Position numbers and translations under genes: made by a program. From Cordylochernes scorpioides (taxonomy: Eukaryota > Arthropoda > Arachnida > Pseudoscorpiones > Chernetidae): a DNA stretch of 64,000 nt. The stretch is taken from the NCBI GenBank assembly GCA_030710605.1, contig CP092870.1:56133532-56197531 (forward strand), read 5' to 3'. Every line of letters starts with the position of its first letter. Within the stretch, counting starts at the first letter, position 1. The notes under the pieces are model-generated. The model had not been told where the DNA came from. It worked only from the letters and a program-made list of their open reading frames with translations, and did not search any database. Positions 1-64,000 of the stretch are shown here, in pieces.

Positions 1-23
1 TGCTAAAATTATTATACCAATAT

Positions 24-234
24 GAATGAAAAGGCACAATTTGGATTATAGATTATAACCACAAGGTAATAAGACCTAATCCAAATAAATAAATAGTGTG
101 TGACGTTTCAGTAACAGTGTTGTTACCATCTTCTGACAAAAGTACTGAATGTACTTTTGTCTGAAGAGGGTAACAACGCTGTTACTGAAACATCACACAC
201 TATTTATTTAGATTTGGTCTTATTACCTTGTGTT
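24..234. repeat. Inverted pair of hammerhead family-1 elements with 11-bp target duplication
   Basis: Two head-to-head copies of a short element seen more than a dozen times in this window. The outer parts are AT-rich and read toward AATAGTGTGTGACGTTTC; the inner parts hold a GTAACA/TGTTAC hairpin. TATACCAATAT occurs at 13..23 and again at 235..245, which looks like a target-site duplication and would make the inverted pair one insertion. The hammerhead cores of both arms are mutated (CAGAAGA in one, CTGAAGA in the other). Confidence 0.7.
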
Positions 235-288
235 TATACCAATATAAAGAAATTATTAAAGAAGGGACTTCAGGTGATGAGTACTCAC

Positions 289-530
289 TGATGGGGGGGC
301 AGTGTGAGGGCTAGGTAGTGTCCACGAGCCGCCAGCTGACCGAAGCAGACAGGATGCAGAGGCCTCATGAGGCCTAGCTTGCTCTCACACACCAAGTCCA
401 GATCTCTGTCCAGCCCCCAGCTGTGGAGTAGGGATAGGATCAACCGGGCTGTCTCCATGGTCAGACTGGTCTCAACCAGCTGAACTCCCTTCAGTCCTGT
501 GTGGTTGGGAGTGCCTTTGCCTGCTCCTTC
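289..530 (-). CDS. WDR7: WDR7 orthologue, coding exon 16 (last exon in window)
   Basis: This exon encodes about residues 764-843 of the joined protein. It contains LTMETARLILSLLHSWGLD and RGHYLALTLP, which align with the LTMDTAKLFMSCLHAWGLN region of vertebrate WDR7, after the first WD-repeat block. The acceptor is TGCAG before GAAGGA and the donor is CATCA followed by GTGAGT, leaving phase 2. The gene continues off the left edge, so the C-terminal part (later WD repeats and the helical region) is missing here. The first 17 codons, upstream of the conserved block, are less certain because only the acceptor and phase define them. Confidence 0.85.
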
Positions 531-562
531 CTGCACCACACCATCTCTCACCGTTAATTACT

Positions 563-868
563 CAACTCCACCTTTGCCGGTCCCAAGCCTGGATGAAAAA
601 GGAGGAGGGGGAGCAGTAACAAGCTCACTAAAAAATCTGGGCTCAGCTGGCTATGCTGATAGTACCCTGTAAGGGCTCCAGGGATACAGGATGAGCAGTG
701 ATTGTATTCCATGTTAAGAGAAGCTGCACATGGCGTCTGTTCCTCATATCAGAGGTGGCCATTTCTTCTGGAGCTAAGTCAGTGGCCTGCCACTGAGTAC
801 TACTCCCAGTCTTAATGACAAAGGCATTCTACTTCACCCAGTCATGAAGATAAGAAAGAAGAAGATCT
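563..868 (+). mobile_element. SINE-A copy
   Basis: It starts at AACTCCACCTTTGCCGG, the same 5' boundary seen in all other complete copies, and ends in the GATAAGAAAGAAGAAG tail shared with LINE-A. The fixed 5' end argues for a short non-autonomous element rather than random 5' truncation of a LINE. No clear tRNA A/B boxes are visible. Confidence 0.7.
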
Positions 869-1049
869 CTCACAGTACAGTACCTGTCACATGCTGGCTA
901 GCTTCAATTGTTGATTATGGCACCAATTTGGAGATTCTTGATTAAAAAAAAAAAAAAAGGTAAACATATTTAACTCTACCTTAGCCAGTCCATGCCTTGG
1001 TGAATGTGCAATGAGTTAAATGTTACTGTAAATTTAAAATTTTTATTTG

Positions 1050-1335
1050 TGTTTATAAATACAGTAAAACCTACCCTTAAAGGACACCTAATTGCAGAGC
1101 CAAAGTATCTTTTAGGAATTTGGATTCTCGAATAAAAACATAAGGTAAACATATTTAACTGCCTTTGCCAGTCAAAATCCCTGGTGCATATGCAACGGAT
1201 TAAATGTTCATATAAATTAAATTTTTTTTTTGTTTGTGTTCTTAAATATAGTAGAACCTCCCTGTAAAGGACTACACCGAATTGCAGAACCAAAGTATCC
1301 TTTAGAGAGCGATGTCCTCTTACCGTTTATATTCT
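1050..1335 (+). mobile_element. Pogo-like MITE-1, two degraded left ends
   Basis: ACAGTAAAACC at 1063 and ATAGTAGAACCTCCC at 1249 match the inverted terminus ACAGTAGAACCTCC used by this family. Each is followed by its typical AAAGGACAC and AGAGCCAAAGT segments. The right ends are missing. Confidence 0.5.
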
Positions 1336-1384
1336 TATTTTATACTTAATAGCTATTTATCTTCTAATGGGTTAAACCTCAATA

Positions 1385-1745
1385 TTCTTTAGCTCCATGT
1401 TAGGAGCGGCTGTACATGGTGTCTGTTCCTCATGTCACCATTTCATATTGGAGCTAAGTCAGTGGCCTGCTACTGAGTAGTGCTCCCAGTCTTAATGACA
1501 AAGGGGATACAGGATGTACTCCATGTTGGCTGTACATGGTGTCTGTTCCTCATGTCACCATTTCATATTGGAGCTAAGTCAGTGGCCTGCTACTGAGTAG
1601 TGCCCCCGTCTTAATGACAAAGGGGATACAGGATGTTCTCCATGTTGGCTGTACATGGTGTCTGTTCCTCATGTCACCATTTCATATTGGAGCTAAGTCA
1701 GTGGCCTGCTACTGAGTAGTGTTCTTAATGACAAAAGCAGACACC
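1385..1745 (+). repeat. Tandem triplication of a SINE-A segment
   Basis: A block of about 117 bp (CCATGTTGGCTGTACATGGT onward through TTAATGACAAAGGGGATACA) is repeated three times head to tail. The unit comes from the middle of SINE-A, so the duplication took place after insertion. Confidence 0.75.
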
Positions 1746-1789
1746 TTCTATTTTACTCAATCATTATGGATGTCAAATCTCTTTTGATG

Positions 1790-2125
1790 AGCTCTACTCA
1801 TCCCCAGCAGACACCATCAACAAGCTCTACAAGTTTGATACCCTGATATGATTGAGTGGAGATAAGAAAGAAGAAGACTCATTCCCAGCAGACACCATCA
1901 ACAAGCTCTACAAGTTTGATACCCTAATATGATTGAGTGGAGATAAGAAAGAAGAAGACTCATTCCCAGAAGACACCATCAACAAGCTCTACAAGTTTGA
2001 TACCCTAATATGATTGAGTGGAGATAAGAAAGAAGAAGACACATCTCCAGCAGACACCATCAACAAGCTCTACAAGTTTGATACCCTAATATGATTGAGT
2101 GGAGATAAGAAAGAAGATTTAGCTT
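1790..2125 (+). repeat. Tandem copies of the LINE-A 3' end
   Basis: Four copies of about 83 bp run from CAGACACCATCAACAAGCTC to the GGAGATAAGAAAGAAG tail. The duplication unit includes the LINE-A terminus itself. Confidence 0.75.
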
Positions 2126-2203
2126 AAAGTTAATGAGGTTTAGAACTGGCTGTCATTGAAGAAACATCCATTGTGAATGGTTTAACGCTCTAGCAATAAT
2201 GAA

Positions 2204-2350
2204 GCAGTAGAACTACCTTTCTGTAAAGGGCAACATCTGGTTGTAGACCCAAAGTGGCCTTTAGGGAGATGTGTCCTCTTACTGAAAAGTTGCTAAATAG
2301 TAAAAAAAAAAAAAAAGTCAAATACTATAATGTGAAAACTCCTTTGTAGA
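2204..2350 (+). mobile_element. Pogo-like MITE-1 fragment
   Basis: AGTAGAACTACC is followed by CTGTAAAGGGCAACA, the AGTTGCTAAATAGT segment and CTCCTTTGTAGAGAGGTGT, in the order seen in other family members. Confidence 0.55.
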
Positions 2351-2459
2351 GAGGTGTGCTCCGTCCTGATGTATTAACCCCAAACATCATTGCCATTTCT
2401 ACTACAAATTTATAACCAACTTGTATTAACACCATGTTAGTTTGGTAAGACAGAACACA

Positions 2460-2775
2460 CAAACAAATAATAAGGCCCAATTTAGATTATAGATATAAAC
2501 ACAAGGTAATAAATAGTTTTGGTAACAGCATTTATTATTATCGCTAGTACACGTGGCCATGATAATCATGGTAGGATTATTTGGCAACTGATTTCACTAT
2601 ATGTGCACCACATGTCTACACATGTGAAAAACAGTTCGACTTTGCACTTACAAATGTGCCAGAGCCCCGTTTGATTACTGGAACTCGTTGGTGGGGTTGG
2701 ACTTTTGCAAGAATCGGGGGCCATTGGGGCATTTTTTTTTTAATTTAGAAAAAAAGTGTCCAATGCGGAATTTGA
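2460..2775 (-). mobile_element. Family-1 end fragment joined to a truncated tRNA-SINE
   Basis: 2465..2535 carries the outer part of the hammerhead family-1 element (AAACACAAGGTAATAAATAG). It runs into the 3' part of the tRNA-SINE (CTAGTACACGTGG onward), which here breaks off before the tRNA-like head. Confidence 0.55.
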
Positions 2776-2945
2776 TGAATGAGAGGGCTTGGCTCATCAC
2801 TGATGTAGCCTCTGATCGGTTTGCCAAATTAATCTCCATGAAAAGTTATTGAATGAGAGGCTTCAACACTGTTGAGCCAAGCCCTCTCATTCAATAACAT
2901 TTTAATCATTGCAGTAAGGTCTGTCGAGATAATATTTACTGCTAT
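2755..2945. repeat. Imperfect inverted repeat, AGATGGC-type MITE
   Basis: GAATGAGAGGGCTTGGCTCA and its near reverse complement TGAGCCAAGCCCTCTCATTC flank a short spacer, followed by ATTGCAGTAAGG. Related copies lie at 12590, 49915, 57770, 58330 and 61560, some ending in a CAGATGGCGC motif. Confidence 0.5.
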
Positions 2946-2999
2946 TTAAAAAAGAAACACATTTCCAAGTAAATTTATTTCTTACAAATTTTATCCAAC

Positions 3000-3250
3000 A
3001 CTAACAAGATTTAGAACAGGCCATCTCAAGCCAATGAAGATAGAAAATAACAACAAAATCTACCCCACTTGCCTAAAATGTAGCTTGGCACCTGCAGCTC
3101 CAGAACACATTTTGGCTTGTGTTAGATGTACTAAACAAGACTTTTAGGAGAGGTGGCTGCTTATCATAAAACGGCTCGAGGAGCATGAACTCATGGAATT
3201 TGTGTAATCATTGCACAAGGGAATAAGAAACAACATCAACAAATTTTATC
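3000..3250 (+). mobile_element. LINE-B 3' end
   Basis: It encodes a decayed RNase H C-terminal segment (a CPKC/APEHIL-type zinc-knuckle-like stretch) and ends GGGAATAAGAAACAACAT, the AACA-type tail of this LINE family. It is truncated at its 5' end. Confidence 0.6.
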
Positions 3251-3362
3251 GATAGATGGCAATTGCATTCATAAATTTAATAAATTTCCTCTACTCCACA
3301 AACCCCAGTGATAGTAAAATAGGAAGCGGTAGAGGAGCAATTTCACATCCACGGAGACTCAC

Positions 3363-3478
3363 CTTGCAGCCTCCCAAGTTGACCTCCCCTGAACCTGTCT
3401 TGAAGCCGACGCTCTCTGCCTTGGCCTGGAGCTTGGTGGCCGCACTCTCTGCGGTGTCCTTCACCATGGCGAGGAACC
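3363..3478 (-). CDS. WDR7: WDR7 orthologue, coding exon 15
   Basis: Codes for about residues 726-763, including FLAMVKDTAESAATKLQ, which corresponds to the VLFQQVKETIKENIKEHLL segment of WDR7. The acceptor GTGACAG and donor AAG|GTGAGT are clear. The phase (1 in, 0 out) joins exons 14 and 16. The segment looks helical and charged and has no WD signature. Confidence 0.8.
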
Positions 3479-3489
3479 CTGTCACCCAC

Positions 3490-3745
3490 CAGCACCATGG
3501 TATCAGCATCTACAGGGCCACTGTATCCCATGGTTTACAAGGCCACTACCAATCATGGCAACAACATCTACAGGAATTACAGGCAAAGTCAGACTTTCAC
3601 CAAAGTGTGCCATGGTGCCATGATCAACAAAAGCTGCACCCCTACACCCCATTACATTTTTGTATTACAAACAGCTGTCAACCATGGTAACAACATCTAC
3701 AGGACCACTGACAAACATGGTATCAGCATCTACAGGGCCACTACC
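3490..3745 (+). repeat. SINE-B fragments in intron 14
   Basis: The 270-bp intron 14 contains CAGGCAAAGTCAGACTTTCA and ACCCCTACACCCCATT from SINE-B. Around these are short repeats of CATGG-TATCAGCATCTACAGG. No coding signal was seen. Confidence 0.5.
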
Positions 3746-3748
3746 CAC

Positions 3749-3880
3749 CTGTCAGTTTGTGCTGGGTCTCCGGAGAGCTAGAGAGAGCAATGTACTTCTG
3801 GTACTCCGTGTGGGAGATGAGGCCCTTGTCTTCCAACTGGCCAGGTGACATGGCGGCGTACTCCTCCGTCAGCAGTTGGA
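3749..3880 (-). CDS. WDR7: WDR7 orthologue, coding exon 14
   Basis: Encodes VQLLTEEYAAMSPGQLED and following residues (about 682-724), matching the IIQLLTEEASRPNTALISP part of WDR7. The acceptor is set at TGGTGGCAG|TC. A nearby upstream AG also exists, but only this one keeps phase with exon 13 and gives the conserved EALVVQLLTEE join. The donor is ACAG|GTGGGT. Confidence 0.85.
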
Positions 3881-4011
3881 CTGCCACCACACTGCTCAGT
3901 AGCCATTCCTTTCCATGCACTTCCTTTTTAGACATTTTGACAAGAATATTTTGTTACAAATTACAACAGGAGGAATCACAGGATAGCATTGGTAAGAAGA
4001 GACCAAAGTGA

Positions 4012-4440
4012 CAAGTTTCTTTATTGAAGAAGTATAAGTTTTCTGGCAATAATGTCCTACAAAAGGCTCTAATACAAATACAAGTATTACTTCAATAAAT
4101 AACTTGTCCTCATTAGGAAAATTTGAAACATTAAAACATTACAGCAGAACCCCCATGTTTGAAGTTTATATGTTAAGTTTGTAATTATTCTTATTTTTCA
4201 ATTTATAGAAGCATTTTTCTGGCAGACATATTCAATTTTATCATCATCATTTTTAATATTGTTTATTATTTTCTCCTTAGTTAGTTATCAAATCATTTGC
4301 AATTGTAGTTTCTTTTTTTGTTTTGTTGTGTTCCTTTTTAAGCAATAAAATATATAGAACTAAGGAGGTGTAATATTTAATTCAAGCATATGGAACCAAC
4401 ATTGATTCATTTTTGAAACAAAGCAAAATCATAAGCTTAT
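4012..4440. other. AT-rich intron 13 sequence, nothing recognised
   Basis: Part of WDR7 intron 13. The sequence is AT-rich with T runs. I see no coding, RNA or complete mobile-element signal. Confidence 0.5.
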
Positions 4441-4454
4441 ACAAGTTTCACTTT

Positions 4455-4625
4455 TCATACACTCCATGTAAAGGACACCTAATTTCAGAGCCAAAGTGTC
4501 CTTTAGGGAGAGATGTCCTCTTACCGGAGAGGAGTTGCTAAATTGCAAAAATTGTAATTTTGCAAATGAAAACTGTCCTTTGTGGAGAGGTGTCCGCAAA
4601 AAGGAGGTTCTCCTGTATTAACATT
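4455..4625 (+). mobile_element. Pogo-like MITE-1, 5' part degraded
   Basis: CTCCATGTAAAGGACACCTA, CAGAGCCAAAGTGTCC, GAGTTGCTAAATTGC and GTCCTTTGTGGAGAGGTG appear in family order. The element fades out after GGTTCTCCTGTATTA. Confidence 0.55.
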
Positions 4626-5029
4626 TTCCCTTTTTTTTACTGACAAGGACCAAAGTTTTTGTAAAAATGTTGAAAAAATAAAAACTCTTCTGGCCAAAGT
4701 GCTTCTTATTTTTAAGAACCATGATTGCCGGCCAGGCAACCTCTATTTTGAAGATATTCCTTTCAATACTTAGGATTGTTGTTTAAAACATGAAAATTAA
4801 AACTATAATGAATCGCTATAATTCTCAAGATTTAAATAGCATCACTATTTTAAGTAGAGTTCATTGGAAATGGATGTAAGAGAGAGGTACAATTAAGATT
4901 AAAACATAAGGTAACAATATCACATACAAATGTGTATTTCAGTACTTTTGTCTGAAGACATCATTGATCAATTTGGATGTAGTCTTGCTTTAGGTGTTGT
5001 TAGCATCCATCATGTCCAGTTAGACTTTA

Positions 5030-5900
5030 GGTGACTATATGGTGACAAATATTCTCCCATTTGATCTGTTAGTGACCATCACTCTCATCTAGTGACCTTC
5101 TGGTAGCTTTCTTGACCCCTTCTAGCCAGCTCATTGCAGGTCTTCCTCTCTTCTTTGGTGACTATATGGTGACAAATATTCTCCAATTTGATCTGTTAGT
5201 GACTATCACTCTCATCTAGTGACCTTCTGGTAGCTTCCTTGACCCCTTCTAGCCAGCTTATTGCAGGTCTTCCTCTCTTCCTTTGGTGACTATATGGGGA
5301 CAAATATTCTCCAATTTGATCTGTTAGTGACCATCACTCTCATCTAGTGACCTTCTGGTAGCTTCCTTGACCCCTTCTAGCCAGCTCTTTGCAGGTCTTC
5401 CTCTCTTCCTTTGGTGACTATATGGTGACAAATATTCTCCAATTTGATCTGTTAGTGACCATCACTCTCATCTAGTGACCTTCTGGTAGCTTTCTTGACC
5501 CCTTCTAGCCAGCTCATTGCAGGTCTTCCTCTCTTCTTTGGTGACTATATGGTGACAGATATTCTCCAATTTGATCTGTTAGTGACCATCACTCTCATCT
5601 AGTGACCTTCTGGTAGCTTTCTCGACCCCTTCTAGCCAGCTCATTGCAGGTCTTCCTCTCTTCTTTGGTGACTATATGGTGACAAATATTCTCCAATTTG
5701 ATCTGTTAGTGACCATCACTCTCATCTAGTAACCTTCTGGTAGCTTTCTCGACCCCTTCTAGCCAGCTCATTGCAGGTCTTCCTCTCTTCCTTTGGTGAC
5801 TATATGGTATTGAATATTTTCCAATCACTCACAGCTCAACTAGTGACCTTCTGGTAGCTTTCTTAATCCTTTCCAGCCAACTCATTGCAAGTCTTTCATC
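5030..5900. repeat. 127-bp tandem array
   Basis: About 6.5 copies of a 127-128 bp unit beginning GGTGACTATATGGTGACA. Unit starts are at 5157, 5285, 5413, 5540, 5667 and 5795. The last copy is diverged. A related segment in inverse orientation (TTTGTCACCATATAGTCACC) lies near 15105, so the unit probably belongs to a dispersed element. Confidence 0.85.
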
Positions 5901-6220
5901 AATTTTGTCTTGTGGTCTTGCTACCATAAACCCTCCCTAAATCCTATCCTACAGCCTCAAAGTGGCGGGAGGGTGTAAACAGGTAGTACAGGATGTCGGG
6001 AGTTTAACTCCTGGTAGGGCCACCCTGTGCTACATACCCGGCTAATGTATCAATTGTCTGTTCTCCATAGGAGCAGCTACAAAGGGTGTCTATACTCCAT
6101 GTCAGGAGACCAAAAGAAACAAAGTCACACTGAGTGGTACTTCCAGGTCTTCAGACCAACAGCACTCCTTCTCCATGATGTTTATCTTATTGTAAATAGG
6201 TAGATGTGTGTTGTACTTAC

Positions 6221-6529
6221 CAACTAGAGCTTCAATGTCAAACAGGAGAATATGGCTCTCAGAATCTCTGGGGTTGGCATGAAGACCTTGTACCATGAGA
6301 GGTAAGGTACGGGGAGCGTTGCTAGCAATAGTCTGTGGGTTGTTACTCTGGCCGTGGTGGAGATGCTGGAGAGTCCTGCGGATAGCAGAGAAGTTCCCGT
6401 GGCGTAGTCCACGGAACAGGTGTTGTTTGGGGTTGAGCAGCTGGTCTCCAGTGGTGGCGCTGCTGGCGTCGTTACAGGCATCCAGTATCTCCTCAGCCAC
6501 TAGACCTTGAACTACCCTGTCTAGATGGC
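6221..6529 (-). CDS. WDR7: WDR7 orthologue, coding exon 13
   Basis: Encodes about residues 579-680, from HLDRVVQGLVAEEILDACND to SHILLFDIEALV. These match the LDRCVMGITAVEILNACDE and IHVLFFDVEALI segments of WDR7. The acceptor TTGCAG|GC and donor GTTG|GTAAGT fit the phases of exons 12 and 14. The central LFRGLRHGNFSAIRRTLQHL is less conserved, as in the family generally. Confidence 0.9.
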
Positions 6530-6597
6530 CTGCAACACACAGACAGCTGAACTATACCACTGGGCTATTGAATATTAGAATTATTTATTATACAGGA

Positions 6598-6660
6598 GTA
6601 CAGTAGAACTACCTCTTTGTAAAGAACAACACCTAGGTGGTTGAACTATCATTGGACAAT
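6598..6660 (+). mobile_element. Pogo-like MITE-1 left end fragment
   Basis: ACAGTAGAACTACCTCTTTG followed by AAAGAACAACACC is the family's left terminus only. A second stub lies at about 7220..7290. Confidence 0.5.
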
Positions 6661-6850
6661 TGAATGAATGACTAAGTCTCATTGATTTTGATTCTTTCAA
6701 ACACATACAAAAAAAGAAACATCCAGGCAAAAAATTCATGAGTCAACATTCCATCATTGGTATCTGAACCAAAACCTGGAGCTATTTTAAAATGTGGGAT
6801 GAACTGACAGGCAGCAACCTGGTTTGCTTATTTTAACACCTTCCAAAATG

Positions 6851-7173
6851 TTTTTTTTTTTTGCTTATCCCTAGTACACGTGGTACAGGCCATGATAATC
6901 AAGGTGGATAGAAGTAGGCGACTGCTTTTACTGTAAGTGCACCACATGTCTACACATGTGAAAAGCAGTTCGACTTACAAATGTGCCAGAGCCCTGTTCA
7001 GTTACTTGCACTTGCTGGTGGGGTTGAACTTTTACAGGAATCTGGGGCCATTGGAGCATTTATTATTATTATTTTTTTTTTAATTGGAAAAAGTGCCCAA
7101 TGCGGGAATCGAATCGAACCTGGGTCGTAGAGGTAGAAAACCAACGGTTTAGACCATCCTTCCACCGACCCCC
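6851..7173 (-). mobile_element. tRNA-headed SINE, near complete
   Basis: Read on the minus strand it starts GGGGGTCGGTGGAAGGATGG, has an A-box-like TGGTCTAAACCGTTGG and a B-box-like GGTTCGATTC. It then runs through a roughly 230-bp body to TAGGGATAAGCAAAAA. About ten copies or parts occur in the window. Confidence 0.75.
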
Positions 7174-7411
7174 CTCTTGTAGCTATAATCCATATGATCT
7201 AAATTGTACTTTATCATCATTACAGGAGTATAGTAGAACTACCTCTATGTAAAGAACAACACCTAGTTGTAGAGTCAACAACAACAATCTACCTTTTAGA
7301 TGTTTTCTAAATAGAGCTCCATATTTTTACATGGGGCTTTATCTCTAACAGAAATTTTCAGTGGTATCACTAAATTACAATAACTCAAATACAGTAAAAT
7401 CTGGTTATGAT

Positions 7412-7680
7412 GAGGATTTTTTTCTTTTATTATCCTTAGTACACATGGTACAAGCCAAGATAATCATGGTGGTTAGAGATAGGTGACTGCTTTTACTGTA
7501 AGTGCACCACATGTCTACACATGTGAAAATCAGTTCAACTTTTGCACATGATGAGTATATATGAGTATATTTAAGGATAAGTAAAAAAAAAAAAAAATGA
7601 GTATAGCTCAAGGAGCATGAACTCATGGAATTCATGTAATCTTTACACAAGGGGATAAGAAACAACAACAACATGTAGAG
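7412..7680. mobile_element. Truncated tRNA-SINE followed by a LINE-B tail
   Basis: 7425..7545 has the SINE 3' body (CTTAGTACACATGGTACAAG). 7600..7675 has AGGAGCATGAACTCATGGAA and the AACAACAACA tail of LINE-B. Confidence 0.55.
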
Positions 7681-8117
7681 GATAGAACATTTAGTTCACA
7701 ATAACCATGGTTTAGTTACAGCAGCAAAGCCTAACTTGGACCTTGATTTTGACTCTTTCAAACACATAAAAAAAGAAAGAAAAATACAAGCAAAAATACA
7801 GGAGTCAACATTCCATCTTTGGTATCTGAACCAAAAACCTGGAGTTATTCTGGATTGTGGGATGAACTGACAGGCAACAACCTGTATTTCCAGGCTCAAA
7901 ACTGGCAGCCATACGAGACTCTTCCAGGATGGTGTAGAGACATTCCCACAATATACTATCTACAAAACCAGAGGCCTCACCAGACCACCTCTTGGAATGT
8001 ATGGGAGCTTCAAGACAGAACCTGTATTATAACCCTTCCAAGATTATAACTTTAATCCATGAATTCAGTCTCCATGTCCTTGTATCATTATACAATAGTA
8101 TAAAAAAAAAAAAAACT

Positions 8118-8325
8118 AATTTTTTTCTTATCCCCTTGTGTAAAGATTACACGATTTCCATGAATTCATGCTCCTTGAGCTGTTTAGCACATCTAATACA
8201 AGGCAAAATATGTTCTGGAGCTACAGGTGCCAAGCTACATTTAGGGAAAGTGGAGTAGATTTTGTTATTATTTTCTATTTCCACAATGACTTGAGATGGC
8301 CTGTTCTAAATCTTGTTGTTTGATG
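8118..8325 (-). mobile_element. LINE-B 3' end, reverse orientation
   Basis: CTTATCCCCTTGTGTAAAGA at its left is the reverse complement of the family tail. The interior encodes a decayed RNase H terminal segment on the minus strand. Confidence 0.6.
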
Positions 8326-8384
8326 CTGTCTGAGGTTCACTCCTGGGTCCACTCTTGTGTCCACCATTTCTTGTACATGTTTGT

Positions 8385-9173
<789 letters not shown>

Positions 9174-9189
9174 TCAATTACACTTAACA

Positions 9190-9710
9190 CTTACAGAAAG
9201 GGCTCCTCTCCAGGGATACAGAGGAACTGCCTTTATACTCATGTAAGAATTGACAGCAAAGACTTCCATGTTAGGAACAGTCTCAAATTACAGTCAGACT
9301 TTCACCAGGGTGTTCCTGGATAATGATGCCATGATCAATGAAAGCTACACACCCCAATCCATGATATCATGGACTTCTGGAATTTTTGTGTAATCTTTGC
9401 ACAAGAAGATAAGAAACACCAACTTAACACTTACAACAAGGGTTCCTCTCCATGGATACAGAGGAACTGTGTCTATACTCATGTTAGAGTCAACAGCAAG
9501 GATACGGAGGAGCTGCATCTATACTCATGTAAGAATTGACAGCAAAGACTTCCATGTTAAGAATGGCCTCAAATTACAGTCAGACTTCACCAAGGTGTTC
9601 CTGGATAATGATGCCATGATCAATGAAAGCTACACACCCCAATCCATGATATCATGAACTTCTGGAATTTGCATAATCTTTGCACAAGGGGATAAGAAAG
9701 AACAACAACT
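9190..9710 (+). repeat. Two SINE-B copies in direct order
   Basis: Each copy has CTCCAGGGATACAGAGG-type starts, GACTTCCATGTTA, a CAGTCAGACTTTCACC block, CACACCCCAATCCATGATAT and a LINE-B-type tail. They lie at about 9190..9420 and 9420..9710. Confidence 0.6.
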
Positions 9711-9730
9711 TAACACTTACAGCAAGAGTA

Positions 9731-10254
<524 letters not shown>

Positions 10255-10387
10255 TCACCCATCACCATCATGTCACAGCACTACACCATCATGACAACAG
10301 ACTCACAACCAACAGCTCTGTCACAGTTCAATGGCTTCCAGCTCACATTGGAATTCCTTGAAATGAGCTAGCAGACTCTGGTAAAGG

Positions 10388-10825
10388 TTGGAGCTCTTGA
10401 CCTCCATAAGGAAATCTACCACCCAACTAGAAGAAAGAGATCACCTCCGTACCATCAAGACCCAATATCTGCAGGAATGGAAATCTAATACTGCACATGA
10501 CAGAGCAGGAGGGACAAGCACAGGTTCTGTCTTACCAAGAGAACAACAGTCTTTGATTTCCAGACTTAAATCTGGTCATCTACGGACAATGACTTTCCAG
10601 CAAGGTTTTCCCACTATGTACCAAGTACAATTCTCAACCTACAATCCCAAACTACATTATTGACTGTATTGGCTCATCCATTGATGAGCTCTACTCATCC
10701 CCAGCACAGACATCAATCAACAAGCTTGATACCCTGATATGATTACAAGCTTGATACCCTGATATGATTACAAGCTTGATACCCTGATATGATTACAAGC
10801 TTGATACCCTGATATGATTTCTGAA
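10388..10825 (+). pseudogene. LINE-A RNase H/C-terminal fragment with tail and 25-bp repeats
   Basis: Encodes LQEWKSNTAHDRAGG, then LISRLKSGHLRTMTFQ. That is the end of an RNase H domain and the SGHL-type motif seen in arthropod non-LTR retrotransposons. The following segment is broken, and TTACAAGCTTGATACCCTGA repeats four times at 10720..10820. The insertion is a truncated, non-functional copy lying just inside intron 10. Confidence 0.65.
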
Positions 10826-10848
10826 TTGAAATAAAACAGAAGATTCAC

Positions 10849-10912
10849 CATGTGGTCCAGTATTCCTGGAGGAGGTGGACTCATGGCCGCCCAGGCATCC
10901 TGCAGACTTTGA
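10849..10912 (-). CDS. WDR7: WDR7 orthologue, coding exon 10
   Basis: A 64-bp exon encoding QSLQDAWAAMSPPPPGILDH plus Met (residues 364-384), matching [20 protein letters not shown] of WDR7. The donor is ATG|GTGAAT. The acceptor CTAG|T is chosen because it keeps phase with exon 9; its upstream pyrimidine tract is weak. Confidence 0.75.
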
Positions 10913-10984
10913 CTAGCAAATGGGGAAAGAGCTGCAGCACACATACAACTTTCTAGACACTTAGTCTTTGTTTAGAAAAAAAGC

Positions 10985-11275
10985 AAATGGAAAAATAAAC
11001 AAAGAAATAATATACACTTAACTTAAGGAAGTTGTACCTTTTAGCATGTATATCGGGATTCAGACAATATCTCTGAAAGATACACTTACAAAACTTAAGG
11101 AAGTTGTACCTTTTAGCATGTATATCGGGATTCAGACAATATCTCTGAAAGATACACTTACAAAACTTAAGGAAGTTGTACCTTTTAGCATGTATATTGG
11201 GATTCAGACAATAACTTTGAAAGATATTACAGTGATCTTTATTGAAGACACACAAGATAACCAAGTGTATACAAT
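10985..11275 (+). repeat. Short cluster of the 123-bp family
   Basis: Three partial units (about 67 bp, then one longer) contain AAGGAAGTTGTACCTTTTAG and TATCGGGATTCAGACAAT. The full 123-bp form makes the large array at 58735..61290. Confidence 0.75.
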
Positions 11276-11339
11276 GAATGTATTCTTATTTTTTTATATA
11301 ATAAAGGTAGATTAAACTAATTAATGTTCTTTAAAAGTT

Positions 11340-11640
11340 GTTGTTTCTTATCCCCTTGTGTAAAGATTACACAAATTCCAAAAGTTCATGCTCTTCGAGC
11401 TTGATCTCATGGAATGAGTGCATTGCAAATGCATGCATGCAAATATAGGGGTGCAGCTTTCGTTGATCATGGCACCATGATTCAGGCACACTTTGGTGAA
11501 AATCTGACTTTGCCTGTAATTTAAGGCTGTTCCTAACATGGAAGCCTTTGCTGCCGACTCTAAAATGAGTACAGACCTCTGTATCCCTGGAGAGGGACCC
11601 TTGCTGAGGTCTATCAACCGGGTCAGTTGAACTCAGGATT
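11340..11640 (-). mobile_element. SINE-B copy, reverse orientation
   Basis: The left end CTTATCCCCTTGTGTAAAGA is the reversed LINE-B-type tail. The right end GGGACCCTTGCTGAGGTCTA and ACCGGGTCAGTTGAA marks the 5' start also seen at 45060. GCATGCATGC repeats interrupt it. Confidence 0.6.
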
Positions 11641-12024
11641 TTTAAAGATATTTTTCTCCTCTTCTAACAATGCTGCTGTTGGTCTGCGACTGTTTATTCA
11701 TCAGAGTTATTCTGCTTGTTTCACAGCTGGCCTTTATATCTGAAGGTGGTTCCCCTATCCGCTAACTGGAGACACACTTTGTAGCAGTCAGCTCTGCCGA
11801 AGATCTCTAAAAGTATTGGAGGGTTTTGAGAAATGCCATTTTGTCTCAATCCAAATGAATAGAAACCCTCTATTTGTACCTCCCAGTACAACTCTGGTAG
11901 AGGACAGACTAATGGGATGGCTAAGACAAGAGAAGACCGAATGTAACCCAGGATAAGCCTTTGACTTCATTCTTGGACACTCTCTCTTGTCGACATCAAA
12001 CTATGAAACTTCAAGTCTTGTCCT

Positions 12025-12340
12025 TTTTTTATTCTTATCCCTAGTACACGCAATACAAGCCATGGTAATCATGGTGGGTAGAAGTTTGTGACTGCTTTTA
12101 CTGTAAGTACACCACATGTCTACACAAGTGAAAGCAGTTTGACTTGTGCACTTACAAATGTGTCAGAGCCCTGTTTGGTTACTTGCACTCACTTGTGGGG
12201 TTGGACTTTTGCAAGAATCGGGAGCCACTGGAGCATTTTTTCTTTTTTTAATTAGAAAAAAGTGCCCAATGCAGTATTCCTACCTGGGTCGTAGCGGTCG
12301 AAAACCAATGGTTTAGACCACCCTTCCACCGACCACCTTG
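12025..12340 (-). mobile_element. tRNA-headed SINE, near complete
   Basis: TTATCCCTAGTACACGC at the left to CCACCGACCACC at the right. The tRNA-like head is readable on the minus strand, with an A-box-like TGGTCTAAACCATTGG. Confidence 0.7.
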
Positions 12341-12429
12341 AGTACTTTGTTATAGTGGCTTGTCTGATTTCTACATTCATTTTTTGGGCTCAAAAACCAT
12401 ACATTTTGATAGGTAGTCCGTAAAATCAC

Positions 12430-12535
12430 ATATTCTCTTTTTCTCATTCGCACTTTTGTCTGAAGATAACCCTGTTACCGAAACATCACACACTATTTAT
12501 TTGGATTTGGACTTATTACCTTGTGTTTATAGTGG
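12430..12535 (+). repeat. Single family-1 hammerhead element half
   Basis: One arm only: ACTTTTGTCTGAAGATAACC, then TGTTACCGAAACATCACACA and the outer TTATTTGGATTTGG block. The left hairpin strand is shortened, so helix II would be poor. Confidence 0.6.
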
Positions 12536-12589
12536 GTTATGAAAATTCAAAACTATTATAGCGTGTTCTTTTAAAAATTAAACAATAAC

Positions 12590-12960
12590 TACAGCCTTTA
12601 CTGCAATTGAAAAAATAATGGGAGGGCCTGGTTTATCAGTGGTGAACCTTCCCAGGGATATATACTGTATATATAAAAGTGGTATGGCAGATTAAACTGG
12701 CAAAACCTCTGTTCACCACTGATAAACCAGGTCCATTTGTCCATTGCAGTAAGGGCAGTAGATATTGTTCAATTTTTAAAAGAATATTACGTGTCCATAT
12801 TAGTTTTGAATGTTCATAACAGATGGCGCAGTAATATATATTTTTTTGCTTATTCCTAGTACACGTGGTACAGGCTATGATAATCATGGTGGGTAGAAGT
12901 AGGTGAATGCTTTTACTGTAAGTGCACCACATGTCTACACATGTGAAAAGTAGTTTGAGG
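12590..12960. repeat. AGATGGC-type palindromic MITE with a SINE fragment
   Basis: CCTTTACTGCAATTG and ATTGCAGTAAGGGCAGTAG face each other around GGCCTGGTTTATCAGTGG / CCACTGATAAACCAGG. The outer CAGATGGCGCAG follows at 12819. The SINE 3' body (CCTAGTACACGTGGTACAGG) at 12842..12955 is inserted next to it. Confidence 0.55.
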
Positions 12961-13101
12961 CGCGGTAATGTATCATAGTAGGTTATGTAAATAGACTGAC
13001 TGGGAATGGTAATGAGGGTGAAAGGATTAAAGAAAACAGGTTGGATTCAAGAGGTTACACAGAATACAGAGGCAGATAAGGGACCAATAGGAAGCCACCA
13101 C

Positions 13102-13229
13102 CCACTCTGAGGGAAGGGGGTGGGGGAGGTCTCAGGCAGCTGCCACAGCAACAGACGGCCCGTGGAGTCTCCACGAAGGAAGACCCTGTGTTGGGGGAAG
13201 TAATTCATGGCTGGGGGGCAGAGCAGCTT
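13102..13229 (-). CDS. WDR7: WDR7 orthologue, coding exon 9
   Basis: Encodes KLLCPPAMNYFPQHRVFLRG and DSTGRLLLWQLPETSP (about residues 321-362), matching LLICPPVTRFF and IQGDSSGRLNIWNISD. The acceptor is GTGACAG|AAG. Two donors are possible: AGTGG|GTGGTG (phase 2, fits exon 10, used here) and CAGA|GTGGGT four bases away (phase 1). The last two or three residues are therefore uncertain. Confidence 0.85.
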
Positions 13230-13309
13230 CTGTCACAGCCAGGCTGAGAGTTGGACACAGGCTTGGAATCACTGAGTAGGTACACTTTCTCTTATTCACA
13301 CACTTTCTT

Positions 13310-13985
13310 TCTTCTTTCTTATCTCCACTCAATCATATTAGTGTATCAAGCTTGTAAACTTTGAGATCATGTATGGGTGAAGTAGAATGCATCTGCCTTT
13401 GTCTTTAAGACTAGGAACATTACTCAGTGGCAGGCTGACTTAGCTCCAGAAGAAATGGCTGCCTCTGACATGAGGAACAGACGCCATGTGTAGCCGCTCC
13501 TAACATACACACTCTCTTTGACTGGTCATCTACAGACAATGACAGAATGATTGCAAGGTTTTCCTCACTATGTACTAAGTGTCAACCTGCAACCCCAAAA
13601 CACATTATTGACTGTATTGGCTTATCCATTGATGAGCTCTATCATCCCCGGCAGACACCATCAACAAGCTCTACAAGATTGATACCCTAATATGATTGTT
13701 GAGTGGAGATAAGAAAGAAGAAGAGACACATCCCCAGCACAGACACCATTAACAAGCTCTACAAGATTGATACCCTAATATGATTGTTGAGTGGAGATAA
13801 GAAAGAAGAAGAGACACATCCCCAGCACAGACACTATAAACAAGCTCTACAGACTTGATACCCTGATATGATTGTTGAGTGGAGATAAGAAAGAAGAAGA
13901 GACACATCCCCAGCACAGACACTATAAACAAGCTCTACAGACTTGATACCCTGATATGATTGTTGAGTGGAGATAAGAAAGAAGA
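13310..13985. repeat. Reverse SINE-A fragment followed by tandem LINE-A tails
   Basis: 13315..13510 is a SINE-A part in reverse. 13510..13985 holds LINE-A coding remnants, then four head-to-tail copies (about 96 bp) of the segment ending TTGAGTGGAGATAAGAAAGA. Confidence 0.65.
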
Positions 13986-14099
13986 TATTCTCTTATAACA
14001 CAATCTTACAGAGTTAAGTTCTGGGGGAAGGAATAGGGAAAGATTTACATTGCTAGCATTCATGTTATTTTCCTAATCCCATCACTGTTTATTTTGGAT

Positions 14100-14945
14100 A
14101 TTGTGCCTTATCCCCTTATGTAAAGATTGCATAAATTCCAAGAGTTTATGCTCCTCCAGCTGTTTTATGATAAGCAGTGGCCTCTCCCAAAAGTCCTGTT
14201 TAGTGCATCTAATGCAAGTCAAAAATTTGTTCTGGAGCTGTAGGTGCCAAGCTACATTTTGGGCAAGTGGGGTAGATTTTGTTAGTTTCTATCTTCAATG
14301 GCTTGAGATGGCCTGTTCTAAATCTTGTTAGTGTTGATTGATGCTTTCTGAGGTTCAGAGATCCTCCTGGGTCCACTCCACTGTACCAACTGTGCTTAGG
14401 TGGGATCCTCTAGTTCTTCTTTATTTTTGTTTAGGATACTGTTTCTATTTCTTTAACACTGGTCATTCTTTATGTTAGCTTGACATTTTCTGATGCTCTT
14501 TTTCTGATTGTTAATAGGCAGTAGCCACATTTTTTTGCATCTAATACAAGCCAAAATGTGTTCTGGAGCTGTAGGTGCCAAGCTACATTTTGGGCAAGTG
14601 GGGTAGATTTTGTTAGTTTCTATCTTCAATGGCTTGAGATGGCCTGTTCTAAATCTTGTTAGTGTTGATTGATGCTTTCTGAGGTTCAGAGATCCTCCTG
14701 GGTCCACTCCACTGTACCAACTGTGCTTAGGTGGGATCCTCTAGTTCTTCTTTATTTTTGTTTAGGATACTGTTTCTATTTCTTTAACACTGGTCATTCT
14801 TTATGTTAGCTTGACATTTTCTGATGCTCTTTTTCTGATTGTTAATAGGCAGTAGCCACATTTTTTTGCATCTAATACAAGCCAAAATGTGTTCTGGAGC
14901 TGCAGATGCCAAGCTACATGTTGGGTAAGTAGATTTTGTTATATA
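14100..14945 (-). pseudogene. LINE-B RNase H terminal region, partly duplicated
   Basis: On the minus strand 14453..14707 reads STLTRFRTGHLKPLKIETNK then YPTCPKCSLAPTAPEHILAC, the C-terminal RNase H and zinc-knuckle-like end of an arthropod-type LINE. A block of about 333 bp (starting near TTCTGGAGCTGTAGGTGCCA) is duplicated head to tail, so two nearly identical copies lie side by side. It is 5'-truncated and not functional. Confidence 0.65.
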
Positions 14946-15039
14946 TTTTCTATATATATATATATATAAGTTATTATATTAATATATACAGATAAATTAT
15001 TATTATATGCTCCTAATATCACTCACACAGTACTATTTA

Positions 15040-15165
15040 TCCTAGATGCCAGGTACAGGTGTTAGGTGAGCAGCGAGTGAAGGTCACTAACAGATAAAAT
15101 CAGACAATATTTGTCACCATATAGTCACCAAAAGTTGACTTGATGGACGCTAACAACAACAATCT
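15040..15165 (-). repeat. Fragment related to the 127-bp array
   Basis: AAGGTCACTAACAGATAAAA and TTTGTCACCATATAGTCACC are the reverse complement of parts of the unit amplified at 5030..5900. This copy is single. Confidence 0.55.
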
Positions 15166-15519
15166 TTCTTTCTGCATGTAAGGAAATGTGAAGTTCTTTT
15201 TATATTCTGTCCTTATATATATGTAACGTTTCTATGATGATCTGTACACGCCAATATGCAGATGTTTTGCATAAAGAAAGAGAAAACAATCAACCGTCTG
15301 ACTAAATTTATTTCAAACACGCGCCTTTTATATAGTTACAAATATTTACATAATTCCTAACAGCGTAAAAATTTACATCTACTAATAATTTATAAGCAGA
15401 ATGTGACATATATATATTTTTTTTTCTTCAGATAAAAGTGCCCAATGTGGGATTCAAACCTGAGTCATGGCTGTCATAAATTGACATTTTGTATCACTTC
15501 TTCACCAACCAACCCCCGC

Positions 15520-15662
15520 ACCCCCCCTTATCCCAAGTACACGTGGTACAGGCCATGATAATCATGGTGGGTAGAGGTAGGCTACTGCTTTTACTGTAAG
15601 TGCACCACATGCACTCGCTGGTGGAGTTGGACTTTTGAAAGAATCAAGGGCCATTGGTGCAT
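15520..15662 (-). mobile_element. tRNA-SINE fragment
   Basis: CCCAAGTACACGTGGTACAG to TGGACTTTTGAAAGAATC, internally deleted, with a degraded head at 15425..15510. Confidence 0.55.
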
Positions 15663-15715
15663 TTACCAACCCCCCTTACTTGAGATAAGTAAAAAAAGAG
15701 AGGGAAATAACTCAC

Positions 15716-15800
15716 TTCTGGACTGTCCATAGTGAGGACACAGTAAAGATATGGCTTTTCCTTGCTCTGGGAGTGGAATTCCTTGCTTTCTGCGATGCAA
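15716..15800 (-). CDS. WDR7: WDR7 orthologue, coding exon 8
   Basis: Encodes CIAESKEFHSQSKEKPYLYC and VLTMDSPE (residues 293-320). Joined to exon 7 it gives LPANCIAESKEF, which matches the LPASCLPASDSF region of WDR7. The donor is CCAGAA|GTGAG. The acceptor CCTGTTGTGCAG lies in a variant unit of the adjoining 30-bp array. Confidence 0.88.
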
Positions 15801-17095
15801 CTGCACAACAGGTATATAATTAACACAACAGCAAGCATACAAACACAACAGTCCATACATCAGGCATGTAATAAACACAACAGTCCGCAACAATAGGTAT
15901 ATAAACACAACAGTCCGCAACAATAGGTATATAAACACAACAGCCTGCAACAACAGGTATATAAACACAACAGCCCGCAACAACAGGTATATAAACACAA
16001 CAGCCTGCAACAACAGGTATATAAACACAACAGCCCGCAACAACAGGTATATAAACACAACAGCCCGCAAAAACAGGTATATAATAAACACAACAGTCCG
16101 CAACAATAGGCATGTAATAAACACAACAGTCCATACAACAGACATGTAAACACAACAATCTGTAACAAAAGGCATGTGAACACAAACTTGAAACAACAGG
16201 AATACAAACACAACAGTCCATACAACAGGCATGTAATAAACACAACAGTCCATACAACAGGCATGTAATAAACACAACAGCCTGCAACAACAGGCATGTG
16301 AACACAACAGCCTGCAACAACAGGAATACAAATACAACAGTCCATACAACAGGCATGTAATAAACACAACAGTCCATACAACAGGCATATAATAAAACAA
16401 CAGCCTGCAACAACAGGCATGTGAACACAACAGTGTGCAACAACCGGAATACAAATACAACAGTCCATACAACAGGCATGTAATAAACACAACAGTCCAT
16501 ACAACAGGCATATAATAAAACAACAGCCTGCAACAACAGGCATGTGAACACAACAGCCTGCAACAACAGGAATACAAATACAACAGTCCATACAACAGGC
16601 ATGTAATAAACACAACAGTCCATACAACAGGCATATAATAAAACAACAGCCTGCAACAACAGGCATGTGAACACAACAGTGTGCAACAACCGGAATACAA
16701 ACACAACAGCCCGCAACAACAGGCATGTAAACACAACAGTCCGCAACAACAGGCATAAATACAACAGTGTGCAACAACCGGAATGTAAACACAACAGACC
16801 ACAACAACAGGTATATAATAAACACAACAGTCTGCAACAACAGGAATACAAACACAACAGCCTGCAACAACAGGCATGTAAACACAACAGTGCGCAACAA
16901 CAGGTATATAATAAACACAACATTTTGCAACAAGAGGAATGTAATAAACACAGCAATCTGCAACAACAGGCATGTAATGAACACAACAGTTCGCAATAAC
17001 AGGAAAGTGAAGTCAACAGCTCGCAACAACAGGCAAACAGGCATGTAAACACAACAGCCTGCAACAACAGGCATGTAAACAGTACAACAGTAATA
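15801..17095. repeat. 30-bp tandem array abutting exon 8
   Basis: About 40 units of roughly 30 bp (CAACAACAGGTATATAAACA plus CAACAGCCCG on the plus strand), with 33-35 bp variants. It starts at the exon 8 boundary. On the gene strand each unit reads CCTGTTGTTGCAG, much like the true acceptor CCTGTTGTGCAG. Because unit lengths are near multiples of three, long open frames exist on both strands. I treat them as by-products of the repeat. Confidence 0.9.
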
Positions 17096-17337
17096 TAGAC
17101 TACTGACCTCATAGCCTTCCCTTTAAGTTTGCTTGCAACATCACAACCAACAAGTGTTAGTTAGACCCAGGTCTGTCATTGATGGGTGGGTGCCACCATT
17201 AATGTCAACTTTTCCCCATGAATTCATGTAGTTTCCAGTTTAAAAAAATACTGTTTGAGAATATGAAATTGTGAGAAAAAACTGCATTAATCTTTGATTA
17301 TATATTCTGATAGGTTTAGAAACCCACTGTAAATCTA

Positions 17338-17595
17338 TATACAGTAGAACTACCTCTCTGTAACAGACAATACCTAGTTGCAATGCCAAAGTGTCCTTTA
17401 GAGAGAGGTGTCTTCTTACAGGAGAATTACTTTTTCATACGAATGATCATTTCAAAAATGAAAACTGTTTTTTTTTTTTGTAGAGAGGTATCCTCTAACG
17501 GGAGTGTCCTTTCATGGAGGTTTTACATTGTATTGGTGATAAAACTATTCTTTGGAGAGAGAAGTGTCCTCTCAGGGAGGTTCTACTGTGTATTG
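17338..17595 (+). mobile_element. Pogo-like MITE-1, near complete
   Basis: It begins TACAGTAGAACTACCTCTCT and ends CAGGGAGGTTCTACTGTGTA, so the termini are inverted repeats ACAGTAGAAC / GTTCTACTGT flanked by TA. The inner GTCCTTTAGAGAGAGGTGTC and TGTCCTCTCAGGGAGG segments are what the 76-bp array amplifies. Confidence 0.65.
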
Positions 17596-17699
17596 ACAAC
17601 TGGCCATAAAAGTGGCAATATTAAGAAGGTAATAAATGCATGCGAATGCCAGACTACAATATGGACAAAATTTAAAGTAGTGAAATATTTTTGATGTTG

Positions 17700-18195
17700 C
17701 CGGTTGCTTTAAAAAAAAGACAAGACAATTTTGTTCAAACATGGTTATCTGATGTGTCTTTAATAAAGGTCACTGTAATATCTTTCAGAGTTATTGTCTG
17801 AATCCTGATATACATGCTGAAAGGTACAACTTCCTTAAGTTTTGTCCATGAGTGTATACACACTTGGTTATCTCGTGTGTCTTTAATAAAGGTCACTGTA
17901 ATATCTTTCAGAGTTATTGTCTGAATCCTGATATACATGCTGAAAGGTACAACTTCCTTAAGTTTTGTCCATGAGTGTATCTTTCAGAGTTATTGTCTGA
18001 ATCCTGATATACATGCTGAAAGGTACAACTTCCTTAAGTTTTGTCCATGAGTGTATCTTTCAGAGTTATTGTCTGAATCCTGATATACATGCTGAAAGGT
18101 ACAACTTCCTTAAGTTTTGTCCATGAGTGTATCTTTCAGAGTTATTGTCTGAATCCTGATATACATGCTGAAAGGTACAACTTCCTTTGTCCATG
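17700..18195 (-). repeat. 123-bp family, reverse orientation cluster
   Basis: It starts GACAATTTTGTTCAAAC, a likely element end, then holds five shortened units with TTATTGTCTGAATCCTGATA and AAAGGTACAACTTCCTTAAG. Unit length varies between about 70 and 123 bp. Confidence 0.7.
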
Positions 18196-18334
18196 TTTTT
18201 GTGGTTTATTTGATGAATAAAGAAAGGGCCAATATTCTGATAGAATTAGTTGGTATTTATTCCAACAGATAGTACAATTCATCAATATAATTTTCAGTTG
18301 AAAGATCAGATTACTTTTCTTCTCAAATGTTAAG

Positions 18335-18560
18335 GCGATATTTGGATTATAGATTATAAACACAAAATAATAAGACCAAATCTAAATAAATAGTCTGTGA
18401 CATTTCGGTAACAGCGTTGTTACCATCATCAGTCAAAAAGTACTGAATTTCGAATTGAATCATTCAGTACTTTTGTCAGAAGATGGTGAACAATGCTGTT
18501 ACTGAAACGTCACACACTATTTTTTTTTTTTTGGATTTGGTCTTATTACCTTGTGTTTTC
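18335..18560. repeat. Inverted pair of family-1 hammerhead elements
   Basis: The left arm on the minus strand has an intact CTGATGA core, the GGTAACA/TGTTACC helix and GAAATGTC. The right arm has CAGAAGA. The arms meet around GAATTTCGAATTGAATC. A second, degraded copy follows at 18665..18815. Confidence 0.7.
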
Positions 18561-19211
18561 TTCTCAAAGTTTGTCAACAATGATTCCCCATGATGGTTCA
18601 AACCTTTAGTTATGCTCAGTTGCAAGATCAGAGAATGCCTTTTATAATCTAAAAGCGAGGAAAACTCAAGGTAATAAGTCCAAATCCAAAAAAAATAAAT
18701 TGTGTGTGCTCTTTCGGTAACAGTCTGGTAGAAATTCTGTTGACTAAACATCAAAACAAAATTTATTTATTTGTTATTTTATATACCTTGTGATTATAAT
18801 CTATAATCCAAATTGTGTCTTATCAATCTAAAAGCATGTTACTACACATATGCAACCTTTACTTGTCAATACACATATATGCAAATTGAACCCAAACAGG
18901 TACAGTTTCATATGGAGAGGCTGCTACTTATCATAAAACAGCTCGAGGAGCATAAACTCATGGAATTTGTGTAATCTTTACACAGTTTCATATCCAAAAT
19001 GACTATTTTTTACTAATTAGCATCTCTATGGTAAGATAACATTTCTCTCTAAAAGGACACTATGGCTCTGTAATCAGGTGCTGTCCTTTACAGAGAAATT
19101 ATGCTGTTTAAAAAACCATAGGCTTGAAAAAATTTTAATTAAATAAAAAAAAAAATAGTTGCAGCATCTTATGCTCTTTTTATAGATGGAAATTTGGCCA
19201 GAGGATATTGA

Positions 19212-19565
19212 TCTAAAAAGACAAAGGTTGCCTCTCCCGTCAAAATAGACGCCAAAACTAGAAGCCATCTATTGACCGTCACCGAAAAATAGTGGCCTCG
19301 GATCAGTGACAAAGCCACAACACCAGCTTTGTCAAACTGAAAAGCGTCCACCTAGAGACCATGGTTTTTGGCTAAAGTCCGCCCTAGGCTGACAACGGCC
19401 ATTAGCCAGAAACCATGGTCTTTAGTTGGACGCTTTTCAGATTGACAAAGCTGGTGTTGTGGCTTTGTCACCGACCTGAGGCTGCTAGTTTGTGGCGACG
19501 GTCATTAGATGGCGTCTGGTTTTAGACGTCTATTTTGATGGGGGAGGCGACCTTTGTCTTTTTAG
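19212..19565. mobile_element. Foldback (snap-back) element
   Basis: Arms of about 163 bp at 19212..19374 and 19403..19565 are reverse complements with roughly 85% identity by eye. The outermost CTAAAAAGACAAAGG / CCTTTGTCTTTTTAG match exactly. The spacer is 28 bp. No coding capacity and no clear target duplication were seen. Confidence 0.8.
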
Positions 19566-19664
19566 AATATGCTTTTTTTGTAATTTGTCAAAATCAGCAA
19601 TTCTGTGATGAGGAAGCTTCTACTATAAGACTCAATGTGAGTTATCTGGGATGGAGCCACTCAC

Positions 19665-19810
19665 TTGGCTGGCAGTTTATAGAGGTAGCCTTTCCCTGCA
19701 TCACTCCACACCAGAACTTTGTCTGCTGCCAGGAAGTCTCCGCCACACCACCTCTCCCTGGGCTTGTTGTCTGTGGATAACAGCTGGGCGAAGTCAAAGG
19801 CATCGTAGAC
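19665..19810 (-). CDS. WDR7: WDR7 orthologue, coding exon 7
   Basis: Encodes VYDAFDFAQLLSTDNKPRER, then GGDFLAADKVLVWSDAGKGY and LYKLPA (residues 244-291), matching [30 protein letters not shown] and IYKLPAS. The acceptor is GTGGCAG|GTC and the donor GCCAA|GTGAGT (phase 2). The acceptor is only 25 bp from the end of the 51-bp array. Confidence 0.92.
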
Positions 19811-19835
19811 CTGCCACACATCTCTACATATAGAC

Positions 19836-22800
19836 TTAAAGTAGACAGCATTGTGCTATAGGCATTCTACCTCCTGAACCAATCTGGACTTGTAGACAAC
19901 ATTGTGCTATAGGCATTCTACCTCCTGAACCAATCTGGACTTGTAGACAACATTGTGCTATAGGCATTCTACCTCCTGAACCAATCTGGACTTGTAGACA
20001 ACATTGTGCTATAGGCATTCTACCTCCTGAACCAATCTGGACTTGTAGACAACATTGTGCTATAGGCAATCTACCTCCTGCACCAATCTGGACTTGTAGA
20101 CAACTTTGTGCTATAGGCATTCTACCTCCTGAACCAATCTGGACTTGTAGACAACATTGTGCTATAGGCATTCTATATCTTGTACCAATCTGGACTTGTA
20201 GACATAATTGTGCTATAGGAATTCTACCTCCTGAACCAATCTGGTCTTGTAGACAACATTGTGCTATAGGAATTCTACCTCCTGAACCAATCTGGACTTG
20301 GAGACAACATTGTGCTATAGGCATTCTATATCTTGTACCAATCTGGACTTGTAGACAACATTGTGCTATAGGCATTCTACCTCCTGAACCAATCTGGACT
20401 TGTAGACAACATTGTGCTATAGGAATGCTACCTCCTGAACCAATCTGGACTTGTAGACAACATTGTGCTATAGGATTTCTACCTCCTGAACCAATCTGGA
20501 CTTGTAGACAACATTGTGCTATAGGCATTATACCTCCTGAACCAATCTGGACTTGTAGACAACATTGTGCTATAGGAATTCTACCTCCTGAACCAATCTG
20601 GACTTGTAGACAACATTGTGCTATAGGCATTCTACCTCCTTAACCAATCTGGACTTGTAGACAACATTGTGCTGTAGGAATTCTACCTCCTGAACCAATC
20701 TGGACTTGTAGACAACATTGTGCTATAGGAATTCTACCTCCTGAACCAATCTGGACTTGTAGACAACATTGTGCTATAGGCATTCTACCTCCTGAACCAA
20801 TCTGGACTTGTAGACAACATTGTGCTATAGGAATTCTACCTCCTGAACCAATCTGGACTTGTAGACAACATTGTGCTATAGGCATTCTACCTCCTGAACC
20901 AATCTGGACTTGGAGACAACATTGTGCTATAGGAATTCTACCTACTGAAACAATCTGGACTTGTAGACAACATTGTGCTGTAGGAATTCTATATCTTGTA
21001 CCAATCTGGACTTGTAGACAACATTGTGCTATAGGCATTCTACCTCCTGAAACCAATCTGGACTTGTAGACAACATTGTGCTATAGGAATTCTACCTCCT
21101 GAACCAATCTGGACTTGTAGACAACATTGTGCTATAGGAATTCTACCTCCTGAACCAATCTGGACTTGTAGACAACATTGTGCTATAGGCATTCTACCTC
21201 CTGAACCAATCTGGACTTGTAGACAACATTGTGCTGTAGGAATTCTATATCTTGTACCAATCTGGACTTGTAGACAACATTGTGCTATAGGCATTCTACC
21301 TCCTAAACCAATCTGGACTTGTAGACAACATTGTGCTATAGGCATTCTACCTCCTGAACCAATCTGGACTTGTAGACAACATTGTGCTGTAGGAATTCTA
21401 TATCTTGTACCAATCTGGACTTGTAGACAACATTGTGCTATAGGCATTCTATATCTTGTACCAATCTGGACTTGTAGACAACATTTTGCTATAGGCATTC
21501 TATATTTTGTACCAATCTGGACTTGAAACAACATTGTGCTATAGGCATTCTACCTCCTAAACCAATCTGGACTTGTAGACAACATTGTGCTATAGGAATT
21601 CTACCTCCTGACCCAATCTGGACTTGTAGACAACATTGTGCTATAGGAATTCTACCTCCTGAACCAATCTGGACTTGTAGACAACATTGTGCTATAGGAA
21701 TCCTACCTCCTGAACCAATCTGGACTTGTAGACAACATTGTGCTATAGGCATTCTACCTCCTTAACCAATCTGGACTTGTAGACAACATTGTGCTGTAGG
21801 AATTCTATCTCCTGAACCAATCTGGACTTGTAGACAACATTGTGCTATAGGCATTCTACCTCCTGAACCAATCTGGACTTGTAGACAACATTGTGCTATA
21901 GGCATTCTATATCTTGTACCAATCTGGACTTGTAGACAACATTGTGCTATAGGCATTCTACCTCCTGAACCAATCTGGACTTGTAGACAACATTGTGCTA
22001 TAGGCATTCTACCTCCTGAACCAATCTGGACTTGTAGACAACATTGTGCTATAGGCATTCTACCTCCTGAACCAATCTGGACTTGTAGACAACATTGTGC
22101 TATAGGCATTCTACCTCCTGAACCAATCTGGACTTGTAGACAACATTGTGCTGTAGGAATTCTATATCTTGTACCAATCTGGACTTGTAGACAACATTGT
22201 GCTATAGGCATTCTATATCTTGTACCAATCTGGACTTGTAGACAACATTGTGCTATAGGAATTCTACCTCCTGAACCAATCTGGACTTGTAGACAACATT
22301 GTGCTATAGGCATTCTATATCTTGTACCAATCTGGACTTGTAGACAACATTGTGCTATAGGCATTCTACCTCCTGAACCAATCTGGACTTGTAGACAACA
22401 TTGTGCTATAGGAATTCTACCTCCTGAACCAATCTGGACTTGTAGACAACATTGTGCTATAGGAATTCTACCTCCTGAACCAATCTGGACTTGTAGACAA
22501 CATTGTGCTATAGGCATTCTACCTCCTGAACCAATCTGGACTTGTAGACAACATTGTGCTATAGGCATTCTACCTCCTGAACCAATCTGGACTTGTAGAC
22601 AACATTGTGCTATAGGCATTCTACCTCCTTAACCAATCTGGACTTGTAGACAACATTGTGCTATAGGCATTCTACCTCCTGAACCAATCTGGACTTGTAG
22701 ACAACATTGTGCTATAGGCATTCTACCTCCTGAACCAATCTGGACTTGTAGACAACATTGTGCTGTAGGAATTCTATATCTTGTACCAATCTGGACTTGT

Positions 22801-25497
22801 AGACAACATTGTGCTATAGGCATTCTATATCTTGTACCAATCTGGACTTGTAGACAACATTGTGCTATAGGCATTCTATATTTTGTACCAATCTGGACTT
22901 GTAGACAACATTGTGCTATAGGCATTCTACCTCCTAAACCAATCTGGACTTGTAACAACATTGTGCTATAGGAATTCTACCTCCTGACCCAATCTGGACT
23001 TGTAGACAACATTGTGCTATAGGAATTCTACCTCCTGAACCAATCTGGACTTGTAGACAACATTGTGCTATAGGCATTCTACCTCCTGAACCAATCTGGA
23101 CTTGTAGACAACATTGTGCTATAGGCATTCTACCTCCTGAACCAATCTGGACTTGTAGACAACATTGTGCTATAGGCATTCTACCTCCTTAACCAATCTG
23201 GACTTGTAGACAACATTGTGCTGTAGGAATTCTACCTCCTTAACCAATCTGGACTTGTAGACAACATTGTGCTGTAGGCATTCTATATCTTGTACCAATC
23301 TGGACTTGTAGACAACATTGTGCTATAGGAATTCTACCTCCTGAACCAATCTGGACTTGTAGACAACATTGTGCTATAGGCATTCTATATCTTGTACCAA
23401 TCTGGACTTGTAGACAACATTGTGCTATAGGCATTCTACCTCCTGAACCAATCTGGACTTGTAGACAACATTGTGCTATAGGCATTCTATATCTTGTACC
23501 AATCTGGACTTGTAGACAACATTGTGCTATAGGAATTCTACCTCCTTAACCAATCTGGACTTGTAGACAACATTGTGCTGTAGGAATTCTACCTCCTAAA
23601 CCAATCTGGACTTGTAGACAACATTGTGCTATAGGCATTCTATATCTTGTACCAATCTGGACTTGTAGACAACATTGTGCTATAGGAATTCTACCTCCTG
23701 AACCAATCTGGACTTGTAGACAACATTGTGCTATAGGCATTCTATATCTTGTACCAATCTGGACTTGTAGACAACATTGTGCTATAGGCATTCTACCTCC
23801 TGAACCAATCTGGACTTGTAGACAACATTGTGCTATAGGCATTCTATATCTTGTACCAATCTGGACTTGTAGACAACATTGTGCTATAGGAATTCTACCT
23901 CCTTAACCAATCTGGACTTGTAGACAACATTGTGCTATAGGCATTCTACCTCCTGAACCAATCTGGACTTGTAGACAACATTGTGCTATAGGCATTCTAC
24001 CTCCTTAACCAATCTGGACTTGTAGACAACATTGTGCTATAGGCATTCTACCTCCTGAACCAATCTGGACTTGTAGACAACATTGTGCTATAGGCATTCT
24101 ACCTCCTGAACCAATCTGGACTTGTAGACAACATTGTGCTGTAGGAATTCTATATCTTGTACCAATCTGGACTTGTAGACAACATTGTGCTATAGGCATT
24201 CTATATCTTGTACCAATCTGGACTTGTAGACAACATTGTGCTATAGGAATTCTACCTCCTGAACCAATCTGGACTTGTAGACAACATTGTGCTTATAGGC
24301 ATTCTATATCTTGTACCAATCTGGACTTGTAGACAACATTGTGCTATAGGCATTCTACCTCCTGAACCAATCTGGACTTGTAGACAACATTGTGCTATAG
24401 GAATTCTACCTCCTGAACCAATCTGGACTTGTAGACAACATTGTGCTATAGGAATTCTACCTCCTGAACCAATCTGGACTTGTAGACAACATTGTGCTAT
24501 AGGCATTCTACCTCCTGAACCAATCTGGACTTGTAGACAACATTGTGCTATAGGCATTCTACCTCCTGAACCAATCTGGACTTGTAGACAACATTGTGCT
24601 ATAGGCATTCTACCTCCTTAACCAATCTGGACTTGTAGACAACATTGTGCTGTAGGAATTCTATCTCCTGAACCAATCTGGACTTGTAGACAACATTGTG
24701 CTATAGGCATTCTACCTCCTGAACCAATCTGGACTTGTAGACAACATTGTGCTATAGGCATTCTACCTCCTGCACCAATCTGGACTTGTAGACAACATTG
24801 TGCTATAGGCATTCTACTTCCTGAACCAATCTGGACTTGTAGACAACATTGTGCTATAGGCATTCTACCTCCTGCACCAATCTGGACTTGTAGACAACAT
24901 TGTGCTGTAGGAATTCTATCTCCTGAACCAATCTGGACTTGTAGACAACATTGTGCTATAGGCATTCTACCTCCTGAACCAATCTGGACTTGTAGTCAAC
25001 ATTGTGCTATAGGCATTCTACCTCCTGAACCAATCTGGACTTTTAGACAACATTGTGCTAAAGGCATTCTACCTCCTGCACCAATCTGGACTTGTAGACA
25101 ACATTGTGCTATAGGCATTCTACTTCCTGAACCAATCTGGACTTGTAGACAACATTGTGCTATAGGCATTCTACCTCCTGAACCAATATGGACTTGGAGA
25201 CAACATTGTGCTATAGGCATTCTACCTCCTGAACCAATCTGGACTTGTAGACAACATTGTGCTATAGGCATTCTACCTCCTGAACCAATCTGGACTTGTA
25301 GACAACATTGTGCTATAGGCATTCTACCTCCTGAACCAATCTGGACTTGTAGACAACATTGTGCTATAGGAATTCTACCTCCTGAACCAATCTGGACTTG
25401 TAGACAACATTGTGCTATAGGAATTCTACCTCCTGAACCAATCTGGACTTGTAGACAACATTGTGCTATAGGCATTCTACCTCCTGAACCAATATGT
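19836..25497. repeat. 51-bp minisatellite filling intron 6
   Basis: About 111 head-to-tail units of 51 bp, each containing ACAACATTGTGCTATAGGCA and CCAATCTGGACTTGTAG. There are two main variants between them (CTACCTCCTGAAC or TATATCTTGTAC), plus CAT/AAT and TATAGG/TGTAGG polymorphic positions. Variants recur in blocks, which suggests segmental duplication within the array. As 51 is divisible by three, 17-residue repeats read open on both strands until TTAACC variants or 1-2 bp indels stop them. Confidence 0.95.
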
Positions 25498-25572
25498 TCC
25501 ATATTGGTGGACATATTGTGAAGAAGATTGTGCTATTAACTTTAAAATATTCAATGAGAGTGAGATCAGGAC

Positions 25573-25695
25573 CTGCCAATACTTGCTGCAGATGACGAGG
25601 ACAATCCTCTGGTTATAGGGGCAACACGTGAGCTTCAAGGCACTGTGACAGAGTATGGGCTTGGATTCATTCTCAAAGAGGGAGTCAGCTGGGTT
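25573..25695 (-). CDS. WDR7: WDR7 orthologue, coding exon 6
   Basis: Encodes NPADSLFENESKPILCHSAL and QRIVLVICSKYWQ (residues 203-243), matching EPIFEEESKPIYCQNC and RSLLVVCSKYWRV. The acceptor is TGTTCCAG|AAC and the donor TTGGCAG|GTCCTG. The donor is 76 bp from the start of the minisatellite. Confidence 0.92.
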
Positions 25696-25753
25696 CTGGA
25701 ACAACATAACATTGCGGTGAGAGGAACATGGGAAAGAAGGACGAAGAACTTAC

Positions 25754-25833
25754 CTTGGGTGCACCAACCACACCTGCTGAAAGGGTCCACACCTTCACCA
25801 GGCCAGAGGCAGACAAGGCGAGCACTATGTCAT
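25754..25833 (-). CDS. WDR7: WDR7 orthologue, coding exon 5
   Basis: Encodes DIVLALSASGLVKVWTLSAG and VVGAPK (residues 177-202, with a split Asp at 176), matching DTVVALSVTGILKVWIV. The acceptor is GTTTCCAG|AT and the donor CCCAAG|GTAAGT. Intron 5 to the next exon is only 58 bp (25696..25753). Confidence 0.92.
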
Positions 25834-26029
25834 CTGGAAACATACAATATTTATTCTGTCATAACTGTAGCACAACAATGTCACCTCCACCAGACAAGAT
25901 GTAGGAGAACCTGGCACTATCCCATTTCTGGGATAACACACACAAACCATCTTTAACCAGAATGATAGTAGAGAAAGTTACCTCCGGGTTATATGATGAT
26001 CATACTCCTCTGGATTTATAGACAACCAT

Positions 26030-26185
26030 ACTTCTTTCTTATCTCCACTCAATCATATTAAGGTATCAAGCTTGTAAAGCTTGTTGATGGTGTCTGTGCC
26101 GGGGAAGAGTAGAGCTCAGCAATAAATGACTCAAAAGTCAATAATGTGTTTTGGAGTTGCAGGTTGACACTTAGTACATAGTGGG
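26030..26185 (-). mobile_element. LINE-A 3' end, reverse orientation
   Basis: TTCTTATCTCCACTCAATCA at the left is the reversed LINE-A tail. GTGTTTTGGAGTTGCAGG follows from its terminal coding region. Confidence 0.6.
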
Positions 26186-26417
26186 AAAAATATAAAACCA
26201 TACTAAGTCTTAAGACATTTCATCTCTTTAACCAATCTTTAGTTGTAGTCAACATTGCTGTGCTTTAAGGCATTTTATCTCCTATCGGTACTTGTAGATA
26301 ATAGAGTTAAAGCATTAAATTCCCTGAAAAGCCTCCGTTAATTAATGCATGAGTCAAAATGAAGAAACTGCCAAGTAAGGTAGCACTAAAATGGTCAATT
26401 TTGTTTAAAAGTTGTGT

Positions 26418-26700
26418 TTTTTTTTTTTTGCTTATCCCTAGTACACGTGGTACAGGCCATGATAATCATGGTGGGTAGTTAGCGACTGCTTTTTACTGTA
26501 AGCGCACCACATGTCTACACATGTGAAAAGCAGTTCGACTTTGCACTTACAAATGCCAGAGCCCCGTTTGGTTACTTGCACTCGCTGGTGGGGTTGGACT
26601 TTTGCAAGAATAGGGGGCCATTGGAGCATTTTTTTTTTTTAAACAGAAAAAAGTGTCCAATGCGGGAATCGAACCCGGGTCCTAGTGGTCGAAAAGTGAT
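26418..26700 (-). mobile_element. tRNA-headed SINE
   Basis: TTGCTTATCCCTAGTACACG at the left. On the minus strand there is an intact B-box-like GGGTTCGATTCCCGC near 26660. The A-box end (beyond CGACCACTAGGACC) is replaced by unrelated sequence. Confidence 0.7.
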
Positions 26701-26940
26701 TTAATCCCCCATAACCCTCTCCGAATGACCAACATTGTGAAATAAAAAATTACCAGAACTAATCCAATAAACAACTTACAGGACTTTTAACCTCCCATAA
26801 GTTTCCAGCTCCAAGATTGACCATATAGTGAAGGAGATGCTACCAACAATTTAGTCCAAAGCAATCAAGTAGTCTCAACATTATATCAATGAAGGCAGCC
26901 ATACATTGCCGTCACCTTCCCACAATTTATTTATTACCAT

Positions 26941-27308
26941 AACTCCGCCTTTGCCAGTCCCAAGCCCGGATGAAAAAGGAGGAGGGGGAGCAGTAACAAG
27001 CTCACTAAAAACCTGGTTCAGCTGGCCTGGCTGAAAGTACCCTGTAAGGGCTCCAGGGATACAGGATGAGCAGCGTTTGTACTCCATGTTAGGAGCAGCT
27101 GCACATGGTGTCTGTTCCTCATGTCAGAGGCGGCCATTTCTTTTGGAGCTAAGTCAGTGGCCTGCTACTGAATAGTGCTTCCAGTCTTAATGACAAAGGC
27201 AGACGCATTCTACTTCACCCAGTCATGATGGGTGTCAGACACTATCAAGGGTCACAACTTGATACCCTAATATGATTGAGTGGAGATGAGAAAGAAGAGG
27301 AAGAAGAT
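26941..27308 (+). mobile_element. SINE-A copy, full length
   Basis: Runs from AACTCCGCCTTTGCCAG to the tail TGGAGATGAGAAAGAAGAGG, with GGTCACAACTTGATACCCTA before the tail, as in the copy at 55757. Confidence 0.75.
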
Positions 27309-27309
27309 T

Positions 27310-27600
27310 TATTACCATCAAATCAGACGCAATATCCCCACAAGGGATGCTTGCGTTAAGCAATGACACTCAATTCAGTTACTATTTTACATAAACAATT
27401 GGTGAATTACAAGGTTTGAGTAGAAGTTTAAAGAAGAAAAGGACATTATAATCATGCTTGATTTCACATCCTACCAAGGAACACCCATTGATATAAATAC
27501 AATTACATAGTTTGGCAAGTACAGTTTTTTTTAACAAAGAGAGAAAATCATTTACAGAATTTCCTAAATTTTAAATATGAGTATTTACTATTTATAAACA
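27310..27600. other. AT-rich intron 4 sequence, nothing recognised
   Basis: I see no coding or repeat signature here. Confidence 0.5.
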
Positions 27601-28000
27601 TAATGATAAGGCACAATTTGAATTATAGAATATAAACACAATGTCTTCTTCTTTCTTATCTCCACTCAATCATGACTGGGTGAAGTAGAATGTGTCTGCC
27701 TTTGTCATTAAGACTAGGAGCACTACTCAGTGGCAGGCCAACTTAACTCTAAAAGAAATGGCTGCCTCTGAAATGAGGAACAGATGCCATGTGCAGCCGC
27801 TCCTAACATGTAGTACAAACGCTGCTCATCCTGTATCCCTGGAGCCCTTACAGGGTACTATCAGCATGGCCAGCTGAGCCCAGGTTTTTTTTAGTGAGCT
27901 TGTTACAGCTCCCCCTCCTTTTTCATCCGGGCTTGGGACCGGCAAAGGTGGAGTTATAAACACAAGGTAATAAGACCAAATCCAAATAAAATCTAATGTT
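27601..28000. repeat. Family-1 element split by a reverse SINE-A
   Basis: The family-1 outer part stops at TATAAACACAATG near 27642. SINE-A in reverse occupies 27643..27957, and TATAAACACAAGG resumes the family-1 sequence. The repeated TATAAACACAA is the likely target duplication. Confidence 0.7.
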
Positions 28001-28484
28001 GTGTTTATTTATGAACATAAAAAAATCCCTGTATTCAAAGTCTTCCCACTTTCTGTAGTTCAGGAATTTTCAAGTTTAATTCAGGTTTAAAAAAGCATGT
28101 AAGCTATTTCTGCTTAAGTGAAACCATTCCCTGATAAAAGGAAGAAGCCTCTATCCATATGCTGAAAAAGAAGTGAAGGGAAAATTAGAAAATACAGTTA
28201 AACCTGTCTATATTCCCCCTCTAAATAGCGCCTCCCTCTCTATAGCACTCGATTTTAAATATGTAGTATGATGCTATTCATATTAAATTGGTAGTATGAT
28301 GCTATTCATATTAAATATGTAGTATGATGCTATTCATATTAAATATGTAGTATGATGCTATTCATATTAAATATGTAGTATGATGCTATTCATATTAAAT
28401 AAGTTACCTCGTGAAGATAGAGGCTGCCTGGCCGGCATTCATATTTCTTGAAAAAAGATACTTCGGCCAGTATAAATCTTTTTA

Positions 28485-28530
28485 TTACCTCGACGTTTCG
28501 ACAAAAAGCTTTTGTCCTCATCAGGAGCAA
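28485..28530 (-). ncRNA. Hammerhead-ribozyme-like motif, family 2, minus arm
   Basis: On the minus strand: CTC, CTGATGA (28518..28524), then GGACAAAAGC-TTTTTGTC forming a 7-bp helix II. GAAA, the palindrome ACGT, C, and GAG follow. CTC and GAG pair as a short helix I. All invariant hammerhead core bases are present. The palindromic helix III suggests activity as a dimer. Activity is inference. Confidence 0.65.
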
Positions 28531-28604
28531 ACAAAAATTAAAAAATATAGCAAGGCGTTAAGAATAATTTTTAACGCCTTGCTATATGTTTTAATTTTTG
28601 TTTG

Positions 28605-28643
28605 CTCCTGATGAGGACAAAAGCTTTTTGTCGAAACGTTGAG
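28605..28643 (+). ncRNA. Hammerhead-ribozyme-like motif, family 2, plus arm
   Basis: CTC, then CTGATGA (28608..28614), helix II GACAAAA/TTTTGTC, GAAA (28633..28636), ACGT, T at the cleavage position, GAG. It is the mirror copy of the minus-arm motif, and the two arms form one large hairpin. Confidence 0.65.
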
Positions 28644-28787
28644 AAAATAAAAAGATTTATACTGGCCGAAGTATCTTTTTTCAAGAAATAAAAGTGACCT
28701 GTCTATAGCACCCCCTCTCTATAGCACTCTATTTTGCTGAGTCCCAAGAGGGGGCGCTATAGGCAGGTTTAACTGTAGTATCCTCAC

Positions 28788-28956
28788 CATGGTGCTTGGT
28801 AGGTCGGAAGAGATGAAGAGTGCTAATCCAGTCGGGGCAGACTCGAGAAGTCAGACTGAATCGGATTTCCAGGGTCCGGGGGTCCATCACCAGGATCTCA
28901 GCATAGTAGCCGTTGCAGAAGAGGAGGACTTCTGAGGTGCCATAGAGCTGGTAGGC
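28788..28956 (-). CDS. WDR7: WDR7 orthologue, coding exon 4
   Basis: Encodes AYQLYGTSEVLLFCNGYYAE, then ILVMDPRTLEIRFSL and CPDWISTLHLFRPTKHH (residues 120-175). It matches YQFSVG, HYPEILVVDATSLEVLYSL and SPDWISSMSIIRSH. The acceptor is GTCCTCAG|GCC and the donor CATG|GTGAGG (phase 1, Asp with exon 5). Confidence 0.93.
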
Positions 28957-29171
28957 CTGAGGACCACAACAGTCTTACTTGGGAATAGAGGACTACCATT
29001 GGTAGGACTTCTTAGCATTGCTCGAGGTTTGATCTAGCAAGTGCAGTACTGAAGAACTGGCTGTTACTGATCCTTTATTTAATGATATTGCAGACTATTT
29101 ATAATGTGGAGACATGGAGAGACAAAGAAGTGAAATGTTAAAGAATTGGCTGTTTTACTGATCTTCTATTA

Positions 29172-29666
<495 letters not shown>

Positions 29667-29740
29667 CTATTCTGGTCTTACTAAGTAGATGGCTGACATG
29701 GGATTCCACATAGGAACACAATATCAGCAGTTGTGTCAGT

Positions 29741-30072
29741 AACTCCGCATTTGCCGGTCCCAAGCCCGGATAAAAAAAAAAAAGAGGGGGAGCAGTAACA
29801 AGCTCACTAAAAAACCTGGGCTCAGCTGGCCATGCTGATAGTACCCTGTTTGGGCTCCTAATCCAGGGATACAGGATGAGCAGCGTTTGTATTCCATGTT
29901 AGGAGCGACTGCACATGGCGTCTGTTTTTCATGTCAGAGGCGGCCATTTCTTTTGGAGCTAAGTCAGCCTGCCACCGAGTAGTGCTCCCAGTCTTAATGA
30001 CAAAGGCAGACGCATTCTACTTCACCCAGTCATGATGGTTGTCAAATCTCTGTGGAGATAAGAAAGAAGAAG
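29741..30072 (+). mobile_element. SINE-A copy
   Basis: AACTCCGCATTTGCCGG start and TGGAGATAAGAAAGAAGAAG end. It lies immediately before the 76-bp array. Confidence 0.7.
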
Positions 30073-30078
30073 TCGTTA

Positions 30079-33000
30079 GTACACTGTATTTTGTAGAGTG
30101 GTGTCCTCTAGCGTGAGTGTCCTTTCATGAACCCTGTCCTACTGTATTGGTGGTGAAAACTGTACTTTGTAGAGTGGTGTCCTCTAGCAGGAGTGTCCTT
30201 TCATGAACCCTGTCCTACTGTATTGGTGGTGAAAACTGTACTTTGTAGAGTGGTGTCCTCTAGCAGGAGTGTCCTTTCATGAACCCTGTCCTACTGTATT
30301 GGTGGTGAAAACTGTACTTTGTAGAGTGGTGTCCTCTAGCAGGAGTGTCCTTTCATGAACCCTGTCCTACTGTATTGGTGGTGAAAACTGTACTTTGTAG
30401 AGTGGTGTCCTCTAGCAGGAGTGTCCTTTCATGAACCCCTGTCCTACTGTATTGGTGGTGAAAACTGTACTTTGTAGAGTGGTGTCCTCTAGCGTGAGTG
30501 TCCTTTCATGAACCCTGTCCTACTGTATTGGTGGTGAAAACTGTACTTTGTAGAGTGGTGTCCTCTAGCAGGAGTGTCCTTTCATGAACCCTGTCCTACT
30601 GTATTGGTGGTGAAAACTGTACTTTGTAGAGTGGTGTCCTCTAGCGTGAGTGTCCTTTCATGAACCCTGTCCTACTGTATTGGTGGTGAAAAACTGTACT
30701 TTGTAGAGTGGTGTCCTCTAGCAGGAGTGTCCTTTCATGAACCCTGTCCTACTGTATTGGTGGTGAAAACTGTACTTTGTAGAGTGGTGTCCTCTAGCAG
30801 GAGTGTCCTTTCATGAACCCAGTCCTACTGTATTGGTGGTGAAAACTGTACTTTGTAGAGTGGTGTCCTCTAGCGTGAGTGTCCTTTCATGAACCCTGTC
30901 CTACTGTATTGGTGGTGAAAACTGTACTTTGTAGAGTGGTGTCCTCTAGCGTGAGTGTCCTTTCATGAACCCTGTCCTACTGTATTGGTGGTGAAAACTG
31001 TACTTTGTAGAGTGGTGTCCTCTAGCAGGAGTGTCCTTTCATGAACCCTGTCCTACTGTATTGGTGGTGAAAACTGTACTTTGTAGAGTGGTGTCCTCTA
31101 GCGTGAGTGTCCTTTCATGAACCCTGTCCTACTGTATTGGTGGTGAAAACTGTACTTTGTAGAGTGGTGTCCTCTAGCGTGAGTGTCCTTTCATGAACCC
31201 TGTCCTACTGTATTGGTGGTGAAAACTGTACTTTGTAGAGTGGTGTCCTCTAGCAGGAGTGTCCTTTCATGAACCCTGTCCTACTGTATTGGTGGTGAAA
31301 ACTGTACTTTGTAGAGTGGTGTCCTCTAGCAGGAGTGTCCTTTCATGAACCCTGTCCTACTGTATTGGTGGTGAAAACTGTACTTTGTAGAGTGGTGTCC
31401 TCTAGCAGGAGTGTCCTTTCATGAACCCTGTCCTACTGTATTGGTGGTGAAAACTGTACTTTGTAGAGTGGTGTCCTCTAGCAGGAGTGTCCTTTCATGA
31501 ACCCTGTCCTACTGTATTGGTGGTGAAAACTGTACTTTGTAGAGTTGGTGTCCTCTAGCGTGAGTGTCCTTTCATGAACCCTGTCCTACTGTATTGGTGG
31601 TGAAAACTGTACTTTGTAGAGTGGTGTCCTCTAGCGTGAGTGTCCTTTCATGAACCCTGTCCTACTGTATTGGTGGTGAAAACTGTACTTTGTAGAGTGG
31701 TGTCCTCTAGCGTGAGTGTCCTTTCATGAACCCTGTCCTACTGTATGGTGGTGAAAACTGTCCTACTGTATTGGTGGTGAAAACTGTACTTTGTAGAGTG
31801 GTGTCCTCTAGCGTGAGTGTCCTTTCATGAACCCTGTCCTACTGTATTGGTGGTGAAAACTGTACTTTGTAGAGTGGTGTCCTCTAGCAGGAGTGTCCTT
31901 TCATGAACCCTGTCCTACTGTATTGGTGGTGAAAACTGTACTTTGTAGAGTGGTGTCCTCTAGCGTGAGTGTCCTTTCATGAACCCTGTCCTACTGTATT
32001 GGTGTGAAAACTGTACTTTGTAGAGTGGTGTCCTCTAGCGTGAGTGTCCTTTCATGAACCCTGTCCTACTGTATTGGTGGTGAAAACTGTCCTACTGTAT
32101 TGGTGGTGAAAACTGTACTTTGTAGAGTGGTGTCCTCTAGCGTGAGTGTCCTTTCATGAACCCTGTCCTACTGTATTGGTGGTGAAAACTGTACTTTGTA
32201 GAGTGGTGTCCTCTAGCGTGAGTGTCCTTTCATGAACCCTGTCCTACTGTATTGGTGGTGAAAACTGTACTTTGTAGGTGGTGTCCTCTAGCGTGAGTGT
32301 CCTTTCATGAACCCTGTCCTACTGTATTGGTGGTGAAAACTGTACTTTGTAGAGTGGTGTCCTCTAGCGTGAGTGTCCTTTCATGAACCCTGTCCTACTG
32401 TATTGGTGGTGAAAACTGTACTTTGTAGAGTGGTGTCCTCTAGCGTGAGTGTCCTTTCATGAACCCTGTCCTACTGTATTGGGTGGTGAAAACTGTACTT
32501 TGTAGAGTGGTGTCCTCTAGCGTGAGTGTCCTTTCATGAACCCTGTCCTACTGTATTGGTGGTGAAAACTGTACTTTGTAGAGTGGTGTCCTCTAGCGTG
32601 AGTGTCCTTTCATGAACCCTGTCCTACTGTATTGGTGGTGAAAACTGTACTTTGTAGAGTGGTGTCCTCTAGCAGGAGTGTCCTTTCATGAACCCTGTCC
32701 TACTGTATTGGTGGTGAAAACTGTACTTTGTAGAGTGGTGTCCTCTAGCGTGAGTGTCCTTTCATGAACCCTGTCCTACTGTATTGGTGGTGAAAACTGT
32801 ACTTTGTAGAGTGGTGTCCCTCTAGCGTGAGTGTCCTTTCATGAACCCTGTCCTACTGTATTGGTGGTGAAAACTGTACTTTGTAGAGTGGTGTCCACTA
32901 GCTGGAGTGTCCTTTCATGAACCCTGTCCTACTGTATTGGTGGTGTGAAACCTGTACTTTGTAGAGTGGTGTCCTCTAGCCGGGTTTGTCCTTTCATGAA

Positions 33001-36000
33001 CCCTGTCCTACTGTATTGGTGTTTGAAAACTGTACTTTGTAGAGTGGTGGTCCTCTAGCCGTGAGTGTCCTTTCATGATACCTGTCCTACTGTATTGGTG
33101 GTGGAAAAACTGTACTTTGTAGAGTGGTGTCCTCTAGCAGGGATTGTCCTTTCATGAACCCTAGGCCTACTGTATTGGTGGTGAAAACTGTACTTTGTAG
33201 AGTGGTATGTCCTCTAGCAGGAGTGTCCTTTCAGTGAACCCTGTCCTACTGTATTGGTGGTGAAAACTGTACTTTGTAGAGTGGTGTCCTCTAGCAGGAG
33301 TGTCCCTTTTCATGAACCCTGTCCTACTGTATTGGTGGTGAAAAACTGTACTTTGTAGAGTGGTGACCTCTAGCCAGTGAGTAGGTCCTTTCATGAACCC
33401 TGTCCTACTGTATTGGTGGTGAAAACTGTACTTTGTAGAGTGGTGTCCTCTAGCTGAGTGTCCTTTCATGAACCCTGTCCTACTGTATTGGTGGTGAAAA
33501 CTGTACTTTGTAGAGTGGTGTCCTCTAGCAGGAGTGTCCTTTCATGAACCCTGTCCTACTGTATTGGTGGTGAAAACTGTACTTTGTAGAGTGGTGTCCT
33601 CTAGCGTGAGTGTCCTTTCATGAACCCTGTCCTACTGTATTGGTGGTGAAAACTGTACTTTGTAGAGTGGTGTCCTCTAGCAGGAGTGTCCTTTCATGAA
33701 CCCTGTCCTACTGTATTGGTGGTGAAAACTGTACTTTGTAGAGTGGTGTCCTCTAGCAGTGAGTGTCCTTTCATGAACCCTGTCCTACTGTATTGGTGGT
33801 GAAAACTGTACTTTGAGAGTGGTGTCCTCTAGCAGGAGTGTCCTTTCATGAACCCTGTCCTACTGTATTGGTGGTGAAAACTGTACTTTGTAGAGTGGTG
33901 TCCTCTAGCGTGAGTGTCCTTTCATGAACCCTGTCCTACTGTATTGGTGGTGAAAACTGTACTTTGTAGAGTGGTGTCCTCTAGCAGGAGTGTCCTTTCA
34001 TGAACCCTGTCCTACTGTATTGGTGGTGAAAACTGTACTTTGTAGAGTGGTGTCCTCTAGCAGGAGTGTCCTTTCATGAACCCTGTCCTACTGTATTGGT
34101 GGTGAAAACTGTACTTTGTAGAGTGTGGTAGGTCCTCTAGCAGGAGTGTCCTTTCATGAACCCTGTCCTACTGTATTGGTGGTGAAAACTGTACTTTGTA
34201 GAGTGGTGTCCTCTAGCAGTGAGTGTCCTTTCATGAACCCTGTCCTACTGTATTGGTGGTGAAACTGTACTTTGTAGAGTGGTGTCCTCTAGCGTGAGTG
34301 TCCTTTCATGAACCCTGTCCTACTGTATTGGTGGTGAAAACTGTACTTGTAGAGTGGTGTCCTCTAGCGAGAGTGTCCTTTCATGAACCCTGTCCTACTG
34401 TATTGGGGTGAAAACTGTACTTTGTAGAGTGGTGTCCTCTAGCTGAGTGTCCTTTCATGAACCCTGTCCTACTGTATTGGTGGTGAAAACTGTACTTTGT
34501 AGAGTGGTGTCCTCTAGCGGAGTGTCCTTTCATGAACCCTGTCCTACTGTATTGGTGGTGAAAACTGTACTTTGTAGAGTGGTGTCCTCTAGCGTGAGTG
34601 TCCTTTCATGAACCCTGTCCTACTGTATTGGTGGTGAAAACTGTACTTTGTAGAGTGGTGTCCTCTAGCGTGAGTGTCCTTTCATGAACCCTGTCCTACT
34701 GTATTGGTGGTGAAAACTGTACTTTGTAGAGTGGTGTCCTCTAGCGTGAGTGTCCTTTCATGAACCCTGTCCCTACTGTATTGGTGGTGAAAACTGTACT
34801 TTGTAGAGTGGTGTCCTCTAGCGTGAGTGTCCTTTCATGAACCCTGTCCTACTGTATTGGTGGTGAAAACTGTACTTTGTAGAGTGGTGTCCTCTAGCAG
34901 GAGTGTCCTTTCATGAACCCTGTCCTACTGTATTGGTGGTGAAAACTGTACTTTGTAGAGTGGTGTCCTCTAGCGTGAGTGTCCTTTCATGAACCCTGTC
35001 CTACTGTATTGGTGGTGAAAACTGTACTTTGTAGAGTGGTGTCCTCTAGCGTGAGTGTCCTTTCATGAACCCTGTCCTACTGTATTGGGTGGTGAAAACT
35101 GTACTTTGTAGAGTGGTGTCCTCTAGCGTGAGTGTCCTTTCATGAACCCTGTCCTACTGTATTGGTGGTGAAAACTGTCCTACTGTATTGGTGGTGAGAA
35201 AACTGTACTTTGTAGAGTGGTGTCCTCTAGCGTGAGTGTCCTTTCATGAACCCTGTCCTACTGTATTGGTGGTGAAAACTGTACTTTGTAGAGTGGTGTC
35301 CTCTAGCGTGAGGTGTCCTTTCATGAACCCTGTCCTACTGTATTGGTGGTTGAAAACTGTACTTTGTAGAGTGGTGTCCTCTAGCGTGAGTGTCCTTCAG
35401 AACCCTGTCCTACTGTATTGGTGGTGAAAACTGTACTTTGTAGAGTGGTGTCCTCTAGCGTGAGTGTCCTTTCATGAACCCTGTCCTACTGTATTGGTGG
35501 TGAAAACTGTACTTTGTAGAGTGGTGTCCTCTAGCGTGAGTGTCCTTTCATGAACCCTGTCCTACTGTATTGGTGGTGAAACTGTACTTTGTAGAGTGGT
35601 GTCCTCTAGCCTGAGTGTCCTTTCATGAACCCTGTCCTACTGTATTGGTGGTGAAAACTGTACTTTGTAGAGTGGTGTCCTCTAGCGTGAGTGTCCTTTC
35701 ATGAACCCTGTCCTACTGTATTGGTGGTGAAAACTGTACTTTGTAGAGTGGTGTCCTCTAGCAGGAGTGTCCTTTCATGAACCCTGTCCTACTGTATTGG
35801 TGGTGAAAACTGTACTTTGTAGAGTGGTGTCCTCTAGCAGGAGTGTCCTTTCATGAACCCTGTCCTACTGTATTGGTGGTGAAAACTGTACTTTGTAGAG
35901 TGGTGTCCTCTAGCAGGAGTGTCCTTTCATGAACCCTGTCCTACTGTATTGGTGGTGAAAACTGTACTTTGTAGAGTGGTGTCCTCTAGCAGGAGTGTCC

Positions 36001-38575
36001 TTTCATGAACCCTGTCCTACTGTATTGGTGGTGAAAACTGTACTTTGTAGAGTGGTGTCCTCTAGCAGGAGTGTCCTTTCATGAACCCTGTCCTACTGTA
36101 TTGGTGGTGAAAACTGTACTTTGTAGAGTGGTGTCCTCTAGCAGGAGTGTCCTTTCATGAACCCTGTCCTACTGTATTGGTGGTGAAAACTGTACTTTGT
36201 AGAGTGGTGTCCTCTAGCGTGAGTGTCCTTTCATGAACCCTGTCCTACTGTATTGGTGGTGAAAACTGTACTTTGTAGAGTGGTGTCCTCTAGCAGGAGT
36301 GTCCTTTCATGAACCCTGTCCTACTGTATTGGTGGTGAAAACTGTACTTTGTAGAGTGGTGTCCTCTAGCAGGAGTGTCCTTTCATGAACCCTGTCCTAC
36401 TGTATTGGTGGTGAAAACTGTACTTTGTAGAGTGGTGTCCTCTAGCAGGAGTGTCCTTTCATGAACCCTGTCCTACTGTATGGTGGTGAAAACTGTACTT
36501 TGTAGAGTGGTGTCCTCTAGCGTGAGTGTCCTTTCATGAACCCTGTCCTACTGTATTGGTGGTGAAAACTGTACTTTGTAGAGTGGTGTCCTCTAGCAGG
36601 AGTGTCCTTTCATGAACCCTGTCCTACTGTATTGGTGGTGAAAACTGTACTTTGTAGAGTGGTGTCCCTCTAGCGTGAGTGTCCTTTCATGAACCCTGTC
36701 CTACTGTATTGGTGGTGAAAACTGTACTTTGTAGAGTGGTGTCCTCTAGCAGGAGTGTCCTTTCATGAACCCTGTCCTACTGTATTGGTGGTGAAAACTG
36801 TACTTTGTAGAGTGGTGTCCTCTAGCAGGAGTGTCCTTTCATGAACCCTGTCCTACTGTATTGGTGGTGAAAACTGTACTTTGTAGAGTGGTGTCCTCTA
36901 GCGTGAGTGTCCTTTCATGAACCCTGTCCTACTGTATTGGTGGTGAAAACTGTACTTTGTAGAGTGTGTCCTCTAGCAGGAGTGTCCTTTCATGAACCCT
37001 GTCCTACTGTATTGGTGGTGAAAACTGTACTTTGTAGAGTGGTGTCCTCTAGCGTGAGTGTCCTTTCATGAACCCTGTCCTACTGTATTGGTGGTGAAAA
37101 CTGTACTTTGTAGAGTGGTGTCCTCTAGCAGGAGTGTCCTTTCATGAACCCTGTCCTACTGTATTGGTGGTGAAAACTGTACTTTGTAGAGTGGTGATCT
37201 CTAGCGTGAGTGTCCTTTCATGAACCCTGTCCTACTGTATTGGTGGTGAAAACTGTACTTTGTAGAGTGGTGTCCTCTAGCAGGAGTGTCCTTTCATGAA
37301 CCCTGTCCTACTGTATTGGTGGTGAAAACTGTACTTTGTAGAGTGGTGTCCTCTAGCAGGAGTGTCCTTTCATGAACCCTGTCCTACTGTATTGGTGGTG
37401 TAAACTGTACTTTGTAGAGTGGTGTCCTCTAGCGTGAGTGTCCTTTCATGAACCCTGTCCTACTGTATTGGTGGTGAAAACTGTACTTTGTAGAGTGGTG
37501 TCCTCTAGCGTGAGTGTCCTTTCATGAACCCTGTCCTACTGTATTGGTGGTGAAAACTGTACTTTGTAGAGTGGTGTCCTCTAGCAGGAGTGTCTTTTCA
37601 TGAACCCTGTCCTACTGTATTGGTGGGGAAAACTGTACTTTGTAGAGTGGTGTCCTCTAGCAGGAGTGTCCTTTCATGAACCCTGTCCTACTGTATTGGT
37701 GGTGAAAACTGTACTTTGTAGAGTGGTGTCCTCTAGCAGGAGTGTCCTTTCATGAACCCTGTCCTACTGTATTGGTGGTGAAAACTGTACTTTGTAGAGT
37801 GGTGTCCACTAGCAGGAGTGTCCTTTCATGAACCCTGTCCTACTGTATTGGTGGTGAAAACTGTACTTTGTAGAGTGGTGTCCTCTAGCAGGAGTGTCCT
37901 TTCATGAACCCTGTCCTACTGTATTGGTGGTGAAAACTGTACTTTGTAGAGTGGTGTCCTCTAGCAGGAGTGTCCTTTCATGAACCCTGTCCTACTGTAT
38001 TGGTGGTGAAAACTGTACTTTGTAGAGTGGTGTCCTCTAGCGTGAGTGTCCTTTCATGAACCCTGTCCTACTGTATTGGTGGTGAAAACTGTACTTTGTA
38101 GAGTGGTGTCCTCTAGCAGGAGTGTCCTTTCATGAACCCTGTCCTACTGTATTGGTGGTGAAAACTGTACTTTGTAGAGTGGTGTCCTCTAGCAGGAGTG
38201 TCTTTTCATGAACCCTGTCCTACTGTATTGGTGGTGAAAACTGTACTTTGTAGAGTGGTGTCCTCTAGCAGGAGTGTCCTTTCATGAACCCTGTCCTACT
38301 GTATTGGTGGTGAAAACTGTACTTTGTAGAGTGGTGTCCTCTAGCAGGAGTGTCCTTTCATGAACCCTGTCCTACTGTATTGGTGGTGAAAACTGTACTT
38401 TGTAGAGTGGTGTCCTCTAGCGTGAGTGTCCTTTCATGAACCCTGTCCTACTGTATTGGTGGTGAAAACTGTACTTTGTAGAGTGGTGTCCTCTAGCAGG
38501 AGTGTCCTTTCATGATCCCTGTCCTACTGTATTGGTGGTGAAAACTGTCTTTTGTAGAGTGGTGTCCTCTAATGA
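30079..38575. repeat. 76-bp tandem array in intron 2
   Basis: About 112 units of 76 bp. On the plus strand each has CTGTACTTTGTAGAGTGGTG, TCCTCTAGC, then either AGGAGTG or GTGAGTG, TCCTTTCATGAACCCTGTCC and TACTGTATTGGTGGTGAAAA. The two-way AGGAG/GTGAG variant runs through the array in mixed order. A stretch around 32930..33480 and a few spots near 34130 and 35330 carry clustered 1-3 bp indels. The unit is a variant of pogo-like MITE-1 interior sequence. Confidence 0.95.
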
Positions 38576-39640
38576 AAATGTCCTCTCATAGAGGTTCTAC
38601 CATATTGGTGATGAAAGAGAGTTGTCCTATTACCAAAGGGTAATTAGTAAAAATGGTAAGTTTGGTAATGAAAACTGTCCTTTGTAGATAGGTGTCCTCT
38701 AGCAGGAGTGTCCTCTCATGGAGGTAGTTCTACTGTATTGGTGATGGAAACTGTCCTTTGTAGAGAAGTGTCCTCTAGCAGGAGTGTACTCTTATGGAGG
38801 TTATTCTACTGTATTGGTGATGAGAACTGTCCTTTAGAGAGAAAGGGGTGTCCTCTAACGCAAATGTCTTCTAATGAAAGTTCTATGCATTTTTTATTAA
38901 AACTGTCTTTTAGAAAGAGGTGTCCTCTCACTGGAAAGTTGCTAAATAGTAAAAATCAGTTATTTTTCTGAATAAAGAGTGATCAGGGGTGTTTTCTCAT
39001 GAAGTATGTCTTACTGTATTGGTGCTGAAAACTGTCCTTTAGAGAGAGGTGTCTTTTTATCAGAGAATTGCTAAATAGTAAAAATGGCAAATTTGATGAT
39101 GAAAACTGTCCTTTGTAGAGAGGTGCTTTCTAATGAAAATGTCCTCTCATAGAGGTTCTACCGTTTTGGTGATGTAAGAGAAGTGTCCTCTTAGCAGAGA
39201 GTTGGTAATTAGCAAAAATGGTAATGTTGGCAATGAAACCTGTCTTTTGTAGAGAGGTGTCATCTAGCAAGAGTGTCCTCTTATAGAGGTTGTTCTACTG
39301 TATTGTTGATTAAAAAAATGTCCTTTATAAAGAGGATTTTCTCTAACCAGAGGGTTTCAATATGGTAAAAAAGGAAATTTTGGCAAAGACCGGTATGTAC
39401 TAGCATCAACTAGCATGAATTTCTCCTCATGGAGGTTCTACTGGATTGGTGATGGAAATTTCCTTTAGAAAGAGGTGTCTTTTTAGCAGAGAGTAGCTAA
39501 TTAGTAACCTATCCTTTGTAGAGAGGTGTTATCTAGCACGAGTGTCCTCACATCGAGGTTGTGCTACTTTGGTGATGAACACTGTCCATTGTAGAGAGGT
39601 GTCATCAAGACAGAGTGTCCTCACATGGAGTATGTCCTAC
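38576..39640 (+). repeat. Diverged flank of the 76-bp array
   Basis: Unequal, longer copies include GTCCTCTCATGGAGGT, TTGTTCTACTGTATTGGTGA and AGTTGCTAAATAGTAAAAAT. These are MITE-1 pieces that are not cleanly periodic and look like the older edge from which the regular array expanded. Confidence 0.65.
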
Positions 39641-39798
39641 TGAAATTTTTATAGACAGTTTGCAATTGGTGAAGAAGAGCAGTAGATGAAGACATGGAGA
39701 AGGAAGAGAGTGAAGTGTGGGCCCATAAATCCCTGATACCACGGGCCAAGGTAAACAGCAGTAAATAATGCCACCAGATTTACAACCTCAAGACTTAC

Positions 39799-39905
39799 CC
39801 GGCCTCTGAGGAGCTGACAAAGAGGGTGGAGTCCGGAAGACAGCTTCCATTGGTCAGACAGAGAACAGAGGCGGAATGGCCAAATAGAAGCAGTTTTGGA
39901 ATGAT
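39799..39905 (-). CDS. WDR7: WDR7 orthologue, coding exon 2
   Basis: Encodes IIPKLLLFGHSASVLCLTNG and STLFVSSSEA (residues 58-92), matching [20 protein letters not shown] and YIVSASESG. This is the start of WD repeat 2. The acceptor is TTCCACAG|ATC and the donor GCCGG|GTAAGT (phase 2). Confidence 0.92.
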
Positions 39906-40144
39906 CTGTGGAACACACATTCCATGGTTGTAGACTTGATTTAGCATTAGAATGTACATGATACAGCACAATTTAGATTATAGATAATAGCTACAAGAAT
40001 TCTATTCTTATAAGCTGAAAAAAAAAAATTTCAAAGTGAATATCAATATTAATGAAAATTTGAAACTATTATCGACGCGTATGATTCTTTTAAAATTAAA
40101 CCATTTCTACTATCCTTACTGCAATGGAAAAATTAATGGAAATC

Positions 40145-40654
40145 ACATGAAGGTTCTACTGTATTGGTGATGGAAATTGTCCTTTGTAGAGATGTGTCCT
40201 CTCTCATGGAGGTTGTTCTACTTTATTGGTGATGGAAACTGGCCTTAGTAGAGAGATGTCTTCTAACGTGAATGTCCTCTCACATGAAGGTTCTACTCTC
40301 TTCTTCTTCTTTCTTATCTCCACTCAATCATATTAGGGTATCAAGCTTGTTTGACAATCATCATGACTGTGTGAAGTAGAATGTGTCTGCCTTTGTCATT
40401 AAGACTGGGAGCACTACACAGTGGCAGGCCGACTTAGCTCCAAAATAAATGGCCGCCTCTGACATGAGGAACAGACACCAGGTGCAGCTGCTCCTAACAT
40501 GGAGCATAAACGCTGCTCATCCTGTATCCCTGGATTAGGAACCCTTACAGGGTACTATCAGCTAGGACAGCTGAGCCCAGGTTTTTTAGTGAGCTTGTTA
40601 CTGCTCCCCCTCCTCTTTTTTCATCTGGGCTTGGGACCGGCAAAGGCGGAGTTA
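40145..40654. mobile_element. MITE-1 fragments followed by a reverse SINE-A
   Basis: 40145..40298 repeats CATGAAGGTTCTACT-type MITE-1 ends. 40299..40654 is a full-length SINE-A in reverse (TTCTTCTTCTTTCTTATCTC to GGCAAAGGCGGAGTT). Confidence 0.65.
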
Positions 40655-40956
40655 AGGTTCTACTGTATTACTTTAAGGGAATTCTTCATCACATCAATTT
40701 CAATCAAACCTACTCAAGTTACCAGGAGTTGTGACTTCCTTAGAACAGAGGGATCATCTTACAGCAGTTGTCTCAGCTCAGAAGACAATGGGTAGATGTA
40801 AAAGAGCCATTATTTATTTTTGCCACATCATCATTGGCCCTGCCTCCAAATAACAAGGCCAGCTGTTAAACAAATGGTGTCTTGATGGAATACTGACACC
40901 TTGTATATAGACATTGTAACTTTGTTTACAACACACATACTGTAGCATAGAATATA

Positions 40957-41117
40957 CAGTTAAACCTGTCTATAGCGCCCCCAGTAAATAGCGCCTTCCT
41001 CTCTATAGAGCCCTATTTTAAACATTAAAATGTAAACATTTTACATTAAAAGTGACCTGTCTATAGCACCCTATTTTGGTGAGTCCCAAGAGGGGGCGGT
41101 AGAGACAGGTTTAACTG
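40957..41117. mobile_element. Pogo-like MITE-2, intact
   Basis: Termini CAGTTAAACCTGTCTATAGC and AGAGACAGGTTTAACTG with TA on both sides. It is 161 bp and has no coding capacity. The TA target and CAG-type ends fit pogo/Tigger-like Tc1-mariner elements. Confidence 0.8.
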
Positions 41118-41129
41118 TACATTGAAGAA

Positions 41130-41580
41130 AAATATCAGAGATTTGATTCTTGATGTCTTATTGTTGTTGTTGATAGTCTCAAGAAAGGCTATAGATTTAA
41201 TAGCAATGATAAATTTATACAATCATGGATTCAGCGTGGTGCAAGCTGTACCTCAATGACCAAAAAACTTGTCATTCAGGCATCCTGAAAAATCATGAAA
41301 TGGGTAGTTAGAGGTAGAAGTGTGTGAGGATTTGAAACAATGTGGAAAAAATAGTATAATTGTTTGTATTTATACACAATATCCTAGTACAATTGTATAT
41401 TGTACTGGGATAAGGTGCATAAATTAAGAATTAAAAAAAGGCATCTCCTTATCATGAAACTGAAAGTTGCTGTTAATTGGAGAATATTTGTTCATATAGT
41501 TACTCAAAGTCAAACTTGAATTGGACACAAGAATGAAGGAATCTGAACTTGTGGGGCCAAAGATAGCCCAGAACTAATGA
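41130..41580. other. Intron 1 sequence with one dispersed-repeat fragment
   Basis: The GTACTGGGATAAGGTGCATA and AAAGGCATCTCCTTATC segment (about 41370..41460) recurs near 54260 and 56510. I see no gene in the rest. Confidence 0.5.
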
Positions 41581-41638
41581 TTTAAACACAAGGTAATAAG
41601 ACCAAATCCATATTAATAAATAGTGTGTCCACTATATA

Positions 41639-41795
41639 CAGTTAAACCTGTCTATAGCGCATCCTCTTAATAGCGCCTCCCTCTCTATAGTGCCCGATTT
41701 TAAATATGTAGTTCGATTCGATTTACATTAAAAGTGACCTGTCTATAGCACCCTATTTTTGTCCCAAGAGGGGGTGCTATAGACAGGTTTAACTG
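41639..41795. mobile_element. Pogo-like MITE-2, intact, inside a family-1 element
   Basis: A 157-bp element with the same termini and TA flanks as the copy at 40957. Its flanks AATAGTGTGTCCACTA and CACACTATTTATG are family-1 hammerhead-element sequence. Confidence 0.8.
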
Positions 41796-41809
41796 TACAC
41801 ACTATTTAT

Positions 41810-42153
41810 GAAAGAGACCTCCTCCGTACCATCAAAACCCAATGCTTGCAGGAATGGAAATCTAATGCTGCACATGACTGGTACAGAGCAGGAGGGACAA
41901 GCATCGGTTCTGTCCTCCCAAGAGAACAGTCTTTGATTTCCAGACTTAAGTCTGGTCATCTACGGACAATGACTTTCCAGAATGTTTGCAAGGTTTTCTC
42001 ACTATGTGCAATTCTCAACCTGCAACCCCAAAACACATTATTGACTGTATTGACTCTTCCATTGATGAGCTCTACTCATCCCTGACAGACACCATCAACA
42101 AACTTTACAAGCTTGACACCATATTATGATTGAGTGGAGATAAGAAAGAAGAA
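41810..42153 (+). pseudogene. LINE-A RNase H terminal fragment
   Basis: Encodes LQEWKSNAAHDWYRAGGTSI and LISRLKSGHLRTMTFQN, then the LINE-A tail GAGTGGAGATAAGAAAGAAG. It is 5'-truncated. The PLE insertion begins directly after it. Confidence 0.65.
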
Positions 42154-42214
42154 GACACTATTTATTTAAAAAGAGAGATTAAGAGGAACGTGGTAAGTTT
42201 CTTTATTAAGCAGT

Positions 42215-42253
42215 ATACGAGCTTTCGGACGTCAGCCGTCCTTCATCAGGTAT
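42215..42253 (-). ncRNA. PLE hammerhead-ribozyme-like motif, left arm
   Basis: Same motif as at 44831..44869, on the minus strand: ATAC, CTGATGA, GGAC/GTCC helix II, GAAA, palindrome AGCT, C, GTAT. ATAC and GTAT pair as helix I. Confidence 0.75.
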
Positions 42254-42512
42254 TGACATGAATGAGAAGGAGATGCTATATTTATAAGCGACAGTTTAGC
42301 ATAAAAAATATTAAACAAGAAATAAAAGATTAAAAAGATTTGAGATTTGCATGCCAGTAATAAAAATATTTAAAAGTGTACAATATATAGATTTAAGAAA
42401 ATCTGCATACCTAGGATGAAGGGAAAAAGGCGGAAAACTAGAGGCGAAGACAAAAGCAAGAATAAAAATAAAAATAAGAATATAAACGAGAATATAAAAA
42501 TAAAGTTAAAAG

Positions 42513-43050
42513 TTACGAAGGAGGTGTATCTGTTGGTATAGAATAAAAAGCAGAATATTGGGGCGGGAGGTCAATCTTTCTGTTGAGGCTGGGTGTAGTA
42601 TTGGAGACAAGGGCTTCGAGAACTAAGCGTTGGTATTTATTTGCTATATCGCTATAAACGGGGGTTGTATTGTCGAGATTGAAGGAATGTCCGGATTCGG
42701 CGATATGTTGGTATATGAGCGATTTTTTGTCTTTCGAGCGGATGTTGCGGGCGTGTTCACTGGCTCTGATGGCGATTGTTCGGCCTGTTTCTCCAATATA
42801 GCATAAATCGCAATCATTACAAGAAATTTTGTAAATGGCGTTAGAAAGGGATTGGGGGTTACGTTTGGCGGAGCTTTTTGTGATTGGATGTCGTAAGAAG
42901 GTGTAAAGGGAAGGTGTGCACTTGTAAAGAGTGCGAATGCCGAATTTACGTAAAAAGGAACCAATACCGGAATTCGTGGTGGAGTATGGGAGGACGCAGG
43001 TGCTTTTAAATAAAGGAGGTGTGGTTCTTTTTTGATTGGGTGTGAAAAAA
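42513..43050 (-). pseudogene. PLE GIY-YIG endonuclease region, truncated inverted copy
   Basis: Open from about the inversion junction through NAIYKISCNDCDLCYIGETG (the GIY-YIG-like nuclease core) and RASEHARNIRSKDKKSLIYQ to a stop at 42513. The reading frame through the nuclease is intact in this arm, unlike in the plus arm. It has no reverse transcriptase and no start of its own. Confidence 0.8.
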
Positions 43051-44432
43051 TTTCCGATGGCTTTAAGTTTGCACTCAGGACGCTCAAGAGGAATGGAAGC
43101 ATCACCCCCGAGCAATTCCAGCGATTCACCTCCAACCTTACCGGCGTCTCTTACATATACGGCCTCCCTAAGACCCATAAGCCCCACATTCCCCTTAGGC
43201 CCATTGTAGCCTACCACCTCTCCCCTGCACTACACTTAGCTAAATATCTCACTAACCTCCTTAAACCTCTCGTTAAAACACACAACCTCTTTTCAGTTCA
43301 AGATCCTACCGAATTTCTAACCAAATTAAAGAGTATTCCCCAGCCTGATAAACTTATCATGTCCACCTTCGACGTAACATCCCTTTTCCTATGCCTTCCG
43401 CACTCTTTGATTACAGACGGTCTTAGTTCACTCCTTGCCTTCTCTACATTCTCTAGCAAAGACCAAAAATCGATAATAGATCTGTTTACTATCTGTCTTG
43501 GCATGAATACCCTCGAATTCAACAGCCGTTCCTTTCTACAGATACGAGGCTCCCCTATGGGCAGTCCTCTCTCCACAATCGCAGCGGAAATTGTCATGCT
43601 AGGGCTGGACCAATGGCTGGTGTCCAAAGATCATTTGGGGGTCGTTACTTGGTTACGTTACGTAGACGACATCTTCTGCCTACACCGAGATACCGATCAT
43701 TTACCCATTCTCACCGCTTTAAACTCTTACCATCCGGATCTACTTTTTACACACAACCCGTCCCGCTCTAACTGTATTCCATTTTTAGACATTTTAATTA
43801 TTAACACCGACGATAAATTCCACACAACGGTCTTTCACAAACCCGGCTTTACCCCCTCGTACCTACATTTTTCATCCCACGCCCCCGTCTCCCATAAGAT
43901 CACCACCGTCCGAACTCTTTCCAAACGTATCTACACCCACTGTTCCCTCCCTTTCTTTAAAAATATCGAGAGGCGCACGGTCTACTCGCATCTCTTGTCC
44001 GCGGGCTATCCACGCAGTTTTATCGACCGACATTTTTTCACACCCAATCAAAAAAGAACCACACCTCCTTTATTTAAAAGCACCTGCGTCCTCCCATACT
44101 CCACCACGAATTCCGGTATTGGTTCCTTTTTACGTAAATTTGGCATTCGCACTCTTTACAAGTGCACACCTTCCCTTTACACCTTCTTACGACATCCAAT
44201 CACAAAAAGCTCCGCCAAACGTAACCCCCAATCCCTTTCTAACGCCATTTACAAAATTCCTTGTAATGATTGCGATTTATGCTATATTGGAGAAACAGGC
44301 CGAACAATCGCCATCAGAGCCAGTGAACACGCCCGCAACATCCGCTCGAAAGACAAAAAAATCGCTCATATACCAACATATCGCCGAATCCGGACATTCC
44401 TTCAATCTCGACAATACAACCCCCGTTTATAG
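43051..44432 (+). pseudogene. PLE reverse transcriptase-endonuclease, 5'-truncated and frameshifted
   Basis: The reverse transcriptase begins near VSYIYGLPKTHKPHIPLRPI and includes the QIRGSPMGSPLS motif and the catalytic RYVDDIF motif. It is followed by FLDILIINTDDKFHTTVFHK and the GIY-YIG-like AIYKIPCNDCDLCYIGETGR. The N-terminal part upstream of the RT core is missing at the inversion junction. A run of seven A near 44352..44360 (six in the left arm) shifts the frame after RSKDKK, so the end of the nuclease is misread. The correct frame continues to 44571. This copy is unlikely to be autonomous. Confidence 0.88.
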
Positions 44433-44830
44433 CGATATAGCAAATAAATACCAACGCTTAGTTCTCGAAGCCCTTGTCTCCAATACTACACCCAGCCTCA
44501 ACAGAAAGATTGACCTCCCGCCCCAATATTCTGCTTTTTATTCTATACCAACAGATACACCTCCTTCGTAACTTTTAACTTTATTTTTATATTCTCGTTT
44601 ATATTCTTATTTTTATTTTTATTCTTGCTTTTGTCTTCGCCTCTAGTTTTCCGCCTTTTTCCCTTCATCCTAGGTATGCAGATTTTCTTAAATCTATATA
44701 TTGTACACTTTTAAATATTTTTATTACTGGCATGCAAATCTCAAATCTTTTTAATCTTTTATTTCTTGTTTAATATTTTTTATGCTAAACTGTCGCTTAT
44801 AAATATAGCATCTCCTTCTCATTCATGTCA

Positions 44831-44869
44831 ATACCTGATGAAGGACGGCTGACGTCCGAAAGCTCGTAT
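44831..44869 (+). ncRNA. PLE hammerhead-ribozyme-like motif, right arm
   Basis: Helix I ATAC (44831..44834) / GTAT (44866..44869); core CTGATGA (44835..44841); helix II GGAC/GTCC; GAAA (44858..44861). AGCT then serves as a self-complementary helix III, followed by C as the cleavage-site base. All invariant core bases are present. Hammerheads are known from PLE terminal repeats. Activity here is inferred, most likely as a dimer. Confidence 0.75.
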
Positions 44870-45044
44870 ACTGCTTAATAAAGAAACTTACCACGTTCCT
44901 CTTAATCTCTCTTTTTATATTCCAAACGTGGCTTATCATGTCTGACACTATTTATTTATTTGGCTTTGGTCTTTTTACCTTGTGTTTATAATTTATAATC
45001 CAAATTGTACCTTATAATCCAATGATTTATTTAACTCCCAATGA

Positions 45045-45710
45045 AGAGAAAGACCTCTTTAAAAATCCTGACTTCAACTGACCCGGTTGATAGACCTCAA
45101 CAAAGGTCCCACTCCAGGGATACAGAGGAGCTGCGTCTGTACTCATGTTAGAGTCGGTAGCAAAGGTGTCTGCTTCCATGTTAGGAACAGCCTCAAACTA
45201 CAGGCAAAGTCAGACTTTCACCAAAGTGTGCCTGGATCATGGTGCCATGATTAACGAAAGCTGTACCCCTACACCCCATTCCATGAAATTCATGGAATTC
45301 GTGTAATCTTTACACAAGGGGATAAGAAACAACAACTCCCAACTCCGCCTTTGCCGGTCCCAAGCCCGGATGAAAAAGGTGGAGGGGGAGCAGTAACAAG
45401 CTTGCTAAAAAAACCTGGGCTCAGCTGGCTTGGCTGATAGAACCTTTTAAGGGCTCCTGGTCAGGAATACAGTCAGAGGCGGCCATTTCTTTTGGAGCTA
45501 AGTCGGCCTGCCACTGAGTAGTGCTCCCAGTCTTAATGACAAAGGCAGACACATTTTACTTTACCCAATCATGATGTTTGTCAAACATATTATTGACTGT
45601 ATTGACTCATCCATTGATGAGCTCTACTCTTCCCCGGCAGACACCAACAACAAGCTTTACAAGCTTGATACCTTAGTGTGATTGAGTGGAGATAAGAAAG
45701 AAGAAGACAA
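45045..45710 (+). mobile_element. SINE-B followed directly by SINE-A
   Basis: 45050..45335 is a near-complete SINE-B (GACCCGGTTGATAGACCTCA to GGGGATAAGAAACAACAA). 45341..45710 is SINE-A with LINE-A terminal sequence before its tail. The junction CAACTCCCAACTCCG is repeated near 45715, so SINE-A may have landed in the SINE-B tail. Confidence 0.65.
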
Positions 45711-45755
45711 CAACAACTCCCAATGTTTCAGTGACCTGCTGTCCCTCTCCTCATC

Positions 45756-45800
45756 ACTCCACTGAAGAGAATGACATCAAGTCACTGAAACATCAGGAGT
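45756..45800 (+). ncRNA. Hammerhead-like motif, family 3
   Basis: Helix I ACTCC (45756..45760) / GGAGT (45796..45800) with one A-A mismatch at the core. Core CTGAAGA (U7 replaced by A), helix II TGAC/GTCA, GAAA (45787..45790), ACAT, C. A partial inverse arm (GTTTCAGTGACC) lies at 45724. Confidence 0.55.
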
Positions 45801-45944
45801 TAAAATAAACCATTAGTTGATATGGCTGTGTTTATCTCTGAATACACTTCCAACCAACAAATGAATTTCAGATTTACAAGGATGAAAGGAATAGCTGGGA
45901 AATTCACAAGAAAGCATTTAGTTCTTCCAATGATAAATCACAAT

Positions 45945-46065
45945 TACGATTATAGATTATAATACAATAAAATAAGACCTAATCCAAATAATTTATTAGT
46001 GTGTGACAATGCTGTTGCTGAAACGTCACACACTAATAAATTATTTGGATTAGGTCTTTTTTTCA
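45945..46065. repeat. Shortened inverted family-1 element
   Basis: AATCCAAATAATTTATTAGT and ACTAATAAATTATTTGGATT flank a reduced centre. One arm's GAAACGTCACACAC remains, but the CTGATGA core is lost. Confidence 0.65.
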
Positions 46066-46216
46066 TGTAGTTCTTACAATATTTCAAGAGAGTTTTTCAA
46101 GTTGCAAAGGTGAGGGAAGAGGACAGCAATAAAACTGGAGGGTTGTTTGGTGATCTGAATTCTCAGTTCCAGCAAAGCAGTAGTCAGGGTGGTTCCAAAA
46201 CCTGCAGTGTTTTAAG

Positions 46217-46533
46217 CATTTTTTAATTTTTATTATCCCTAGTACACATGGTACAGGTCATGATACTGACTGTGTGTAAGAAGTAGGTGACAGCTTTTAC
46301 TGTAAGTACACCAACATATCTACACATGTGAAAAGCAGTTCAACTTTGCACTTACAAATGTGTCAGAGCCCCATTTGATTACTTGCACTCGCTGGTGGGA
46401 TTGGACTTTGGCAAGATTCAGGGTCCATTGAGCATTTTTTTAATTAAAAAAAAAAGTACCCTGAACGGGATTCGATCCAGGGTCATAGCGGCCGAAAGTC
46501 AATGTTTTAGACCATCCTTCCACTGACCCCCTT
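46217..46533 (-). mobile_element. tRNA-headed SINE, near complete
   Basis: TTATCCCTAGTACACATGG at the left, TTCCACTGACCCCC at the right. On the minus strand the B-box region reads GGATCGAATCCCG. Confidence 0.65.
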
Positions 46534-46659
46534 TAAGCATAATAAACCATTTGAATAGCTCTTTATTTCATTGGGGATTGGTCAAATTCAAACTGAACAC
46601 CTTTAAGTTCAATAAAATCTACTTCTATAGTGTGCACAGTACTAAATCCTTTATCAACA

Positions 46660-46835
46660 CAAGGCAATAAGACCAAATCCAAATAGATAAATAGTATGTA
46701 ACATTTCGGTAACATTGTTGTTACCGTTGGAAGATTGTAACAACGTTGTTACTGAAACATCACACACTATTTATTTATTTGGTCTTATTACTTGTGTTTA
46801 TAATCTATAATCCAAATTATGCTTTATCCTTAAAT
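46660..46835. repeat. Inverted pair of family-1 elements, about 110 bp from exon 1
   Basis: The arms AATAAGACCAAATCCAAATA and TATTTATTTGGTCTTATTAC enclose two GTAACA/TGTTAC hairpins meeting at CGTTGGAAGATTG. The cores are degraded. Confidence 0.7.
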
Positions 46836-46944
46836 CCTCTATTAAATATGATTGGCTTGTACTTGGGGAAAGGGTGACAAAACACAGCATGGGTGGGATA
46901 AAAGAAGAAATAGAAAACAAAACAAAGAGAGAGGAGATTGCTAC

Positions 46945-47115
46945 CTTGAAGTTAGACTGAAGCTCCCAGATACAGATTTGGCCGTCGTTGCATCCAGTGA
47001 CAATGTGTTTGAGGCTGGGAGTAAGAAGAACAGAAGAGACACAGTGAGAGGGGGCTCTGGGCCCCCAGAGTACAATGGGGACCACTAGATGCTGAGTGCC
47101 GCCCCCCGCTGACAT
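46945..47115 (-). CDS. WDR7: WDR7 orthologue, coding exon 1 with start codon
   Basis: Begins MSAGGGTQHLVVPIVLWGPR (ATG at 47115..47113) and continues APSHCVSSVLLTP, HIVTGCNDGQICIWEL, to AAG|GTAGCA. It matches [20 protein letters not shown] and IVTGCHDGQICLWDL at the N-terminus of WDR7, and covers WD repeat 1. The start is the first in-frame ATG before the conserved block and gives an N-terminus slightly longer than the vertebrate one. WDR7 acts with the DMXL subunit on V-ATPase assembly at synaptic vesicles and endosomes (family knowledge). Confidence 0.92.
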
Positions 47116-47540
47116 AATGACTTCAGTCCGGGCCACAGGAATGGAAAGAGGAGATGGCTCACGACTGCTTCCACAGCAGCATCCCTGAAACCCACATCTA
47201 CATTGGTATCTGTGTCTTACTCATCTACAATTGGATAACACCTGAAAACACTTTAGCGGATTCATCAGGCCCGCTAGCCCAGCTTCTATGTGTTCAGAAC
47301 CTCTTATCTATCTTTTTCTGGGCTGAGATAACAACGAGTAGGAATCCATGCCTGGTAGGTAGGTAGGTGGGTGGGCTGGCTTGTCAAGGCTTCCCTGTCA
47401 ATTTGTGTTGTCCTTCCAGTAAACTGGGATTGTTTGGACCTAAACATTCTGCAATGCCTGATTGTGCTTTTAGTCTTTAAGCCAAACTTTTCCTTGTGTG
47501 CTGTAGCAATTAGGTATTTGCTTTCTACTGCCATTGCAGT
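47116..47540. other. Presumed WDR7 5' region, promoter not identifiable
   Basis: Sequence directly upstream of the start codon. It should contain the 5' UTR or an acceptor for a non-coding first exon, but I see no convincing TATA box or CpG-rich block. A GGTAGGTAGGTAGG run lies at 47355. Confidence 0.4.
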
Positions 47541-47744
47541 AAGAACAGTAGAAATTGTTTAATTAAAAAAAAGAATCCTACGTGTCTATAATAGTTTCGA
47601 ATATGTCTTTATCTCCAGTACTTCAAGTCTCAATATTGATCCTGTACATGACTGGTACAAACCAGGAAGGAAAAATCACCAATTCTGTCTTCCCGAGGGA
47701 ACAGCAGTTCTTGATTTCCAGACTTCAGTGTGGTCATCTACGGA

Positions 47745-48060
47745 CAATCTTCTTCTTCTTCTTTCTTATCTCCACTCAATCATATTAAAGAATCAGGCAT
47801 GTAAAGCTTGACAACCATCATGACTGGGTGAAGTAGAATGCGTCTGCCTTTGTCATTAAGACTGGGAGCACTACTCAGTGGCTGGCCGACTTAGCTCCAC
47901 AAGAAATGGCCACCTCTGACATAAGGAACAGACGTAATGTGCAGCCGCAACTAAAATGGAGTTCAAACGCTGCTCGGGACGGACAATAACTTTCCAGAAT
48001 GGTTGAAAGGTTATCCCACTATGTACTAAGTGTCATTCCCAACCTACAACACCAAACCTG
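47745..48060 (-). mobile_element. Reverse SINE-A with LINE-A fragments at its edges
   Basis: TTCTTCTTTCTTATCTCCAC to CGCTGCTCGG, flanked on both sides by LINE-A coding remnants (GTGGTCATCTACGGACAATC at the left, ACAATAACTTTCCAGAATGG at the right). The shared GGACAAT suggests insertion of SINE-A into a LINE-A copy. Confidence 0.6.
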
Positions 48061-48210
48061 TCTCTAAAATGTCTCTATTTCTTTAAAAATAAGTTTATAG
48101 GCAATAGTTCTCTAGTACCTTTTTTTCTAACGCATCAGCAGCTTCATTGCCTTCAATGCCGACATGCAATTGTATCCATTAAAAATGAATTTTTATGAGT
48201 TTTTGAATAT

Positions 48211-48390
48211 ACAGTAGACCTCTGTGTAAAGGACAACACCTAATTGTAGAGTCAAAGTGTTGTTTAGGGAGAGATGTCTTCTTACCGGAGAGTTGCTAAT
48301 TTGTAAAAATGGTAATTTTGCAAATGTAAACTGTCCTTTGTAGAGAGGTGTCCTCTAGCGGGGTGTACATTTAAGGGAGGTTCTACTGAA
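48211..48390 (+). mobile_element. Pogo-like MITE-1, near complete
   Basis: ACAGTAGACCTCTGTGTAAA to AGGGAGGTTCTACTGA, with the interior AGTCAAAGTGTTGTTTAGG and GTCCTTTGTAGAGAGGTGTC in order. Confidence 0.65.
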
Positions 48391-48419
48391 TATCTATATA
48401 ACCAATTATTTAAATAAAA

Positions 48420-48605
48420 AGGCATATATTGGATCAAAATATCATTTATTTTACCAGTATTTCAGTTGGCTGAATGCCAACCTAAAGGACACTAATGTGT
48501 GACACACATTAATATGTTATAATACCTTGATAAAGGTTGGCGTTTAGCCAACTGTGAAATATTGGTAAAATAAATGATATTTTGATCCAATATATACCTT
48601 TTTAT
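48420..48605. repeat. Imperfect palindrome of about 185 bp, hammerhead family 4
   Basis: The outer arms AAAAAGGCATATATTGGATC and GATCCAATATATACCTTTTT flank TTTACCAGTATTTCAGTTGG and CCAACTGTGAAATATTGG. The organisation (head-to-head arms with GAAA/TTTC near GTTGGC hairpins) is the same as in the other hammerhead families. Confidence 0.75.
48523..48567 (+). ncRNA. Degenerate hammerhead-like motif, family 4
   Basis: Helix I TACC (48523..48526) / GGTA (48564..48567); degraded core TTGATAA; helix II GTTGGC/GCCAAC; GAAA (48556..48559); palindrome ATAT, then T. Core mutations make activity unlikely, but the helices are preserved. Confidence 0.45.
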
Positions 48606-48779
48606 TTAAAGATTTATTTATGGATTGCTCTATTTTCATAATAACCAATTATGTTTCTACTTACTTTGTCTCTAAGTTCTCCTGTGTGACTCAAGTGTTG
48701 TATGGCACTTCTACTATCAGTAAGAATCCAGATATCTTGATAATTAGTATTTCTGATGGATTTCTTACCTTAATTGTAC

Positions 48780-49620
48780 GTGTATCTTGTGTTTCCCCAC
48801 TATGTACTCAGTGTCAACCTACAACCCCAAAACACATTATTGACTGTAATGACTCATCCATTGATCAGCTGTACTTTACCCAGCAGACACCTTCAACTGC
48901 TGGGGACAGCTTTACAGGCTTGATACCTTGATATGATATTGTTGAGTGGAGATAAAAAATAAGAAGAAGTCTTACTGATCATTGATTGTGTATTGACTCA
49001 TCCATTGATGAGTTCTAATCATCCCCAGCAGACATCATCAACAAGCTCTATAGACTTGATACCCTGATAGGATTGAGTGGAGATAAGAAAGAAGAACACA
49101 GTATCTTATCTGTATTGGCACATCCATTGATGAGCTCTACTCATCCCCAGCAGACACCATCAAAAGCCTTGAGCTTTACAGACTTGATACCCTGATAGGA
49201 TTGAGTGGAGATAAGAAAGAAGAACACAGTATCTTATCTGTATTGGCACATCCATTGATGAGCTCTACTCATCCCCAGCAGACACCATCAAAAGCCTTGA
49301 GCTTTACAAACTTGATACCCTGATAGGATTGAGTGGAGATAGGAAAGAAGAACACAGTATCCTATCTGTATTGGCACATCCATTGATGAGCTCTACTCAT
49401 CTCCAGCACAGACACCATCAAAGGTCTTGAGCTTTACAGACTTGATACCCTGATAGGATTGAGTGGAGATAAGAAAGAAGAAGACAGTATCCTATCTGTA
49501 TTGGCACATCCATTGATGAGCTCTACTCATCTCCAGCACAGACACCATCAAAAGTCTCAAGGTCTATGGGCTTGATAACCTGATATGATTGAGTGGAGAT
49601 AAAAAAGAAGAAGTTGATTC
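48780..49620 (+). repeat. LINE-A 3' end with five tandem copies of about 120 bp
   Basis: After GTACTCAGTGTCAACCTACA, the unit TATTGGCACATCCATTGATG to GGATTGAGTGGAGATAAGAA is repeated head to tail. Small differences (AAGCCTTGAG, GGTCTTGAG, AGTCTCAAGG) separate the copies. Confidence 0.75.
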
Positions 49621-49914
49621 ATCATAGCTAACTGTATTATCCTTCCTTATCCTGGCTTTGGAAACTTTTCTCTGACATGTAAGTAACTTCATTTATATAA
49701 AAGCTTTACATGAGGTTTATAAACAGTTGAATCTAGATTAAAAAATACCTTTACATGCTTTTTGCTGAAGAACAAATGCTAGAAACATATTAAATAATTA
49801 TAATTCTATGTATTTTTACTGTTCACAAAACTTATATCCATAGTTCATTCAAAATAACTTTTCAAATAAGTCAGCTACAGTAACAGTATAAAAGGAAAAC
49901 AGTCCAATATGCAA
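49621..49914. other. AT-rich sequence, nothing recognised
   Basis: I see no coding or repeat signal. Confidence 0.5.
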
Positions 49915-50095
49915 TATTACACTGGTATGGTAGATTAAACTGGGGAAACTGCTGAGAAGGTTCATTACTGATGAGCAAGGACCTCACCTTAATTTATAAT
50001 TGCAGTAAGGACAGTTGAAAATGGATTTATTTTAAAAGAATCAGGAGAGTCAAAAATAGTTTAAAGTTCTGATAACAGATGGCGCACTGATACAG
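49915..50095. repeat. AGATGGC-type MITE
   Basis: GGTATGGTAGATTAAACTGG, then ATTGCAGTAAGGACAGTTG, ending ATAACAGATGGCGCA, in the order seen at 12590..12830. Confidence 0.5.
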
Positions 50096-51015
50096 TTGAA
50101 TCTCCATCAGAGGACGCTAGAAGTTATCTCTCTACAAAGGACAGTTTTCATCACCAAAATGTCCATTTTTATCAATTAACTGCTCTCCTGTAAGAGGACA
50201 CCTCTCCTTAAAGAAAACTTTGGCTCTGTAACTAGGTGTTGTCCTTTACAGAAAGGTAGTTCTACTGTAGCTGCTCTCCCTAAAGGACACTTTGGCTCTG
50301 TAACTAGGTGTTGTCCTTTACAGAGAGGTAGTTCTACTGTAGCTGCTCTCCCTAAAGGACACTTTGGCTCTGTAACTAGGGTGTTGTCCTTTACAGAAAG
50401 GTAGTTCTACTGTAGCTGCTCTCCCTAAAGGACACTTTGGCTCTGTAAAAGGTGTTGTCCTTCAGAGAGGTAGTTCTACTGTAGCTGCTCTCCCTAAAGG
50501 ACACTTTGGCTCTGTAACTAGGTGTTGTCTTTACAGAGAGTTAGATCTACTGTAGCTGTTCTCCCTAAAGGAAACTTTGGCTCTGTAATTAGGTGTTGTC
50601 CTTTACAGAGAGGTAGTTCTACTGTAGCTGCTCTCCTAAAGGACACTTTGGCTCTGTAACCAGGTGTTGTCCTTTACAGAGAGGTAGTTCTACTGTAGCA
50701 ACTCTCCCTAAAGGACACTTTGGCTCTGTAACTAGGTGTTGTCCTTTACAGAGAGGTAGTTCTACCGTAGCAACTCTCCCTGAAGGACACTTTGGCTCTG
50801 TAACCAGGTGTTGTCCTTTACAGAGAGGTAGTTCTACTGTAGCAACTCTCCCTAAAGGACACTTTGGCTCTGTAACTAGGTGTTGTCCTTTACAGAGAGG
50901 TAGTTCTACTGTAGCGGCTCTCCCTAAAGGAAACTTTGGCTCTGTAACTATGTGTTGTCCTTTACAGGGAGGTAGTTCTACTGTAGCTGCTCTCCCTAAA
51001 GGACACTTTGGCTCT
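50096..51015 (-). repeat. 72-bp tandem array from MITE-1 left ends
   Basis: From about 50270, ten units of 72 bp run CTGCTCTCCCTAAAGGACAC, TTTGGCTCTGTAACTAGG, TGTTGTCCTTTACAGAGAGG, TAGTTCTACTGTAG. Read on the minus strand each begins with the MITE-1 terminus CTACAGTAGAACTACC. Three units in the opposite direction lie at 56808..57010. Confidence 0.9.
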
Positions 51016-51690
51016 ACGTTTCGACAAAAATCTTTTGTCATCGTCAGGAGTGAACAAAAATTAAAACATTTTGCAAAGCGCTAAAAAATTATTATAAGGC
51101 TGCAAGAGCGTTCTCATTGTGATATTTAAACTTTTGTGATTAATTACAAAAAAAAATACAAATTTTGAAATATTGAGTGAGACGCCCTTGCAGCCTTAGA
51201 ATAATTTTTAACACTTTGTCAAATGGTTTAATTTTTGTTCGCTCCTGATGAGGACAAAAGATTTTTTTTTAACTCCGCCCTTGCCGGTCCCAAGCCCAGA
51301 TGAAAAAGAAAGAGGGGGAGCAGGAACAAGCTCGCTAAAAAACCTGGGCTCAGCTGGCCCAGCTGATAGTACCCTGTAAGGGCTCCTAATCCAGGGATAC
51401 AGGATGAGCAGCGTTTGTACTACATGTTAGGAGCAGCTGCACATGGCATCTGTTCCTTAAGTCAGAGGTGGCCATTTATTTTGGAGTTAAGTCGGCCTGC
51501 CATTGAGTAGTGCTCCCAGTCTTAATGACAAAGGCAGACGCATTCTACTTCACCCAGTGTGGAGATAAGAAAGAAGAAGAAGACAAAAGATTTTTGTTGA
51601 AACATCAAGACAATAAAAAGATTTACTGGCTGAAGTATCATCAATTTGAAGAACTATGAATCCCGGCCAAGCAGCCTCTATCTTTACAAT
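51012..51690. repeat. Inverted family-2 hammerhead pair interrupted by SINE-A
   Basis: The left arm starts TACGTTTCGACAAAAATC. The right arm has GCTCCTGATGAGGACAAAAG (intact CTGATGA) and then SINE-A. Its GAAAC part (TTGTTGAAACATCAAG) lies beyond the SINE, so this hammerhead is split. Confidence 0.7.
51271..51581 (+). mobile_element. SINE-A copy with 14-bp target duplication
   Basis: AACTCCGCCCTTGCCGG to AAGAAAGAAGAAGAA. GACAAAAGATTTTT is present at 51253..51266 and 51582..51595, a clear target-site duplication. This supports mobilisation of SINE-A as a unit with a fixed 5' end. Confidence 0.82.
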
Positions 51691-51929
51691 GGTAAATATG
51701 TAGATATGTAGTACACTTGCAGTAAGAACAGTCGCTAACTACCACCCACCTTGACTAGCATGGTCCGTACGACATGTACTTGGGATTAAAAGTGTTCTTT
51801 AGAGAAGGTTGTCCACTTACTGGAGAGAAAGTAAGTCGTAAAAAAAGAGTAATTTAGACGTAGAAAATTGCCTCTAAAAATAGGTGTCCACTTATGATAA
51901 TTCTACTTAATTTTTCTAAAAAAAAAAAA

Positions 51930-52670
51930 ACAAGGTAATAAGGCCAAATCCAAATAAAAAAAGAGTGTGTGACGTTTCTGTAACAGTGTTGTTACCATCT
52001 TCAGACAAAAGTACTAAATGAGAAAATATACCACAGCATGTTTTAAATTAGTTACTGATAAAGCACAATTTGGATCATAGATTATAGATACAAGGTAATA
52101 AGACCTTATCCATATAATTTAATAGTGTATGACATTAAGGTAACAGCATTTTTACCATCATCAGACAAAAGGAATACTGCTGGAATCTGTCCCACGACCT
52201 GCCGGAATACACTTAAAAGAGAAAATCAAAAAGGTTGAAATTCATGAAGGATTGACTGTAGCATTTTACATTTTTTTTGTATAGATTCGGTTTTCTTATA
52301 ATAGAGTAAATAAAGTACCTTTTGGTATGACGTTCTCAGTTTTTATTTGCGTTCAATGTGTTTTTCGTACCGCTTATATGGACTGATGTACCACATTGTG
52401 GCCTAAATATGTATATGTTATATTTCTAAATATTGATGAGATACATAAAACCTAACATTATATTCGTGATCAGAACCTCAAATTAAGTCAGAAACTGATG
52501 CATTATCAAAAACATCTATTTCAGTGTAGACCAGTGTAATTTAATAGTGTGTGCCGTTTCGGTAACAGCATTGTTACCATTATCAGTTCATTTATTCTTT
52601 TGTCTGATGATAGTAACAACGCTGTTACCGAAACATCACACACTATTAATTTATTTGGATTTGGTCTTAT
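51930..52670. repeat. Three family-1 hammerhead elements or parts
   Basis: Copies are at 51930..52030, 52065..52175 (minus-strand CTGATGA core intact but GAAA lost) and the inverted pair 52535..52670. In that pair the plus arm has CTGATGA at 52599..52605, GTAACA/TGTTAC and GAAACATC. Confidence 0.65.
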
Positions 52671-52679
52671 GGGGGGGAG

Positions 52680-53335
52680 AAGTCTGACCACACCAGTCCT
52701 CCCTGTACCCTTGGAATATTTGACCAAATTCTGGTTCAATGTGACTAACTTGACAACAGCACCCATTTTCCAATGAAGAGCAAATTGCCCAGGTGTGGAA
52801 CTAACACCTACATAAACAGATTCAATCTACATATTCTCATGTCCAGGAATGGCCGCAGCCTTGCAGAAAATTGACATGGACCCAGAACAGCAGCTTTACA
52901 GACCCAAGATAATGGACATTGTGACTGCTGTGATAGAGATGTATGGAGACATCTGAGGCTCTTCATTGGACACAACAACAACATTTGGTCTTATAACCAT
53001 GTGAATGTTATGTTCAAACTGTAAGAGCACACATGGTGTGGAAAGAGGCCAAAAAAATGTAGAGGGAATGCCAATAAAAGAACATAAAGATAGGAAACAC
53101 AAGACCACACCTACCGTACACCACCAAAAAGAAACAGGCAACATGATGAATTAGAACATCACATGTCATTACCACCAAATTATGTAATTCTAAGATAGAG
53201 GGAAGGATTATTCTTGGTATTCATAATCTCAACTGATACTCAAACCTACAGTACAACCTCCATGAGGGAACATCTCTCTACTAAGGTAAGTTTTTATCAC
53301 CATTTTAAAATGATAATGCATACATAATTTGGATT
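52680..53335. other. Intergenic sequence, nothing firmly recognised
   Basis: Short open frames show no family resemblance. A MITE-1-like stub (TACAGTACAACCTCCATGAG) lies at about 53250. Confidence 0.45.
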
Positions 53336-53700
53336 ATCCCTATATACATATAAAAGTTAGTGTATGTGTGTTTGTTTCTATGTCGGCTATACATGTCCAC
53401 AATTCGTAACTAATCTGGCTGAAATTTTAACAGTATATAGAGTTAAATCTGGAAAACTTATAGGCAAATTTCAGGCTTCTATCTTGAATATCCTTAAAGT
53501 TATTAACAAATTTTCCCTATTTCACTTGCAACCATCGCCTCACTGCAGCAACTTCGAGAAGTAAAGTTGAGGAAGGATGGACCTCGTGGAGCGATGGGGA
53601 TTGGTGGAGCGGGACGTTTCACAAGAGTGACCTTAAGTGACATAATAATGGCGTAGGGAGAAGAAATCACTTGCTATCATTTTATGTATATATCAAATTG
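53336..53700. other. Unassigned segment, possible old element
   Basis: AAAAGTTAGTGTATGTGTGT, TATAGAGTTAAATCTGGAAA and TGGAGCGATGGGGATTGGTG look like parts of a dispersed element, but it occurs only once here. An open frame of 66 codons has no recognisable domain. Confidence 0.35.
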
Positions 53701-53794
53701 AGAATATATTCATATGAAAAAATCTCAATTTCAAGAAATATTTGTCCCAAGAGTGTCTGAAAATGTAATAGAGCAACTTGAAAGCTTACAAGTA

Positions 53795-54265
53795 CAGTAA
53801 CACCTCCATGAGTTAACACTCACTCTAGAGAACACATCTCTCTACACAGGACAGTTTTCATTTCCTAAAATTACCTATTTTTTACTATTTAGCAACTCGC
53901 TGGTAAGAGGACACCACTGCCCAAAGGAAACTTTAGCTCTGCAACTACACTCATGAACAAAATTTAGGGAAGTAGAAAGTCTTTTGATGTTACCTGTCAT
54001 CTATATTTATTAGGAGACAGGGGCAATTTTGTTCACACTTAGTTATCTCGTGTCTTCAATAAAGGTCACTGTAATATCTTTCAGAGTTATTGTCTCAATC
54101 CCGATATACATGTTGAAAGGTGCAATTTCCTTAAGTTTTGTCCATGAGTGTATCTTTCAGAGTTATTTTCTGAATCCCGATATACATGCTAAAAGGTACA
54201 ACTTCTTTAAGTTTTGTCCATGAGTATATCTTTCAGAGTTATTGTCTCAATCCCATCAAGCCATG
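53795..54265. repeat. MITE-1 fragment and 123-bp-family element
   Basis: 53795..53940 is MITE-1-like (CCTCCATGAGTTAACACTCA). 53942..54030 runs CACTCATGAACAAAATTTAG to GGGGCAATTTTGTTCACACT, and TGAACAAAATT / AATTTTGTTCA are inverted ends of a Tc1-like small element. Units with AAGGTCACTGTAATATCTTT and AAGGTGCAATTTCC follow to 54265. Confidence 0.6.
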
Positions 54266-54509
54266 CACAATAAGGAGATGCCTTTTTTTCTTAATTTTTA
54301 CAACTTATCCTAGTACAATTTCACTTTTTTTTTTTTCACAAATAATTTAATGGCAAGATAAGTAGAAAGAGAAAAGGTAGAGGAGACTGCATCCAAAGAT
54401 ATGGAAGGAACAATTGCCAGCTTATGTAATGAAAGTATTTAATCTTATCAAAAGGTTTTTTCCCAAGGTAACAAGACCAAATCCCCCAATAAGTAAATAT
54501 AACACATAG

Positions 54510-54885
54510 ACGATAAAGCACAATTTGGATTATATATTATAGATATAAGAAAATAAGATCTAATCCAAATAAATTAATGGTGACAATGATGGCAACCATG
54601 CTGTTACCGAAATGTCACACTCTTTTAAATTATTTGGATTAGGTCTTATTTTTTTTGTATCGTAACTCCTAGACAAAACTTAAAAAGTGGAAAAACTTGA
54701 TTTCGCCAGTTATCAATTTTTTTTAAAAAGGAGATAAGGCAATTTTATTCACACTTATTTATCTTGTGTGTCTTCAATAAAGGTCAATGTAATATCTTTC
54801 ATGCTAAAAGGTACAACTTCCTTTAGTTTTGCCCATGAGTGTATCTTTCAGAGTTATTGTTCAAATTCCAATATACATGCATATC
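54510..54885. repeat. Reduced family-1 pair, then a 123-bp-family element
   Basis: 54510..54650 holds facing AATCCAAATAAATTAATGG and AAATTATTTGGATTAGG arms with a short GAAATGTCACAC centre. 54660..54885 has GACAAAACTTAAAAAGTGG, GGCAATTTTATTCACAC and one incomplete 123-bp-type unit. Confidence 0.6.
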
Positions 54886-55055
54886 ACAGCATATTCTTAA
54901 ATAGTACTGTTTTCAAGTGTGTAAACAAGATAGCAGATTTTTAAAAATAGTTTTTTTTAAGACAACCTAAAATATCATTCTTAGAATAAGAGAAATGGAA
55001 AAACCCTATCTTTAAAAATATGATAAAAGGCATATCTGTAAATACCATTGATATT
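54886..55055. other. AT-rich sequence, nothing recognised
   Basis: There are no coding or repeat signals. Confidence 0.45.
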
Positions 55056-55059
55056 TCAA

Positions 55060-55330
55060 CTTTCTTCCATTCTATTAATTACTGCACGTGTATTTTGAAT
55101 GAAAAAAAGGCTTCTTTGAATTGTCTCTTATAGTATTTTTTTTTCATAATCTAGTATCCATGTGTTTTCTAAATTGGAATTATTGTGTCCTGTGTCCTTT
55201 CTGTGTTCTACAAGGGCAGAATTTTCAATTTTATTCCACATCAGAGCATATTCATGGTTTCCTATCCTTTCTTTTAATGTTCTGGATGTCTTTCTTACAT
55301 AGAATTGGTGACAATTCTCAACCTTCATTG
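55060..55330 (-). pseudogene. PLE GIY-YIG endonuclease remnant, second lineage
   Basis: On the minus strand: ENCHQFYVRKTSRTLKERIG, then NHEYALMWNKIENSALVEHR and KDTGHNNSNLENTWILDYEK. This is the typical C-terminal nuclease of Penelope-like elements (YVGKTSR-LKERI-H...H...TGH). A shift at an A run near 55135 precedes a likely last segment KEAFF. It is not closely similar to the element at 42169, so a separate and older lineage is represented. Confidence 0.65.
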
Positions 55331-55342
55331 ATCAAACCTCTT

Positions 55343-55560
55343 TTTTTTTTTGCTTATCTCTAGTACACGTGGAACAGACCATGATAATCATGGTCGGTAG
55401 AAGTAGGTGACTGTTTTTACTGTAAGTGCACCACATGTCTACATATGTAGAAAGCCGTTCGACTTTGCATTTACAAATGTGCCAGAGACCCGTTTGAATA
55501 CTTGCACTCGCTGGTGGGGTTGGACTTTTGCAAGAATCGGGGCCATTTGGGCATTTTTAC
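55343..55560 (-). mobile_element. tRNA-SINE, head missing
   Basis: TTGCTTATCTCTAGTACACG to GCAAGAATCGGGGCCATTTG. It ends before the tRNA-like part. Confidence 0.6.
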
Positions 55561-55599
55561 CTTCTCTTTTTGGTAATTGGGTGTTCACCCAATGGAAGC

Positions 55600-55746
55600 A
55601 TCCTCTTATGGAGGTTCTACTGTATTAGTGATGAAAATTGTCCTTTATAAAGAGGTGTCCTCTCATGGAGGTTGTTCTACTGTATTGGTGATGGAAACTG
55701 TCCTTGGTAGAGAGGTGTCCTCTGATGGAGGTTGTTCTACTGTATT
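55600..55746 (+). mobile_element. MITE-1 right-end repeats
   Basis: CATCCTCTTATGGAGGTTCT and GTGTCCTCTCATGGAGGTTG followed by TTCTACTGTATT recur about three times with a period of 70-76 bp, an embryonic form of the intron 2 array. Confidence 0.6.
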
Positions 55747-55756
55747 AGAAATGTCA

Positions 55757-56125
55757 AACTCCGCCTTTGCCGGTCCCAAGCCCGGATGAAAAAGGAGGAG
55801 GGGGAGCAGTAACAAGCTTGCTATAAAACCTGGGTTCAGTTGGCCCGGCTGATAGTACCCTGTAAGGGCTCCTAATCCAGGGATACAGGATGAGCAGCGT
55901 TTGTACTCCATGTTAGGAGCAGCTGCACATGGTGTCTGTTCCTCATGTAAGAGGCGGCCATTTCTTTTGGAGCTAAGTCGGCCTGCCACTGAGTAGTGCT
56001 CCCAGTCTTAATAACAAAGGCAGAAGCATTCTACCTCACCCAGTCATGATGGTTGTCAAACAGACACCATCAAGGGTCACAACTTGATATCCTAATATGA
56101 TTGAGTGGAGATAAGAAAGAAGAAG
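55757..56125 (+). mobile_element. SINE-A copy with 10-bp target duplication
   Basis: AACTCCGCCTTTGCCGG to GAGATAAGAAAGAAG. AGAAATGTCA occurs at 55747..55756 and 56126..56135. Confidence 0.8.
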
Positions 56126-56410
56126 AGAAATGTCAGACGAGACACTAGTTCAGCTACTAAACTCCAGATCCAAAGTCAGATGCCATCTGATGCTGATAAA
56201 CAAGGAGTTAAGCTTAAGAAATAAAGTGAAACAAACTTTGCCAAACTATGGTAGATCTGTCTGTCTGTCTGGCTGGCTCTTATCTGCTGGAAAGTTCAAT
56301 CATCAGTGTAGTTGAAACAAGGTGAAATATTCAGGTCACCTTCCTTAGATAAAGCCACAACTTACAAATTTCCTCATATTAAACAAAACTAAAATAAATT
56401 TGAAAAATAT
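56126..56410. other. Intergenic sequence, nothing recognised
   Basis: A short open frame shows no recognisable domain. A LINE-A tail in reverse follows at 56413..56490. Confidence 0.45.
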
Positions 56411-56504
56411 AGTCTTCTTCTTTCTTATCTCCACTCAATCATATTAAGGTATCAAGTTTGTAAAGCTTGTTGATGGTGTCTGCCAGGGAAGAATAGTACA
56501 AATG

Positions 56505-56800
56505 TGAAATTGTACTGGGATATGGTTCATAAATTTAAAAAATAATAATAAAAAAGGCATCTCCTTATCGTGCAACTGAAATTTGCTGATGGCTTGCACC
56601 ATCTATCGGAATGAATATCAACAATTCGTTTATTTTTAATTATTCCAGAATTGGACAAATACCCATTCCTGATTAATGTACGTTATTATTAATATTAACA
56701 TGGTTAGCTTCAATAAAATAAGACCTATTCCAAATAATTTAATAGTGCGTCACATTTCAGCAACAGCATTGTTACCATCATCAGACAAAAGAATAAAAAA
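56505..56800. repeat. Dispersed fragment and a family-1 half element
   Basis: 56510..56600 matches the GGCATCTCCTTATC repeat seen at 41430. 56700..56795 on the minus strand has CTGATGA, GGTAACA/TGTTGC and GAAATGTG, a family-1 arm with intact core. Confidence 0.55.
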
Positions 56801-56807
56801 CTACAGC

Positions 56808-57145
56808 TACAGTAGAAAAGCCTTTCTGTAAAGAACAACACCTAGTTACAGAGCTAAAGTGTCCTTTAGGGAGAGCAGCTACAGTAGAACTACCTCTCTG
56901 TAAAGGACAACACCTAGTTACAGAGCCAAAGTGTCCTTTAGGGAGAGCAGCTACGGAAGAACTACCTCTCTGTAAAGGACAATATCTAGTTACAGAACCA
57001 AAGTGTCCTTTAGGGAGAGGTGTTCTCTTACTGGAGAGTTGCTATTATAAAAAAATGGAAATTTTGATGATATGAAAACAATTTTTTTTATAGAGAAGTG
57101 TCCAGTAGAGTGAGTGTCCTCTCATGGAGTATGTTCTACTGTACT
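56808..57145 (+). repeat. MITE-1 with triplicated left end
   Basis: Three left-end units of about 72 bp (CTACAGTAGAACTACCTCTC, then AAAGGACAACACC) are followed by a full MITE-1 interior and the right end GAGTATGTTCTACTGTA. This links the 72-bp array to one MITE in its original context. Confidence 0.75.
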
Positions 57146-57344
57146 TGTATATTTCCAAGTTCCCATAACACTCTCTTATTCAGACACTTGTGGCAAATAT
57201 ATCCTGAAATCAACATTTGTTCAGGATATCAAGCATTCAACATGTAATCTCTTATTTTTCTTTCACACTAGCAGAGACACTACATGAAAAGAGGCCAACA
57301 CATGTTGTTTTTCTTAACTGGATATATATATATAAATTAAGATG

Positions 57345-57675
57345 TGATAAGGCACAATTTGAATTATAGATTATAAACAAAAGGTAATAAGACCAAATCC
57401 AAATAAATAAATAGTGTGTGACATTTCGGTAACAGTGTTGTTACCATCTTCAGACAAAAGTACTGAATGAGAAATTTTACCACAGCATGTTTTAAATAGT
57501 TACTTTTATCAAGTGTGTAAACAAGATAGCAGATAAGAAGAAGATAGAACAGTAACTATTTAAAACATGCTGTGATATTTTTTCTCATTCAGCACTTTTG
57601 TCTGAAGATGGTAACAATGCTGTTACCGAAACGTCGCACACTATTTATTTATTTGAATTTGGTCTTATTACTTTG
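57345..57675. repeat. Inverted family-1 pair with long inner arms
   Basis: The arms include AAATAAATAGTGTGTGACAT / GCACACTATTTATTTATTTG and further matching inner parts up to CACAGCATGTTTTAAATAGT / AACTATTTAAAACATGCTGT. The right arm has CTGAAGA, GGTAACA/TGTTACC, GAAACGTC. Confidence 0.75.
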
Positions 57676-57952
57676 GGTATAAATTAAGATAAAACTGAAG
57701 ATTTTCTATTTATAACAAATGAAGACATTATGACACGAATGTTTCCCTTCACAAATAAATCAAATTTCTACTGTCCTTACTGCGATATTGGGAGGGCTTG
57801 GCTCATCAGTGGTGAACCCTCCCAGCTGTTTTGCCATTTTATCTACCAGACCACTTCTTAGAACTCTAATACTGTATTGGATCATTCTGCTTATATATGC
57901 TACACTGAAGGGTGGAATCTTAGAAATGGTCCATTGGGACATTGTATAGGAT

Positions 57953-58075
57953 GGTGTTGTGGAAGCAGTTTTCTTTTGATATTGTTAAACAACGGTTTTA
58001 TTGGAAAGGTCTCGGCGAGGATGTGCGGAGGTATATAAAGTCCTGTAGAACATACCCAGCATCTCCACCATGAGA
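57953..58075 (+). pseudogene. Gypsy-type integrase zinc-binding remnant
   Basis: The frame reads FDIVKQRFYWKGLGEDVRRY then IKSCRTYPASPP, the QRFYW...DV..Y...C segment of the H2C2 integrase domain of gypsy LTR retrotransposons. Only about 40 codons survive. Confidence 0.6.
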
Positions 58076-58311
58076 TGAGACAAAGGCGGGGATGTGATGC
58101 TCAGATGGTTTATTTGGTGCAGTGCAAGTTATCGTTTTACCCTTCGTCTATTTTTGGATTTTTAATTCAGCAATTAGAATGTACAGTTACAGCTCCATCC
58201 TCTCCTATAACCGGCCCGGCGAGAACACCATGACCTTCCTGGACCGGACCACAAGTCCAGCACTGCACCAAATAAACCATCTGAGCATCACATCCCCGCC
58301 TTTGTCTCATC
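58074..58311. repeat. Perfect 52-bp inverted repeat around 134 bp
   Basis: 58074..58125 and 58260..58311 are exact reverse complements (GATGAGACAAAGGCGGGG... and ...CCCCGCCTTTGTCTCATC). The spacer is relatively GC-rich at its right end (CCGGCCCGGCGAGAACACC). It overlaps the end of the integrase remnant. Confidence 0.8.
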
Positions 58312-58329
58312 AATATTTATTCTATCTTG

Positions 58330-58555
58330 ATGTTGATTATGTAAATTAGCGTGCCATCTGTTATCAGGAATTGTAATTATTTTTATTCGTACGATTATTT
58401 TTTTTTTTGCATAAAACAATTTTCTACTGCTCTTTCTGCAATGATACAAATAAAGGGAGACATCATTTTTTATCATTGCAGTAAGGGCAGTAGAAAATTA
58501 TTTTATTTAAAAAGAATCATATGGGTCAAAGATAGTTCAAATTTTTGGTAATACA
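58330..58555. repeat. AGATGGC-type palindromic MITE
   Basis: GTGCCATCTGTTATCAGG at the left. ATTTTCTACTGC, CTGCAATGATA and TATCATTGCAGTAAGGGCAG form the central palindrome. Confidence 0.6.
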
Positions 58556-58735
58556 GTAGAACTACCTCCCTGTAAAGGACAACACCTAGTTACAGAACCA
58601 AAGTTCCCTTGAGAGAGAGGTGTCCTCTTACTGGAGAGTTGATAATTAGCAAAAATGGAAATTTTGATGAAGAAAACTGCCCTTTATAGAGAGAGGTGTC
58701 CTCTAAGTAAGTGTGTTCTCTCATGAAGATTCTGT
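58556..58735 (+). mobile_element. Pogo-like MITE-1 with the array joined to its right end
   Basis: ACAGTAGAACTACCTCCCTG to TGTTCTCTCATGAAGATTCT. Its right terminus runs straight into the first 123-bp unit. Confidence 0.6.
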
Positions 58736-61290
58736 TGTACCTTTCAGCATGTATATCGGGATTAAGACAATAACTCTGAAAGATATTACAGTGACCTTTA
58801 TTGAAGACACACGAGATAACCAAGTGTGTATACACTCATGGACAAAACTTAAGGAAGTTGTACCTTTTAGCATGTATATCGGGATTGAGACAATAACACC
58901 GAAAGATATTACAGTGACCTTTATTGAAAACACACGAGATAACCAAGTGTGTATACACTCATGAACAATACTTAAGGAAGTTGTACCTTTTAGCATGTAT
59001 ATCGGGATTAAGACAATAACTCTGAAAGTTATTACAGTGGCCTTTATTGAAGACACACGAGATAACCAAGTGTGTATACACTCATGGACAAAACTTAAGG
59101 AAGTTGTACCTTTCAGCATGTATATCGGGATTAAGACAATAACTCTGAAAGATATTACAGTGACCTTTATTGAAGACACACGAGATAACCAAGTGTATAT
59201 ACACTCATGGACAAAACTTAAGGAAGTTGTACCTTTTAGCATGTATATCGGGATTAAGACAATAACTCTGAAAGATATTACAGTGACCTTTATTGAAGAC
59301 ACACGAGATAACCAAGTGTATATACACTCATGGACAAAACTTAAGGAAGTTGTACCTTTTAGCATGTATATCGGGATTAAGACAATAACTCTGAAAGATA
59401 TTACAGTGACCTTTATTGAAGACACACGAGATAACCAAGTGTATATACACTCATGGACAAAACTTAAGAAAGTTGTACCTTTTAGCATGTATATCGGGAT
59501 TCAGACAATAACTCTGAAAGATATTACAGTGACCTTTATTGAAGACACACGAGATAACCAAGTGTATATACACTCATGGACAAAACTTAAGGAAGTTGTA
59601 CCTTTTAGCATGTATATCGGGATTAAGACAATAACTCTGAAAGATATTACAGTGACCTTTATTGAAGACACACGAGATAACCAAGTGTATATACACTCAT
59701 GGACAAAACTTAAGAAAGTTGTACCTTTCAGCATGTATATCGGGATTAAGACAATAACTCTGAAAGATATTACAGTGACCTTTATTGAAGACACACGAGA
59801 TAACCAAGTGTATATACACTCATGGACAAAACTTAAGGAAGTTGTACCTTTCAGCATGTATATCGGGATTAAGACAATAACTCTGAAAGATATTACAGTG
59901 ACCTTTATTGAAGACACACGAGATAACCAAGTGTATATACACTCATGGACAAAACTTAAGGAAGTTGTACCTTTCAGCATGTATATCGGGATTAAGACAA
60001 TAACTCTGAAAGATATTACAGTGACCTTTATTGAAGACACACGAGATAACCAAGTGTATATACACTCATGGACAAAACTTAAGGAAGTTGTACCTTTCAG
60101 CATGTATATCGGGATTAAGACAATAACTCTGAAAGATATTACAGTGACCTTTATTGAAGACACACGAGATAACCAAGTGTATATACACTCATGGACAAAA
60201 CTTAAGAAAGTTGTACCTTTCAGCATGTATATCGGGATTAAGACAATAACTCTGAAAGATATTACAGTGACCTTTATTGAAGACACACGAGATAACCAAG
60301 TGTATATACACTCATGGACAAAACTTAAGGAAGTTGTACCTTTCAGCATGTATATCGGGATTAAGACAATAACTCTGAAAGATATTACAGTGACCTTTAT
60401 TGAAGACACACGAGATAACCAAGTGTATATACACTCATGGACAAAACTTAAGAAAGTTGTACCTTTTAGCATGTATATCGGGATTAAGACAATAACTCTG
60501 AAAGATATTACAGTGACCTTTATTGAAGACACACGAGATAACCAAGTGTATATACACTCATGGACAAAACTTAAGAAAGTTGTACCTTTTAGCATGTATA
60601 TCGGGATTAAGACAATAACTCTGAAAGATATTACAGTGACCTTTATTGAAGACACACGAGATAACCAAGTGTATATACACTCATGGACAAAACTTAAGAA
60701 AGTTGTACCTTTTAGCATGTATATCGGGATTCAGACAATAACTCTGAAAGATATTACAGTGACCTTTATTGAAGACACACGAGATAACTAAGTGTATATA
60801 CACTCATGGACAAAACTTAAGGAAGTTGTACCTTTTAGCATGTATTTCGGGATTCAGACAATAACTCTGAAAGATATTACAGTGACCTTTATTGAAGACA
60901 CACGAGATAACCAAGTGTATATACACTCATGGACAAAACTTAAGGAAGTTGTACCTTTTAGCATGTATATCGGGATTAAGACAATAACTCTGAAAGATAT
61001 TACAGTGACCTTTATTGAAGACACACGAGATAACCAAGTGTGTATACACTCATGGACAAAACTTAAGGAAGTTGTACCTTTCAGCATGTATATCGGGATT
61101 CAGACAATAACTCTGAAAGATATTACAGTGACCTTTATTGAAGACACACGAGATAACCAAGTGTATATACACTCATGGACAAAACTTAAGGAAGTTGTAC
61201 CTTTTAACATGTATATCGGGATTAAGACAATAACTCTGAAAGATATTACAGTGACCTTTATTGAAGACACACGAGATAACCAGTGAAATA
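58735..61290. repeat. 123-bp tandem array with long open frames
   Basis: About 21 units of 123 bp containing ACTCATGGACAAAACTTAAG, GAAGTTGTACCTTTTAGCAT, GTATATCGGGATTAAGACAA and GATATTACAGTGACCTTTAT. Copies are nearly identical; recurrent variants are GGAAG/GAAAG, TTTAGC/TTCAGC, ATTAAG/ATTCAG and TATATA/TGTATA. The plus strand is open for 598 codons at 58995..60791 as 41-residue repeats, and the minus strand is also open for several hundred codons. Dispersed single copies elsewhere are broken, so I do not call it a gene. Confidence 0.93.
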
Positions 61291-61555
61291 AATTGTCTCT
61301 GTATCCTTAAAAGAAATAAGATGAACGGCGTCATAAAAAACTTTCCAATCCCTTAAGGCCATGACTATAGTTGTTATAATTACTTATATTCTCTCAAAAA
61401 AATAAACAAATATATTTTTTTATGGATTTTAGAAAAAGAATTTGATTTGTGACAATAATTTTTTGGCAATGTGTTTCTTTTCATATATATAATCAAATCA
61501 TATGTCCATGGGTTCCCTAAACACCACCAAGCTGTCTTCCATAGTAAATACAGGG
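61291..61555. other. AT-rich intergenic sequence
   Basis: Nothing recognised. Confidence 0.45.
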
Positions 61556-62040
61556 TATATAATAATCCAATACAATAGTAGAGCGGTCTGGAGATTGATT
61601 TGGTGAAACCGCTGAGAGGGTTCACTACTGATGAGCAAAAGCCCTCTCATTCAATGTTCATCATTGTAGTAAAGTCTATAGAGATGATGATATATATATA
61701 TGACATGTCAGAAAATTATTGTTAGAAATTATCGATAGATAGCAATTAAATTTATAAAATAACTCCGTCTTCGCCGGTCCCAAGCCCGGATGAAAAAGGA
61801 GGAGGGGGAGCAGTAACAAACTCACTAAAAAACCTGGGCTCAGCTGGCCATGCTGATAGTACCCTGTCCAGGGATACAGAATGAGCAGTGTTTGTATTCC
61901 ATGTTATGAGCGGCTGCACATGGCGTCTGTTCCTTGGCCATTTCATATTGGAGCTAAGTCAGCCTGCTACTGAGTAGAGCTCCCAGTCTTAATGACAAAG
62001 GCAAACACGTTCTACTTCACCCAGTCATGATGGTTGTCAT
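61556..62040 (+). mobile_element. AGATGGC-type MITE part, then SINE-A without tail
   Basis: 61560..61690 has GAGAGGGTTCACTACTGATG and AGCCCTCTCATTCAATG. SINE-A at 61761..62040 starts AACTCCGTCTTCGCCGG and stops at GATGGTTGTCATAATC, lacking the GAA-type tail. Confidence 0.6.
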
Positions 62041-62064
62041 AATCAAATTTCTAAAATAATTATA

Positions 62065-62290
62065 ATGATAAGGCACAATTTGGATTATAGATTATAAACA
62101 CAAGGTAATAAGACCAAATCCAAATAAATTAATAGTGTATGACGTTTCAGTAACAAAGCTGTTACTGAAACATCACACACTATTTATTTATTTGGATTTG
62201 GTCTTCATTCAGTACTTTTGTCTGAAGATGGTAACAACACTGTTACCGAAACGTCATACACTATTTGGATTTGGTCTTATTACCTTGAGT
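62065..62290. repeat. Family-1 triple: inverted pair plus a direct copy
   Basis: A short inverted pair joined at AGTAACAAAGCTGTTACTG is followed by a second plus-strand arm with CTGAAGA, GGTAACA/TGTTACC and GAAACGTC at about 62220..62255. Confidence 0.7.
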
Positions 62291-62492
62291 TTATAAAAGA
62301 ATTATATTTCGAATCTGCTATCATTCCAAAACAAAATGTTCATTAATTGAGGTTTAAAAGAACAAAATAATTATCTATGGTGTTCTGTGAGACATATTTT
62401 TTTATATAAAGGTACCAAAATGGAGTTTTAAAGATTATGATGAAAATATATGCTACTGTTTAAATTCTGATGTTTTATAAAATAAAATAATT

Positions 62493-62955
62493 AACTCCGC
62501 CTTTGCCGGTCCCAAGCCCGGATGAAAAAGGAGGAGGGGGAGCAGTAACAAGTTTGCTAAAAAACCTGGGTTCAGCTGGGCCGGCTGATAGTACCCTGTA
62601 AGGGTTCCTAATCCAGGGATACAGGATGAGCAGCGTTTGTACTCCATGTTAGGAGCGGCTGCACATGGCGTCTATTCCTCATGTCAGAGGCGGCCATTTC
62701 TTTTGGAGCTAAGTCTGTGGCCTGCTACTGAGTAGTGCTCCCAGTCTTAATGACAAAGGCAGACGCATTTTACTTTACCCAATCATGATGGTTGTCAAAT
62801 TCTCAGCCTGCAACCCCAAGACATATTATTGACTGTATTGACTCATCCATTGATTAGCTCTACTCTTCCCCGGCAGACACCATCAAAAATCTCAAGCTTT
62901 ACAAGCTTGATACCTTAGTGTGATTGAGTGGAGATATGAAAGAAGAAGAAGAAAG
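62493..62955 (+). mobile_element. SINE-A with longer LINE-A tail and 10-bp target duplication
   Basis: AACTCCGCCTTTGCCGG start. After GGTTGTCAAATTCTCAGCCT it carries about 130 bp of LINE-A terminal sequence before the tail AAAGAAGAAGAAGAAAG. ATAAAATAAT flanks it at 62482..62491 and 62956..62965. Confidence 0.75.
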
Positions 62956-62965
62956 ATAAAATAAT

Positions 62966-64000
62966 AAATCTGTGTCTAATATAGCACATTTCCTTTTATT
63001 TATATATCTGTAAAATGTTACTCTTGTGGTGTTATTTATATCTTAAATTCTTCATAACAGGATGTTTAAAAATATTAATATAGAATGACCATTATTTAGC
63101 ATAAAGTAAAAAAATTCTTTATAGACAACATTATATATATTTTTTTGTAACAACTATTAACTAAAATAGATAACCCAGTTCCCTGTAGGATTATCTTTTT
63201 AATAAAATAAAATAAATTTTAAATTTGTTTTCAAACATTAATCCATTACATTGATTTTGATTATCGTTTGGTTTATTATTATATTTGATATAATTTTAGA
63301 CTTTTTAGCCATATGATTATAGAATTTGAAGAATAATTTTTATTACAAAACTGTTCCAAAATATAAAGAAATATTACTTAGCCATACATGATATATATTT
63401 ATTATTAATTTTAGGTTTGAAATAATTATAAAACGATAGAATTTAATATAAAATGTTATCAAAAAATATTTATTGATTGACCAGTTGATAAACCATAATA
63501 AATATTCTAATAGAAATTTTATCAAAACTTACTTAGGTGGAAATTGAACGAAATATCTTTAAAGCGCAGCTACTATGCAAAAATTGGCTTTTAAAAGTTG
63601 TTTATTTATCTCATCGAAATATGCCCCTACTATTTGGTAAATATGTTTTGGTCAAAAAAAAATCAACTCCTACTGTAAAAGTCAAAGTTCATCTTTTTAT
63701 TTTTTATTTCAAAATTTAATTTATAAAATATATTAATTCCTATAAAATTTTCTGAAAATAATAACATATAAAATACAAATATTTTTAAATAATAAATTCC
63801 TGAATATTTTAGTAAAATTCAGTCTAATTTCGAGTCAATAATGTTCTTATTTATTTGGCAACATTGGTTTGGGGTGAAGAAAAATAGCAAGTAAAAGTAA
63901 AAACATTGTATTTGCCGAAAATATTTTAAATTTGATATTTTACTAAAACTTTTAAAATGCTTGCGACTCAAACCCCAAATACCGAATCAATTCAATCAAA
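62966..64000. other. AT-rich intergenic sequence, nothing recognised
   Basis: Very AT-rich throughout. The only open frames are short and low in complexity. No mobile-element family from the rest of the window appears here. Confidence 0.55.

What the first reader, a model, noticed from the sequence alone, without database searches (positions are those of the whole stretch)
24..62290. Abundant family-1 elements are non-autonomous hammerhead carriers, mostly as head-to-head pairs
At least 14 copies share a core of CTGA(A/T)GA, a GGTAACA/TGTTACC helix II, GAAACGTC, and TGT/ACA as helix I. Position 7 of the core, the variable one, is the base that differs. Most copies are inverted pairs, one with an 11-bp duplication at 13..23 and 235..245. 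They resemble animal retrozymes or solo PLE termini but are not tandem. They may be mobilised by PLE proteins, and the inverted layout may reflect the priming mechanism.
Basis: partly seen in the sequence, partly recalled or inferred. Interest (0 to 1): 0.75.

Follow-up and report, generated by a model that had tools for sequence, protein, structure and literature searches.

The report
Penelope retrotransposon ends inserted as mirrors
The short mirror-image repeats in this animal-like DNA are most likely broken end pieces of Penelope-like jumping genes that carry a minimal hammerhead ribozyme; the elements are of a known kind, but their lopsided pairs hint at how such elements start copying themselves at both edges of a break.

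Summary
The repeats are real. I find 31 family-1 arms; 13 keep both core halves ungapped and 6 of those 13 keep CTGANGA plus GAAAC. Hammerhead-like sites exceed chance: 11 found, 0.017 expected.

Family 1 has the anatomy of Penelope-like element (PLE) ends: fixed 3' ends, variable 5' truncation, head-to-head pairs, and 9-13 bp target duplications in 8 of 9 complete pairs. In 9 of 9, one arm stops at a short end and the other carries a ~30-bp extension. This matches the published PLE "tail", which lies between two reverse-transcription start sites (PMC3846280, PMC11167929).

A PLE (RT plus weak GIY-YIG match) at 42169-44943 and family B at 28.4 kb share this layout but not the sequence. In all three a 7-9 bp stem spans the tail, its 5' strand ending 20-21 nt before the short end (Fisher p 0.0008).

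No retrozyme label is needed, and two places contain direct tandems. All 11 hammerhead-like sites have one extra base before helix II.

New member of a known kind. One tail per pair (11 of 11) suggests coordinated priming on both strands. Species unknown; no full-length family-1 PLE found.

The parts
24..234 (.). Family-1 head-to-head pair; left arm with tail, right arm short; TSD TATACCAATAT 13-23 / 235-245
   Evidence: score 12; 0 of 110 mispaired flanks as good
12440..12531 (+). Unpaired family-1 arm, short 3' end, 5' strand of helix II deleted
18328..18555 (.). Family-1 head-to-head pair; left tail, right short; TSD TTTTCTTCTCAAA
   Evidence: score 13; 0 of 110
18657..18824 (.). Family-1 head-to-head pair; left short, right tail; TSD AATCTAAAAGC
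   Evidence: score 11; 0 of 110
41585..45020 (.). Family-1 head-to-head pair (left short, right tail; TSD AATGATTTA) split by three nested insertions: a palindromic MITE, a non-LTR 3' end, and PLE C. Both family-1 arms begin exactly at the predicted hammerhead cut GTC|ACACAC
   Evidence: score 9; 3 of 110 as good; hinge and nesting read by eye
45932..46067 (.). Family-1 (subfamily b) head-to-head pair; left tail, right short; TSD TAGTTCTT(C/A)CAAT
   Evidence: score 10; 1 of 110
46655..46830 (.). Family-1 head-to-head pair; left short, right tail; TSD TAAATCCT(T/C)TAT
   Evidence: score 9; 3 of 110
51928..52201 (-). Two family-1 arms in direct order (subfamily b with tail, then subfamily a)
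52537..52671 (.). Family-1 head-to-head pair, both outer ends cut back; left out of the tail count
54508..54650 (.). Family-1 (b) head-to-head pair; left tail, right short (model end 144, then a T run); no TSD found
   Evidence: score 4; 108 of 110 as good
57344..57677 (.). Longest family-1 head-to-head pair; left tail, right short; TSD TATAAATTAAGAT; intact core at 57602-57635
   Evidence: score 13; 0 of 110
62065..62293 (.). Family-1 inverted arm with tail plus two direct arms, the last ending short; TSD TAAAA(T/G)AATTATA; intact core at 62222-62255
   Evidence: score 10; 1 of 110
42169..44943 (.). PLE C: head-to-head pair of 5'-truncated PLE copies (arms 42164-43054 and 44029-44920, 99-100% complementary); right arm has a ~26-nt tail; TSD GACACTATTTATTTA (15 bp as scored)
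   Evidence: score 15; 0 of 110
43014..44432 (+). PLE C frame with reverse transcriptase (RVT_1, E 2.1e-7, above cutoff) and part of GIY-YIG (E 0.007, below cutoff)
42513..43229 (-). PLE C other arm: GIY-YIG frame (E 0.0018, 19 bits, below the 22.6-bit cutoff)
44835..44865 (+). Hammerhead-like motif of PLE C, CTGATGA-A-GGACG..CGTCC-GAAAGCTC, helix I ATAC/GTAT; mirror copy at 42219-42249 (-)
28403..28685 (.). Family B head-to-head pair; hammerhead-like motifs at 28492-28524 (-) and 28608-28640 (+); left arm with tail, right arm short; TSD not significant
   Evidence: (score 6; 34 of 110)

Best explanation
Family-1 copies are 5'-truncated 3' ends (pseudo-LTR plus tail) of a Penelope-like retrotransposon, mostly inserted as head-to-head pairs. 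Inferred mechanism: a PLE protein with RT and GIY-YIG domains cuts both strands of an AT-rich target about 9-15 bp apart. Each 3'-OH primes reverse transcription inside the element RNA, one end in the loop of a hairpin (short end) and the other just 3' of that hairpin (long end, with tail). Each cDNA stops at a variable 5' point, the two cDNA heads join, and fill-in gives the duplication. Shown here: the layout, the ends, the duplications, a stem across the tail, and a PLE in the window with the same layout. Known from an in vitro anole PLE: both strands cut and extended, two RT start sites, tail between them. Inferred: these steps in this species, the identity of the founder, and coordinated use of one start site per strand. 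The minimal hammerhead is part of this end. It is probably a dimer-type ribozyme (self-complementary ACGU or AGCU as helix III), and it need not be copied for an insertion to form, since one pair lacks it. I hold the identification at about 0.9 and the two-start, two-strand mechanism at about 0.6; the stated confidence is for identification with the broad mechanism.
For: (a) 9 of 9 complete family-1 pairs have exactly one tail arm (model end 183-186) and one short arm (144-163). PLE C and family B do the same: 11 of 11. (b) TSDs: 8 of 9 family-1 pairs score 9-13 and PLE C 15, against a null mean of 5.2, 95th percentile 7 and maximum 10 over 110 mispaired flank comparisons. Four of the eight and PLE C beat every null value; the other four (9, 9, 10, 10) are matched by 1-3 of 110. 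The 9 TSDs are 83% AT; the window is 60% AT. (c) 3' ends are fixed and 5' ends vary across arms. (d) Stems across the tail: family 1, 9 bp (p 0.012); B, 7 bp (p 0.042); C, 7 bp (p 0.020); Fisher 7.7e-4. From the end of the stem's 5' strand to the short end is 20, 21 and 20 nt. (e) RT match above cutoff and GIY-YIG matches below it in PLE C. (f) Three families with unrelated sequence keep the hammerhead helices through different bases, read by eye: helix I TGT/ACA, CTC/GAG, ATAC/GTAT; helix II GGTAACA, GACAAAA, GGACG; helix III ACGU, ACGU, AGCU. (g) Published PLE features match: inverted pLTRs, a 31-bp tail on one of them and 8-10 bp TSDs (PMC3846280, passages); two RT start sites, both strands extended, tail between them (PMC11167929, parts 1-2 of 4).
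Against: No full-length family-1 PLE was seen. Scans of viral contigs and genome contigs gave no relative, but those are not eukaryote collections and no genome is held. One complete pair has no TSD and family B's is not significant; both still count in the 11. The GIY-YIG matches are below Pfam's cutoff. Fold energies of whole end regions are mostly not lower than shuffles (z from -3.6 to +0.2, 1 of 7 segments beyond -2). Segment borders for the stem test were chosen by me. Arms within a pair are only a little closer to each other than to other arms (15.1% vs 17.9% on re-pairing 9 pairs, 1.1% of 5000 permutations as low), so the pairs are old and same-event origin rests on the TSDs. [quoted passage not shown]
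Confidence: 0.83

Rival explanations
1. Head-to-head pairs arise from one cDNA or antisense RNA that folds back and primes itself, as proposed for rotifer Penelope elements; the tail differs only because one end was trimmed.
For: PMC3846280 interprets hinge palindromes as self-priming on an antisense template (passage). Family B's pair at 28.4 kb has a long near-perfect palindromic hinge.
Against: The arms of several family-1 pairs stop at different 5' points and some have filler at the hinge. Exactly one tail of near-constant length in each pair is not expected from random trimming.
Confidence: 0.2
2. Family 1 is a non-autonomous hammerhead retrozyme-like element spreading through small circular RNAs and borrowing PLE protein.
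For: The hammerhead is present; retrozymes and PLEs co-occur in animals and PLEs are proposed as helpers (PMC7229834, passages). Two places have direct tandem arms. One copy (41585-45020) has both arms starting exactly at the predicted cut site.
Against: Minimal hammerhead with helix III reduced to ACGU; no regular tandem array of family 1 (one search lists none with its core); arm 5' ends mostly scattered; the 62205/62206 tandem joint is not at the cut site.
Confidence: 0.08
3. Family 1 is a foldback or inverted-repeat DNA transposon (MITE) and the hammerhead is incidental.
For: Inverted arms with short TSDs; another palindromic MITE-like repeat lies nearby (41637-41797).
Against: Ends are not symmetrical (one ~30-bp tail in 9 of 9), TSD length varies 9-13, 5' points vary, direct arms exist, and the same design is shared with an RT-bearing element.
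Confidence: 0.03

Closest known systems
Penelope/Poseidon-type Penelope-like elements (Adineta vaga Pen families, PMC3846280; anole Poseidon PAc, PMC11167929)
   Same: Inverted pLTR next to a direct pLTR, ~30-40 bp tail on one of them, short TSDs, AT-rich targets and a hammerhead (anole PLE), frequent 5' truncation and partial tandems.
   Different: No ORF is attached to family-1 ends here; the copies seen are only end pieces; the three families here share the layout but not recognisable sequence.
Minimal dimer-type PLE hammerheads (Cervera and De la Pena 2014; Lunse et al. 2017)
   Same: Helix III reduced to a self-complementary ACGU/AGCU, short helix I, linked to PLE ends.
   Different: All 11 scanned sites here carry one extra base between A9 and helix II. 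Whether the published set has it was not checked: neither paper is held; they were seen only as citations and descriptions in reviews.
Metazoan non-LTR retrozymes (PMC7229834)
   Same: Small, type I hammerhead, no ORF, TSDs longer than 4 bp.
   Different: Retrozymes are tandem, with canonical hammerheads and circular RNAs; family 1 is mostly inverted, with a minimal hammerhead and PLE-type tails.

Membership tests
Penelope-like element (as a truncated member) | Telomerase-like RT with GIY-YIG endonuclease in an element of this design | tested here: inconclusive
   PLE C has RVT_1 at E 2.1e-7 (above cutoff) and GIY-YIG at E 0.0018-0.007 (below cutoff). No ORF is attached to family-1 ends; tblastn of the PLE C protein found nothing else in the window at E<1.
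Penelope-like element (as a truncated member) | 30-40 bp tail on one of two inverted pLTRs | tested here: met
   9 of 9 complete family-1 pairs, plus B and C
Penelope-like element (as a truncated member) | Short TSDs at AT-rich targets | tested here: met
   8 of 9 family-1 pairs, 9-13 bp, plus PLE C; 83% AT
Penelope-like element (as a truncated member) | Hammerhead in the pLTR upstream of the RT start region | tested here: met
   Core ends about 50 nt before the short end in family 1; hammerhead activity itself not tested
Penelope-like element (as a truncated member) | Full-length autonomous copy with the same ends | not testable with these tools
   No whole genome held
Hammerhead ribozyme | CUGANGA, helix II, GAAA core with three helices | tested here: inconclusive
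   Core and different-base pairing across three families, but one extra base before helix II in 11 of 11 and no Rfam hammerhead hit at E<=10. In the viroid CChMVd an extra A there moderately lowers the rate, U raises it, and C or G are strongly detrimental (PMC3705267, passage). Family 1 has T in 15 of 16 readable arms, C has A, and family B's 28.4-kb pair has G.
Hammerhead ribozyme | Self-cleavage | not testable with these tools
   Needs an in vitro assay, as a dimer and with PLE protein
Metazoan retrozyme | Canonical type I hammerhead with stable helix III or loop contacts | tested here: not met
   Helix III is only ACGU; loop contacts not examined
Metazoan retrozyme | Tandem repeats and circular RNA | tested here: not met
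   Mostly inverted; two direct cases. Circular RNA not tested.

The most novel reading that the evidence does not exclude
PLE insertion uses its two reverse-transcription start sites as an obligate pair: one break end primes in the loop of a conserved hairpin about 20 nt past its stem, the other just after the hairpin. Every completed double-ended insertion would then have exactly one tail, and a shared RNA geometry, not sequence, would define the PLE 3' end.
Probability: 0.35. Interest if true: 0.62.

Novelty: new member of a known kind. Interest (0 to 1): 0.42.

Why it matters
How Penelope-like elements make head-to-head insertions, and why only some ends have a tail, is only partly explained in the papers I could read. 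Family-1 pairs are many, short and mostly flanked by readable target duplications, so each one records where both strands were primed. The one-tail pattern and the shared hairpin spacing in three families turn this into a prediction that can be tested in any PLE-rich genome or in the existing in vitro system.

Tried and rejected
Whole-genome search: no genome is held. DNA patterns of the family-1 end in viral contigs and of its core in genome contigs gave 0 hits. The PLE C protein against the same two collections gave 5 and 39 pattern matches but no relative by tblastn, and against PDB sequences none. Rfam at gathering threshold: none; at E<=10: no hammerhead. Arm divergence did not separate one-template from two-template origin. 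Whole-segment fold energies, against mononucleotide shuffles, were uninformative, so I tested the single stem across the tail instead; its segment borders were chosen by me and the 20-nt spacing was noticed afterwards. A coding start at the hammerhead ATG, as in the anole PLE, is open past the short end in family B but stops in the family-1 tail. 45762 (a possible fourth family) was left aside: helix I does not pair and its stem is imperfect. Arm 5' ends at the hammerhead cut are clear in one insertion only, too few to claim. In one search the second nhmmer pass used the same profile as the first, so the profile was not in fact refined. The species was not identified.
Full report
What is there. 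The window is animal-like DNA (a WD40-repeat exon at 8631-9173 matches Pfam WD40 models; I read it as WDR7-like from memory) crowded with satellites and mobile elements. The species was not identified. A profile built from 14 hand-picked arms finds 31 arms at E<=0.01, covering 2596 bp. Read in hammerhead sense, the consensus runs: upstream region, CATTCAGTACTTTTGT, CTGAAGA-T-GGTAACA-NNNN-TGTTACC-GAAACGTC, ACACACTATTTATTTATTTGGATTTGGTCTTATTACCTTGTGTT (short end), then TATAATCTATAATCCAAATTGTGCCTTATC (tail).

Chance. A scan for CTGANGA, 0 or 1 extra base, a helix with at least 5 Watson-Crick pairs, and GAAA gives 11 hits; 60 first-order Markov resamplings give a mean of 0.017 and a maximum of 1. 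The 11 hits belong to three families: family 1 (6), family B (3) and PLE C (2). All 11 have the one extra base before helix II. A viroid hammerhead with an extra A there is known: it cleaves somewhat more slowly, U there is faster, C or G much worse (PMC3705267, passage). Family 1 has T in 15 of 16 readable arms, PLE C has A, but family B's 28.4-kb pair has G, which speaks against strong activity of that pair if the viroid result carries over. The two papers that define PLE hammerheads are not held, so I cannot say whether this base is typical of them.

Decay. Of 31 arms, 13 have both core halves ungapped: 10 of 13 keep CTGANGA, 9 of 13 keep GAAAC, 6 of 13 keep both. The CpG of GAAACGTC reads CG in 8, TG in 7, CA in 6 and other in 1 of the 22 arms that cover it, the pattern of CpG deamination in dead copies of a founder with the consensus core. 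Position 7 is A in 10 and T in 6 of 16 readable arms, and 5 of the 6 T arms carry subfamily-b sequence.

Pairs and tails. Twenty-one of 31 arms lie in 10 inverted pairs, one of them with an additional direct arm; 10 arms are unpaired or fragments. One pair (52537-52671) has both outer ends cut back and was dropped. In the other 9, exactly one arm reaches model position 183-186 and the other stops at 144-163; the 144 is the pair at 54508-54650, whose short arm runs into a T run. Family B at 28.4 kb and PLE C also have one tail arm and one short arm. If each arm chose its end independently with equal odds, 11 of 11 would have probability 0.5^11, about 0.0005; this assumes independent insertions and is not corrected for my choice of statistic.

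Target duplications. Comparing 30-base flank segments (score = length minus 3 per mismatch, at most one mismatch), 8 of 9 family-1 pairs score 9-13 and PLE C scores 15; 110 mispaired flank comparisons have mean 5.2, 95th percentile 7 and maximum 10. Four family-1 pairs and PLE C exceed every mispaired value; four family-1 pairs (9, 9, 10, 10) are equalled by 1-3 of 110. Three of the eight have one mismatch. The pair at 54508-54650 (score 4) and family B (score 6) show none. The nine duplications are 83% A+T.

PLE C. At 42169-44943 lie two 5'-truncated copies, head to head, with arms 99-100% complementary. The frame 43014-44432 matches RVT_1 (E 2.1e-7, above Pfam's cutoff) and GIY-YIG weakly (E 0.007; E 0.0018 in the other arm; both below cutoff). 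It contains YIYGLPKTHKP, which I recognise from memory as PLE-like. It sits inside a family-1 copy, with a 15-bp duplication made largely of family-1 sequence. Its hammerhead-like motif lies downstream of the ORF.

Hairpin. Between the hammerhead-to-short-end segment and the tail, the longest perfect stem is 9 bp in family 1 (p 0.012), 7 bp in B (p 0.042) and 7 bp in C (p 0.020), each against 5000 dinucleotide shuffles; Fisher p is 7.7e-4. In all three the short end lies in the loop, 20, 21 and 20 nt after the end of the stem's 5' strand, and the tail contains the 3' strand. The spacing was noticed after the test and is not itself tested; the segment borders were mine. Whole-segment folding did not stand out: 1 of 7 segments beyond z -2.

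Fit with the literature. In Adineta vaga, Penelope elements have inverted pLTRs, a 31-bp 'tail' optionally on one of the inverted pLTRs, 8-10 bp duplications where present, and mostly head-to-head palindromes, interpreted there as self-priming (PMC3846280, passages). For the anole PLE, purified protein cuts and extends both strands, RT starts at two adjacent internal sites, most often in a stem loop, and the tail is the stretch between the sites; hammerhead mutants do not affect insertion in vitro, and the hammerhead cleaves only when protein is added (PMC11167929, parts 1 and 2 of 4). Family 1 agrees with the structural points. It adds that, within single insertions, the two start sites appear to be used one each.

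Hammerhead role. The three families keep helix I, II and III pairing through different bases (by eye), which supports a real hammerhead fold. ACGU or AGCU as helix III suggests dimer action; a review states that PLE hammerheads may self-cleave as dimers (PMC7761336, passage). One insertion (41585-45020) has both arms starting exactly at GTC|ACACAC, as if the RNA had been cut; a single case.

What remains open. There is no full-length family-1 PLE, no species, no RNA data. The paper searches made covered open PubMed Central texts only; I make no claim that the one-tail pattern is unpublished.

Noticed in passing
559, 8428, 26936, 27960(-), 29736, 40658(-), 45336, 51266, 55752, 61756, 62488: Eleven twister-P1 ribozyme matches below Rfam's gathering score (E 1.6e-7 to 0.05; my note says 12, which is a miscount). 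The one aligned lacks an internal hairpin of the model. 5 of 11 have GATAAGAAAGAAGAAG downstream within the 340 nt looked at, 4 at 290-321 nt and 1 at 165 nt, so they may be 5' ends of short RTE-like non-LTR copies. Truncated twisters at RTE 5' ends are mentioned in PMC7761336 (passage).
   Followed up: partly
27604-27991: A family-1 arm is split by a twister-headed non-LTR copy (about 27642-27960, minus), with family-1 sequence repeated on both sides like a ~13-bp target duplication (read by eye).
   Followed up: partly
50990-51695: A second family B head-to-head pair: its right arm is split by a twister-headed element with a GACAAAAGATTTTT duplication, and its left arm runs straight into a 72-bp satellite (50202-51015) (read by eye).
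   Followed up: partly
45715-45801: A 39-nt imperfect inverted repeat with CTGAAGA...GAAACATC, perhaps a decayed PLE end of a fourth family.
   Followed up: no
19841-25493 and 30083-38571: Large satellites: 51-bp units (about 111 copies) and 76-bp units (about 8.5 kb); arrays with 72-76 bp periods also lie elsewhere in the window.
   Followed up: no
28611-28690 and 28381-28521(-): Family B has an open frame from the hammerhead ATG past the short end (MRTKAFCRNVEVIKRFILAEVSFFKK...), recalling the anole PLE, whose ORF starts at hammerhead stem II.
   Followed up: partly
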